Shown here in pieces: positions 1 to 39,123 of a stretch of 39,123 nt of DNA. Positions within the stretch are counted from its first letter, which is position 1; every line of letters begins with the position of its first letter. The position numbers were made by a program, and so were the translations under genes. The notes below the pieces were generated by a model, which did not search any database, had not been told where the DNA came from, and saw only the letters and a list, made by a program, of their open reading frames with translations. The stretch comes from Bacillota bacterium (GTDB lineage Bacteria; Bacillota; Dethiobacteria; DTU022). Where the stretch lies: the NCBI GenBank assembly GCA_011389985.1, contig JAABTH010000018.1, positions 1 to 39,123 on the forward strand, written 5' to 3'.

Positions 1-1643
1 GGTTGAACAAGATTCGTTTTATTGGCCCGGTTAAGTTCTATATTTAACACATAGCTGTTATTATTTTCAAGGGCATAACCTTGATAAGTAAATGTGTGCG
101 AAAAAATATCAACAGGCTGGTTTTGAGTCAACTCAATTAAAATAGAACGGGTATAATTGGTGGAAACTAAAATTCCCGCTAGCATCAAAATTATACCGAC
201 ATGAGCAAGGTAAGCTCCACTGAATTTTAACCCGCTGCGTAACCATACTTTTATAAGTAGAATTATATTTGTAAATAAGGCAAAGCCACACGCACCCAAA
301 TAAAGTAAATCTGTGATCGACTTAACCCCGGCAAAGTAAGCACCCAAACCAGCGATTACAGCAGTAAGCAGGGCGAACAGAAAATATCTGGAAATCTGAA
401 AAGAATTACTCTTTTTCCACCAAATCATTTCGATCAAACCTAATAACAACAGTATTACAAAAAATAAAGGAGCGTTAACACTGGTATAAAATGAACTATC
501 AACCATGGCAGGATTACCAAATATTCCAGTCAACAAAGGAGATATTGTGCCCAATAAAACTAAGGCTGCAATCATACAGAAGATAATCATACTTAGGCTA
601 AAACTGCCTGACCTCGAAAACGGAGAAATAATAAAACTTTTATCCTTGCCCATATCATTGTAACGCCAGGCAAATAAGATACCCGCCAATAGTGAAAATA
701 ATAATAAATATGATGTCAGCACATAAGTTAATTCATTTTCAGCAAATGCATGAACAGAGTAAGCTGACATAACCCCACTGCGAGTAAGAAAAGTAGCTAA
801 AATAACTAATAGATATGTACTAATGGCTAAAAGTAAATTGGAACGAATAAACTTATCTTTTTGTTTTTGGAGTATTAATCCATGCACCAATGCTGAGGCT
901 GTAAGCCAGGGTATTAACGAAGCATTTTCAACCGGATCCCAGCCCCAGTAACCGCCCCAGCCTAAAACCCGGTAAGCCCATACGCCACCGATCAATATAC
1001 CTGTTCCCAATAAGAGCCAGCCAATTAAAACCCAAAATTGACACCTGATCAACCCTTCGCGATAATCTTTATGATAAAGAGCTGCCAAAGCATAAGAATA
1101 GGGAACAAGTAGAAGTGCATAGCCGGCAAATATAATGGGCGGATGAACTACCATCCAAATGTCCATCAGAAGAGGGTTCATCCCACTACCGTCGGCAGGC
1201 AACCAATCTAATATTCTAAAAGGGCTGTCAAGAATTAACATAAGGATCAAAAAGGCCTGACCGGCCATAAAAACTGTCATCACCGCCGAACGCAGCTTTT
1301 GCTCGTTTTCAAGAACAAACAAACCTACGATCGCTCCGCAAAGAGCCCAAAAAAGATATGAGCCTTCCTGCCCAGCCCAAAAAGCAGAAATGAGGTAATG
1401 TAATTTTAGATGCAAGTCAGTATGATTGTAAACATAAGCGTATTGAAACTGATGGGTAAAAAGTAAATATAACAAAAAAGCAGAAGCAATAAATACGGCA
1501 AAGGCGTGTAAGTAGGCAGCATATATAGCAATATCTTCTATTTGATTAGCTTTTTGGTTTTTTGTATGCGCAGAAACAAAGAATAAAATCGCAGATCCCA
1601 AAACGGCTGCAAAGGCCAGATAAATTACAACATTGCCAAACAA
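1..1643 (-). CDS. ccmF: Cytochrome c biogenesis protein CcmF (C-terminus beyond window)
   Basis: Open on the minus strand from a TTG start at 1643 to the window edge without a stop, giving 547 N-terminal residues of a protein usually about 650 long. CcmF is a multi-span membrane protein of the haem lyase machinery that attaches haem to apocytochrome c on the outer face. Seen: many hydrophobic segments, HPPI at about residues 167-170, and the tryptophan-rich WWD haem-handling motif GWGGYWGWDPVENA at about 228-241. The TTG start is chosen because AAGGGG lies 8 nt upstream, the frame is closed by TGA a few codons earlier and no ATG lies between. It implies that the organism makes c-type cytochromes, although none is encoded in this window. 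Family assignment is firm; the TTG start is fairly sure. Confidence 0.92.
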   Translation of the reverse strand, partial: MFGNVVIYLAFAAVLGSAILFFVSAHTKNQKANQIEDIAIYAAYLHAFAVFIASAFLLYLLFTHQFQYAYVYNHTDLHLKLHYLISAFWAGQEGSYLFWALCGAIVGLFVLENEQKLRSAVMTVFMAGQAFLILMLILDSPFRILDWLPADGSGMNPLLMDIWMVVHPPIIFAGYALLLVPYSYALAALYHKDYREGLIRCQFWVLIGWLLLGTGILIGGVWAYRVLGWGGYWGWDPVENASLIPWLTASALVHGLILQKQKDKFIRSNLLLAISTYLLVILATFLTRSGVMSAYSVHAFAENELTYVLTSYLLLFSLLAGILFAWRYNDMGKDKSFIISPFSRSGSFSLSMIIFCMIAALVLLGTISPLLTGIFGNPAMVDSSFYTSVNAPLFFVILLLLGLIEMIWWKKSNSFQISRYFLFALLTAVIAGLGAYFAGVKSITDLLYLGACGFALFTNIILLIKVWLRSGLKFSGAYLAHVGIILMLAGILVSTNYTRSILIELTQNQPVDIFSHTFTYQGYALENNNSYVLNIELNRANKTNLVQ

Positions 1644-1979
1644 TATAACTACCCCTTTATTAGATCAAGTAAATTTAGATTAGACTGTAACTCTATGTGA
1701 CATAAGAGCATATACAAAATTCTCTTTTCATTAATCGCTAGCTTTTTTGAGCATATAATTGTCAATTATGGTACCCTTAAGAAAATTACCAGTTTTTTAT
1801 CCAAGGCATATAATACGTATCATTTAATTTATCATAAAAACTGTGATCTACAAAATAATATGTGGGTTTTTCAATAAGCTGACGGTTAACTACCCAAGCA
1901 GTGAGTAGCGCTGACTTTATCTACTGACTAGCTAATTGCTAATCAGGTGACTTAAATGCCCGGCCTTAATCCATTGCAA
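1644..1979. other. Intergenic region upstream of ccmF, no gene seen
   Basis: AT-rich stretch between ccmF and the half-permease gene. I see no convincing ORF or RNA gene. It should hold the ccmF promoter; a TTGACA hexamer reads on the minus strand at 1765-1760 within a small dyad, but no good -10 sits 16-18 nt downstream of it. The right end carries the hairpin described separately. Confidence 0.5.
1755..1769. promoter_or_regulatory. Small perfect dyad upstream of ccmF (possible operator)
   Basis: ATAATTG-T-CAATTAT is a perfect inverted repeat with 7-bp arms about 110 nt upstream of the ccmF start, and a TTGACA hexamer overlaps it on the minus strand. The ten bases ATAATTGTCA recur in the fdhE leader at 35000-35009. 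Seen directly; a regulatory role is a guess, and such AT-rich dyads can occur by chance. Confidence 0.25.
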
Positions 1980-2002
1980 TTAAAGGTTTGAATGCCGGGC
2001 AT
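1956..2002 (-). terminator. Hairpin overlapping the end of the half-permease gene
   Basis: ATGCCCGGC (1956-1964) pairs perfectly with GCCGGGCAT (1994-2002) around a 29-nt loop that contains the stop codon at 1980-1982. On the minus strand the stem is followed only by TTTAAG, so this is at best a weak intrinsic terminator. It would close the ArsR-controlled operon before ccmF. Confidence 0.4.
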
Positions 2003-2510
2003 AGATCTCTGACTGCTCCGTTTTCGTGATTATTCTACTGATCAACAAAGCCATGACAATAATGCCCACCACACTGATTACCCAGCGGGTTAAGGCAAAC
2101 TGGCTGCCAAGCGCAGTTATTTCAAAAAGTACCATCGGAATTTTCATCGTTGACCATGCACCGAGAAATATAAGAACGTTGCTGAATTTAACTCCTTTTT
2201 GAATCATAATTGCGGCCAGCGGAAAGGCAGCGTAAAGCGGACCTGCAGCGGCAGCGCCGAGTAGGATACTGAAGCTGATTCCGACTATTCCCGATTTTTC
2301 GCCCATAAAGCGCATAAACTGTTCGCGGGGCACCCAGACATCAAGCAGGCCAATGAGCAGGAAGATAGGCGGCAGAATAGCAAGCATCTGTAATATATTT
2401 GCCCTTGTATTAGTAAATATCTTTAATCCCAAATCTGGGTTATAAAGAATAATTCCCAGATCAATAATTACAACTAGGATCAATAATATATATGGTTTAA
2501 TTAGTTTCAT
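1980..2510 (-). CDS. Half-size permease, DUF318/YraQ-type (second half-gene)
   Basis: 176 residues with about five hydrophobic segments. It resembles one repeat of the COG0701/DUF318 predicted permease family (ArsP/YraQ group). That family normally has one longer chain with two related halves, like the complete paralogue two genes upstream. The start ATG overlaps the stop of the preceding half-gene in ATGA and is preceded by GGGGTGG, so the two halves are translationally coupled and probably form a heterodimer. A conserved-looking loop, LGAAAAGPLYAAFPLAA, lies at about residues 84-100. The substrate is unknown; the ArsR context suggests a metalloid or metal. Family call good, function open. 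Confidence 0.7.
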   Translation of the reverse strand: MKLIKPYILLILVVIIDLGIILYNPDLGLKIFTNTRANILQMLAILPPIFLLIGLLDVWVPREQFMRFMGEKSGIVGISFSILLGAAAAGPLYAAFPLAAIMIQKGVKFSNVLIFLGAWSTMKIPMVLFEITALGSQFALTRWVISVVGIIVMALLISRIITKTEQSEIYARHSNL

Positions 2511-2986
2511 CTGAGCACCACCCCGATGATTATTGCTGCCACAAAGGAAAACAGATAAGCAAAACCGTTACGCAAAAGAGTTTCTTTCCAGCCAAAATAT
2601 TTCGCTTCCAGAGGAGCAGTAACAGTTCCAACCATAGTTAATGTTGATACAAACACGGCAATCTGCATTATACCGGCACCACTATCTAAAAGTGAAGCAG
2701 CCATAGGATAGGCCACAAAAGCGGGAATAAGGGTGATTGCTCCGAAAAGCGAGGTCAAAAACATCCCCCAGGTACCTGTATTCTGGCCAAGCACCCTGGT
2801 GACCAGATCGGGTGATAAGACTGCCAGCATTAAACCAATCAGGGCAAGAACTCCGGCCAGAGCCGGCAGAATATTGATAAAGGCTTTCCAAGATTTCGTC
2901 AACGCCATTTTTGTTTTTTTACGATCCCGGAAAAATGAGTAGCTTAATAAAGTTAAAGCAAGAATGTAAAGAATAACTTCAAACAA
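2507..2986 (-). CDS. Half-size permease, DUF318/YraQ-type (first half-gene)
   Basis: About 159 residues and four or five membrane segments, partner of the half-gene that follows with a 4-nt overlap. A GTG at 2995 is in frame, but AGGAGA lies directly against it; the TTG at 2986 is 9 nt from AGGAGA and fits better, giving a start MFEVILYILAL. The segment GAITLIPAFVAYPMAASLL resembles the corresponding loop of the other half (AAAAGPLYAAFPLAAIMI), which supports an ancient duplicated fold. It probably assembles with its partner into one transporter. Substrate unknown. Confidence 0.68.
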   Translation of the reverse strand: MFEVILYILALTLLSYSFFRDRKKTKMALTKSWKAFINILPALAGVLALIGLMLAVLSPDLVTRVLGQNTGTWGMFLTSLFGAITLIPAFVAYPMAASLLDSGAGIMQIAVFVSTLTMVGTVTAPLEAKYFGWKETLLRNGFAYLFSFVAAIIIGVVLR

Positions 2987-3072
2987 GATTGCCACTCTCC
3001 TGTATTATATTTACTGCGTAACTTATTAAAATAACAGGTGCGAAATCGTTTACTTTATAAGCTTGATTCAGC

Positions 3073-3103
3073 GAGGCTCCCCAACTATTAGCAAGGGAGC
3101 CTC
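3073..3103 (-). terminator. Hairpin between full permease and half-permease genes
   Basis: GAGGCTCCC (3073-3081) pairs perfectly with GGGAGCCTC (3095-3103) over a 13-nt loop. There is no U-run on either strand. It may act as an RNA processing or stability element, or as partial attenuation inside the operon, rather than as a full intrinsic terminator. Confidence 0.4.
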
Positions 3104-3124
3104 TGAAATAGATTATACACTGCC

Positions 3125-4300
3125 TTATAAAACATAATTACCAAAAACCATCCCTGATGCTGTGGCCATGACCACAACTAAGAAAACAAATACAACTGTT
3201 TTTTGTGTACCAAGGACAGATCGAATAACCAGCATATTCGGCAGACTGAGCGCCGGCCCGGCTAAAAGCAAAGCTAAAGCCGGTCCTTTGCCCATACCTG
3301 CACCGAGCAGACCCTGCAAAATAGGAATTTCAGTAAGGGTTGCAAAATACATAAAGGCGCCTACCACCGAAGCAACCAGGTTAGCCCGCAGGCTGTTGCC
3401 GCCAACAAGCACTTCAATATAACGCACAGGAATGAGCCCGGCGTCACTTCCAGGACGCCCCATCAGGAGACCGGCAACCAGCACCCCGGCAAAGAGCAGG
3501 GGCAGAATCTGCTTGGCGAAATCCCAGGTAGTATTTACCCAGTCTTTGCGCTCTTCCTGTTTAAACCACTTAACCAGGATAAAGGCAAGAAAAGTGAGTA
3601 AAGCGATAACCACCGGCCATTTTACAGTGTAAAGAGCGTTATAGATACCAACTGGTTCAGCAGGCTGGCTTAAAGTGGCAAAGATCAGAATTAAAACAAG
3701 GGTTAGGAAAAATAGGATATTCTGGCCCGGGCTGCGGGTTTCACTTTCGTCTTCATCCATGCCGGCCATCTGCGATGCCAGGCGGTTTTGATCGTCTTTG
3801 CGATAAAAAAAAGCCATCAGCAAACCGATCACTACTGCAAAAATTACCGCTCCTACAGCCCTGGCCAAACCAAGTTCCCAGCCAAGCACCCGGGCAGTCA
3901 GGACAATAGCCAATACATTAATGGCCGGGCCGGAATAAAGGAATGCACATGCCGGTCCTATACCGGCCCCCCGCCGGTAAATTCCGCTGAAAAGCGGTAA
4001 AACGGTGCAGGAGCAAACGGCGAGGATTGTTCCGGATACAGAGGCCACTGAATAAGCAACGATCCGGCTGGCTCCACTACCGAAATATTTGATTACCGCT
4101 CCCTGCGATATAAAATTGGCGATCGCGCCGGCAATGAAAAAGGCGGGAATTAAACAGAACAGAACATGTTCCCGGGCATATTCCTGCAGCAGGTGAAAAG
4201 CTTCAATAATCGCCCCACCGACTAAAGGGCTTCCAAAGGGTATAAAGTAAGCAGCTAAAAATACAGCCACAATGAGTATTAATTTTTGATATTCTTTCAT
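3125..4300 (-). CDS. ArsP/YraQ-type permease (DUF318, COG0701)
   Basis: 391 residues, about ten membrane segments, the usual length for the two-repeat permease family that includes ArsP organoarsenical exporters. Seen: the CSCTVLPLFSGIYRRGAG motif typical of the family in the first repeat (about residues 96-113), a matching TLTEIPILQGLLGAGMGKG segment in the second repeat, and a charged cytoplasmic linker near residue 180. Start ATG with AGGAGA upstream. It lies downstream of an ArsR repressor and a CxxC mini-thioredoxin, a common anaerobe arrangement. Export of a metalloid, organoarsenical or metal is likely, but the exact substrate cannot be read from the sequence. Confidence 0.82.
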   Translation of the reverse strand: MKEYQKLILIVAVFLAAYFIPFGSPLVGGAIIEAFHLLQEYAREHVLFCLIPAFFIAGAIANFISQGAVIKYFGSGASRIVAYSVASVSGTILAVCSCTVLPLFSGIYRRGAGIGPACAFLYSGPAINVLAIVLTARVLGWELGLARAVGAVIFAVVIGLLMAFFYRKDDQNRLASQMAGMDEDESETRSPGQNILFFLTLVLILIFATLSQPAEPVGIYNALYTVKWPVVIALLTFLAFILVKWFKQEERKDWVNTTWDFAKQILPLLFAGVLVAGLLMGRPGSDAGLIPVRYIEVLVGGNSLRANLVASVVGAFMYFATLTEIPILQGLLGAGMGKGPALALLLAGPALSLPNMLVIRSVLGTQKTVVFVFLVVVMATASGMVFGNYVL

Positions 4301-4353
4301 TGCATGTTCATCTCCTAAGCATAAACGGCTAAATCTTTACAAAGATTTTATGG

Positions 4354-4593
4354 TTAGAGCTCCTGCTTGATCATTTCTTTGATTTCTTCCGGTTTTAATA
4401 CTTTCCCAGCTGCTTTTACCTTTTCGTTGATCACAAGCGCCGGGGTCAGCATAACGTCATACTGCATAATTTCATTCATTTTAGTCACTTTTTGGACATC
4501 AGCAGCAACATTTAGTTCATCAAGGGCGTTGACCGTCTCTCTCTCCAAAGCCTGGCACTTTGTGCACCCAGTCCCCAATATTTTAATAATCAT
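4354..4593 (-). CDS. Mini-thioredoxin (small redox-active disulfide protein)
   Basis: 79 residues, a thioredoxin-fold protein of the redox-active disulfide type (TIGR00412-like). Seen: an N-terminal beta strand followed by GTGCTKCQAL, a CxxC active site at residues 10-13, and the cis-Pro segment MLTPALVIN typical of thioredoxin folds. Cytoplasmic, with no signal. Its position between an ArsR repressor and a DUF318 permease suggests it reduces or hands over a thiol-reactive ion or a disulfide for that transporter, which is inference from context. Start ATG has GAAGGAG upstream. Confidence 0.85.
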   Translation of the reverse strand: MIIKILGTGCTKCQALERETVNALDELNVAADVQKVTKMNEIMQYDVMLTPALVINEKVKAAGKVLKPEEIKEMIKQEL

Positions 4594-4625
4594 TTATTAA
4601 CAACTCCTTCTTCATTATTATCAAG

Positions 4626-4841
4626 CTAGCGCATTGGGCCTTGCATTTTTTTACTTCTACGATCATGATTCTGCAGCAGCAGGTGCTGCTGCGGGGTAAG
4701 CAGCTCACCATCTTCATATTGTTCTTTAAAATAGTAGATACAGTCCTTACCATCATTATAATCTTCAATTACTTTTTTAAAACGCAAACAATAACCGGGT
4801 GTGCTCTGTTTATCTAGCAATCCACATGTTGAACAATCCAT
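4626..4841 (-). CDS. Small cysteine-containing protein of unknown function
   Basis: 71 residues, starting MDCSTCGLL with a CxxC pair, then Cys at about residues 18 and 34, and a hydrophilic, basic C-terminus with a QQHLLLQNH stretch. I do not recognise a family. A GGGGGTGA ribosome site precedes the ATG, and the gene sits 33 nt downstream of arsR, so it is likely real and co-expressed. The four Cys could bind a metal or metalloid, for example as a chaperone or sensor for the permease downstream. That is only inference from composition and place. Confidence 0.6.
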   Translation of the reverse strand: MDCSTCGLLDKQSTPGYCLRFKKVIEDYNDGKDCIYYFKEQYEDGELLTPQQHLLLQNHDRRSKKMQGPMR

Positions 4842-4874
4842 TAAATCACCCCCATTGAATGCTTAATAGCTTAT

Positions 4875-5186
4875 TTACCCAACCATAGCAGATTTTTCCT
4901 GTAGCTGTTTTCTAAGAATATCTGAAGCAAGATCAATAATTTTAAAAAGTCTTGGATCAGTAACCCAATAGATAACCTTAAGGCCTTCCTTTCTTGTTCT
5001 TACCAGTCCTTCTTTTTTAAGAACAGCCAGATGACGAGAAATATTAGGTTGTTCTTTTTCCAGTGTAGGTGTTATTTCGCAAACACATTTTTCGCCTGTA
5101 CGCAGTAATTCAAGAATTTGCATCCGGGTTGGATGCGCCATTGCTTTAAACATTTCCGCCTCTAATAGATACTGTTTATCTGCCAT
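4875..5186 (-). CDS. ArsR/SmtB-family metal(loid)-responsive repressor
   Basis: 103 residues, winged-helix repressor. Seen: FKAMAHPTRMQILELL at the N-terminus, the metal-binding CVC pair at residues 34 and 36 in the position of the ArsR ELCVCDL motif, and the recognition helix QPNISRHLAVLKKEGLV. An upstream in-frame ATG at 5204 would add six residues, but the GGGAGGTG ribosome site lies inside that stretch and points to the ATG at 5186. It probably represses its own operon, which carries the 71-residue protein, the mini-thioredoxin and the permeases, and is released when As(III), Sb(III) or a related ion binds the thiols. Confidence 0.9.
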   Translation of the reverse strand: MADKQYLLEAEMFKAMAHPTRMQILELLRTGEKCVCEITPTLEKEQPNISRHLAVLKKEGLVRTRKEGLKVIYWVTDPRLFKIIDLASDILRKQLQEKSAMVG

Positions 5187-5231
5187 TTTGCACCTCCCGA
5201 ACATGTGAATTACATGAAATAAGTGATTAAC

Positions 5232-5279
5232 TATATTCCTTTATATGAATATAATAACTTTGTTCAGTGTTTTTTTCAA
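5232..5279 (-). promoter_or_regulatory. arsR promoter with overlapping operator
   Basis: On the minus strand TTGAAA (5279-5274) is followed after 17 nt by TATTAT (5256-5251). A perfect inverted repeat with 7-bp arms, TATATTC-N8-GAATATA (5232-5253), overlaps the -10 and the expected start point. This is the usual place for an ArsR repressor site, so autoregulation is likely. Confidence 0.65.
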
Positions 5280-5309
5280 CCCCTTAAATCGATTTGCAGC
5301 ATTAATTTA

Positions 5310-5357
5310 TAAAATAAAAGACAGAATGCCGGTTGCTGCCGTAACAATTCTGCCTTT
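5310..5357 (-). terminator. Intrinsic terminator of the lemA/DUF2207 operon
   Basis: On the minus strand AAAGGCAGAAT and ATTCTGTCTTT form an 11-bp stem with one G-U pair (5347-5357 with 5317-5327), followed by TATTTTAT. It lies just past the DUF2207 stop. In the plus sense the same position is an A-C mismatch, which fits a minus-strand signal. Confidence 0.7.
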
Positions 5358-5399
5358 AAATAACTATTTCATGTTTTATATTATCTCGGGACAGCCGAC

Positions 5400-7232
5400 T
5401 TAGCGAGCACCGCCACCACCGCCCCCACCGCCGCCGCCTCCACCGCCGGAGAAACCACCTCCACCACCGGAACCGGAAGATGAAGCTGAGCGAAAAGCGC
5501 TTTTAAAAGACTGCTCCATCGATGATGTAACTGAGTTAAACCTTGCTGGGTTAGCAGCAAAAGCGCCATAAGCCGGCCAGGCCATGTAATTATTATCTCT
5601 TAAGTCGGGATAAACAACTTGAAGCTGATCCATAACCTCTTTCGCCACACCCATGACTACGGCATAGACCAGGTAATGTTCCCATACTATCAAGGAGGGC
5701 ACGGTAGATCGATCGAGCCTCGAAAAATGCTGCAAAAACTTCTTAAAAGCTTTCCACTTGGCATATTGATCGGCCCCGTAAGGAGTAAGCCGTTTCATAA
5801 GAGCAAAAGCAACAATCATTAATGGACCGAAGATAAAAGCGATCATTCCTGTAACAAACATATCGAGTAATATAAGCGGTATGCCAATTACTGTAAATGC
5901 AATGCCGATGATAATACCAGGCCAAAATGTTCCCCTGAAAAATTTATGCTTTCCAGTCGCATCTTTAATACTTTCTGCCCAGCTTTTATAAAACTTATAG
6001 GTGTTTTCTTTTCTTTTTTTACCGTAATCCTCAATCTCCTGAAAAGTTGTTCCCTCAGGGCTGTAACCAGCGACATCGCTAAAAATAAACGAATGCAGAT
6101 GCTGTTCATGTTTCTTCAGGCTATCCTTACCTTCAGTTGGAATTACCCGGTAGTCAGTAAATTCTTTCTTGAATATTAAGCCTCGAACGCCCTTGTATTC
6201 TTCAAATTTGAGATGTCCCCGACGGGCCAGATCCATTACGGTTGCCGTAAAATCTTCGGGCCCGGTTCTACCCATCCTGACAAGATAGCCTGCTTCAGCC
6301 GGAGAATATTCTCCGGGTAAATCCCGGAAGTAATCACCCTTGTAGGCGTCAGGATGTCGTTTCGATTTAACCAGTGTAATAACGTAGTAAATGAGCAACC
6401 CAAGTAAAATCACAGGCCCAAGTATAAAATCAATTCTGGAAAGCGTTCTTTTTAAATTTGCCTCACGGGCCCATTTTTCTTCATCGGCCAGCATTCCGGG
6501 TAAACCGTCTTTGCCGGTATAATTTTCTGAGTCGGGCACAAGGCGCTGTGGAAATGCAACACGGCCTTCTAAAAATGTTTTTGCAGGAAGACCTTCTATC
6601 ACCCATTCTACAGTAGCCGCATCGACAATAGCCACAGAACCGTAGAGTGGACCATGCCCCCATGCCTTTATTTCATCTAGATCTGCGCCTTCAGGAAGAA
6701 ACAGAGTAACCCTGGCGTAATCAGTTTTTTCACCCCATTCTTCCCCAATGAACTGCCAGTAAAGTTCTGCAGTATCATTGTGGACCTGAACGGCATTATC
6801 AACAATATATGCTATGGTAAAGATTCGGTCTTCGTTATAAGCTTCAAAACTCCAGTCAATATAGACCTGGTCAGGCTTGTATTCTACGTAATATATTCCC
6901 GGTATATCCTGGGTGCCAACGGGCATCTCACTGTATTGTACGCCACCTTCACTTACACTAACATCACTGATTTGGGTATTGTTTTTTAAATAAATATAAG
7001 ACCAGGCTCCGCGGTAACGGCCGTCAAAACGAAAAGTGCGTTCTTCAACAACTGCCATTGAGCCATCGGGTCTTATTTCTGCTTCAATAATCACTGACGG
7101 AAAATAAAAGGAGCGGTCATCCTGCGCGCCAGCTCCAGCCGGAAAGGCACAGTATACCGCTGAAATTATCATTAAGAATAGTATTACACTGTAAAGTATT
7201 TTAACAGTTCTTTTATCTGCTATATTTTTCAT
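5400..7232 (-). CDS. DUF2207 membrane protein with poly-Gly tail
   Basis: 610 residues. Seen: an N-terminal signal segment (about residues 8-35), an extracytoplasmic beta-rich DUF2207 domain (about 40-240), a membrane helix at about 270-290, a cytoplasmic region, a paired helical hairpin near 435-485, and a very glycine-rich C-terminus (about 580-610). This layout (signal, DUF2207, helices, low-complexity tail often Gly-rich) is typical of the family. Function unknown; members often pair with lemA, as here, where lemA lies 12 nt upstream in the same operon. An envelope role is likely. The Gly tail is coded by mixed GGN codons, so it is selected and not a simple triplet slippage tract. Confidence 0.85.
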   Translation of the reverse strand: MKNIADKRTVKILYSVILFLMIISAVYCAFPAGAGAQDDRSFYFPSVIIEAEIRPDGSMAVVEERTFRFDGRYRGAWSYIYLKNNTQISDVSVSEGGVQYSEMPVGTQDIPGIYYVEYKPDQVYIDWSFEAYNEDRIFTIAYIVDNAVQVHNDTAELYWQFIGEEWGEKTDYARVTLFLPEGADLDEIKAWGHGPLYGSVAIVDAATVEWVIEGLPAKTFLEGRVAFPQRLVPDSENYTGKDGLPGMLADEEKWAREANLKRTLSRIDFILGPVILLGLLIYYVITLVKSKRHPDAYKGDYFRDLPGEYSPAEAGYLVRMGRTGPEDFTATVMDLARRGHLKFEEYKGVRGLIFKKEFTDYRVIPTEGKDSLKKHEQHLHSFIFSDVAGYSPEGTTFQEIEDYGKKRKENTYKFYKSWAESIKDATGKHKFFRGTFWPGIIIGIAFTVIGIPLILLDMFVTGMIAFIFGPLMIVAFALMKRLTPYGADQYAKWKAFKKFLQHFSRLDRSTVPSLIVWEHYLVYAVVMGVAKEVMDQLQVVYPDLRDNNYMAWPAYGAFAANPARFNSVTSSMEQSFKSAFRSASSSGSGGGGGFSGGGGGGGGGGGGGAR

Positions 7233-7244
7233 TCCTTAGTGCCC

Positions 7245-7796
7245 CTAAAATTCAACTTTTACTGCTTCACGGGCAGCCGCTTCTTCATCAAGATTAAAGT
7301 ATTCTTCTTTATGGAAACCGAACATACCAGCTACCAACACTGTTGGGAAACGCTGAATAGTAGTGTTATAGGTCATTACAGTGTCATTATAAAACTGTCT
7401 TGAAAAAGCAATTTTGCCTTCCGTATTAGTCAGTTCATCTTGCAATTGGCGGAAATTGGCATCTGCTTTCAGCTCTGGATAACTTTCAGCAACAGCGAAA
7501 AGTGATTTTAACGCACCGGAAAGCATGTTTTCAGCACCGGCCTGTTCATTCACATCCTTGGCCTGAATCGCCATATTACGAGCCTGCGTTACTTTCTCAA
7601 AAGTTTCCTTCTCATGAGAAGCATAACCTTTTACTGTATTAACAAGGTTTGGAATAAGATCATAACGCCTTTTCAACTGCACTTCAATCTGTGCCCAGGC
7701 ATTTCTTATCCGCTGGCGCAGTGTCACCAGACGATTGTATATGCCAATTAATGACACTACAATCAGACCAATTATACCGATTACTATCCACAGCAT
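7245..7796 (-). CDS. lemA: LemA family protein
   Basis: 183 residues, normal LemA length. Seen: an N-terminal membrane anchor (about residues 2-20), then the family signature IRNAWAQIEVQLKRRYDLIP with NLVNTVKGYASHE, a long helical body, and the C-terminal FHKEEYFNLDEE. LemA proteins are membrane-anchored helical-bundle proteins of unknown biochemical role, often next to DUF2207 or M48 peptidase genes. Start ATG with AAGGAG 9-10 nt upstream. Co-transcribed with the DUF2207 gene, so the two probably act together in the envelope. Confidence 0.92.
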   Translation of the reverse strand: MLWIVIGIIGLIVVSLIGIYNRLVTLRQRIRNAWAQIEVQLKRRYDLIPNLVNTVKGYASHEKETFEKVTQARNMAIQAKDVNEQAGAENMLSGALKSLFAVAESYPELKADANFRQLQDELTNTEGKIAFSRQFYNDTVMTYNTTIQRFPTVLVAGMFGFHKEEYFNLDEEAAAREAVKVEF

Positions 7797-7910
7797 TTAC
7801 TTCATCTCCTTAAAAATTAAATGGCTTTGCTATCAAGATATGTTCAATAGGTATTTATTCGTAATCTTTATGACTTTTCCTGCACCGAATTTAGGGTGAA
7901 ATATAATTTA

Positions 7911-8879
7911 TCAAAGCTGAAGCTCAACTATATCTTCATCTTCGAGTATATACTCACGTGGAACAGCCTGACCGTCAAACTTAGATGAACCCCAAACCAG
8001 AGCACTTTTAAGGTTTTCGGGAAAATCTTTATGAACCTGTCCGGCAAAATCGAGAACAGTGCTACCCTTTTTAAGGATAAAGGGGCGCTCTTTCTCAACA
8101 GGTTTTCCGGAAGTCTTTCCATAAATGCGGATTACATCCAAAATTTCATATAGTTTCTCACGCAGCTCTTCAAGTCCTTTGCCGCTATTTGAAATCTCGT
8201 GCATTTTAAGATCGGGCCACAGTTCTTTCAGAACTCCCAGGTTTTCAGCAGCATCAGGGTGATCGACTTTATTGGCAACAATTAGGAATGGAAGCGGCGC
8301 AATGATAAAGCCATCTTCGGTTAAATCTATTACCTCACGTTCCTGCAGCACAGTAGTAAGGCCTTCCATCTGTTCAAGGCATTCGGCGGTTGCCATATCT
8401 ACAACAATCATCAACGCATCAGCTTCTTTGAAAGTTCCGATCAAGCCGGAAGGGACGTTGTCAGCAGAAAGCGGGGGTGTATCAACCAGCTGTATAAATG
8501 TATCTTTGTAGGGCATCATTCCACTTACAGGAAGCGCTGTTGTAAAGGGATAGTCGGCAATCTTTACCCTGGCTCTTGTCAGAACTCCGACAATTGATGA
8601 TTTTCCGCTGTTTGGATAACCAGCCAAAACAATTTGGCCTGCTCCCTCTTTTTCAACACCAAAGGGATTGAATCCGCTTTTCGTCTGCTTTTTCTTTTTT
8701 CCATCTTCTTTAAGGCGGGCAATCTTTTTTTTGATATCACCCTGTAGTCTTTCCGTGCCCTTATGCTTGGGTATAATAGCCAGCATCTCCTGCAAGGCTT
8801 TAACTTTGCCCTCAGGTGTTGCAGCTCGCTTGTAATTTTCCTCTGCGGCATAGTATTGTGGAGTTAAATTAGCAGGCAA
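7911..8879 (-). CDS. OBG/DRG-like GTPase with C-terminal TGS domain
   Basis: About 322 residues. Seen: a charged helical N-terminus (HKGTERLQGDIKKKIARL), the P-loop GYPNSGKS (about 87-94), a switch region DYPFTT, G3 as VDTPP, G4 as VANKVD, and a C-terminal TGS domain (about 255-322). It resembles DRG/Obg-class GTPases, which act around ribosomes or RNA. A longer reading from ATG 8909 is possible, but AGGGAGGGG at 8881-8889 precedes the TTG at 8879, giving MPANLTPQY, which is the N-terminus I expect for clostridial relatives. The precise cellular role is not established. Confidence 0.85.
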   Translation of the reverse strand: MPANLTPQYYAAEENYKRAATPEGKVKALQEMLAIIPKHKGTERLQGDIKKKIARLKEDGKKKKQTKSGFNPFGVEKEGAGQIVLAGYPNSGKSSIVGVLTRARVKIADYPFTTALPVSGMMPYKDTFIQLVDTPPLSADNVPSGLIGTFKEADALMIVVDMATAECLEQMEGLTTVLQEREVIDLTEDGFIIAPLPFLIVANKVDHPDAAENLGVLKELWPDLKMHEISNSGKGLEELREKLYEILDVIRIYGKTSGKPVEKERPFILKKGSTVLDFAGQVHKDFPENLKSALVWGSSKFDGQAVPREYILEDEDIVELQL

Positions 8880-8962
8880 ATAAGCCCCTCCCTGTTGAAG
8901 TAAATACATTTAAATAATAGCACAATTAATAAAATATTTACAGAGCTCATGTCCCTAATTCC

Positions 8963-8992
8963 TTGACATTTCAAACTACAAAATGCTAAAAT
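8963..8992 (+). promoter_or_regulatory. Promoter of tRNA-Val
   Basis: TTGACA (8963-8968), 18-nt spacer, TAAAAT (8987-8992), 19 nt before the mature tRNA start. A strong sigma-A type promoter for a single-tRNA unit. Confidence 0.8.
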
Positions 8993-9011
8993 GTTTTTGC
9001 ATTTATATCAT

Positions 9012-9086
9012 GCGCCTGTAGCTCAGGGGGAGAGCGCTTGCTTGACACGCAAGAGGCCAGTGGTTCAAAACCACTCAGGCGCACCA
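9012..9086 (+). tRNA. tRNA-Val (anticodon GAC)
   Basis: 75-nt cloverleaf. Acceptor GCGCCTG pairs with CAGGCGC, the D arm includes GCTCAGGGGGAGAGC, anticodon stem CTTGC/GCAAG holds loop TTGACAC with anticodon GAC, T stem AGTGG/CCACT holds loop TTCAAAA, and CCA is encoded. It reads GUC and, by wobble, GUU valine codons. It stands alone with its own promoter and terminator; I see no integrated element using its 3' end. Confidence 0.97.
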
Positions 9087-9090
9087 GTAA

Positions 9091-9125
9091 ATAGCTCCAC
9101 CGGAAAACCGGCGGAGCTATTTTTT
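9091..9125 (+). terminator. Intrinsic terminator of tRNA-Val
   Basis: ATAGCTCC-A-CCGG, loop AAAA, CCGG-C-GGAGCTAT, then TTTTT: a 12-bp stem with one mismatch and a U-run, five nucleotides after the tRNA CCA. It may also slow transcription from the convergent prpD-like gene, although the minus strand has only TTTA after the stem. Confidence 0.9.
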
Positions 9126-9152
9126 ATCGGGAACTATTGAGCAGCAGGCTAA

Positions 9153-10496
9153 TTAAATTCGCCACATATCTGCTATATCATCATAGGTATCAACTTTGCT
9201 GATTGATTCAAGCCAGGCCTCAATCTTTGAAGGCGGCAATAAGAGAGCTGAAAGCCGGCGGAATTTAGTATGTAAGGCTTCAAGGCCAACTTTATTTTCC
9301 GGATCACCCTTGGGATAATCGGTCTGTTCATGATCTATCTTGCCATTTCGCAGTATAACATTCAGTTTCGCAGCCCATTTTTGAGGATAATGAGCATCTA
9401 AGAGCGGATCAATCTCAACTGTACAGTGGTTCATCAATTCTACGAGTGCCGGGTCATGCAGTCTTTCTTCAGTAAAATCTTCGACTCCAACATGACCATA
9501 AACAAGAGCAGTTGATACACAGAAAGGAAGGCTAAATTTGGCTTCATAGATAGTTTCGGGGAATGGTTCGCCTACAAGATCTCTGGCTACCGAATAGGTT
9601 TGGATCCGCAGCAGTTCAATATCTTTCGGTTTGATACCTTTATCCCTGAGTCTTAACCCGAGATCGATACCGGCGTGTGTATGCCGGGTTGAAGCGTACA
9701 GCCTGAAACTAATCTGCATAATTTTAAAATCTTTGCCGAGACCCTCAACAACTTTTTCCATCTTTGCCTTGGGGGCAAATACTCTTAAAAACCCCTTTTC
9801 GCCTGAAAGAATAGTTTTTGTGCTTGTATAACCGCCTGCAGCCAACATAGCAGAGAAAAGACCGTTCTGTGCAGCCTTGCTGGCATGCAGCGGTTTGCTC
9901 ATCATACCTTCAGGGCTGTAGTGCAGTTCCATCAGACCGGCAGCCTGGGTTCCGGCATGTCCCAAAGCATCAATTAACTGGGTTTCACTTAGATTCATTA
10001 CTTTACCTGCGGCTATTGCAGCGGCAAATGTTCCACAGGTGCCGGTTGTATGCCAAAAATTATAGTGGGTAGGAGTCATTGCTTCAGCTATTCGTATACC
10101 TGCCTCGTAGCCTACAACAATAGCTGTAATTAGTTCTTTTCCGGAAGCGCCAACTTTTTCAGCTGCAGCAAGAGCTGCAGGTATGATCGGAGAACCCGGC
10201 CGGAATATTGAGCTGCGATGAAGATCATCAAGCTCTAAAGCATGTGCATATAGACCGTTGCCAAGGGCAGCGTTCAGTGCCGGCACCTTTTCTTTCCGTC
10301 CTATAAAAACAGCCTGGGGGGTTCCTGCCGCTTCTTCAATAATCTCTGTAACTACATGCCCCGGAAGTGCAGTTGCCCCGGCGCAGGCAGCTCCGACCAG
10401 GTCAAGCAGGCATACTCTTGCCTGTCTGATTACCTCTTTTGGCAAATTATCATAATTTGTTTTTCTGGCAAACCTGGCTAATTCTTGTTCGATCAT
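9153..10496 (-). CDS. MmgE/PrpD-family protein
   Basis: 447 residues, full length for the MmgE/PrpD superfamily, whose members include 2-methylcitrate dehydratase, cis-aconitate decarboxylase and iminodisuccinate epimerase. Seen: an N-terminal all-helical domain with ARVCLLDLVGAACAG, HALELDD at about residues 85-91 (the usual family His-Asp region), HTTGTCGTFAAAIAAGK, then KPLHASKAAQNG and a C-terminal mixed alpha/beta domain. No other methylcitrate-cycle gene (prpB or prpC) is near, so the substrate cannot be assigned and calling it PrpD would be too specific. AGGGGGA lies 9 nt before the ATG. Probably monocistronic. Confidence 0.85.
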   Translation of the reverse strand: MIEQELARFARKTNYDNLPKEVIRQARVCLLDLVGAACAGATALPGHVVTEIIEEAAGTPQAVFIGRKEKVPALNAALGNGLYAHALELDDLHRSSIFRPGSPIIPAALAAAEKVGASGKELITAIVVGYEAGIRIAEAMTPTHYNFWHTTGTCGTFAAAIAAGKVMNLSETQLIDALGHAGTQAAGLMELHYSPEGMMSKPLHASKAAQNGLFSAMLAAGGYTSTKTILSGEKGFLRVFAPKAKMEKVVEGLGKDFKIMQISFRLYASTRHTHAGIDLGLRLRDKGIKPKDIELLRIQTYSVARDLVGEPFPETIYEAKFSLPFCVSTALVYGHVGVEDFTEERLHDPALVELMNHCTVEIDPLLDAHYPQKWAAKLNVILRNGKIDHEQTDYPKGDPENKVGLEALHTKFRRLSALLLPPSKIEAWLESISKVDTYDDIADMWRI

Positions 10497-10557
10497 CCAA
10501 TGATTCCCCCTTTTTCTGTACTCTATCGATTAAATGCTTATGAACTATATTCTTTAT

Positions 10558-10586
10558 TATATACTATACTCCTGCCGTCAGTACAA
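10558..10586 (-). promoter_or_regulatory. Possible promoter of the MmgE/PrpD gene
   Basis: On the minus strand TTGTAC (10586-10581) is followed after 17 nt by TATATA (10563-10558); an alternative TATAAT lies at 10561-10556. It starts immediately after the stop codon of the upstream antiporter-type gene and 62 nt before the ATG. Reasonable, but not strong. Confidence 0.35.
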
Positions 10587-10587
10587 G

Positions 10588-12771
10588 CTAGGCAAAGAGC
10601 TGCAGGGACATAATAATAATCAAAACCATAAAAAAGATCAGCAGATAATATTCAAAATTAGCTGTATTGACCAACACATAAAATCTGCCTTCATGCTTAT
10701 AGTCAATCTGAAAGAGAAAGTTAAATATTGTCATGAAAAATTTCTTCGATCCATGAAAAGCGCTGTGTAATATAAAAAGCCACAGATCATAGATATAGAG
10801 TAGTAGTGAAGATGTTTTTACCATCAGAGTATTAAAATTATGACCGCCTCTTTCAAGAGTATTAAGCTTGTAGCTAATTTTTTTTAGCGGCTCCAGGGTA
10901 TCCACTATTAAGTAATCAGCAGCTGAATCAAGAATTCTACCGGTTATACAATAATAAGTAAGCAGCCTGGGACTGTTAATATATACCCCGTCAACTGTAA
11001 GCTCGAGAGCACGGCCGCTTCTTGTGAAGATATAGGTGAACATTTTAACTGCCGGTCGGTAAACCAAATGTTCTATACTTAACCACCCGGGCAGCTTTAA
11101 CTCAAATAATTTGAACCTGGTTCCTACATAAAATAGGAGTGCGGCAATAGCAACAATATAAACCATTCCCTGCAAATCATGATGATCCCAGAAATTAACT
11201 TTAATGAGATAATTAAAGTAGTATTTTTCAAATGGAAAGATGCTAACAATTGGGCCGATAAGCTTTTTGAGGACAAAGAACGGATTGGTGCCAATAAATA
11301 CTATAATTGCTCCTATGGTGATGAAAACAGCTCTTTCATTCCAGGGTTCACTACCCTTAGCTGTCAATCCTTTTGGCTTCTTACCAAGAAATATCGAGCT
11401 AAAAAGACGGGCTATATAACAGGTGGTTATTGCGCCTGTTAGCATAAATATTCTCTCAGCCAAGTATAAACTGTAATCGTGGTGATGCTCAAAAGCTTCA
11501 ACTATAGCATGGTGAAGAAGCACCTTTCCGGTATAACCATTTAATCCCGGGATGCCGGCAATGCCCATCGCTGCAATTAGAAAAACTACTGTGGTGACCG
11601 GAAATTCCCGCCAAAGACCACCTAATTTTTTTAGTTCAATTTCACCGGTTCTAAAGTAAACTGCTCCTACCATCATAAACATGCCTGCTTTAAAAAAGGC
11701 ATGGTTTATTACATGCAGGGAAAAGCCGCCCATCGCCATGGGGCCTTCCAACCCCAGATATGCGCAAACTCCTATTCCCATTAAGATGTAACCCATCTGG
11801 CTGACACTGCTGTAGGCAAGAATGCGCTTGGCATTTTGTTGGAAAAGCGCCATAAAAGCGGCAGTAAACATCGTGAGAATGCCAAACCAGATAATAATAT
11901 AGCCAAATTCTGCCGTAAAAGACCACAATAACTTCGCTTCATGATCGGCAGGAGTATACATCACTGTAACAACCCTGAGGATGCCGTAAGCACCAGTCTT
12001 AATCATGATCCCAGACAAAAGCGCGCTTGCCGGTGAAGGTGCAACCGGGTGCGCCTTAGGTAACCAGATGTGCAGAGGAACCATCCCCGCTTTTATGCCA
12101 AAACCAATTACCAGCAAGGCAGCAACGAGAATGCTTCCAGGAATAAGGACAAGGGCTTCCAGAGATGGCGTAATAATTACAGAACCTGTATACCAGTAAA
12201 TCATAATCGAAGCGGATAAAATACAAAGGCCGCCAAAAATACCAAGAAAGAGATACAATCGCCCTGCACTTAAAGCTTCTTCTGTCTGATTATGGATAAC
12301 AAGCAAATAGGAAGCAAGGGACATCATTTCAAAGAAGAAGAAAAGACTGAAAAGGTCGCCGGTAAGAAATACACCCAGGGTGCCTCCCAGGGTCAATAGG
12401 TAAAAGGTATAATAGCGAGTTCGCCTTTGCTCATGAGTCATGTAGGTCAGGGAAAAAACAGTGGCTAAAAACCAGATGAAAGCTGAGAGAAGATTAAACA
12501 CAGCTCCCAGCTTATCAACTTTGAAATACAAAGGAATTTCGCCAAACCCAATATTATAACGATTAACCACAGATTCCTGCCAGCTTATATTTAACAACAA
12601 AGCAGAAAGTAAAACCACCAGGGCAGTAAGCGCCAGCACAAAATAATCACGATATTTTTCAGAGTATCGTCCGATAAATGCTGCCGCTGCAGCCCCTATT
12701 ATCGGAATCAGCGTTATGGCTAATGGCAGGCTGCTGCTAATAGTATTTTCAATCCCCAAAGATTCGCTCAT
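10588..12771 (-). CDS. Long NuoL/MrpA-type proton-conducting subunit (antiporter E)
   Basis: 727 residues, proton_antipo_M family membrane protein (NuoL/HyfB/MrpA/MrpD type). Seen: the conserved transmembrane Glu in FFFFEMMSL (E148), Lys in FGIKAGMVPLHIWLPKAHP (K227), Lys in MIKTGAYG (K258) and Lys in GYTGKVLLHH (K416), all expected of an ion-translocating antiporter fold of about 14 helices. Beyond the core there is a C-terminal extension of about 250 residues with further helices, ending NTANFEYYLLI. It matches two paralogues in this locus that share the LLHHAIVEA and EHHH stretch and the tail motif. It is the last gene of a five-gene cassette made only of such subunits. It probably acts in a membrane-embedded Mrp-like cation/proton pump. 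The exact ion is not readable. Confidence 0.82.
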   Translation of the reverse strand: MSESLGIENTISSSLPLAITLIPIIGAAAAAFIGRYSEKYRDYFVLALTALVVLLSALLLNISWQESVVNRYNIGFGEIPLYFKVDKLGAVFNLLSAFIWFLATVFSLTYMTHEQRRTRYYTFYLLTLGGTLGVFLTGDLFSLFFFFEMMSLASYLLVIHNQTEEALSAGRLYLFLGIFGGLCILSASIMIYWYTGSVIITPSLEALVLIPGSILVAALLVIGFGIKAGMVPLHIWLPKAHPVAPSPASALLSGIMIKTGAYGILRVVTVMYTPADHEAKLLWSFTAEFGYIIIWFGILTMFTAAFMALFQQNAKRILAYSSVSQMGYILMGIGVCAYLGLEGPMAMGGFSLHVINHAFFKAGMFMMVGAVYFRTGEIELKKLGGLWREFPVTTVVFLIAAMGIAGIPGLNGYTGKVLLHHAIVEAFEHHHDYSLYLAERIFMLTGAITTCYIARLFSSIFLGKKPKGLTAKGSEPWNERAVFITIGAIIVFIGTNPFFVLKKLIGPIVSIFPFEKYYFNYLIKVNFWDHHDLQGMVYIVAIAALLFYVGTRFKLFELKLPGWLSIEHLVYRPAVKMFTYIFTRSGRALELTVDGVYINSPRLLTYYCITGRILDSAADYLIVDTLEPLKKISYKLNTLERGGHNFNTLMVKTSSLLLYIYDLWLFILHSAFHGSKKFFMTIFNFLFQIDYKHEGRFYVLVNTANFEYYLLIFFMVLIIIMSLQLFA

Positions 12772-12886
12772 CTGCCCGGTGCTCCTTTATTATTAGGCAA
12801 ATACAATAAATAACCTGATACTTGTGATCTTCTCAAGTTATATTAAAAGTTCAATAAAATTATAGGTTAGATTAACAGAAAGCTGC

Positions 12887-14452
12887 CTACATGCTAAATA
12901 ACGATTTAGCTGCAGCAAGAGCCAGATTCCAGGCCCAGTTCTCAGGCATCAAGGCAAAGGCAAAGCAACCGACTGCAAGCAATCCCATGGGAAAAAGCAT
13001 ATGCCATGGCGCATCCTCCCTCAGAATGCCTTTCGGCGTTTGGTTGTTTGTAACATGATGGCCATGGGCATCCGGTTTGGAGCCTTCATCATGACCTTCT
13101 TCATGGCCATGAGCAGTTTCACTGCTACTTTCAGATGCAAAGAATGCAGTGATAACAATTGGAAAGTAATAAGCGGCATTAAGAAGACTACTGACGATAA
13201 GCACAGCAACAAAGAAAGGCTGACCTGCTTCAAGTGATGCCAAAGAGAGCTGCCATTTACTGATAAAACCATTAAAGGGCGGTATGCCAACCATGGTTAC
13301 AGCAGCAATTGTAAAAAATATCATAGTAGCCGGCATTTTTAAACCGATCCCTTTCATCTGACTGATGTTTCGAATACCGGTCTGCACTATAATTGCGCCT
13401 GCACACAAGAAAAGAAGGCCTTTCATAAAAGCATGCGTAAAGAGATGGTACAAACCCCCGATCAAACCCTGTTCACTTAAGAGGAAAACCCCCAGAAGAA
13501 TGTAACCAATCTGGGCAATACTTGAATAGGCAAGCCGGCGTTTAAGATCATCCTGTAACAAAGCCATAGCCGAACCAAGCAATATTGTAATCACAGCGAT
13601 GATTAGCATAACTGTATCCCAATCTGCATTATGGATAAATTCAGGGCTGTATATGTTAAATATTACCCTGATCATCCCGTAAATTCCTGTTTTGAGCATA
13701 ATACCCGAAAGAGCAGAACTGACCGGCGAAGGGGCAGCAGGGTGAGCATCAGGCAACCAGACATGCACAGGAAACATCCCAGCTTTTAACCCAAACCCGA
13801 CCATAAAAGCAGCAAAAGCGACCGTTGCTAATGCAGAGGGTTCAGTGATCAAACCAGGCCGGTTAAAGACAACAGAACCGGTGAGGTAATAAGTTATCAA
13901 CAGCCCGAAAAAAACCGACAAACCGCCGCCTACAGTCATGTACAAATACTTAGCGCCGGCAAACATAGTTATTGGTGTTTCTTCATGAGCAACCAAAATG
14001 TAAGTAGTCAGAGCCATAAATTCAAAGAAAAGAAAAAGACCCAGCAAATCGCCCGCAAAAATAGTTCCCATACAACCGCCTTCAGCTAATAAAAAGAAGG
14101 AATAATATCGTACTTTTTTATGTTCATGAGCCATATAACCGTAAGAAAAGCAGGCAATCATGAACCAAACAAAGGAAAAAAAGATACCCAGGAATATTGT
14201 GAGCTGATCAACTTTGAAGGAAACAGAAAGGGGAAATGAAAAATACTGAAAGATACCAAGCAGTATTTTCCCATCCCTGATTGCCGGGTACATAGTTAAT
14301 ACCAGAACAAAAAATAGCCCTGTCACCCCGATGCATATCAGTTCTTTGTAGGGTTCTAATCTATGTCCAAGCAAGAAAAGTAATAAACCGGAAACTATTG
14401 GAACAAAGATAATAATTGCCGGTAATAAAGTATGGACCACTTCATATTCCAA
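12887..14452 (-). CDS. MrpD/NuoM-type antiporter subunit with His-rich loop (antiporter D)
   Basis: 521 residues from a TTG start, which has GGAGGTG 7 nt upstream. Core residues of the family are present: E144 in FFEFMAL, K223 in FGLKAGMFPVHVWLPDAHP, K254 in MLKTGIYG and K399 in GFISKW. An unusual hydrophilic insert at about 441-466 carries six His and many Glu/Asp (AHGHEEGH, DAHGHH), between the last membrane helices. A comparable insert occurs in the MrpD gene of the plus cassette. It could bind metal ions or protons at the membrane surface; this is inference. Fourth gene of the five-subunit cassette. Confidence 0.83.
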   Translation of the reverse strand: MEYEVVHTLLPAIIIFVPIVSGLLLFLLGHRLEPYKELICIGVTGLFFVLVLTMYPAIRDGKILLGIFQYFSFPLSVSFKVDQLTIFLGIFFSFVWFMIACFSYGYMAHEHKKVRYYSFFLLAEGGCMGTIFAGDLLGLFLFFEFMALTTYILVAHEETPITMFAGAKYLYMTVGGGLSVFFGLLITYYLTGSVVFNRPGLITEPSALATVAFAAFMVGFGLKAGMFPVHVWLPDAHPAAPSPVSSALSGIMLKTGIYGMIRVIFNIYSPEFIHNADWDTVMLIIAVITILLGSAMALLQDDLKRRLAYSSIAQIGYILLGVFLLSEQGLIGGLYHLFTHAFMKGLLFLCAGAIIVQTGIRNISQMKGIGLKMPATMIFFTIAAVTMVGIPPFNGFISKWQLSLASLEAGQPFFVAVLIVSSLLNAAYYFPIVITAFFASESSSETAHGHEEGHDEGSKPDAHGHHVTNNQTPKGILREDAPWHMLFPMGLLAVGCFAFALMPENWAWNLALAAAKSLFSM

Positions 14453-14532
14453 AACAGCTCACCTCCGGAAGACATTAACAACAACAAATATTATGATAAC
14501 AGATTCTAACTTTTAATCCCTTATTTGTACTA

Positions 14533-16008
14533 TCAAAAATAAAGCCGTGCAACCATTCGGGCTAGATCAAGCGGCCAGTTATTCGGAAATATGGTGAATG
14601 CAAAAGCACCAACAGCGAGCAGTATAACCGGGATAATACGCAAAGGCTGCAAACGAATCCTTTGCCGTTCAATATTTTTTAATTCCCTGCACCCTAAAAA
14701 TGCATTGATAGATATTGGGAAATAATAAGAGGCATTTAGTATACTGCTTAACAATAAAACAAGAATTAAAGCAGGCATGCCTGCCTCAATTGCGCCTAAA
14801 CCAAGATGCCACTTTGATACGAATATGTTAAATGGCGGGATGCCAACAGCGCTTACCCCTGCTATTGTAAATGCTGTCATTGTAACCGGCATCTGCAAAC
14901 CGATCCCTTTCATTTCACTAATCTTTGTTTTCCCGGTATTTACATAGATAACCCCGGCACATAAAAACAGACAACCCTTCATAAAGGCATGGGCCATAAT
15001 ATGATAAGCAGAGCCGACAAAGGCCTGCTCAGTAAGCAAGCCAAGACCAAATAAGATATAACCTACCTGGGCAATACCGGAATAGGCCAACCGGCGATTT
15101 AAATCATCCTGAGCAAAAGCATTTATTGATCCATAAATCATGCTGATTATGGCCAAAACCAGGACAATGTTGTTCCAACCCGTTTCCTGAAGAACTGAAA
15201 GGCCATAAATATCGTGAAATACACGGTATAAACCAAGGACGCCGGTCTTGAGCATCATTACAGAAGATATGGTTGCAGCCGGTGTCGGCGAGGCAGCATA
15301 AGCATCCGGCATCCAGATATGCAAAGGAATCATTGCAGCCTTAATCCCAAAAGCAATCAGGAAACATACAAAAGCAACCAGCAGTATTGGTGAGCCGGCG
15401 CTGACCAGACCTCCAGTACCAAAAGATAAGCTTCCTGTCGTGTTATATATTATCGCTACAGCCCAGAATAAAGCAACCCCGGCAATGATCGTCATAAAGA
15501 AAAACTTTAACCCTGCTGCATACCCTTCCGGTGTTGATTTATAAGCAACCAAAGGGAAAAATGAGAGTGACATCAATTCAAAAAAGAAAAATAATGTCAA
15601 CATATTCCCACTTAAAGCAACTCCAAAACAACCACCAATAACTAACAAAAGAAAATAGAAAAACTTTCTGCCTTCTTCTTTATCACGGTAATAACCCACG
15701 GTATAACTGACAATGATCAGACTGAAGAATACAAAGATTAGAATAATGTAGGCAGATAAAATATCAACCCTGAATTCCAAGCCCAGAGGAGGTAATATAT
15801 TTAAGAACAGATAGTAAATCCTACCTGCTGAAACCGCAGGATACATCGCACCTGCCAAAAACAATGGCAGTACCACTGAAACCAGAAGTATTGGATTGCG
15901 CCATTCAGGGCGGTAACGATCAGCCAGCATTAACCCACCCGAACCCAATAAAGGAAATAGGACTATCAGGGCTGGTATAATTGATATAATGATTCCACTT
16001 TGAGACAT
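14533..16008 (-). CDS. MrpD/NuoM-type antiporter subunit (antiporter C)
   Basis: 491 residues, about 14 membrane helices, proton_antipo_M family. E144 (FFFFELMSL), K223 (FGIKAAMIPLHIWMPDAY), K254 (MLKTGVLGL) and a Lys in IFVSKWHLGL follow the standard pattern, in the same positions as in the D subunit next to it. GGGAGGGG lies 8 nt before the ATG. 23 nt separate it from the upstream gene, consistent with one transcript. It differs from typical MrpD by AYAASPTPAAT in place of the usual AHPxAPSPxS stretch. It probably forms one of the ion channels of the large membrane complex. Confidence 0.83.
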   Translation of the reverse strand: MSQSGIIISIIPALIVLFPLLGSGGLMLADRYRPEWRNPILLVSVVLPLFLAGAMYPAVSAGRIYYLFLNILPPLGLEFRVDILSAYIILIFVFFSLIIVSYTVGYYRDKEEGRKFFYFLLLVIGGCFGVALSGNMLTLFFFFELMSLSFFPLVAYKSTPEGYAAGLKFFFMTIIAGVALFWAVAIIYNTTGSLSFGTGGLVSAGSPILLVAFVCFLIAFGIKAAMIPLHIWMPDAYAASPTPAATISSVMMLKTGVLGLYRVFHDIYGLSVLQETGWNNIVLVLAIISMIYGSINAFAQDDLNRRLAYSGIAQVGYILFGLGLLTEQAFVGSAYHIMAHAFMKGCLFLCAGVIYVNTGKTKISEMKGIGLQMPVTMTAFTIAGVSAVGIPPFNIFVSKWHLGLGAIEAGMPALILVLLLSSILNASYYFPISINAFLGCRELKNIERQRIRLQPLRIIPVILLAVGAFAFTIFPNNWPLDLARMVARLYF

Positions 16009-16031
16009 TCAGATTTCCCCTCCCTGTCCGG

Positions 16032-17504
16032 CTAAAAAACTGTTCTAATTACTGCTTCAATGAACGGAATAGTGGTATGGTTGGCAAAAAGCCCGAATAC
16101 TATGGCCAAAACTGCGAGGATTACAGTTGGAGCCAACATTGTTAACGGAGCTTCAAAACCGGGTTTTTTCTCAAATTCGCCTTCTTTAAAAAAAGCATTT
16201 ACGATAATCGGCAGGTAATATATTGCATTTAATAAAGTACTGCTCAGAATAACATAAGCATATATTGGCATACCTGATTCAAGGCCTCCGGTTAATAAAT
16301 AAAATTTACTGATGTAACCAACAATTGGTGTTACACCCATTAAACCAAGAGCGCCAATGGTGAAAGCCAGCATAGTCAGAGGCATCTGCTTGCCGATTCC
16401 ATTTAGCTGATTAAGGTTCTTTTTACCGGTTACAGTAATAATCATTCCGGCACAGAAAAAGAGGGTAATTTTTAGGATGGCGTGATTGATAATATGAATT
16501 AACCCACCGGTAGCGCCGATAGGGTGCAGCATCAATACCCCTAAAGTAATATACCCTAACTGACCGATTGTAGAATAAGCCAACCTGAGCTTGAGTACAG
16601 TCTGTTTTATCGCCATAAACGAACCAACTATGATTGTAAAACAGACAACTACAGCCAATATGCGTGTCACATTTAGATCAGCGAGTACTTCTATTCCGTA
16701 TATGGAAAAGAATACCCTGGCGATTCCGAAAACACCTGCCTTAACGATCGCCACCGCATGAAGCAAAGCGCTAACCGGTGTAGGAGCTACCATAGCGCCG
16801 GGAAGCCACGAATGGAGTGGCATGATTGCCGCTTTTGTGCCAAATCCGGCAATCAAAAGGGCAAATATTATAGTAATACGGGTGCTGTTTTCAGCTGCCA
16901 CCGCACCCAAAATGCCGCCTGGGAAGAAATCAAGGGTTCCAACAAGATCATGAATCATGAATATAGAAAGAAAAACAAGGGCACCACCGGCAAGGCTATA
17001 GCTGATATATTTAATACCGGCCTTCACCGATTCGGTTGTACCGGCATGAACAACCAGAGGATAAGTGCAAATCGCAAGGTATTCATAAAAAATATAAAAG
17101 GTAAAAAGGCTGCCGGCAAAGGCAACACCCATAGCTGCACTGCATGAGAGCACAAAGAAAACAAAGTAGTTGCGCTGGTCATGCTCATGAGCCATATAGC
17201 CTATTGAATATACTGTGGCAAAAACCCAAAGGGTTGATGATACCAGGCCAAAAACCATACCGAGTGGATCAACCTTCAAAAATATCCCCATACCATCGAG
17301 TAGATTAAGTAACCGGAACTCAATTATATTCCCATTCATAACAGCCGGCAGCATAGAAGCAACAGAGATAAAAACTATCCCAACAGACACCAGTGCTACC
17401 ATGTGGCGGGTTTTTGTATTTTCTTCATCAAGAAAGCGAATAATTATAGCCCCAATTATAGGCACAATTACAGCTATGATTGGTTGGGGATAAACCAGGT
17501 TCAA
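16032..17504 (-). CDS. MrpD/NuoN-like antiporter subunit (antiporter B)
   Basis: 490 residues from TTG at 17504. The frame is open to ATG 17525, but GGAGGCGG lies between them and points to the TTG, giving MNLVYPQPII. With this start E141, K224 and K255 almost coincide with the residues E141, K223 and K254 of its close paralogue in the plus cassette (24193-25674), which supports the choice. The two share YEYL/YEFL around the Glu, WLPxAM and APTPVSALLHAVA, and GKK before the Leu-Asn-Gly stretch. Multi-span membrane protein of the proton-conducting family; second gene of the minus cassette. Confidence 0.83.
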   Translation of the reverse strand: MNLVYPQPIIAVIVPIIGAIIIRFLDEENTKTRHMVALVSVGIVFISVASMLPAVMNGNIIEFRLLNLLDGMGIFLKVDPLGMVFGLVSSTLWVFATVYSIGYMAHEHDQRNYFVFFVLSCSAAMGVAFAGSLFTFYIFYEYLAICTYPLVVHAGTTESVKAGIKYISYSLAGGALVFLSIFMIHDLVGTLDFFPGGILGAVAAENSTRITIIFALLIAGFGTKAAIMPLHSWLPGAMVAPTPVSALLHAVAIVKAGVFGIARVFFSIYGIEVLADLNVTRILAVVVCFTIIVGSFMAIKQTVLKLRLAYSTIGQLGYITLGVLMLHPIGATGGLIHIINHAILKITLFFCAGMIITVTGKKNLNQLNGIGKQMPLTMLAFTIGALGLMGVTPIVGYISKFYLLTGGLESGMPIYAYVILSSTLLNAIYYLPIIVNAFFKEGEFEKKPGFEAPLTMLAPTVILAVLAIVFGLFANHTTIPFIEAVIRTVF

Positions 17505-17540
17505 AATTACCGCCTCCAGCCTCATATAAAACTGTTGTTA

Positions 17541-19694
17541 CTATAAAATGAAGAGCAAACTAGTTGCCAATATGGCTCCAATGACAATTAAAACAATATA
17601 CATATCAAAATCAATGTTTGATATATTTATAGTCTGAAATCTGCTATCTCCTTTAGTGCTGTAATCAAACTTAAACATAGCCATAAATACCTTTCGCAAA
17701 AACAATCCCAATCTACTAAAGATGGCTGAAATCCCATCAAACCAGAGCCGGTAGATGCTATTAAACAAATCCGAGAAAAACAATGATATTCGGCGGCCTA
17801 AATCATTTGTTATAAATGAATCTGTATACCCTGCGCCATTTGCAGTTCTGACCAGGAGAGAAGGTGCGCTATGAAATCCCCTGTTAATATTATCATCTAT
17901 CAGGCGGCCTGTTTTAATAAAAACGAAACCCAGTACTTTTGTAACCGGTTTATATAAAGAGTATTCTACACTTAAATAATCGGGCGGTGCAAGTGTAAAA
18001 AGTTTTTTTCGTTTAGAAAACAAATATATGCCGGCTCCCAGGATAAGAGCTATAAAAATACCTAAAAAGTCATGCAGATTCCACACATTTGTTTTTAATA
18101 AATAATTGACATAGTACTCCTTGTAAGTAAAAGCTTCTGTCATAGGCACAATAACCCTGCTAATTATTGCTGCAGGAAATAACCCCAGAAAAGCAATCGT
18201 TGCGATAAAAGATAATGCTACAAACCTCTCCAGCCAATTTTCTCTCTGCCCTTCTTTTTCAAGTTTTACAAGAGTTTCTGAATGAGTTTTTCCCAGGAAT
18301 ACTGTAATAACAAGCTTAGTAATATAACATACTGTCAGACCGCTGGTTAGCATAAATAATTTTTCAGCCGCCCATAGATCCCAGAGGTGATGATGTTCAA
18401 ACGCTTCAACAATTGCATGGTGCAAAAGTGTTTTGCTCACATAACCGTTAAAACCGGGAATACCAGTAATGCCAAAGGCACAAACTAGAAAGGCGAAAAA
18501 GGTAAATGGAAACCTTTTCCACAAGCCTCCAAGTTTATCCATATCTACTTCGTGAAGGCGAGTATAAATTATGCCAAATAAAATAAAAAGTCCGGATTTA
18601 AAAAAAGCATGATTTATAATGTGATAGGAGAATCCACCGAAACCCATGGCGCCATCGTAGCCAAGATAACCGGCAGCGCCAATTCCCATTAAAATATAAC
18701 CCATTTGGCTGATGCTGCTGTAAGCCAAAAGTCTCTTGGCATTATTCTGAAGCACAGCCATCAGCGCTGCCAGCAGCATAGTCATAATGCCTATCCAGAT
18801 AATAACATGCCCTAGATTTTCAGTAAAATGCCATAGCCCGCTCTCAGCCAGATTCTGGCTGGGGGTATAGAGCATAGTTACCACTCGAATGATACCATAT
18901 GCTCCGGTTTTAATCATAATTCCGGAAAGCAGGGCACTGGCCGGTGCAGGAGCAACCGGATGAGCCTGCGGCAACCAGATATGCAAAGGAATCATCCCGG
19001 CTTTCACGCCAAAACCGGCAATCATAAGCACCGCAATCAATACAGCTGTTCCTTCAGAAATCACGATTTCCTGAAGCAGGGGCTCAATTGAAACAGTTCC
19101 GATACTATAATTAAGCAAGATTACGCCAGACAGCAGGGAAAGGCCACCAATTACTCCAAGATATAGATAGTTGCCACCTGCTTTAATCGCATCAGCGCTC
19201 TGGGTATGAACTACAAGTGCATATGCTGCAAAAGTCATAAGTTCAAAAAATAAAAGCAGGCTTAAAAAATCGCCACAGAGGAAAACACCGATACAACCTC
19301 CCAACGATAAAAGTAAAAATGTAAAATACCGTGTCTGCCTGCTGTCGTGCGCCATGTATGGTATTGAGGCAATAACAGCAATAAACCATATTACTGCAGT
19401 AAAAAGAGCAAATACAGCCCCGGTTAGATCTACCTTAAAGTTTATGGCTACACCGGCCAGGGCAGGGAGATCATAAAATACAGTGTAACCCTGCAATATT
19501 ACAAAAAACAGCTCCACCGTCAAATAAAGTGTAGCTGCTGCGATAAAAACAGCAACGAGTTTACTTAACCTCGCTGCCAGTAAACCGGCCAGGCCGATCA
19601 GTAAAGAACCTAAGATGGGTAAAAGCACAATTGCCAGGGGCATATTGCTGTTGATTAAAGAATCCTGAATCTGAATGACGAAGATGTTTGCCAT
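17541..19694 (-). CDS. Long NuoL/MrpA-type proton-conducting subunit (antiporter A)
   Basis: 717 residues. Core family residues: E151 (LLFFELMTF), K231 (FGVKAGMIPLHIWLPQAHP), K262 (MIKTGAYG), then YVSKTLLHHAIVEAFEHHH. A C-terminal extension with extra helices and an amphipathic stretch ends with a membrane segment preceded by NISNIDFDM, identical in the 665-residue paralogue. First gene of the minus cassette, GAGGGG seven nucleotides before ATG, facing mrpB across a divergent promoter region. Probably the distal large subunit of the Mrp-like complex, comparable in position and length to MrpA or NuoL, whose C-terminal lateral helices clamp neighbouring subunits. Such a clamp role here is inference. 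Confidence 0.83.
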   Translation of the reverse strand: MANIFVIQIQDSLINSNMPLAIVLLPILGSLLIGLAGLLAARLSKLVAVFIAAATLYLTVELFFVILQGYTVFYDLPALAGVAINFKVDLTGAVFALFTAVIWFIAVIASIPYMAHDSRQTRYFTFLLLSLGGCIGVFLCGDFLSLLLFFELMTFAAYALVVHTQSADAIKAGGNYLYLGVIGGLSLLSGVILLNYSIGTVSIEPLLQEIVISEGTAVLIAVLMIAGFGVKAGMIPLHIWLPQAHPVAPAPASALLSGIMIKTGAYGIIRVVTMLYTPSQNLAESGLWHFTENLGHVIIWIGIMTMLLAALMAVLQNNAKRLLAYSSISQMGYILMGIGAAGYLGYDGAMGFGGFSYHIINHAFFKSGLFILFGIIYTRLHEVDMDKLGGLWKRFPFTFFAFLVCAFGITGIPGFNGYVSKTLLHHAIVEAFEHHHLWDLWAAEKLFMLTSGLTVCYITKLVITVFLGKTHSETLVKLEKEGQRENWLERFVALSFIATIAFLGLFPAAIISRVIVPMTEAFTYKEYYVNYLLKTNVWNLHDFLGIFIALILGAGIYLFSKRKKLFTLAPPDYLSVEYSLYKPVTKVLGFVFIKTGRLIDDNINRGFHSAPSLLVRTANGAGYTDSFITNDLGRRISLFFSDLFNSIYRLWFDGISAIFSRLGLFLRKVFMAMFKFDYSTKGDSRFQTINISNIDFDMYIVLIVIGAILATSLLFIL

Positions 19695-20067
19695 AAAAAA
19701 CCCCTCTAGTTTACCTGGAACATTTTATCCAATTATACACAGGACAATCAAAACGTTAAATTCTCTTTACTATCGCGATTTCCTGCCTGTAAGCAGATTT
19801 TATTATAGATATTCTTAGATATTCTTATTTACTTTATAATTAAAAACAACTTGACAGATAAGTAAAAATGATAAAAAATATAAAGGAAGGTTTGGGAAGT
19901 TTTTTTTGTTTTTTTTTCAGAAAGATCAGGTTTTCGCGCAGTCGTTTTAATATTTTTTTTAATATATAATGTGAATATTTGAACTTGCTAAATTTTCTAA
20001 TCGTTTTCAAGATATGCTAATTTCAACGTACTCTTTATTTTATTTAAGAAAGGAGGAAACAGAAAAG
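19695..20067. promoter_or_regulatory. Divergent promoter region between the two Mrp-like cassettes
   Basis: AT-rich with several poly-T tracts and no gene. Minus side: TATAAT at 19737-19732 with a poor -35 (TTTAAC, 17 nt), about 40 nt before the antiporter A start. Plus side: TATAAT at 19965-19970 without a clear -35, and a separate TTGACA at 19851-19856 that lacks a good -10 at 16-18 nt. A tandem 10-bp repeat lies near the centre. Shared control of both cassettes from here is likely; the exact start points are uncertain. Confidence 0.5.
19806..19825. repeat. Tandem 10-bp direct repeat
   Basis: TAGATATTCT occurs twice back to back, with a period of about one helical turn, in the centre of the divergent Mrp intergenic region. 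Two regulator molecules could bind on the same DNA face. Seen directly; no known regulator site is recognised. Confidence 0.5.
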
Positions 20068-20463
20068 ATGCACGATTATGTTACACGGGTAGTTTTTCGC
20101 TACATGCTTCTTTTCGTTCTTCTCTATGGAGTATACGTCATTATGCACGGGCACCTTTCACCTGGTGGAGGATTTTCCGGAGGAATGATTATTGGTTTGG
20201 GGCTGTTGCTTTACATTCTGATTTTCGGCCAGCTTTGGAATGACAGTTTTCGCCAGATGATTATAGATTCTGCTATTATCTTTGTTGGTATTGGTGGGAT
20301 TCTCGAGGTGTCCAAATTTTTAATTCCTCATGAACACGGCCCAATCGGTGTTTCAGGAACACTTTTTAGCGTAGGAATCATATCAGTTGCAAATTTTGGT
20401 ATAGGCGTTCTTGTAGCAAGTACTATTTTAGGTATATACTATATGATCAGTGAGGAGGCCTAA
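20068..20463 (+). CDS. mrpB: MrpB/MnhB subunit
   Basis: 131 residues, four membrane helices, MnhB domain. Seen: the family signature HGHLSPGGGFSGGMI at about residues 27-41 and GPIGVSGTLFSVG later. An in-frame ATG at 20014 would add 18 poorly hydrophobic residues; the AAAGGAGG at 20049-20056 and homology point to ATG 20068. In Mrp complexes MrpB is a small membrane subunit beside the MrpA C-terminal part. First gene of the plus cassette. Confidence 0.9.
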   Translation: MHDYVTRVVFRYMLLFVLLYGVYVIMHGHLSPGGGFSGGMIIGLGLLLYILIFGQLWNDSFRQMIIDSAIIFVGIGGILEVSKFLIPHEHGPIGVSGTLFSVGIISVANFGIGVLVASTILGIYYMISEEA

Positions 20464-20466
20464 CCA

Positions 20467-20826
20467 TTGGATCTCGAACTGCTGTTTATAAACTTTCCAT
20501 ATTTTGTAGCAATTATCCTTTTCTCAATGGGTACTTTGATCGTTCTTACTCAGACCAACCTCATTAAAAAGGTGATCGGTATAAATATCCTTCAAAGTGC
20601 TATATTTCTTTTCTTTATTACTGTCGGAAATATAGAAGGAGGGGTACCGCCAATTTACGACCCACAGTTTCCTGATGTTCTTTATATTAACCCTCTTCCA
20701 TCTTGCCTCATGCTGACAGGAATCGTAGTTAGTTTCAGCGTAACAGCATTTGCTCTAGCTCTAATTGTTAAGCTATATCTTTTCTATGGAACAATATGCA
20801 CTCCAAACTTTATGAAATTGAAATAG
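20467..20826 (+). CDS. mrpC: MrpC/MnhC subunit (NuoK-like)
   Basis: 119 residues, three membrane helices, TTG start with GAGGAGG 8 nt upstream, four nucleotides after mrpB. Seen: IGINILQSAIFLFFI and the hallmark LMLTGIVVSFSVTAFALAL of NuoK/MrpC proteins. NuoK-like subunits carry buried acidic residues of the proton path between antiporter subunits; here the first helix region lacks an obvious Glu, as is usual for MrpC. Product seems complete. Confidence 0.88.
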   Translation: MDLELLFINFPYFVAIILFSMGTLIVLTQTNLIKKVIGINILQSAIFLFFITVGNIEGGVPPIYDPQFPDVLYINPLPSCLMLTGIVVSFSVTAFALALIVKLYLFYGTICTPNFMKLK

Positions 20827-20841
20827 AGGTGAACCTCCGAA

Positions 20842-22374
20842 ATGGAATCGGTTTTAAAACTCCCCTTCTTATGCATAATAGGCACATTGGTAACTGCTTT
20901 TTGCATGCCGGTTCTGGCCAGATGGAAAAAAGATTTTTGTGCTCCAGTAGCCACATTCGCAGTCGGTTCAGTTTTTATCACCACTATTGTAATAGCCTAT
21001 AATGTAATGCATGGCGGAGTCATAAGATATGCCGTATCAGGATGGGCTCCACCATGGGGTATCGAAATAGTTGTCGATTCACTTTCCAGTATGATGATCA
21101 TGTTACTATCAGGGATTTGCTTCTTAATACTCATTTACAGTTTTTCGGCCATCAAGCATGAACTTGAACGTAAAGTTGTCGGATGGTATTATACAGCTTT
21201 TCTTCTTACTCTTGCCGGTATGATGGGACTGGTGGTATCAAATGATATTTTCAACTTTTATGTGTTTATTGAGGTAACAGGGCTTGGAGCGTGTTCCCTG
21301 GTTGCTGCCAAGGGAACACGCCAGGCAACTGAAGCAGCCTTAAAATATCTGCTGCTCGCAACAATTGGATCAGGGTTTATTCTTTTCGGAATTGGTTTTC
21401 TATATATGATTACCGGGCACCTGAATTTAACTTTTATCGCCCAGGAGCTAGTTCTGGTCAAAGATTCTTACCCATTTTTAATCTGGACTGCTCTAAGCTT
21501 TTTTACAGTTGGCTTTGGTGTTAAGTCAGCTCTTTTTCCTCTACACCTGTGGTTACCTGATGCTCATTCATCGGCTCCATCTCCCTCAAGCGCTGTATTG
21601 TCTAGCCTAGTTGTGAAAGTTTACATAATTGCTTTTCTCAAAATACTTCTTATTGCTTTCGGCCTGGAAATATTCCATGAAACCTTTATACGACATTTAA
21701 TTTTGGTTCTGTCGATCATCGCTATGCTTGCCGGTTCTTTCTTTGCCTTTGTGCAAATTGAGCTCAAGAGACGTCTGGCTTATTCAACAGTTGCCCAGGT
21801 AGGATACGTTTTTCTCGGAATAGGCCTTGGAACACCCTGGGGGCTTGCCGCCGGCTTGCTGCATATTGTAGTTCACGCCTTTATGAAAACCTGTCTTTTC
21901 CTTACAGCCGGGGCAGTTTATTATCAGACAGGAATAAAAAAAGTTAACCAGTTTTCCAATATGGGTTATAAAATGCCGATAACTATGGGGGCATTTACGA
22001 TAGCAGCTTTTTCAATGGTTGGTATTCCCCTTTTTGGCGGTTTTATCAGCAAATACGGTTTGGCATTAGGCAGTTTGGAAGCGGATTTGCCACTGATCAT
22101 CCTGGTTATTATCGTAAGCGGACTTTTAAATGCAACCTATTATTTTCCAATTATCGGTCAGGCTTACTTCTCTCAGGGTGATAACGAACACGAAAATTCT
22201 CACCAGGATAACAACCATGGAGACAGTCACGTTGATAATAAGTTTCAGATAGACCAGGTGCCGCTTAGCATGCTTGTTCCTATAGTTATTTTGGCTCTTG
22301 GAATAATATATCTGGGCATTTTTCCGGGAACAATTCTGGAATTTATAAATAAAACTGTAACCGCACTATTATAA
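20842..22374 (+). CDS. mrpD: MrpD antiporter subunit with His-rich loop (antiporter F)
   Basis: 510 residues, about 14 helices. E144 in VFIEVTGLGA, K228 in FGVKSALFPLHLWLPDAHSSAPSPSSAVLSSLVVK (shown in parts: K259 in SLVVKVY) and K404 in GFISKYGLALG mark a complete MrpD-type channel; position after mrpC matches canonical Mrp operons. A hydrophilic insert at about 446-465 holds four His and many Asn/Asp. The ribosome site GAGGTG is part of a small GAGG-TGAA-CCTC hairpin that overlaps the mrpC stop, so translation may be coupled. Confidence 0.9.
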   Translation: MESVLKLPFLCIIGTLVTAFCMPVLARWKKDFCAPVATFAVGSVFITTIVIAYNVMHGGVIRYAVSGWAPPWGIEIVVDSLSSMMIMLLSGICFLILIYSFSAIKHELERKVVGWYYTAFLLTLAGMMGLVVSNDIFNFYVFIEVTGLGACSLVAAKGTRQATEAALKYLLLATIGSGFILFGIGFLYMITGHLNLTFIAQELVLVKDSYPFLIWTALSFFTVGFGVKSALFPLHLWLPDAHSSAPSPSSAVLSSLVVKVYIIAFLKILLIAFGLEIFHETFIRHLILVLSIIAMLAGSFFAFVQIELKRRLAYSTVAQVGYVFLGIGLGTPWGLAAGLLHIVVHAFMKTCLFLTAGAVYYQTGIKKVNQFSNMGYKMPITMGAFTIAAFSMVGIPLFGGFISKYGLALGSLEADLPLIILVIIVSGLLNATYYFPIIGQAYFSQGDNEHENSHQDNNHGDSHVDNKFQIDQVPLSMLVPIVILALGIIYLGIFPGTILEFINKTVTALL

Positions 22375-22403
22375 TATTATGGAAGCAGTAGGAGGTGAAT
22401 GCT

Positions 22404-22916
22404 GTGCTTGAACGAATGAAAGGCGACCTGATGGGTTCAATCTTTATCTTTATCCTCCTGATGGCTTTCTGGTTGCTTATATCGGCCAGCACACATTGGC
22501 AGCACATTTTAGTTGGAGCTATATTCAGCTTAATCCTAACTGTATTTTGGAGCAATTTAAATATTTCAGCTGTAAACAGAACAAATTTTACAATTCTGCA
22601 GGCATTTTTGCTGATTAAATATTTTGTACATCTGGTTATTGAAATAGTTATTGCTAATATAAGTGTTGCTATGATTGTATTAAACCCCCGGTTGCCAATT
22701 TCTCCTGGTATCGTAATTATGCGGTGCGACCTGGAACGCAGCTTATTACGGGTACTCTATGTTAACTCAATTACACTAACCCCAGGAACCATTACAGTTG
22801 AATTAGAAGACAACTTATTGATTGTTCATGCATTAACGGAAGATGTTGCACATGGAGTTGAAGACTGGGCGCTTAACCGCAGGTTAATGGAAATGGAGGC
22901 TCTGTACAAAAAATGA
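22404..22916 (+). CDS. mrpE: MrpE/MnhE subunit
   Basis: 170 residues. Seen: two or three N-terminal membrane helices followed by the cytoplasmic MnhE domain with VNSITLTPGTITVELEDN and a C-terminal helix. An upstream in-frame GTG at 22395 lies inside the AGGAGGTG ribosome site; GTG 22404, 6 nt after it, is the likely start. The stop overlaps the mrpF ATG (ATGA). MrpE is a small membrane subunit needed for full Mrp activity. Confidence 0.88.
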   Translation: MLERMKGDLMGSIFIFILLMAFWLLISASTHWQHILVGAIFSLILTVFWSNLNISAVNRTNFTILQAFLLIKYFVHLVIEIVIANISVAMIVLNPRLPISPGIVIMRCDLERSLLRVLYVNSITLTPGTITVELEDNLLIVHALTEDVAHGVEDWALNRRLMEMEALYKK

Positions 22917-23179
22917 TTAATACAGTGCTTTATGTTATTGTAATCGGATTAATCTTGTTTTCTCTATTGGCTATAGTCAGAGCTTACAGTGGCCCAACAG
23001 TATTAGACCGGGTGGTGGCTATGAACGTAATAACCACCAATGTGGTTATCGTAATTTTAATTTTTGCCTACCTGGACAGTAGTTTCTACTACATAGACGT
23101 CGCATTTGTTTTTGTCCTGGGCGCTTTTATCGGAACTCTTTGTATCCTGAAATTACTGCGTGAAGGGCATATTATATAG
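22913..23179 (+). CDS. mrpF: MrpF/MnhF subunit
   Basis: 88 residues, three membrane helices. Seen: RAYSGPTVLDRVVAMNVITT, the conserved MnhF segment with its buried Asp-Arg, then YLDSSFYYIDVAFVFVLGAFIGT. Start overlaps the mrpE stop by 4 nt, so translation is coupled. Length and motifs are standard for the family. Confidence 0.9.
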   Translation: MINTVLYVIVIGLILFSLLAIVRAYSGPTVLDRVVAMNVITTNVVIVILIFAYLDSSFYYIDVAFVFVLGAFIGTLCILKLLREGHII

Positions 23180-23190
23180 GGGTGGTTAAT

Positions 23191-23574
23191 ATGGTACTCC
23201 ATTACATTGCTGCTTTTTTTCTGATTGGTGGATTTTTCTTTCTGATTGTCGGTGTACTCGGCCTTTTAAGACTACCGGACGTTTACACACGAATGCATGC
23301 TCTGGGTAAGTGCGACACCCTGGGAACAGGAATGGTTTTAGTCGGGTTAATGTTTTTAATACATGATGTTACCAATATCACCAAGCTGGTTTTGATCATG
23401 GTGATGATAGTAACAATCAACCCTGTAATTACTCATCTTATAGCTAAAACAGCCTATAACAGGGGCACACCAATGGCAGAGGGCAGTTTTTTAATTAATG
23501 ATTACGTGGCTTCTCAGCGCCGCCGAAGAAAGCGCATGACAGAAAGCAGCTTATCGCAGGAGGGAGAGGAATAA
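23191..23574 (+). CDS. mrpG: MrpG/MnhG subunit
   Basis: 127 residues, three membrane helices and a basic, hydrophilic C-terminal tail (RRRRKRM). Seen: GVLGLLRLPDVYTRMHALGKCDTLG, in shorter pieces the diagnostic LPDVYTRMHA of MnhG. A GTG at 23182 is in frame, but it falls inside AGGGGTGG; ATG 23191, five nucleotides further, is preferred. Completes the E-F-G block in canonical order. Confidence 0.9.
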   Translation: MVLHYIAAFFLIGGFFFLIVGVLGLLRLPDVYTRMHALGKCDTLGTGMVLVGLMFLIHDVTNITKLVLIMVMIVTINPVITHLIAKTAYNRGTPMAEGSFLINDYVASQRRRRKRMTESSLSQEGEE

Positions 23575-23577
23575 GCC

Positions 23578-23817
23578 GTGAATGACTTCTTAATTGTTCT
23601 TATGCTTTTAATCCTTATTGTAACAACTCTTTCTATTTTTGTTTTCAATGATTTACTTTACATAGTAATCATTTTTGGAGCGTACAGTATGGTTATGTCG
23701 CTAATCTGGCAACAGCTTAACTCACCCGACCTTGCTATAACTGAAGCAGCTGTCGGTATAGGCATGACGGTTTTAATGGTAACGGTGGTCACAAAAGTTG
23801 GGAGGCGTCCACAGTGA
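23578..23817 (+). CDS. DUF4040 (MbhD-like) subunit, split from MrpA
   Basis: 79 residues from GTG, two or three membrane helices. Seen: NDLLYIVIIFGAYSMVMSL and SPDLAITEAAVGIGMTVL, matching the DUF4040 domain found in the C-terminal part of MrpA and in MbhD of membrane-bound hydrogenases. The motif DLAITEAAVG carries the buried Glu typical of this NuoJ-like element. Overlaps the next gene in GTGA. Existing as a separate gene, as in archaeal Mbh operons, rather than fused to MrpA. Confidence 0.85.
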   Translation: MNDFLIVLMLLILIVTTLSIFVFNDLLYIVIIFGAYSMVMSLIWQQLNSPDLAITEAAVGIGMTVLMVTVVTKVGRRPQ

Positions 23818-24152
23818 TCAATATCAGAAGAATTTTATTCTATGGAATGTCGGTTACTCTTGTTGCCTTAATATCTTTTATGCTTATGCTGGCAGTAACC
23901 GAAATGCCCGTTTATGGTAAGCTCGATAACCCTACCAATAATATAGTTTATGAACGTTACGTCACCAAGGGTGTTGAGGAAAGCGGGGGAACTAACCTTG
24001 TTGCGAACATTTTGCTTGACTACAGAGGCTATGACACGCTTATGGAATCAACCGTACTTTTTGCAACAGTAATTGCAATTATGCTCGTTTGGGGAACAAG
24101 AAGTGTTGCCAAGGAAGAAGAACAGGAAGAAAATACTGAAGAACACAATTAA
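23814..24152 (+). CDS. MbhE-like subunit (MrpA C-terminal/MrpB N-terminal type)
   Basis: 112 residues from GTG, overlapping the DUF4040 gene by 4 nt. Seen: an N-terminal membrane helix, an extracytoplasmic loop with GGTNLVANILLDYRGYDTL, a second helix MESTVLFATVIAIMLVWG, then an acidic tail rich in Glu. The GGTNxVxxILxDxRGxDT motif is diagnostic for the segment that follows DUF4040 in MrpA and for MbhE. With the previous gene and the downstream antiporters it replaces a conventional one-piece MrpA. Confidence 0.83.
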   Translation: MINIRRILFYGMSVTLVALISFMLMLAVTEMPVYGKLDNPTNNIVYERYVTKGVEESGGTNLVANILLDYRGYDTLMESTVLFATVIAIMLVWGTRSVAKEEEQEENTEEHN

Positions 24153-24192
24153 TGCAGCTTGTTATTATCTGTTGGGAGAGGACGAAAGCTAA

Positions 24193-25674
24193 ATGAACTA
24201 CATACTATACCTGCCTCTTTTTATGATAATCTTTCCCATAGTCGGCGCACTAATAACCGGAATAGCATCTGAAGACAATGATCGCCTGCGTAACCCCCTG
24301 GCTGTAATCGTAAGCATAATCAGCGCAGCTGCAATGATTCTCATTCTCCATGAATATGTTCAAAACGGTGGCTGGGAACTCTTATTACACCAAATTGCCC
24401 CTGGACTGGAAATTAAATTTCGGGTTGATCCGCTTGCAGCTCTTTTTGGAGGCACTGCGGCAATCTTATGGTCTTTTTCGGTCCTTTATTCAACCGGATA
24501 TATGGCTCACGAACATAAGCGCAGGCGCTATTTTATTTTTTACCTGCTTTCACTGGGAATGACAATGGGAATAGCATTATCAGCAAACCTGCTTACCCTA
24601 TATATTTTCTATGAGTTTTTAACTATTTTTACTTACCCCTTAGTAATACATGAAGAAAATGACGAAGCGAAAAAAGCCGGTATTAAATATATTATCTATA
24701 GTTTTTTCGGAGCTGGTTTAATTCTGATCGGGCTAATTATAACCTATGGCAATCTTGGAACTTTAGAATTTGTTAGAGGCGGAATAGTAGACCTGTCAAC
24801 AGGTTCACTACTGCTCTGGCAAATTACTTTTATCTGCTTCATCTTAGGATTTGGCGTAAAAGCAGCAGTAATGCCTCTGCATGCATGGCTGCCTGCGGCT
24901 ATGGCAGCTCCTACTCCGGTAAGCGCCTTGTTACATGCTGTTGCTGTTGTAAAGTCGGGAGTATTCGGTATCTTACGGTCAATGTATTCAATTTTTGGCA
25001 TTACAGCATTAATCGGGTTGCAGATGGGTTATTTTGTTGCTGCCCTTGTTTCGATAACAATTCTTGTCGCTTCAATTATTGCCATGCAGCAGGATGTTCT
25101 AAAAAGAAGACTGGCTTTCTCAACAATTAGCCAGCTTGGTTACATTACACTGGGGGCCGGTCTTTTTAATGTAATTGGCCTTACTGGCGGTCTGCTTCAC
25201 ATTATTAATCATGCTCTTTTAAAAATCACTCTCTTTTTCTGCGCCGGCGCTATTATTACGGTAACTGGCAAAAAGAAAATTAGTGAACTTAACGGATTGG
25301 GCAAGAGAATGCCTTTAACGATGGTTGCTTTCACTATAGCCTCTATCGGTATGATTGGCATACCTCCCGTTAACGGTTTCATTTCAAAATGGTACCTGAT
25401 ACAGGGCAGCCTCGAAAGTGGTGCCTGGATTTTCATTGTAGTGCTAATCGGCAGCGCCCTTTTGAATGCTGCTTATTTTTTACCGATAGTCATTTCCGCC
25501 TTTTTTAAAAAAGGTGAATTTTCTTCTGTTGAGGGCCCTGAAGCGCCACTCTCCATGCTATTGCCAATCTTGATTCTGGTAGCAGGATGCCTGATTGTTG
25601 GCACAAACCTTCAATTAACAGTACCATATTTGGAAAACATCGCTAACTACCTGTTCTATTCAGGAGGTAATTAA
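24193..25674 (+). CDS. MrpD/NuoN-like antiporter subunit (antiporter G)
   Basis: 493 residues. E141 in YIFYEFLTI, K223 in FGVKAAVMPLHAWLPAAM, K254 in AVVKSGVFG, and GFISKWYL give the full set of antiporter residues. Closest relative in the window is antiporter B (16032-17504), by the shared APTPVSALLHAVA and TGKKxxxxLNGxGKxMPLTM stretches. GGGAGAGG precedes the ATG. It follows the DUF4040 and MbhE-like genes, where a redox module would lie in a hydrogenase operon, but none is present. Confidence 0.85.
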   Translation: MNYILYLPLFMIIFPIVGALITGIASEDNDRLRNPLAVIVSIISAAAMILILHEYVQNGGWELLLHQIAPGLEIKFRVDPLAALFGGTAAILWSFSVLYSTGYMAHEHKRRRYFIFYLLSLGMTMGIALSANLLTLYIFYEFLTIFTYPLVIHEENDEAKKAGIKYIIYSFFGAGLILIGLIITYGNLGTLEFVRGGIVDLSTGSLLLWQITFICFILGFGVKAAVMPLHAWLPAAMAAPTPVSALLHAVAVVKSGVFGILRSMYSIFGITALIGLQMGYFVAALVSITILVASIIAMQQDVLKRRLAFSTISQLGYITLGAGLFNVIGLTGGLLHIINHALLKITLFFCAGAIITVTGKKKISELNGLGKRMPLTMVAFTIASIGMIGIPPVNGFISKWYLIQGSLESGAWIFIVVLIGSALLNAAYFLPIVISAFFKKGEFSSVEGPEAPLSMLLPILILVAGCLIVGTNLQLTVPYLENIANYLFYSGGN

Positions 25675-25676
25675 AT

Positions 25677-27674
25677 ATGCCCCAGGAACTAGTTTCTTAC
25701 CTTCCACTTATTGCTGTAACAATGCCTTTAATAGCTTTTATATTAGTCACCTGTTTACCTAACCTGGCCTGGTGGCGCTCTGCATGGTCAATCATCGGCA
25801 GTCTTGGCACTCTTGTTGCAGTTGGAATGATGTTTCCGGCCCTTTCCGAAGGGAATATCATTGTCTTCCAGATGCCCATGATAGTTACTCCCCTTGATTT
25901 AACTTTTCGAGTAGACTTCCTCAGTTTCTATATTGCTGCTATTACTTCCTTCATCTGGTTGATGGCTACTATCTTTGCTATTGACTATATGAATCATGAG
26001 CATAATCAGGGCCGGTTTTTTGCCTTTTTCCTTCTGACACTTTCCGGAACTGTAGGGGTTCCGCTGGCCGGAGATCTTCTATCGCTGCTGCTCTTTTTTG
26101 AATTAATGTCGCTGGCATCATACGTTTTAGTAATTCATACCCAGACTGATGAAGCCTACAGCGCTGGCAACATATACCTTTATCTTGGTGTTTTTGGAGG
26201 CATGTGCCTGCTAACCGGTATCGGCTTAATATATTTCAGCTGCGGGTCGCTTGAAATAACCCAGCAGTTATGCATGGTAGAAGGTGTTAATAATTATCTG
26301 CTCGCTGCAGGCTTGCTCATGTTTATCGGTTTTGGGATTAAGGCAGGTATAGTTCCCCTGCATATTTGGCTGCCAAAAGCCCACCCCGTTGCTCCTGCGC
26401 CAGCAAGCGCTCTTCTTTCAGGGATTATGATTAAAGCAGGAGCATACGGCATTATCAGGACAGTTACAATGATTTATACTCCTGACAGCAGTTTCATGAG
26501 CGGTGAATATCTGGCTGCCGGGGTAAAAAACCTCTGGCACCTCGTTTCAAATGCAGGTTATGCTATCATCTGGATTGGAATAGTCACCATGCTTTTTGGT
26601 GTATGCCTGGCCTTGCTGCAGGATAACATAAAAAAACTGCTTGCCTGCAGCAGTATCAGTCAGATTGGTTATATCATAATGGGTATCGGTGTAGCGGCAT
26701 ATCTTGGTTATGACGGAGCTATGGGGCTGGCCGGTTCGACCTATCACATTTTGAACCATGCCTTTTTCAAATCTACTTTGTTTCTTGCTGCAGGCGCTAT
26801 TGTCTATTTAACTGGTGAGCTTAACTTGAGCAAACTGGGCGATCTCAGACATAAACTGCCCTTTACAACGATCGTTGTACTTATAGCCTCGCTGGGTATT
26901 GTCGGACTGCCTCTTTTCAACGGCTATGCCAGCAAAACGCTACTACACCACGCAATTGTCGAAGCTTATGAACATCACCATGTTTATTCTTTATATATCG
27001 CTGAGAAATTATTTACCATAACAAGCGCAGGTACTGTCTGTTACTTCCTGAAATTTTTATTCTTTGCATTCTGGCGCCCGGCGCCTGTTGAAATGCCTGA
27101 AATCAAACAAGAACCTTTGATGATGAAAATTGGGCTTGGTGTACTGGCAGCCTGCATGCTTTTTATTGGATTCTCGCCAAATCTTATTTTAACTAAATTT
27201 GTCGTCCCTACATTAAGTACTTTTACACTTGATACCTACTCCGTTAACTATCTTATGAAGATTAGTTTCTGGCACCTTGGGGACATTTGGGCAGTTGCTA
27301 TTGCACTTGTTCTCGGTGGGTTATTCTTTTATATTGCCCAACGCACTAACGCTTATCGCCTGAAAATACCTTTTTGGCTGGGCGCCGATTTTATCGGTTC
27401 GCTAGCCGGCAGGTTAGCAATCATAGTTTGGATTATTATTTCTTTTCCCTTTACACTTTTACAAAACTTAATGAGAACAACGTCACAGTATATTTATAAA
27501 AAAGTATTTACCCTGCTACAAAGCGTAGACTACAGACCAGGACAGAAAACAATTTTCCGATCTATCAACATCAGTAATATTGATTTTGATATGATTTTAG
27601 TCCTTCTCTCTTTTAGTATTATTCTGATTGTCGTCTTCTATATCCGCTTCGGAATTGATGTTTTCAGATTGTAA
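25677..27674 (+). CDS. Long NuoL/MrpA-type proton-conducting subunit (antiporter H)
   Basis: 665 residues, last gene of the plus cassette, AGGAGG nine nucleotides before ATG. E142 (LLFFELMSL), K222 (FGIKAGIVPLHIWLPKAHP), K253 (MIKAGAYG) and GYASKTLLHHAIVEAYEHHH. C-terminal extension of about 200 residues with extra helices ends in SINISNIDFDM plus a final membrane helix, as in antiporter A. Together with the DUF4040 and MbhE-like proteins it may do the work of a split MrpA. It is the third copy of this long type in the locus. Membrane-embedded cation/proton translocation is the likely role; the ion is unknown. Confidence 0.85.
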   Translation: MPQELVSYLPLIAVTMPLIAFILVTCLPNLAWWRSAWSIIGSLGTLVAVGMMFPALSEGNIIVFQMPMIVTPLDLTFRVDFLSFYIAAITSFIWLMATIFAIDYMNHEHNQGRFFAFFLLTLSGTVGVPLAGDLLSLLLFFELMSLASYVLVIHTQTDEAYSAGNIYLYLGVFGGMCLLTGIGLIYFSCGSLEITQQLCMVEGVNNYLLAAGLLMFIGFGIKAGIVPLHIWLPKAHPVAPAPASALLSGIMIKAGAYGIIRTVTMIYTPDSSFMSGEYLAAGVKNLWHLVSNAGYAIIWIGIVTMLFGVCLALLQDNIKKLLACSSISQIGYIIMGIGVAAYLGYDGAMGLAGSTYHILNHAFFKSTLFLAAGAIVYLTGELNLSKLGDLRHKLPFTTIVVLIASLGIVGLPLFNGYASKTLLHHAIVEAYEHHHVYSLYIAEKLFTITSAGTVCYFLKFLFFAFWRPAPVEMPEIKQEPLMMKIGLGVLAACMLFIGFSPNLILTKFVVPTLSTFTLDTYSVNYLMKISFWHLGDIWAVAIALVLGGLFFYIAQRTNAYRLKIPFWLGADFIGSLAGRLAIIVWIIISFPFTLLQNLMRTTSQYIYKKVFTLLQSVDYRPGQKTIFRSINISNIDFDMILVLLSFSIILIVVFYIRFGIDVFRL

Positions 27675-27697
27675 ACACAAGAACTTATCCTAAAAAT

Positions 27698-27727
27698 AAT
27701 GGTGCCCCTTGGCTGAGGGGCACCATT
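27698..27727 (-). terminator. Terminator between convergent Mrp and Fdh-Rnf operons
   Basis: AATGGTGCCCCT (27698-27709) pairs perfectly with AGGGGCACCATT (27716-27727), a 12-bp stem with a 6-nt loop. On the minus strand it is followed by ATTTTTA, which ends the rnfD transcript. On the plus strand no U-run follows, but the stem may still help to end the Mrp transcript. Confidence 0.85.
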
Positions 27728-27775
27728 ACCACTGATGCTTATTTGTTAATTTAAGTTACTGCTTAATAAATCTCA

Positions 27776-28753
27776 CTACTTTTTTTCAGCCATTGGCACT
27801 GCAACAGCTTTGATTTTACCAAACTGTGGGCGCGAAGTAGCTTTTTCAATCATAGGCACAAAGGCATTCATGATCAGAATAGCAAATGCCACCCCTTCAG
27901 TAATCATAAAACCAACCCTGAAGACAACAACAAGTACACCAATTGCTACACCAAATATAATTTTGCCTTTATCTGTCATAGGGCTAGTAACCCAGTCTGT
28001 TGCCATAAAGAAAGCACCGATCATAATGCCACCTGTCACCAGGTGGTAAACCGGGTTTTCACCTGTTATTAATGTTAAAATAATCATTGTTGCAAGGATT
28101 GATACAGGAATCCTCCAACCAATGTGTTTACGATAAAACAGGTATGCCGCCCCTAATAGAAGGGCAAATGGCGATACTTCAGCCAGAGCACCGGCAGGAA
28201 AGGCAAAAAATAGCTCGCTTATTGGAGGCATTTCCAAACCAGCTCTTAACATTGCCAGCGGAGTTGCCTGAGTGATGGTGTCAAGCGGCCCAAGGTGAAT
28301 TGCCAGTGGCTGGAACCACTGGTTTACATAGGCATAAAGAGGCGCCAGGATAACCAGGGCAACACGTCCAAATAGAGCCGGGTTGAAACGGTTCCAACCC
28401 AAACCTCCGGCAAGCTCTTTTGCTATACCAACTGCAATAAAAGTAGCCAGGGCTGCTTTATACCAGGGTGTTGTCGCCTGAAACAGCATGGCAACAAATA
28501 ACCCTGTCAGCAAAGCGCTCCAGTCATGCAACTGAGGCTTCTTGTGCATTAACTTCTTAAAGAGAATCTCAGTTAATACCGCTGTAACAAGACATACAGC
28601 TATTGTTAAAACAGCATAAAAGCGAAAAAAGTATATGGACACCAGCGTGATAGGCATTAGCGCAATAAAGACGTCCCGCATAGCGTTTGATACTGTGTCC
28701 TGACTCTTAATATGAGGAGACGATGATACTACGAACTTATGGGTATCGTTCAC
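27776..28753 (-). CDS. rnfD: RnfD, membrane flavoprotein subunit of the Rnf/NQR family
   Basis: 325 residues, normal RnfD length, about nine membrane helices. Seen: SSSPHIKSQDTVSNAMRDV at the N-terminus, WNRFNPALFGR, and DTITQATPLAML, where T164 in the S/T-x-A-T motif is the expected site of covalently bound FMN. In Rnf complexes RnfD passes electrons through the membrane flavins. GTG start with AGGAGG 9 nt upstream. It is the last gene of the operon; rnfG, E, A and B do not follow as they usually do. So it is an Rnf subunit taken out of its complex, or it works with subunits encoded elsewhere. Confidence 0.93.
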   Translation of the reverse strand: MNDTHKFVVSSSPHIKSQDTVSNAMRDVFIALMPITLVSIYFFRFYAVLTIAVCLVTAVLTEILFKKLMHKKPQLHDWSALLTGLFVAMLFQATTPWYKAALATFIAVGIAKELAGGLGWNRFNPALFGRVALVILAPLYAYVNQWFQPLAIHLGPLDTITQATPLAMLRAGLEMPPISELFFAFPAGALAEVSPFALLLGAAYLFYRKHIGWRIPVSILATMIILTLITGENPVYHLVTGGIMIGAFFMATDWVTSPMTDKGKIIFGVAIGVLVVVFRVGFMITEGVAFAILIMNAFVPMIEKATSRPQFGKIKAVAVPMAEKK

Positions 28754-28786
28754 TACTTATAACCTCCTTTTCCCCAATTTGTTGGA

Positions 28787-30103
28787 TTACCTTTTGCTCA
28801 GCAGTTCTCGGATAAGTGGTTTGGTACGCTGGACCAGTTGAGTAATCGGCCTTTTCGAAGGGCATACATACGCGCAAATACCGCACTCAATACAATCCAT
28901 TGTATTCCATTCCAAAGCATCCTCAATCATACCTGCTTCACAATAGATACTGATCTGGTTCGGATAAAGCAACATCGGACAGTGCTCGACACACTTGCAG
29001 CAGCGAACACAGTCTGAGTATTCCATATCCTCGAGAGCCATATCCGGAGGAAGAACAACAACACCCGTTGTGCCTTTAACAACTGGAACATTTAGTGTTT
29101 CCTGAGCTCTACCGGTCATCGGCCCACCGACGACAACTTTAGCCGGTTCTTCGACAATGCCGCCACACTCATCAATAATGTGAGAGAGTGGGGTGCCGAT
29201 TTTAACCATCAGATTTTGCGGATCCTTAAGGTTTTGTCCGGTAACTGCTACCACACGCTCGATAAGAGGCTTGTTATACTTAACTGCCTCATAAATGGCG
29301 ACACAGGTGCCGACATTCTGGATAAGCGCTCCTATATCAAATGGTAACCCGCCCGATGGGATTTCGCGGTCGAGTGCCGCTTTAACGAGATGCTTTTCCG
29401 AACCCTGGGGATACTTTGTAGGCATCCGCAGCAAAACGATATTCGGATCATCATTTTCCTGACGAACAGCTTCAATTGCATCATCTTTATTATCCTCGAT
29501 GCAGAGATATGCTTCTTCTACAGAGAGCATTTTCATCAGTAATTTAATACCCTGCAGTAGTTCTGCAGGCTTTTCAAGCATCAACCTGTGATCGCAGGTA
29601 AGATAAGGTTCACACTCACAACCGTTAATGATCAGAGCGTCAACTTTTTTATCAGGTGGAGGACTCAGTTTGATTGCAGTAGGAAAGGCTGCGCCACCCA
29701 TACCTACAATCCCAGCTTCTTTAACAGCATTAATGATATCCTCTTTGCTAACCTTGTCAAGATCGTTGTTTGCCAGCTCAAGCTTATCCTGGTTTTTGTC
29801 AACAGCAATAACGATGCTATCTATCATCTGCCCGGTAATAAAAGGCCGGGGTTCAATTGCTGTTACTGTACCGGAAAGGCTGGCGTGGACTGGAGCACTG
29901 ACAAACTTATCGGTTGCACCGATTTTCTGACCTGCCTTTACCTTATCACCCACATTTACCAGCGGTTCATTAGGCGCGCCGGTATGCTGCAATAAAGGGA
30001 TGATAATCTCTTCAGGCAACGATGCTTCTTTAATTGCTTTATGCTCTGTAAAGCTTTTATAGTGGGGAACATGGATCCCACCAAAAAACTGTTTTACTTC
30101 CAC
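28787..30103 (-). CDS. rnfC: RnfC, NADH/FMN/iron-sulfur subunit
   Basis: 438 residues, normal length. Seen in order: N-terminal barrel-like domain (GGIHVPHYK, GDKVKAGQKIG), Rossmann-like NAD/FMN domain with GIVGMGGAAFPTAIKL (about residues 132-147), INGCECEPYLTCDHRLM, a SLBB-like segment, and two 4Fe-4S motifs, C365-C368-C371-C375 and C404-C407-C410-C414. All cofactor residues look intact. Cytoplasmic, no signal. RnfC exchanges electrons with NAD(H). GTG start with GGGAGGTG upstream; it begins 18 nt after fdhB, so it is co-transcribed with formate dehydrogenase, which is unusual. Confidence 0.95.
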   Translation of the reverse strand: MEVKQFFGGIHVPHYKSFTEHKAIKEASLPEEIIIPLLQHTGAPNEPLVNVGDKVKAGQKIGATDKFVSAPVHASLSGTVTAIEPRPFITGQMIDSIVIAVDKNQDKLELANNDLDKVSKEDIINAVKEAGIVGMGGAAFPTAIKLSPPPDKKVDALIINGCECEPYLTCDHRLMLEKPAELLQGIKLLMKMLSVEEAYLCIEDNKDDAIEAVRQENDDPNIVLLRMPTKYPQGSEKHLVKAALDREIPSGGLPFDIGALIQNVGTCVAIYEAVKYNKPLIERVVAVTGQNLKDPQNLMVKIGTPLSHIIDECGGIVEEPAKVVVGGPMTGRAQETLNVPVVKGTTGVVVLPPDMALEDMEYSDCVRCCKCVEHCPMLLYPNQISIYCEAGMIEDALEWNTMDCIECGICAYVCPSKRPITQLVQRTKPLIRELLSKR

Positions 30104-30121
30104 TTGACTTCACCTCCCGGT

Positions 30122-30907
30122 TTATTTGGATTTAGCTTTATTTTCCTCTACACGCTTGCTTTGCGCACGATTAGACCACAGGCCTAATGCTACAGCGATG
30201 ACTACAAATACGCGCAGGGGGGCATAGATTGTGTTCCAAAAACGAGTCTGTATCGGCACTTGGGGATCGGCCGGGAAACCATACTTTTCGGGCTTGTCGG
30301 CCAAAACATAGAGCATACCCGTACCGCCAACCTCGTCAAGACCATACATTCTAGCATTTACTTTCCCAGCTGCCTGAAGCGCTTCAACTCTAACTCTTGC
30401 TTTACTGATTAACTCCCGGCTATCGCCAAAAGTTATTGAACCTGTGGGACAGGCGTTAGCGCAGGCAGGTTTGAGGCCGTTTTCAAGTCGATCAAGACAA
30501 AAAGTACATTTTCGTGCTTTATTCGCCAAACGATCAAAGCCAATCACATGAAATGGACAGGCAGCGACACAATAGTTACAGCCTATACATTTTAATTCAT
30601 CAACCATTACCGTATCATATTCGGTCCGGTAAATTGCGCCTGCCGGACAAGCCATCATACAAGATGCTTCAGCACAATGCATGCAGCCCTGTTTTGCCAT
30701 TAACCATTCAACGCTACCACTTTCGGTTTCCTGCTCCCGAAACATTATACGCATCCAGGTTGTTGATGATAGGGCTGGCGGGTTTTCATATGAGCCTGTA
30801 AAGGTCGTTTCTTCAGCCGGATTTTGGTTCCATTGCTTGCAGGCAACCTGGCAACCCCGACAACCAATACACTTGGAGGCATCGATTAAACAGATAGGTT
30901 TAGCCAT
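30122..30907 (-). CDS. fdhB: Formate dehydrogenase iron-sulfur subunit with C-terminal anchor
   Basis: 261 residues. Four 4Fe-4S clusters are supported by CIGCRGCQVACKQW, CMHCAEASCMMACP, CIGCNYCVAACPFHV and CTFC with CANACPTGS, the FdnH/DmsB pattern. A single membrane helix near residues 228-245 (APLRVFVVIAVALGLW) and a basic tail follow. No signal peptide, so it is probably exported bound to FdhA by the Tat route. GGAGGGC lies 8 nt before the ATG, which directly follows the fdhA stop. No cytochrome b (FdnI) gene follows. The lone helix may anchor the pair to the membrane and place its clusters next to RnfD (inference). Confidence 0.93.
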   Translation of the reverse strand: MAKPICLIDASKCIGCRGCQVACKQWNQNPAEETTFTGSYENPPALSSTTWMRIMFREQETESGSVEWLMAKQGCMHCAEASCMMACPAGAIYRTEYDTVMVDELKCIGCNYCVAACPFHVIGFDRLANKARKCTFCLDRLENGLKPACANACPTGSITFGDSRELISKARVRVEALQAAGKVNARMYGLDEVGGTGMLYVLADKPEKYGFPADPQVPIQTRFWNTIYAPLRVFVVIAVALGLWSNRAQSKRVEENKAKSK

Positions 30908-33900
30908 TTATACTGCCCTCCTTACGTTGCACAGGAATGCTTTATACTCAGGAATCGTTGTATTCGCATCCCCTACTGATGCAGTGAGATCGTTTGTTAC
31001 GGACCCTGTGCTCATTCCCTTGAAGCCCCAGTGCCAGGGCATTCCCACTACGTGTCTCGCCTCACCATCAATCACCATCGGTTTAAAGCGCTTAGTAATA
31101 CAGGCTTTTGCTTCAATGCCGCTCTGATCACCATCTTTAAACAGACGCTTGCTCTCAATTATTACCTTATCGCCATTATTAACACCAATCTCATCAGCCA
31201 GCTCTTCGCTTATCTCAATAAAGAGTTCCGGCATCAGTTCGTTCAACCAGGGCAGGTTACGGGTAACAATACCCGTTTGGAAGTGTTCAACTATGCGGTA
31301 AGTGGTAATAATATAAGGATATCTTTCCCGTTCTTCAGCGGTTTCTACCGTATGGTCTGCATAGAAGCGCTGGCTAACCGGATTATACGTTGCCTGTGGA
31401 TAAAGCAGGTTCGGCACAAGACTTTCTGCCGGTTCATAGTGAGCCGGCAGCGGCCCGTCTTTAAGAGCGCTGTGCGAATAAAGCCTGCCAACACCCTCAG
31501 GAAGCATGATAAACGGATTTTCCGTAGACTGTTCCAAGGTCCAGCTTCCGGGAATATCGGGGATGTCGTTACCTACCCACTTTTGCTGGGCTTCATCCCA
31601 CCAGACAACGGGAGCATCCGGGTTCCAGGGTTTTCCTTCAAGGTCGGCCGAAGCGCGATTATAGACAATGCGCCGGTTAAGTGGCCAAGCAAAAGACCAG
31701 CCAAGGTTAAAACCAAGACCTTCTTTTTCTTTAACACGGCTCTTTGTTGCCGGCTTTTCATAATTATTGTAATAACCACTATAGAGCCAGTTGCCGCAAG
31801 CTGTAGAACCGTCAGCCTGTAAACCGACGAAGTTTGTTACAAGTGATCCGTCGGTTGTCCGGTAACCGTTGATATCTTTACATACTTTAACGATATCAAC
31901 CTCACCATCAGGTCCGTCGTAATCCCAGAACATCTTGGTGATAGCATCTGGAACAACTCCACCTTCAGCCGAGTAAATTGATTGAATTCGTTTGAAGAGC
32001 TCATTTACAATCCAGAGGTCAGACTTGGAATCTCCCGGAGGCTTCTGCGCTTGCCAGCCCCACTGAATCCAGCGACCACTATTAGCCTTACTGCCTTCCT
32101 TTTCGTACCCTATTGCTCCGGGCAGGATAAATACCTCGGTGTCGATTTCTGCCGGGTTCATACCGGGTCCATGCCAGAAGGAAGCGGTTTCATTTTCAAA
32201 AACATCGACAGAAACGAGCCATTTAAGGTTCTTCTGGTAATTTCGTTTGTTAGCCGCACTTGGGCCCGATACAGCAGGGTTGTCCGCCCAACAAAACATA
32301 CCTTCAACCTTGCCTTCACCCATATCTTTGTACTGCGCAATATGCGAATGGTCAAGTCCATCGAGCTTAGGCATCCACTGGTAACCGAATTCATTGGCGG
32401 CAGTAGCTTCATCGCCATAGAATGCTTTAAGCAAGCTGACAAGGTACTTGGGTTTGTTGGTCCACCAGCCTGCAGCCGGTGTTTCTTTAACGAGGTAGTC
32501 TTCCAGGGTTGGGTGTGCAGCCTGTTGCGGGGTTCCCATATAACCGGGCAAGATATGGTACAGTATAGCCATATCTGTTGAACCCTGCACGTTTGACTGA
32601 CCGCGCTGAGCGTTTACACCGCCACCGGCAATACCCATGTTCCCTAAAAGAAGCTGAACAATGGCACAAGATCGGACATTCTGTGCCCCGTGAGTAAACT
32701 GGGTAATTCCCATCGCATAGAGAAGGTTACCTGCTTTACCGGGTTCACCGGTTGAACTGAATAAATCGTACGATTCTGTCAAAGCAGCAGGATCTGCACC
32801 TGTAATTTTGCTGACATTATCAATGGTGTACATCCTGTAGTGGTTTTTCATTAACTGCAATACACAGTTCGGATCTTCCATGGCTGGATCTTTCAAAGCA
32901 TTACCATCTGCATCGCGCTGATATTGCCAGCTTTCAGTGTTATATTTCGTAGCGTTTCGAACAGGATCGTCCTCAGCACCGTTGAAGAGTCCAGTAGTTT
33001 CATCAAAACTGAAGTTTTCATTAATCAGGTAAGATGCATTGGTGTAGTTTGCAACATATTCCTGATGGTAACGTTCATTTTCAAAAATATAGTTAATTAA
33101 ACCACCCAGGTAAGCAATGTTTGTGCCGGGGCGAATACTTACATATACATCTGCCACGGCAGCTGTCCTTGAAATCCTGGGGTCAACGGCAATTAGTTTT
33201 GCCCCCTTGGTTTCACGGGCTTTTTCAATCCATTTCATTGAAATCGGGTGGTTTTCAGCAGTATTACCACCGATATTCATGAATACATCACTGTGCTGAT
33301 AATCAGTCCAGTGGTTGGTCATACAACCTCTTCCGAACGTGGCGCCGAGACCGGCGACCGTAACGGAGTGTCAGAGACGGGCGCAGTGATCAATGTTGAT
33401 CACGCCCATACCCCTGGCCATTTTGTGGAAAAGGTAGTTTTCTTCATCGGTGCAAAATGCGCTGCCGAGCCAGGATATTGCCTCGGTTCGGTTAACAGTT
33501 ACCTGCTGACCCCCGACATCCACTGTTTCAACTAAGGTCCTGTCACGTGTATCCTTCACCCGCTGGGCAATCATCTCTAACACGTCATCCCACTCTTTTT
33601 CTTCGTAACTGCTTGCACCAGGCGCCCGGTAGAGTGGTTTAGTCAGACGCTTCGGATTAGGTACAGGCTTACCTTTTTCTTCAAACATGTAAGAAATATT
33701 AAAGAGAGAACTACCCTTGCTGCATAGGGTTCCTTCATTGATCGGATGACCGGGATCACCCTCAGCATTAACAACTAATCCATCCCGGACACTGCAAATA
33801 ACACCGCAGCCGACTCCGCAAAAAGTACATGTGGTTGGATATTCTTTGGTGTGCTTGATGCGCAGCGGTTCAGCGGCAGACGCAGATGCCTTGTTCAGGC

Positions 33901-33973
33901 CAACACCAGCCAACGTTGCCGTAGCGGCAGCCGCACCGGTAAGCTTTAAAAAGCTGCGTCGCGTTAACTGCAT
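30908..33973 (-). CDS. fdhA: Selenocysteine formate dehydrogenase, catalytic subunit (UGA read through)
   Basis: One gene of 1021 residues, interrupted by an in-frame TGA at 33373-33371 that codes Sec201. The flanks CARL-U-HSVTVAGL and TFGRG-MTNHW match selenoprotein formate dehydrogenases (FdnG is 1015 residues, Sec196), and a SECIS hairpin follows. Other features: Tat signal LTRRSFLKLTG, 4Fe-4S ligands C49, C52, C56 and C84, His202 after Sec, and R457 in RGQSNVQG, the expected active-site Arg. It holds a bis-MGD molybdenum or tungsten centre and interconverts formate and CO2 on the outer face. A GTG at 33985 is in frame, but AGGAGGTG overlaps it, so ATG 33973 is taken. Automatic calls would split it into 204 and 804 residue pieces. 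Confidence 0.95.
33341..33359 (-). promoter_or_regulatory. Bacterial SECIS element in fdhA
   Basis: Eleven nucleotides after the UGA the mRNA reads GG-U-CGCC-GGUCUC-GGCG-CC. This forms a two-plus-four base-pair stem with a single bulged U and a GGUC loop. Bulged U, loop G-U and spacing of 11 nt equal those of the E. coli fdhF/fdnG SECIS bound by SelB. It lies wholly within the coding sequence. Confidence 0.9.
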
Positions 33974-33988
33974 AAGTAAATCCACCTC

Positions 33989-34900
33989 CTAGTCTTGTCT
34001 ATCAGATAACTCGTTTTCATTGACCCATTCTAAACCTGAGCCCGGTGAAAACCCTTCCTTCCGGGCCAATATATCATAGCCCAGGGAAGCAAGGTTGTGG
34101 ATGGTCAAAACGATATTACCATCCGTGTTAAAATTTCTTGCATCAATGATCTTGTAGTAACGGCGGCATGAAAGGCAGTAATTTACCCGACAATTATCAT
34201 TGCCTTCAATGGTAAAGTAGCCTAACTCTTCCCTATCTTCATTACTGCAATACGGACATTTAACACGACTGTGTAGCCAACGGCTACCACAGAGCCAGCA
34301 TTCCAGAACCTTTGCCCCATCTTCAGGACATAGCATACCAAAATGCGGCTGTTCACCACACAACGGGCAATCCCCCCCTTCGTAGAGGTCTGTCCGTAAC
34401 CCCATTGGAATTGACTCAAACTGCCGCCTGTATATGGAAGACAATACAATTGAAAAAAGAAACGTCGCCATGTCGTTTTCAATGGCCGCTTCTTTTTTCA
34501 ATAAATCACGAAACTCTTTGATTTTTTCCAGTGAGAGCACTTTGCCTTCTCCGGAAAGAAAAATATCTGTTCTATTTAAAAGATCGCTCATAATCTTTTT
34601 AAGGGCCGGGTTAGCCTTTGTTGCTTCTGAACATACCGTTTTAAATAGTTCACTAAATTGCTTCGCGTTTAGATCCGGACGAAGCTTAAGACTTTGATCC
34701 TGCTTCATCATTTCAGTCGATTCTTCAGCAGGCGGACTTAAATGATCAATGGGAGGAATCTGGGTATGATGCTGATCGTCATATTTACTGATAGCATCAA
34801 ATACAGATTTTATAAACCCGGCTCCTTCATCAAAGTTATCATATAGCTTCTTGCATCGTTCAATTTCATTCTCATAGCCGGTTATCCAGAGACTATCCAA
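33989..34900 (-). CDS. fdhE: FdhE-type formate dehydrogenase accessory protein
   Basis: 303 residues, cytoplasmic. Seen: a helical N-terminal half, then a zinc- or iron-binding region with four CxxC pairs (CPLCGE, CWLCGS, CPYCSN, CLSCRR) in about 180-250, the rubredoxin-like pattern of FdhE. FdhE binds the catalytic subunit of Tat-exported formate dehydrogenases and helps its assembly before export. It lies 15 nt upstream of fdhA, first in the operon. GAGGAGTG precedes the ATG. Other CxxC accessory proteins exist, but the gene context makes FdhE firm. Confidence 0.9.
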   Translation of the reverse strand: MDSLWITGYENEIERCKKLYDNFDEGAGFIKSVFDAISKYDDQHHTQIPPIDHLSPPAEESTEMMKQDQSLKLRPDLNAKQFSELFKTVCSEATKANPALKKIMSDLLNRTDIFLSGEGKVLSLEKIKEFRDLLKKEAAIENDMATFLFSIVLSSIYRRQFESIPMGLRTDLYEGGDCPLCGEQPHFGMLCPEDGAKVLECWLCGSRWLHSRVKCPYCSNEDREELGYFTIEGNDNCRVNYCLSCRRYYKIIDARNFNTDGNIVLTIHNLASLGYDILARKEGFSPGSGLEWVNENELSDRQD

Positions 34901-35126
34901 ACATTAACACTCCTCGTTGCTAAATATTTTAAGTTTATAAAACAGAAACTCTATAGACTAAATATTATTTTCACTATTTGTAAATAAGTGAAATTTATGA
35001 TAATTGTCATATAAACTAAAAATCCCTTTATATAAGGGTTTAACGACTAAAGTGTATTTATTCTCTTCGCCCTCTTTGGGCGAGATAGTGAATTTTTAAA
35101 CTTAAAACTTTACCTCTTTAACAATC
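34901..35126 (-). other. Long 5' leader of the fdhE-fdhA-fdhB-rnfCD operon
   Basis: About 226 nt between the likely transcription start and the fdhE ATG, with no protein gene. It contains a hairpin TCGCCC-tcttt-GGGCGA (35067-35083), a CCCTT-N5-AAGGG dyad (35024-35038), TATGA-N6-TCATA (34996-35011) and TTTCACT-N11-AGTGAAA (34969-34993). I do not recognise a riboswitch class; it does not fit what I remember of the molybdenum cofactor motif. Post-transcriptional or regulator control is possible. Confidence 0.4.
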
Positions 35127-35132
35127 AGCATC

Positions 35133-35161
35133 ATTATACCCATAACAGATTTTTATGTCAA
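35133..35161 (-). promoter_or_regulatory. Consensus sigma-A promoter of the Fdh-Rnf operon
   Basis: TTGACA (35161-35156), spacer of 17 nt, TATAAT (35138-35133): both hexamers match the consensus in full. A tandem 15-bp repeat abuts the -35 on its upstream side. Confidence 0.85.
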
Positions 35162-35191
35162 TAGATTTAGCTAATTTAGATTTAGCTAATT
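35162..35191. repeat. Tandem 15-bp direct repeat upstream of the Fdh-Rnf promoter
   Basis: TAGATTTAGCTAATT occurs twice in exact tandem, then four more T. It starts on the base next to the -35 hexamer, the place of an UP element or of an activator site. Seen directly; the binding factor is unknown. Confidence 0.6.
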
Positions 35192-35237
35192 TTTTGAGTA
35201 AATTCCCAGGTTCTTTAAGATTAGGAACTGTACATTA

Positions 35238-35275
35238 AAGAGCTTCCCGGTATTGTTTTATACCGGGAAGCTCTT
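35238..35275 (-). terminator. Strong hairpin terminator after the second molybdo-enzyme operon
   Basis: AAGAGCTTCCCGGTA (35238-35252) pairs perfectly with TACCGGGAAGCTCTT (35261-35275), a 15-bp stem with a short loop. Minus strand continues TTTAATG. It lies 50 nt after the ferredoxin gene stop and separates that operon from the Fdh-Rnf promoter. Confidence 0.75.
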
Positions 35276-35324
35276 ATTTGTCGAACATTCTGTTTAATCT
35301 TTGGAGATATTATCCCCTAATCAT

Positions 35325-36056
35325 TTAAACGCTGCCTTTTTTGTTACTGGCATAGTTGTAAATCAGGGCACCAATACCTGCGACTGCAGCAATGCCACCT
35401 AAGGGTGATATTAAATATTTTAATACCCGTTTGCCCATCGGCACTTCAGTTTCTGCCGGCAGGTTATATTTATCCGGGGTGTACTGCAGAACCAGCAGCA
35501 CTCTTAAACCGCCAAATTCATCGACCCCGTAGAGGTTTGCCTCTTCATAGCCCTGAGACTTTAGCAATTGGACCCGCTGGTTGCCGGCTGCAATCATGGC
35601 CGGCCTGCTGCCATATTTAATCGCCTGCGGTGAGCAGACAGAATAGCAGAAAGGCTCCAACCCGTTTTCAACCCGTTTATCACAGAGGGTGCATTTTTCC
35701 ATGATTCCCTTGGTGCGGTCAAAGGTGATCACTCCATACGGGCAGTTTGCAACACAGTAATTACAGGAAATACAGATCCTTTCGTCATAAACCGTCAGAC
35801 CATCTTCGTTTTTATGCATTGCCCCGGTCGGGCAGGAGATTACGCAGAGCGCCTCCGTACAGTGCATGCAGGCTTTTTTATTAAATACCTCGATCGAATC
35901 AGGATAGGCACCATGCTCGTAGGTATCAATCTGGGTTCTGTAAATATCCTCGGTCAAACTATAGATCTGCTTGCAGACCAGGGTGCAGGCGTCACAGTTT
36001 ATGCAAAGCGACTGGTCTACCAGCATTGCATGATCAGCGATTACCATCTTATTCAT
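35325..36056 (-). CDS. Four-cluster ferredoxin subunit of a molybdo-enzyme, membrane-anchored
   Basis: 243 residues (240 if ATG 36047 is used, which has AGGAGG at better spacing than 36056). Sixteen Cys in four motifs: CINCDACTLVCKQ, CMHCTEALCVISCP, CISCNYCVANCPYGV, CTLC with CYSVCSPQ. One C-terminal membrane helix (about 217-235, GGIAAVAGIGALIYNYA) and a short basic tail. It resembles the B subunit of thiosulfate, polysulfide or tetrathionate reductases and FdhB next door, including the YGVDEFGG segment. It transfers electrons between the catalytic subunit and the membrane. No NrfD or cytochrome b partner gene lies after it. Confidence 0.87.
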   Translation of the reverse strand: MNKMVIADHAMLVDQSLCINCDACTLVCKQIYSLTEDIYRTQIDTYEHGAYPDSIEVFNKKACMHCTEALCVISCPTGAMHKNEDGLTVYDERICISCNYCVANCPYGVITFDRTKGIMEKCTLCDKRVENGLEPFCYSVCSPQAIKYGSRPAMIAAGNQRVQLLKSQGYEEANLYGVDEFGGLRVLLVLQYTPDKYNLPAETEVPMGKRVLKYLISPLGGIAAVAGIGALIYNYASNKKGSV

Positions 36057-36100
36057 TCCTCCTTATCCAATCCATCATAGTCATATTATCAAAAGCTTTA

Positions 36101-38452
36101 TTAAGCTTTATAGATTTTCACAGCATGATCCTGCATTCCAGTGCCCATACCGGGGTCATTGAGCCTTCTCATTTCATCAAAGTTCATAGACATGATCAGG
36201 TTACCATCATTGGCCCCACGGCCAAAGGCTTTAGTCATGTAAGAGCTGTAACGCCCAAAGCCATGATAGATCATCACGGTGTCGGGACGAATCCCTTCAA
36301 TGAGCTTGGCCTTGAGTTTAATCTTCCTTTCACGGTCCATCCAGGCGGCACTGCGGGATTCAACATAAACTTCATCGCCTTCACTGATACCCATTTCCTC
36401 TGCCGTAGCCTTATTCAACACTGCAGAGTTTTCCGGATAACCGGCCAGGGCCAGGACATTGTTCTGGGTCTGGACCATCTTGTGCATTGGCGCCCTGCTG
36501 ATAACCATGTAGAAAGGATATTCTTCATCCGTTTCTTCGCGGCGCGGTTTCCAGGTAGGCAGGGGGTCATAGCCATGCTCTTCAAAAAGGGTCGAGTAGA
36601 ACTCGATTTTGCCGCTGGGGGTCTTAAACTTTTCCGTTGGGACAAGCTCACGGTCGGCCGGATCTTCCGGTTCCCATACCCCGGTTGCGCTGTTGTTAAG
36701 CTCAGTCCAGCTGCTACCTAAAGCTTGCAACTGCATGTTTCTTTCCTTGCCTCCACTGACATTACCGGAACCGCCTTCAGAAGTATCCTTGAAGTATTCT
36801 CCGTAACCCATCGCTTCAGCCAGGTTTATGATTGCTCCACCAAAACCCTTGGTTTCTTCATAGAGCGGCGAAACAACCTGCTGGCGCAGGTGTATTTGCG
36901 GATAAAGGCTGTGATATTTACGCGACCCCATACCGGAAAATTCAAACCAGTGCGGCTCAGGCAGTACTATATCGGAAAGCCAGGCCATCTCGGACGGGTA
37001 GATTTCAAAGGTCAGGATAAAGTCCAACTTTTTAAAGGCCTCTACCATGGTCAGGTGATCGGGAAAGGAAAGCGGGTTATATTTTCTAACCAGGGCAGTC
37101 TTTACCGGGTAAGGATCTTCATTTAAGATACCGTAAGGCAAAGTAGCAAAGTTACCATTCACAAAGCCCACGAAAGGTCCCCGCTCTTCCCAGTTATCAA
37201 TCCTTTCCCGCCTTCTTTCCGGCATCTGCTCCTTAAGCTCTTCCGGAATTGGGAAAAGAGAATCAAATTTTGGCATTTTTGGATTACGCGGCAGGATCAT
37301 CCCGCCCGGCCGATCAATCGAACCAACCAGGGCATCCAGGGTAACCTGGGCCTGGGCCAAACTGCTGCTGTTTACATAGTTAGGTCCGGCAGCATCCCGC
37401 TTATGGTGGGCAAGGTGTGCCGGTTGGTTGGCCGGATCGGCAAATTCACGGGCAATCTCAAGAATGACGTCTGCGGTTATACCAGGGGTATCAATCAGCT
37501 CAGCGGCCCATTCAGGCGTATAACGATTAGAAATTATGTGACTGCGCAGTTCTTCAATACCCTCAGTATAGTTTTCAACAAATTCGCGGTTATATAGGTT
37601 CTCTGTCAAGATAACATGAATCATGGCCAGGGCAAAAGCCAAATCGTAACCGGGCCTGATCGGCAGCCACTTGTGGGCCCTGGCAGCTGTCTTGGAACGG
37701 TAGGGATCAAGAGACACCAGTTTCGCCCCTCTTTGCAGGGCCTTGGAAAGGCCCTGAAGGTGAGGGTTCTTGGCCTTGCCCATGCCATCAAAGCCCATGG
37801 TCAAAATATACTTGGAATTTTCCAGGTCGTGGGTCCAGGGGCGGCCACTGCCGGTTACCATGCCTGCCCAGGCTGCCTGTTGAGTTGTAAAACAGGTACT
37901 TTGATGGGCAATATGGTTCGGGGTACCGATCACATCGCGCAGGCGGTTAAGATAGTCATGACTGCGGGACATTATCAACATACTTTCCGGGCCATACTGG
38001 CCAATTGATTCCTTAAAACGAGAAGCTGCTTCTTCAATCGCTTCCTCCCAGCTGATTCGCTCAAAACCGGGATCTTCATTGATTCCTTTATTCGGGTTAG
38101 TCCGCCGAAGCGGGTACTTAAGGCGATCCGGATCATAAAGGGTTCTAATTGAGTTGTAGCCCTTTACGCAGAGCCTTCCCCCTTCTTCCGGGTTATAAGG
38201 GTTGCCTGCTGCGAAGTCGTACGGGTTCCCTTCTACGTGTACCAGGCGGCTATTTTTGACATATGCTTTCATTCCGCAGCCAGCGCTACATACACTGCAA
38301 AAAGTGTAACGAACAGCTTCGGCATCTTCCACTATTTCTTCAGCGGCTTCCGCAAAGCGCGGTATGGGCATTCCTGCCCCGACCGCGGCCCCGGTAGCCA
38401 GCGCCGCTTTTAGAAAGGTGCGGCGTTTCATGTTTAAACCATCGGATTTCAT
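36101..38452 (-). CDS. Tat-exported CISM molybdopterin oxidoreductase, Cys type
   Basis: 783 residues. Tat signal KRRTFLKAALATG at the N-terminus, 4Fe-4S ligands C52, C55, C59 and C95, and the probable Mo ligand C187 in HQSTCFTTQQ, the position seen in PsrA/PhsA-type enzymes. C-terminal MGD-binding domain with VNKATAEEMGISEGDEV-like text (ATAEEMGISEGDEVYVES, shown shortened) and a final HAVKIYKA. Candidates are polysulfide, thiosulfate, tetrathionate or arsenate reductase, or another respiratory member. The sequence does not settle the substrate. ATGA overlap with the torD-like gene upstream. Codon use looks more GC-rich than in the Mrp region. Confidence 0.88.
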   Translation of the reverse strand: MKSDGLNMKRRTFLKAALATGAAVGAGMPIPRFAEAAEEIVEDAEAVRYTFCSVCSAGCGMKAYVKNSRLVHVEGNPYDFAAGNPYNPEEGGRLCVKGYNSIRTLYDPDRLKYPLRRTNPNKGINEDPGFERISWEEAIEEAASRFKESIGQYGPESMLIMSRSHDYLNRLRDVIGTPNHIAHQSTCFTTQQAAWAGMVTGSGRPWTHDLENSKYILTMGFDGMGKAKNPHLQGLSKALQRGAKLVSLDPYRSKTAARAHKWLPIRPGYDLAFALAMIHVILTENLYNREFVENYTEGIEELRSHIISNRYTPEWAAELIDTPGITADVILEIAREFADPANQPAHLAHHKRDAAGPNYVNSSSLAQAQVTLDALVGSIDRPGGMILPRNPKMPKFDSLFPIPEELKEQMPERRRERIDNWEERGPFVGFVNGNFATLPYGILNEDPYPVKTALVRKYNPLSFPDHLTMVEAFKKLDFILTFEIYPSEMAWLSDIVLPEPHWFEFSGMGSRKYHSLYPQIHLRQQVVSPLYEETKGFGGAIINLAEAMGYGEYFKDTSEGGSGNVSGGKERNMQLQALGSSWTELNNSATGVWEPEDPADRELVPTEKFKTPSGKIEFYSTLFEEHGYDPLPTWKPRREETDEEYPFYMVISRAPMHKMVQTQNNVLALAGYPENSAVLNKATAEEMGISEGDEVYVESRSAAWMDRERKIKLKAKLIEGIRPDTVMIYHGFGRYSSYMTKAFGRGANDGNLIMSMNFDEMRRLNDPGMGTGMQDHAVKIYKA

Positions 38453-39111
38453 GACCGATCATCACTCCTCTGATCTGATTCTGTTAAAGCTTCATCATCA
38501 AGCAATGCAAACAAGCTTTTTTCCTGCTCCATAAAGTTAAGGCCGCATACAGCCAAATCCTTAAAAAAACAGGCCAGTTCATTTTCCTGTAAATCATTAA
38601 ATACCTGCGGCAGCCAGCGGTAGATATGCTCTTCATAAAATGACTTTTGCTCCGCTACCTTATCGCCGCATTCTATCAAGTGAGCCATGAAGGCCAGTTC
38701 TACAGAAGCATGGTCTTCCGGGTGCAAATCGGGTTTTTCCAGGACCAGGCCATTTTCGCGGTAAACAGCTTTTACTTCCAGCCAGGGCTCACCCATTAAG
38801 AGCTGCTCACTGCCCCGATAGACCGATTCGTAAGGCCTGACTCCGCCAGCCATTATAAATAGCCGGGCATACTCGGTTCTCATGACCCGGTCTGCATCAT
38901 TTTTTGCAGCCCACTTAGCAATAATATCCTGCAGGTCACGCCCGATATCGGCGTATTCACCGCTGACCGAGGCCAGGTAAGCAGCATAATGCTCAAGATC
39001 TTCTGCCCTGGTCTGATCGGTAAAAAGCCTCGAAAAGAATGTATACAAACATACCCTGTCAAGTTGTAATTGATTTGCTGTACTCATCTGGTTTATCAAC
39101 ATTGCCTCCAT
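38449..39111 (-). CDS. TorD/DmsD-family molybdo-enzyme chaperone
   Basis: 220 residues from ATG 39111, or 216 from TTG 39099, which has GGAGG 5 nt upstream and may be the true start. Helical protein with EYARLFIMAGGVRPYESVY and KPDLHPEDHASVELAFMAHL, the two family motifs. Such chaperones bind the Tat signal and aid cofactor insertion of a specific partner, here most likely the CISM enzyme whose ATG overlaps this stop codon. Complete within the window; only 12 nt of upstream DNA are present, so the promoter is not visible. Confidence 0.87.
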   Translation of the reverse strand: MEAMLINQMSTANQLQLDRVCLYTFFSRLFTDQTRAEDLEHYAAYLASVSGEYADIGRDLQDIIAKWAAKNDADRVMRTEYARLFIMAGGVRPYESVYRGSEQLLMGEPWLEVKAVYRENGLVLEKPDLHPEDHASVELAFMAHLIECGDKVAEQKSFYEEHIYRWLPQVFNDLQENELACFFKDLAVCGLNFMEQEKSLFALLDDEALTESDQRSDDRS

Positions 39112-39123
39112 TTACAATTCTAT

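Follow-up and report, generated by a model that had tools for sequence, protein, structure and literature searches.

Gene content of the locus

In pumps of the complex I/Mrp superfamily, the count of antiporter-type subunits is believed to determine how many protons each turnover moves, and its natural range is small: MBH has one, canonical Mrp has two, and complex I has three. Positions 10588-27674 of the stretch of DNA analysed here (39,123 nucleotides; hereafter the window) hold eight such subunits, which raises the question of what complex, or complexes, they build. The open reading frames were recovered at the exact coordinates reported in the initial annotation. Pfam and NCBIfam profile searches also confirmed its description of eight antiporter-type subunits in two divergent cassettes with a single set of MrpB, C, E, F, G, DUF4040 and MbhE-like proteins. 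PF00361 was found in eight proteins (E 1e-54 to 1e-64), five encoded on the minus strand (727, 521, 491, 497, and 717 aa) and three (510, 493, and 665 aa) encoded on the plus strand together with the small subunits. MnhB, Oxidored_q2 (MrpC/NuoK), MNHE, MrpF, PhaG/MnhG, MbhD (matched by the DUF4040-like protein), and MbhE were each present in one copy, and all Mrp small-subunit Pfam matches exceeded the curated cut-offs. Counted with a view to sharing of a core, the ratio of small-subunit sets to antiporter subunits is thus 1:8. Throughout, core denotes MrpB, MrpC, p1, MrpE, MrpF, MrpG, MbhD, and MbhE; arm A denotes p2-p3; and arm B denotes m2-m3-m4-m5. A three-plus-five partition of the eight subunits gives m1 no clear place, which is a counterpoint to any model built on arms. 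The genes of the locus are as follows.

10588-12771, minus strand: m5, long NuoL/MrpA-type antiporter subunit, 727 aa, end of arm B (PF00361 E 1e-58; groups with m1-type subunits in the tree; key residues kept)
12887-14452, minus strand: m4, mid-type antiporter subunit, 521 aa, arm B (PF00361 E 2.6e-64; clusters in the tree with m3 and the copy from the Rnf operon)
14533-16008, minus strand: m3, mid-type antiporter subunit, 491 aa, arm B (PF00361 E 2.1e-60; orthologues adjoin m2 in 27 genomes)
16032-17525, minus strand: m2, mid-type antiporter subunit, 497 aa, arm B (PF00361 E 1.2e-58; p2 is its sister in the tree)
17541-19694, minus strand: m1, extra long NuoL/MrpA-type subunit, 717 aa, first gene of the minus cassette (PF00361 E 3.2e-58; AlphaFold and Foldseek)
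20014-20463, plus strand: MrpB (MnhB), core (PF04039 E 2.5e-17)
20467-20826, plus strand: MrpC (NuoK-like), core (PF00420 E 1.3e-19)
20842-22374, plus strand: p1, core antiporter subunit of MrpD/NuoN-side type, 510 aa (PF00361 E 8.4e-62; own clade in the tree)
22395-22916, plus strand: MrpE, core (PF01899 E 1.3e-30)
22913-23179, plus strand: MrpF, core (PF04066 E 4.8e-11)
23182-23574, plus strand: MrpG, core (PF03334 E 1.3e-26)
23578-23817, plus strand: MbhD-like (DUF4040-type) protein, core (PF13244 E 5.8e-13)
23814-24152, plus strand: MbhE-like protein, core (PF20501 E 1.6e-09)
24193-25674, plus strand: p2, mid-type antiporter subunit, 493 aa, arm A (PF00361 E 1.2e-60; m2 is its sister in the tree)
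25677-27674, plus strand: p3, NuoL/MrpA-type subunit, 665 aa, end of arm A (PF00361 E 2.3e-54; AlphaFold model)

By Pfam, MrpB, C, E, F, and G thus stand alongside antiporter-type subunits, as in Mrp (CPA3) systems. Given that eight antiporter subunits are encoded rather than exactly two (A and D), the locus is not a canonical seven-subunit Mrp; moreover, MrpA is split, its MbhD- and MbhE-like parts being separate proteins. That the locus might instead encode a pump for dissolved inorganic carbon or another ion, of the MpsAB/DabAB type, appears very remote. Such systems do include NuoL-like subunits, and soda lakes are rich in carbonate, but DUF2309 (DabA/MpsB) had no match among the Pfam-scanned proteins of the window, and the set of Mrp small subunits is complete.

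Between the cassettes, no Na+ or other known riboswitch was matched in Rfam beyond a sub-threshold hit to RAGATH-30 (E 0.24). A promoter scan returned as many sites as were found in shuffled sequences, and so we make no claim about regulation. In E. coli genomes, nothing similar was found at the DNA level.

Conservation, phylogeny and structure of the antiporter subunits

The Glu of TM5, the Lys of TM7, TM8, and TM12, and a conserved His were present in all eight antiporter subunits, and comparison with the nearest relative gave pN/pS values of 0.07-0.22, indicative of purifying selection. The earlier observation that all eight retain their transmembrane Glu and Lys residues and that none looks decayed was therefore borne out. 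MrpA-/MrpD-type subunits carrying the TM5 Glu, TM7/TM8 Lys, and TM12 Lys are a mark of Mrp (CPA3), and the fold of m1 likewise matched MrpA, its top Foldseek match being B. pseudofirmus MrpA (7qru_A). In the phylogenetic tree, m2 and p2 formed sister clades, each spanning several families, which implies a long history of both arms within the lineage. An origin of the cassettes by separate import was also considered, and was unsupported by either synteny or the tree.

The tree placed three subunits of the locus (p3, m1, and m5) in the NuoL/MrpA type. A subunit of this type is terminal in known complexes and structures. The AlphaFold model of m1 (pLDDT 82) had about 96 helix residues between TM15 and TM16, and that of p3 had a shorter lateral helix of 46 residues; these models are of single chains, with C-terminal ends at pLDDT of about 40-60. 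The length of the lateral helix was tried as a ruler for chain length and rejected, because the linker in the three-antiporter Rnf-Mrp copy is 175 residues long, versus 73, 128, and 148 in the eight-antiporter locus. Linker length, which does not track antiporter gene number, lends structural support to neither an interchangeable-arm nor a single-chain layout.

Arrangement of core and arms in relatives

The relatives surveyed belong to the class Dethiobacteria (an inferred assignment) and come from soda lakes and serpentinite. Most of the genomes are fragmented MAGs, so that absences weigh little. Operons on a single strand were observed directly in three kinds, core+A, core+B, and core+A+B, and loci of relatives carried three to seven antiporter genes (eight here). 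Core+A without arm B joined to it occurred in L048 (genome G026, 96% complete), L201, L203, and L205, and with a diverged long subunit in L208 and L210. Core+B without arm A, with arm B directly after mbhE, formed one operon in L214 (G087, 98% complete) and L215 (G086, 93%); core+B in a different gene order was found in L177, L178, and L182. All three modules shared a strand in L175 (G085, 99% complete, 30 contigs; seven antiporter genes), in L216, where the run is interrupted by a contig end, and in L150/L151, which has a variant arm A. Core, A, and B in one run (G083 and G085) also fit one long complex. Furthermore, the core was armless in three genomes (L197, L199, and L200), where arm B lay on a different contig and no orthologue of p2 was found; this arrangement suggests assembly in trans.

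Among genomes of at least 95% completeness, m3 occurred with p1 in 12 of 13, and p1 occurred without m3 in 7 (Fisher p = 0.0004, uncorrected for kinship); arm-B genomes almost always have the core, and the converse does not hold. Gene order and co-occurrence do not in themselves demonstrate assembly. A refutation had been foreseen should the cassettes prove to be independent copies that do not co-occur elsewhere; this was not the case, inasmuch as different families have the two together, and in L150/L151, L175, and L216 they make up one operon on a single strand.

These arrangements bear on three readings. Improbable, in our judgement, is the reading of two independent complexes, in which the minus cassette would be a transporter of its own, or a redundant set of paralogues, unrelated to the MrpB-G core. 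The cassettes are divergently transcribed in the window, and in several genomes the minus cassette is unlinked to the core (L046 and L155; cores L197 and L200), but in none of the loci read did arm B have its own small subunits; it followed mbhE directly in L214 and L215, and it is rarely found without the core. A single long complex, with the core and all arms in one chain of seven or eight antiporter units, would be the longest membrane arm in the complex I/Mrp superfamily. Although single-strand runs hold up to seven antiporter genes (L175, L216, and L150/L151) and all eight subunits of the locus are intact and constrained, we consider it unlikely: three subunits belong to the NuoL/MrpA type, one that caps chains in known structures; each arm is also found alone with the core; and the lateral-helix linker is not longer where there are more antiporter genes. 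The initial annotation had offered both this long multi-channel pump and alternative complexes sharing the small subunits. We favour the latter idea because each arm is joined alone to the core in other genomes and because the last subunit of each arm is of the NuoL/MrpA type. In our preferred reading, to which we give about an even chance, the locus encodes a redox-free monovalent cation/proton antiporter of the Mrp type (CPA3), in which two interchangeable arms share a single core.

Redox genes beside the locus and in the rest of the genome

The locus had been described as lacking a redox module. This holds inside 10588-27674; a convergent rnfD-rnfC-fdhB-fdhA(Sec)-fdhE unit, however, begins 100 bp downstream:

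27776-28753, minus strand: RnfD-like membrane flavoprotein, convergent neighbour (TIGR01946, 268.6 bits; adjacency in at least seven relatives)
28787-30103, minus strand: RnfC-like protein, neighbour (TIGR01945, 534.7 bits)
30122-30907, minus strand: FdhB, FdnH-like Fe-S subunit with a C-terminal TM (at 226), neighbour (TIGR01582, 231.6 bits)
30908-33985, minus strand: FdhA, formate dehydrogenase-N alpha type, with a Tat signal and an in-frame TGA (selenocysteine) at codon 205, neighbour
33989-34900, minus strand: FdhE accessory protein, neighbour (TIGR01562, E 9.4e-15)

SelB is present in the same genome as the selenocysteine-containing FdhA. Beside the locus, rnfC and rnfD are the only genes of the set that makes up an Rnf complex (rnfA, B, C, D, E, and G together); the full set sits on another contig (C43). 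The genome has 11 PF00361 genes, the eight described here and three in a separate Rnf-Mrp operon. Genome-wide profile searches for NuoH (PF00146) and for NuoD/hydrogenase-type subunits (PF00346) gave no match, whereas the same searches were positive in 11 of 14 control genomes. Accordingly, respiratory complex I was not detected in the genome, nor was a group-4 hydrogenase (MBH or formate hydrogenlyase), the 49-kDa-family large subunit and a NuoH-like subunit being absent from window and genome alike. The earlier proviso that redox subunits at a third locus might form ordinary complexes therefore fails for complex I-type subunits.

Could the adjacent FDH-RnfCD unit drive, or physically join, the antiporter array in place of a NuoB/C/D/H/I module? 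Convergent adjacency is kept in G000, G001, G003, G005, G009, G015, G020, and G023, and its recurrence in several genera makes a functional tie to a redox reaction possible. In addition, the arm-B cassette adjoins fdhE/tatC/mobA-like genes in G017 and JPNG, and the other Mrp set of the genome follows rnfCDGEAB in one run, with apbE last, so that Rnf-type and Mrp modules are genetically joined in this lineage. Nevertheless, we regard such a redox-driven pump as rather improbable. The FDH-RnfCD unit is convergent and not co-transcribed with the locus; in several genomes it lies without arm B or beside other genes (L187-L192); and neither the single-strand operon L150/L151 nor the core+A operon L048 is flanked by genes of an electron-transfer complex. 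Since the unit is also found away from the locus, we treat it as a neighbour rather than a demonstrated part of the pump.

Comparison with known systems

Canonical Mrp/Mnh of Bacillus and Staphylococcus (6z16, 7qru, and S. aureus Mnh2 in L171) shares MrpB, C, E, F, G and the same antiporter Glu/Lys residues with the locus, but has two antiporter subunits and carries the MbhD/MbhE-like parts fused in MrpA, whereas here MrpA is split and antiporter subunits number eight. Wider Mrp-type loci with three antiporter subunits are on record. The Peptoclostridium acidaminophilum operon (plasmid NZ_CP007453, EAL2_RS12435-12475) resembles core plus arm A, with one E, F, G, MbhD, MbhE, B, and C set, no adjoining redox genes, and a middle subunit 51% identical to p2; unlike the present locus, it has three antiporter subunits on one strand and lacks arm B. 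Haloarchaeal Mrp (Halostagnicola larsenii plasmid, L174) shares E, F, G, DUF4040, B, and C, but also has only three antiporter subunits. The Rnf-Mrp operon of the same lineage (C43; Ca. Contubernalis alkaliaceticus HUE98_01685-01765, L181) shares the small subunits and three antiporter types, and differs in sitting behind rnfCDGEAB and ending with apbE. In published work, Rnf and antiporter genes are given separately, the latter being called both an antiporter and the membrane part of NADH:quinone oxidoreductase (PMC10608574). Finally, MbhH of P. furiosus MBH (6cfw) was the best PDB sequence match of m1 and p2, and MbhD/E-like parts are shared with MBH and E. coli formate hydrogenlyase; in contrast to these, the locus has no hydrogenase, NuoB, NuoH, or NuoD-type subunit, and neither NuoH nor NuoD was found elsewhere in the genome. 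Searches of open-access full texts yielded no description of an Mrp locus with more than three antiporter subunits, a scope that falls short of proving absence.

A proposed shared core with exchangeable arms

Gene content, intact residues, selection, and co-occurrence were, like the three kinds of operon, directly established. From these we infer the assembly, the mutual exclusion of the arms on one core, the ion, the stoichiometry, and the function proposed here for a shared core with interchangeable arms. Core plus arm A would give a three-antiporter Mrp of the ordinary kind, and core plus arm B, with m1 as an additional NuoL-type subunit, a complex with five or six antiporter units. If each unit forms a half-channel pair for one proton (or cation), lengthening the complex would raise the number of protons carried per cation. 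Under high pH and high Na+, with an inverted pH gradient and little proton-motive force, an exchanger with a raised H+/Na+ ratio could still expel Na+; when the force is large, the shorter form would be the cheaper gear. We tentatively suggest, as a possibility, that the locus encodes a gear-shifting exchanger in which the short arm (three units in total) or the long arm (five or six) sets the H+/Na+ ratio, the long arm acting in trans on an armless core in some relatives.

Natural loci in this lineage have 3, 5, 6, 7, or 8 units, combined with homologous small subunits and no complex I-type redox arm, and would allow a direct measurement of how stoichiometry depends on unit number. Such a system would also shed light on Na+ export by extreme alkaliphiles under a weak proton-motive force. 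If the arm model is true, a cell could change the gear ratio of its pump by choosing the short or the long arm.

Gene content and integrity of the antiporter locus

The initial annotation had placed eight antiporter-type subunits at 10588-27674, and open reading frames were found at exactly these coordinates. Eight proteins matched the antiporter-type subunit family PF00361 (E 1e-54 to 1e-64), and MrpB, C, E, F, G, MbhD (DUF4040-like) and MbhE were each present once, all in the plus cassette (B-C-p1-E-F-G-mbhD-mbhE-p2-p3). Genes of the minus cassette were named m5-m4-m3-m2-m1 by ascending coordinate; the transcription order is m1 to m5. When aligned with E. coli NuoL, M and N and S. aureus MnhA2 and D2, all eight subunits retained the Glu of TM5 and the Lys of TM7, TM8 and TM12. 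Compared with the nearest relative, the antiporter proteins were 76-92% identical, synonymous sites were almost saturated, and pN/pS was 0.07-0.22; no subunit thus looks decayed, in agreement with the earlier reading.

Features of the window
10588-27674, both strands: antiporter locus
27776-33985, minus: rnfD, rnfC and genes for an FdhAB of the formate dehydrogenase-N type, which is Tat-exported and contains Sec (also in relatives' loci L187-L192)
35325-39111: molybdopterin oxidoreductase of the PhsA/PsrA kind with an Fe-S subunit and a TorD-like chaperone; no PsrC-type membrane subunit was seen between this set and the contig end
1980-4300: three ArsP_1 permease ORFs in a row, of 176 and 162 aa (about half length) and 391 aa (full length)

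A tree of 95 proteins, built by a quick method with only SH-aLRT support, divided the eight subunits into three types: p1; a middle type (p2, m2, m3 and m4); and a long NuoL/MrpA-like type (p3, m1 and m5). Clades m2 and p2 were sisters, each holding several families, so both arms, p2-p3 (arm A) and m2-m3-m4-m5 (arm B), appear to predate the divergence of these families. Subunits m3 and m4 clustered with the copy from the Rnf operon. Models of m1 (pLDDT 82) and p3 (pLDDT 79) both had the antiporter fold; the best structural match of m1 was B. pseudofirmus MrpA, and its TM15-TM16 helix was about twice as long as that of p3. The length of this linker was considered as an indicator of layout and rejected, as over the loci it was unrelated to antiporter number.

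Layouts in relatives

Named relatives in the protein scan were 'Syntrophomonadaceae' MAGs of Cock Soda Lake (CSSed), together with MAGs assigned to Dethiobacter sp. or Clostridiales that come from the CROMO serpentinite site and from Tomsk. These assignments suggest that the lineage belongs to class Dethiobacteria.

Layouts of the core (MrpB, C, p1, E, F, G, MbhD, MbhE) and arms; L numbers are loci in relatives
Core + arm A: L048, L201, L203, L205
Core + arm A with diverged long subunit: L208, L210, L213
Core + arm B without arm A, single strand, m2-m3-m4-L: L214, L215 (5' end cut)
Core + arm B without arm A, single strand, m4-m2-m3-L: L177, L178, L182 (5' end cut), from genomes 75-85% complete
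Core + both arms, single strand: L175, seven antiporter genes; L216, six visible, start beyond contig; L150/L151, seven, m4-like and long subunit replacing arm A
Core + arm A, arm B divergent: window, and several related genomes in the same family
Core + arm A, arm B unlinked: L045/L046 and others
Armless core, arm B on a different contig of each genome: L197, L199, L200 (no p2 orthologue at E 1e-125 in these genomes)
Core without attached arm, arm pieces elsewhere in the genome: L204

Among 37 genomes at least 95% complete, orthologues of m3 and p1 occurred together in 12, m3 only in 1, p1 only in 7 and neither in 17 (Fisher p 0.0004, which overstates the evidence because the genomes share kinship). 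The useful part of this count is that arm B accompanies the core, not the reverse.

Another route to five antiporter genes was seen in L206 (3300-12600) and L207 (5000-14600), where core and p2 are followed by a tandem of three long antiporter subunits that have diverged (26-28% identity to p3).

Redox context

The claim that no redox module is present held within the span, where NuoB/C/D/H/I were absent, but not for its immediate surroundings: rnfD, rnfC, fdhB, fdhA and fdhE lie directly to the right of p3 and convergent to it. The whole genome (97% complete) encoded no PF00146 (NuoH) or PF00346 (NuoD/hydrogenase type) protein, and thus neither complex I nor group-4 hydrogenase was detected. 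In fdhA, the formate dehydrogenase-N alpha match continues through an in-frame TGA at codon 205; SelB is present in the genome. The adjacency was kept in at least 7 other genomes of the family, and these genes were also found apart from any antiporter locus. RnfC and RnfD stand where the cytochrome b subunit would, and the four FdhAB-RnfCD genes recur in several families; their product could be a formate:NAD oxidoreductase that acts across the membrane and may be ion-coupled. No description of this gene set was found. In L155 (14504-17148) and L043 (11100-13123), the arm-B cassette is divergent from fdhE-tatC-mobA-like genes, which are formate dehydrogenase maturation/export genes without an adjoining dehydrogenase.

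The genome holds 11 PF00361 genes, eight at the locus and three on another contig (C43). The latter form a three-antiporter Mrp set directly behind a complete rnfCDGEAB, with apbE after it. This arrangement is conserved across the class (L032 9328-18296 and L052 420-6063, own genome, C43; L053, L054, L157, L164, L181) and was found both in relatives and in a single-contig genome of 3,558,951 bases, probably that of Ca. Contubernalis alkaliaceticus. For the published Contubernalis genome, the Rnf and Mrp parts were given separately, with the Mrp part named twice (PMC10608574). The long subunit of the Rnf-Mrp operon in L032 (10414-12693) has near-repeats (e.g. YKKTGKAAQNLAKHSNDLD) ahead of its last TM helix.

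Discussion

Core plus arm A equals the Peptoclostridium three-antiporter Mrp in content and resembles the haloarchaeal three-antiporter set. Outside the lineage, the longest run seen had four antiporter genes, in records from Actinobacteria, Coriobacteriia, Schekmanbacteria and Parablautia, and no account of larger sets was found in the open-access literature. We read the small subunits together with p1 as a core, and the arms as alternatives, each of which is found alone with this core. The end subunit of each arm is of the type that caps known complexes. One core with a short or a long arm is the simplest account, for which we infer assembly, ion and stoichiometry; it would give an exchanger of about 3 or about 5 to 6 units. 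A single chain of all eight antiporter units is less probable. In our own illustrative estimate (membrane potential -180 mV, inverted pH gradient worth 90 mV, tenfold Na+ gradient), exporting one Na+ would cost 240 mV and each H+ would yield 90 mV; at least 3 H+ per Na+ would therefore be required, and worse conditions would demand more.

Follow-up and report, generated by a model that had tools for sequence, protein, structure and literature searches.

Two membrane-wire subunits of the Rnf complex, RnfC and RnfD, appear to have been split off from this well-known bacterial ion pump and reused to connect enzymes working outside the cell, namely formate dehydrogenase (FDH), [NiFe] hydrogenase and a sulfur-type reductase, directly to the NADH pool inside. 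In the genome that prompted this analysis, fdhE-fdhA(Sec)-fdhB-rnfC-rnfD form one tight minus-strand unit devoid of rnfG, rnfE, rnfA, rnfB and of any cytochrome b gene, while a complete rnfCDGEAB operon is present elsewhere. The arrangement is widely conserved among relatives, and the best reading is that RnfCD is an electrogenic NAD(H) module replacing cytochrome b or NrfD, and that it likely gives an outer-face formate:NAD(H) oxidoreduction, although the formation of the complex and its activity are inferred from sequence data only. The adjacency of an FDH with rnfCD was already noted in passing in 2016 for unFirm_1 (PMC5080403), but no description of the general class was found in the literature that could be searched, which excluded most subscription papers and preprints.

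Organization of the fdhEAB-rnfCD unit

The window analyzed here is a stretch of 39,123 nucleotides from a Bacillota bacterium (GCA_011389985.1, contig JAABTH010000018.1, positions 1 to 39,123). Its relevant features, all on the minus strand, are the following:

27695..27730 (-), terminator-like hairpin with a T-run after rnfD
27776..28753 (-), rnfD of the orphan type, 325 aa, membrane flavoprotein with the FMN-Thr T164 and the riboflavin-site residues N124 and D253
28787..30103 (-), rnfC of the orphan type, 438 aa, with an FMN/NADH domain, SLBB and two 4Fe-4S motifs
30122..30907 (-), fdhB, Fe-S subunit with one C-terminal hydrophobic helix, TIYAPLRVFVVIAVALGLW
30908..33973 (-), fdhA, FDH-N alpha subunit with a twin-arginine signal; the ORF opens at GTG 33985 and the likely start is ATG 33973
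33371..33373 (-), in-frame TGA of fdhA, read as selenocysteine
33989..34900 (-), fdhE, FDH accessory protein (weak TIGR01562 match)
35133..35161 (-), TTGACA-17-TATAAT promoter-like site upstream of fdhE
35325..36056 (-), PhsB-type Fe-S subunit with a C-terminal hydrophobic helix, part of a second exported molybdoenzyme (neighbouring system)
36101..38452 (-), PhsA-type (DMSO-reductase family) catalytic subunit with a Tat signal
38449..39111 (-), TorD-type chaperone

The gaps of 15, 0, 18 and 33 nt between the five genes, as reported in the earlier note, hold if fdhA starts at the ATG at 33973, which follows AGGAGGTG and is more likely than the GTG at 33985. The promoter-like site matches the sigma-70 consensus at 12 of 12 positions. 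The hairpin and T-run ending the unit are supported by folding (-26.1 kcal/mol, z -4.97, 0 of 200 shuffles as good), although a consensus scan did not list them. On one side, antiporter-type (mrp) genes converge on the unit and, on the other, the PhsA/PhsB/TorD-type genes lie upstream; the rnfC-rnfD pair upstream of the TorD-type gene lies on another contig (C27), whose end overlaps the end of the window by 8 nt.

Profile searches assigned RnfD (TIGR01946, 268.6 bits, cut-off 207), RnfC (TIGR01945, 534.7, cut-off 246) and FdhA (TIGR01553, 1131.8, cut-off 814) to their families, while FdhB (TIGR01582, 231.6, cut-off 334.7) and FdhE (TIGR01562, 55.0, cut-off 187.7) are clear relatives scoring below the curated equivalog cut-offs. 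The closest solved chain to FdhB is E. coli FdnH (1kqf_B, E 5.6e-63). The NqrA and NqrB models score far below their cut-offs for RnfC and RnfD. The reading of the in-frame TGA as selenocysteine is supported by the presence of a tRNA-Sec gene in the genome and of a Cys at the equivalent place in two other loci (L132 and L145), whereas the SECIS-like hairpin following the TGA was not distinguishing (z -1.14).

Conservation of orphan RnfCD beside exported oxidoreductases

The complete rnfCDGEAB operon, located on a separate contig (C43), has its own C and D genes, indicating that the pair found beside fdhEAB is a spare and not a piece of a split Rnf. Together with the retention of the flavin-site residues, this also led us to reject a decayed Rnf operon. 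No cytochrome b of family PF01292 and no NrfD (PF03916) was found in the genome, these being the only two anchor families searched (PF14589 and PF14358, for example, were not). PF03916 was found in 0 of 97 genomes of the class, while the control search gave matches in 4 of 14 named genomes. PF01292 was found in 3 of 43 genomes with orphan RnfCD against 12 of 54 without (Fisher p 0.049), a weak correlate, much of which is explained by relatedness, since one family (f1) has none at all.

Of 47 orphan-type rnfD places in 42 other genomes of the class, 6 are cut by contig ends and all 41 whose neighbourhood could be assessed adjoin a gene for an exported oxidoreductase or its Fe-S subunit: 29 an FDH, 5 a Phs-type enzyme, 2 a [NiFe] hydrogenase, 4 an FdhB/HybA-like Fe-S gene alone and 1 an FdhA without recognised FdhB/RnfC. 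Conversely, 0 of 20 canonical controls do so, all of them being in rnfCDGEA(B) operons, and a chance adjacency was thus rejected. The same gene order recurs in many genera, and in named genomes the arrangement was retrieved in 29 of 36 further loci, the rest being 4 canonical and 3 cut.

Orphan RnfDs form one clade (77 of 77, 100 SH-aLRT) within which partners were swapped. The riboflavin-site N and D are kept in 77 of 77 and the FMN Thr/Ser in 77 of 77 (74 T, 3 S), and the double Cys motif of RnfC in 65 of 66. Against this picture, two RnfDs inside the orphan clade (L082 and L085) sit near rnfG or in an rnf array instead, three loci with visible surroundings (L072, L074 and L075) show rnfCD with an Fe-S gene but no catalytic subunit nearby, and the orphan RnfC tree is less clean than that of RnfD. 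A C-terminal hydrophobic helix was predicted in most Fe-S subunits, nine of 102 rows having a weak score.

Proposed electron path and alternative interpretations

The earlier note proposed that FdhB takes the place of RnfG, forming an outer-face formate:cytoplasmic NAD(H) oxidoreductase, possibly ion-coupled. None of the contrary outcomes it named was observed (for a cytochrome b, within family PF01292 only) and its interpretation is supported, with three amendments. First, “possibly ion-coupled” should read electrogenic by moving electrons, since work on A. woodii assigns Na+ pumping to RnfA/E and not to RnfD (PMC11889175). Second, the association is not limited to FDH, the same RnfCD type going also with PhsA-type molybdoenzymes and [NiFe] hydrogenases. 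Third, the FDH-rnfCD adjacency had previously been mentioned for unFirm_1 (PMC5080403).

The likely explanation, which we favour with reasonable confidence in the absence of biochemical data, is that FdhA, FdhB, RnfD and RnfC constitute one membrane complex exchanging electrons between formate/CO2 on the outer face and NAD(H) in the cytoplasm. In this model, Tat-exported FdhA (Mo/W-Sec) passes electrons through the 4Fe-4S clusters of FdhB, which is anchored by its C-terminal helix and docks where RnfG would deliver electrons. They then go to the covalent FMN on the outer side of RnfD, through its riboflavin, to the two 4Fe-4S clusters and FMN of RnfC, and to NAD+, in agreement with the published path in Rnf (PMC11889175). 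There is no RnfA/E pump, and each formate would move two electrons across the membrane, so that formate oxidation builds membrane potential and, in reverse, the potential drives NADH-dependent formate production, a reverse electron transport as needed by a syntroph. Adjacency is nevertheless no proof of a complex, and the electron path, its direction and energetics remain inferred. A broader proposal, somewhat more likely than not, is that RnfCD is a general plug-in module spread over Bacillota and Actinomycetota anaerobes, which wires exported FDHs, [NiFe] hydrogenases and PhsA-type molybdoenzymes to NAD(H) and defines a new class of quinone-free, cytochrome-free, electrogenic oxidoreductases conserving energy by moving electrons and not by an ion pump, and letting syntrophs make formate or H2 outside from NADH using membrane potential.

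Among the alternatives, all considered unlikely, the one that survives best is that the complex is as proposed but that RnfD also pumps Na+. NqrB-based Na+ pathways are argued for NQR (PMC12174285) and many hosts carry sediment-isolate names that we read as soda-lake samples, but RnfD was found to serve electron transfer only in A. woodii (PMC11889175) and RnfA/E are absent from the unit. It is also doubtful that the extra pair is an alternative C/D set assembling with RnfGEAB from the complete operon, its place beside fdh reflecting only co-regulation. A complete operon does exist in this genome and 90 of 97 class genomes have RnfA/E-type matches; among genomes with orphan RnfCD, only two (G084, 90% complete, and G089) have nothing but a weak RnfA/E match, which is too weak to be used. 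However, the complete operon has its own C and D, the orphan RnfDs form a separate, long-stemmed clade whose members adjoin Fdh, Phs or hydrogenase genes in both gene orders, and the Fe-S subunits there have a membrane helix but no other membrane partner of the two families searched. Equally improbable is that FdhAB works alone or with a soluble or extracellular carrier, RnfCD being an independent wire to something else outside: this could fit L072, L074 and L075, as well as L082, which pairs rnfCD with an RnfG-like gene, but not easily the 41 of 41 assessable places with an oxidoreductase gene or Fe-S subunit beside rnfCD, most of these Fe-S subunits bearing a C-terminal membrane helix. Finally, a formate/NADH:quinone enzyme, with RnfC as a scaffold or NADH dehydrogenase, is the least likely, since RnfC keeps its FMN/NADH domain and both 4Fe-4S motifs and neither the futalosine-pathway family PF02621 nor cytochrome b or NrfD enzymes of the two families searched were found, although the NQR complex, whose NqrB is a homologue of RnfD, probably reduces a quinone and one UbiA-family prenyltransferase gene in the genome leaves this possibility undecided.

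Relation to known systems and implications

RnfC and RnfD are true members of the Rnf families, with the flavin-site residues of A. woodii and the RnfC Fe-S motifs, but they lack RnfG, E, A and B, belong to a separate clade and have FdhAB, PhsAB or a [NiFe] hydrogenase as partner. FdhA and FdhB match E. coli FdnG and FdnH, including the Tat signal and the C-terminal helix of the beta subunit, without the FdnI cytochrome b, and their electrons are predicted to go to NAD(H) in place of quinone. The outer-face membrane FDH of the syntrophs T. phaeum and S. wolfei has a gamma subunit, is assigned to the quinone pool and has no RnfCD (PMC6895022). Two-subunit Nqr/Rnf-like systems, composed of an FMN-bind protein and an NqrB/RnfD fused to an NAD-binding domain, also use an RnfD-type membrane part as a wire between NAD(P)H and an outer protein (PMC8238504, PMC11334425), but they lack the flavinylation site in the membrane part and use a fused NqrF-like domain and a flavoprotein; neither text mentions formate dehydrogenase, a molybdopterin enzyme or hydrogenase. 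In MetVF-RnfC2 of the A. woodii type, an Rnf subunit is reused as the NADH module of another enzyme, but it involves RnfC only, with no RnfD and no membrane wire (PMC6895022, PMC12835891). In unFirm_1, RnfC and RnfD alone are adjacent to an FDH, and RnfC and FDH were seen in the metaproteome; the cluster was read there as an apparently truncated Rnf (PMC5080403), and we saw neither a mechanism nor a family-wide survey in the parts of that study consulted.

An isolate, Anoxynatronum buryatiense Su22, carries both an FDH and a Phs-type version (L112 and L138), making the proposal amenable to testing in culture. How syntrophs and acetogens without cytochromes move electrons from NADH to formate or H2 at very low energy yield is a long-standing question. 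A membrane wire linking outer-face formate/H2 enzymes to NAD(H) would be a direct, potential-driven answer, would correct the reading of such genomes as having a “truncated Rnf”, and would show that the two halves of Rnf, the pump half and the wire half, are separable and reusable.

Organization of the fdh-rnfCD unit and its genomic context

The five genes fdhE, fdhA, fdhB, rnfC and rnfD are present as described in the earlier note, on the minus strand and separated by gaps of 15, 0, 18 and 33 nt:

34900-33989 (minus strand), fdhE
33985-30908 (minus strand), fdhA, with an ORF opening at GTG 33985 and a better start at ATG 33973
30907-30122 (minus strand), fdhB
30103-28787 (minus strand), rnfC
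28753-27776 (minus strand), rnfD

A consensus promoter (12 of 12 positions) lies upstream of this unit and a strong hairpin with a T-run follows rnfD, although this hairpin was not listed by the automatic terminator scan. The fdhA gene is open through one TGA, at the place where the relatives L132 and L145 (loci are hereafter designated by L and a number) have Cys, and the genome has a tRNA-Sec gene (72.5 bits). RnfC, RnfD and FdhA pass the curated cut-offs of TIGR01945, TIGR01946 and TIGR01553, respectively, whereas FdhB and FdhE are relatives that score below theirs. The nearest solved chains are RnfD and RnfC of entries 7zc6, 9eri and 8ahx and, for FdhB, which ends in one hydrophobic helix, FdnH of E. 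coli (1kqf_B).

The window corresponds to the whole of contig C7 of a 1.90-Mb genome, composed of 45 contigs and 96.8% complete. A complete rnfCDGEAB, including its own C and D, is carried by contig C43, and a third rnfC-rnfD pair lies at the end of contig C27 (L006). This end overlaps the right end of the window by 8 nt, and the joined sequence resembles the same junction in the relative L080, which has rnfC-rnfD-torD-phsA-phsB-[621]-fdhE-fdhA-fdhB-rnfC-rnfD in a row. This genome thus most likely has two exported molybdoenzymes side by side, each with its own RnfCD. Neither PF01292 cytochrome b nor PF03916 NrfD was found in the genome. The other features retained in the surroundings of the unit are the following:

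35325-39111 of the window plus 17-2392 of L006 (C27), a second exported molybdoenzyme, torD-phsA-phsB, whose own rnfC-rnfD most likely is the pair on contig C27
2838-11323 of L006, rhodanese-domain, multi-CxxCH and cytochrome c maturation-like ORFs near the Phs-type rnfCD, as read from the translations, suggesting sulfur metabolism
20014-27674 of the window (plus strand), an mrp-type antiporter operon, named from the translations only, converging on rnfD
9012-9083 of the window, one tRNA gene, the only Rfam match in the window

Convergent genes of similar size to those of the mrp-type operon recur beside fdhAB-rnfCD in several relatives (L038-L044, L101, L108), and a link between a potential-generating FDH and an electrogenic antiporter is possible.

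Conservation of orphan rnfCD beside exported oxidoreductases

A search with the RnfD of the window over 97 genomes of the class separated orphan-like hits from canonical ones by score. We retrieved 48 regions around the high-scoring hits and annotated them by BLAST against proteins of this genome plus the hydrogenase of L060. Four RnfD rows are not of the orphan arrangement (L082, L083 and two in L085). Of the 47 orphan-type places, found in 42 genomes, 6 are cut by contig ends. Among the 41 others, 16 have FDH genes upstream, in the order of the window, 11 have rnfC-rnfD-fdhA-fdhB, 2 have fdhA before and an Fe-S gene after, 5 have the PhsA type, 2 have [NiFe] hydrogenase, as confirmed by Pfam, 4 have an FdhB/HybA-like gene alone (one of them, L069, near a contig end) and 1 (the second copy in L066) has fdhA without recognised fdhB or rnfC. 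The next 20 hits in score order were used as a control: 20 of 20 lie in rnfC-D-(G)-E-A-B operons (one cut after E, one with no recognised G) and 0 of 20 lie beside Fdh, Phs or hydrogenase genes.

In the two hydrogenase loci (L055, 10140-13768, and L060, 5258-8912), rnfC-rnfD is followed by a HybA-like Fe-S gene and the [NiFe] hydrogenase small and large subunits, likely representing an outer-face H2:NAD(H) version. In L072, L074 and L075, rnfC-rnfD is followed by an FdhB/HybA-like gene with no catalytic subunit nearby, and the enzyme partner may be encoded elsewhere. In L082 (9019-12128), an rnfC-rnfD of the orphan clade is preceded by an rnfG-like gene and followed by a UbiA-family gene, possibly the same wire with a flavoprotein partner. 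A third RnfD-like type (about 40% identity, with a match starting near residue 20 and no RnfC beside it) occurs in genomes of the family of the window (L186-L199).

A scan of the named genome collection with an alignment of 19 orphan RnfDs retained the best 80 of 316 loci, of which 44 were judged to be the same contigs as those described above. Of the other 36, 22 have FDH genes, 7 have the PhsA type, 3 are cut and 4 are canonical. The record titles include Syntrophomonadaceae and other Bacillota MAGs, Halobacteroidaceae, Tindallia, Anoxynatronum buryatiense strain Su22 (two loci, L112 with FDH and L138 with Phs), Symbiobacterium and several Actinomycetota, while MAG titles such as Bradymonadales or Dehalococcoidia may be binning errors. 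Many isolate names look like soda-lake sediment samples, according to our reading of the labels. Downstream of the Phs-type rnfCD operon in Anoxynatronum and Tindallia (L138 and L164, at about 17000-19900) lies a separate FdhA-like gene in two ORFs, with a weak RnfC-like match (21-22%) before it.

Phylogeny and cofactor sites of the orphan subunits

In the RnfD tree of 107 rows, all 77 non-canonical rows fall in one clade with 100 SH-aLRT support and a long stem, together with two canonical-labelled rows (L082 and L085) on long branches. FDH, Phs and hydrogenase partners are interleaved within this clade, with at least 13 changes forced for the fdh label, which includes losses to cut or Fe-S-only labels, and at least 3 for the phs label, so that partners were swapped. 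The RnfC tree of 93 rows gives a canonical clade of 24 rows at 99 with the orphan rows outside it, but less cleanly, L085 being a distorting outlier; both are quick trees without bootstrap.

The A. woodii residues T156 (FMN), N123 and D249 (riboflavin), placed there by structure and, for N123 and D249, tested by mutation (PMC11889175), map to T164, N124 and D253 in the present RnfD, according to our reading of the alignment. The N and D are kept in 77 of 77 orphan RnfDs, and the FMN residue is T in 74 and S in 3. A Trp next to the riboflavin-site Asp is present in all orphan rows and is Met in 81% of the canonical ones. RnfC keeps both CxxCxxCxxxC motifs in 65 of 66. Of 102 Fe-S subunit rows, in which the class and named sets overlap, 93 reach 1.6 on a Kyte-Doolittle scale in the last 60 residues, whereas the 9 others are lower, three PhsB-like ones being under 1. 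A proline-x-arginine motif at the helix start is found in 51 of 57 distinct FdhB/HybA-like proteins, the 6 without it being L154, L157, L158, L160, L162 and L163.

Previous reports and inferred electron path

The adjacency of rnfCD and a formate dehydrogenase is already known from unFirm_1, which was stated to have only RnfC and RnfD, encoded next to a formate dehydrogenase, with RnfC and the FDH detected in the metaproteome, the complex being called apparently truncated (Frank et al. 2016, PMC5080403). “Ca. S. acetioxidans” is reported with RnfC, D and two G (PMC6295475). No other description of the arrangement, nor a name such as Fdh-Rnf, was found in the part of the literature that was examined, and the surveys of flavinylation (PMC8238504, PMC11334425) and the 2025 RNF/NQR review (PMC12174285) contain no occurrence of “formate dehydrogenase”.

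The arrangement is real, conserved and broader than first thought, the earlier note having described it for formate dehydrogenase. It is best regarded as a variant consisting of RnfCD-anchored exported oxidoreductases, although complex formation and activity remain to be shown. In the published Rnf, electrons run from RnfB to RnfA/E and to RnfG on the outer face, then to the FMN and riboflavin of RnfD, the clusters and FMN of RnfC, and NAD+; RnfD is reported not to translocate Na+, and RnfG makes only minor contacts with RnfD (PMC11889175). RnfD plus RnfC is thus the outer-face-to-NAD+ half, and putting FdhB where RnfG delivers electrons gives a path from formate (outside) to NAD+ (inside). 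With E0' near -430 and -320 mV (PMC12835891, PMC12174285), we calculate that two electrons crossing inward balance about 110 mV of potential under standard conditions, and infer that at low formate or higher potential the enzyme would run towards formate.
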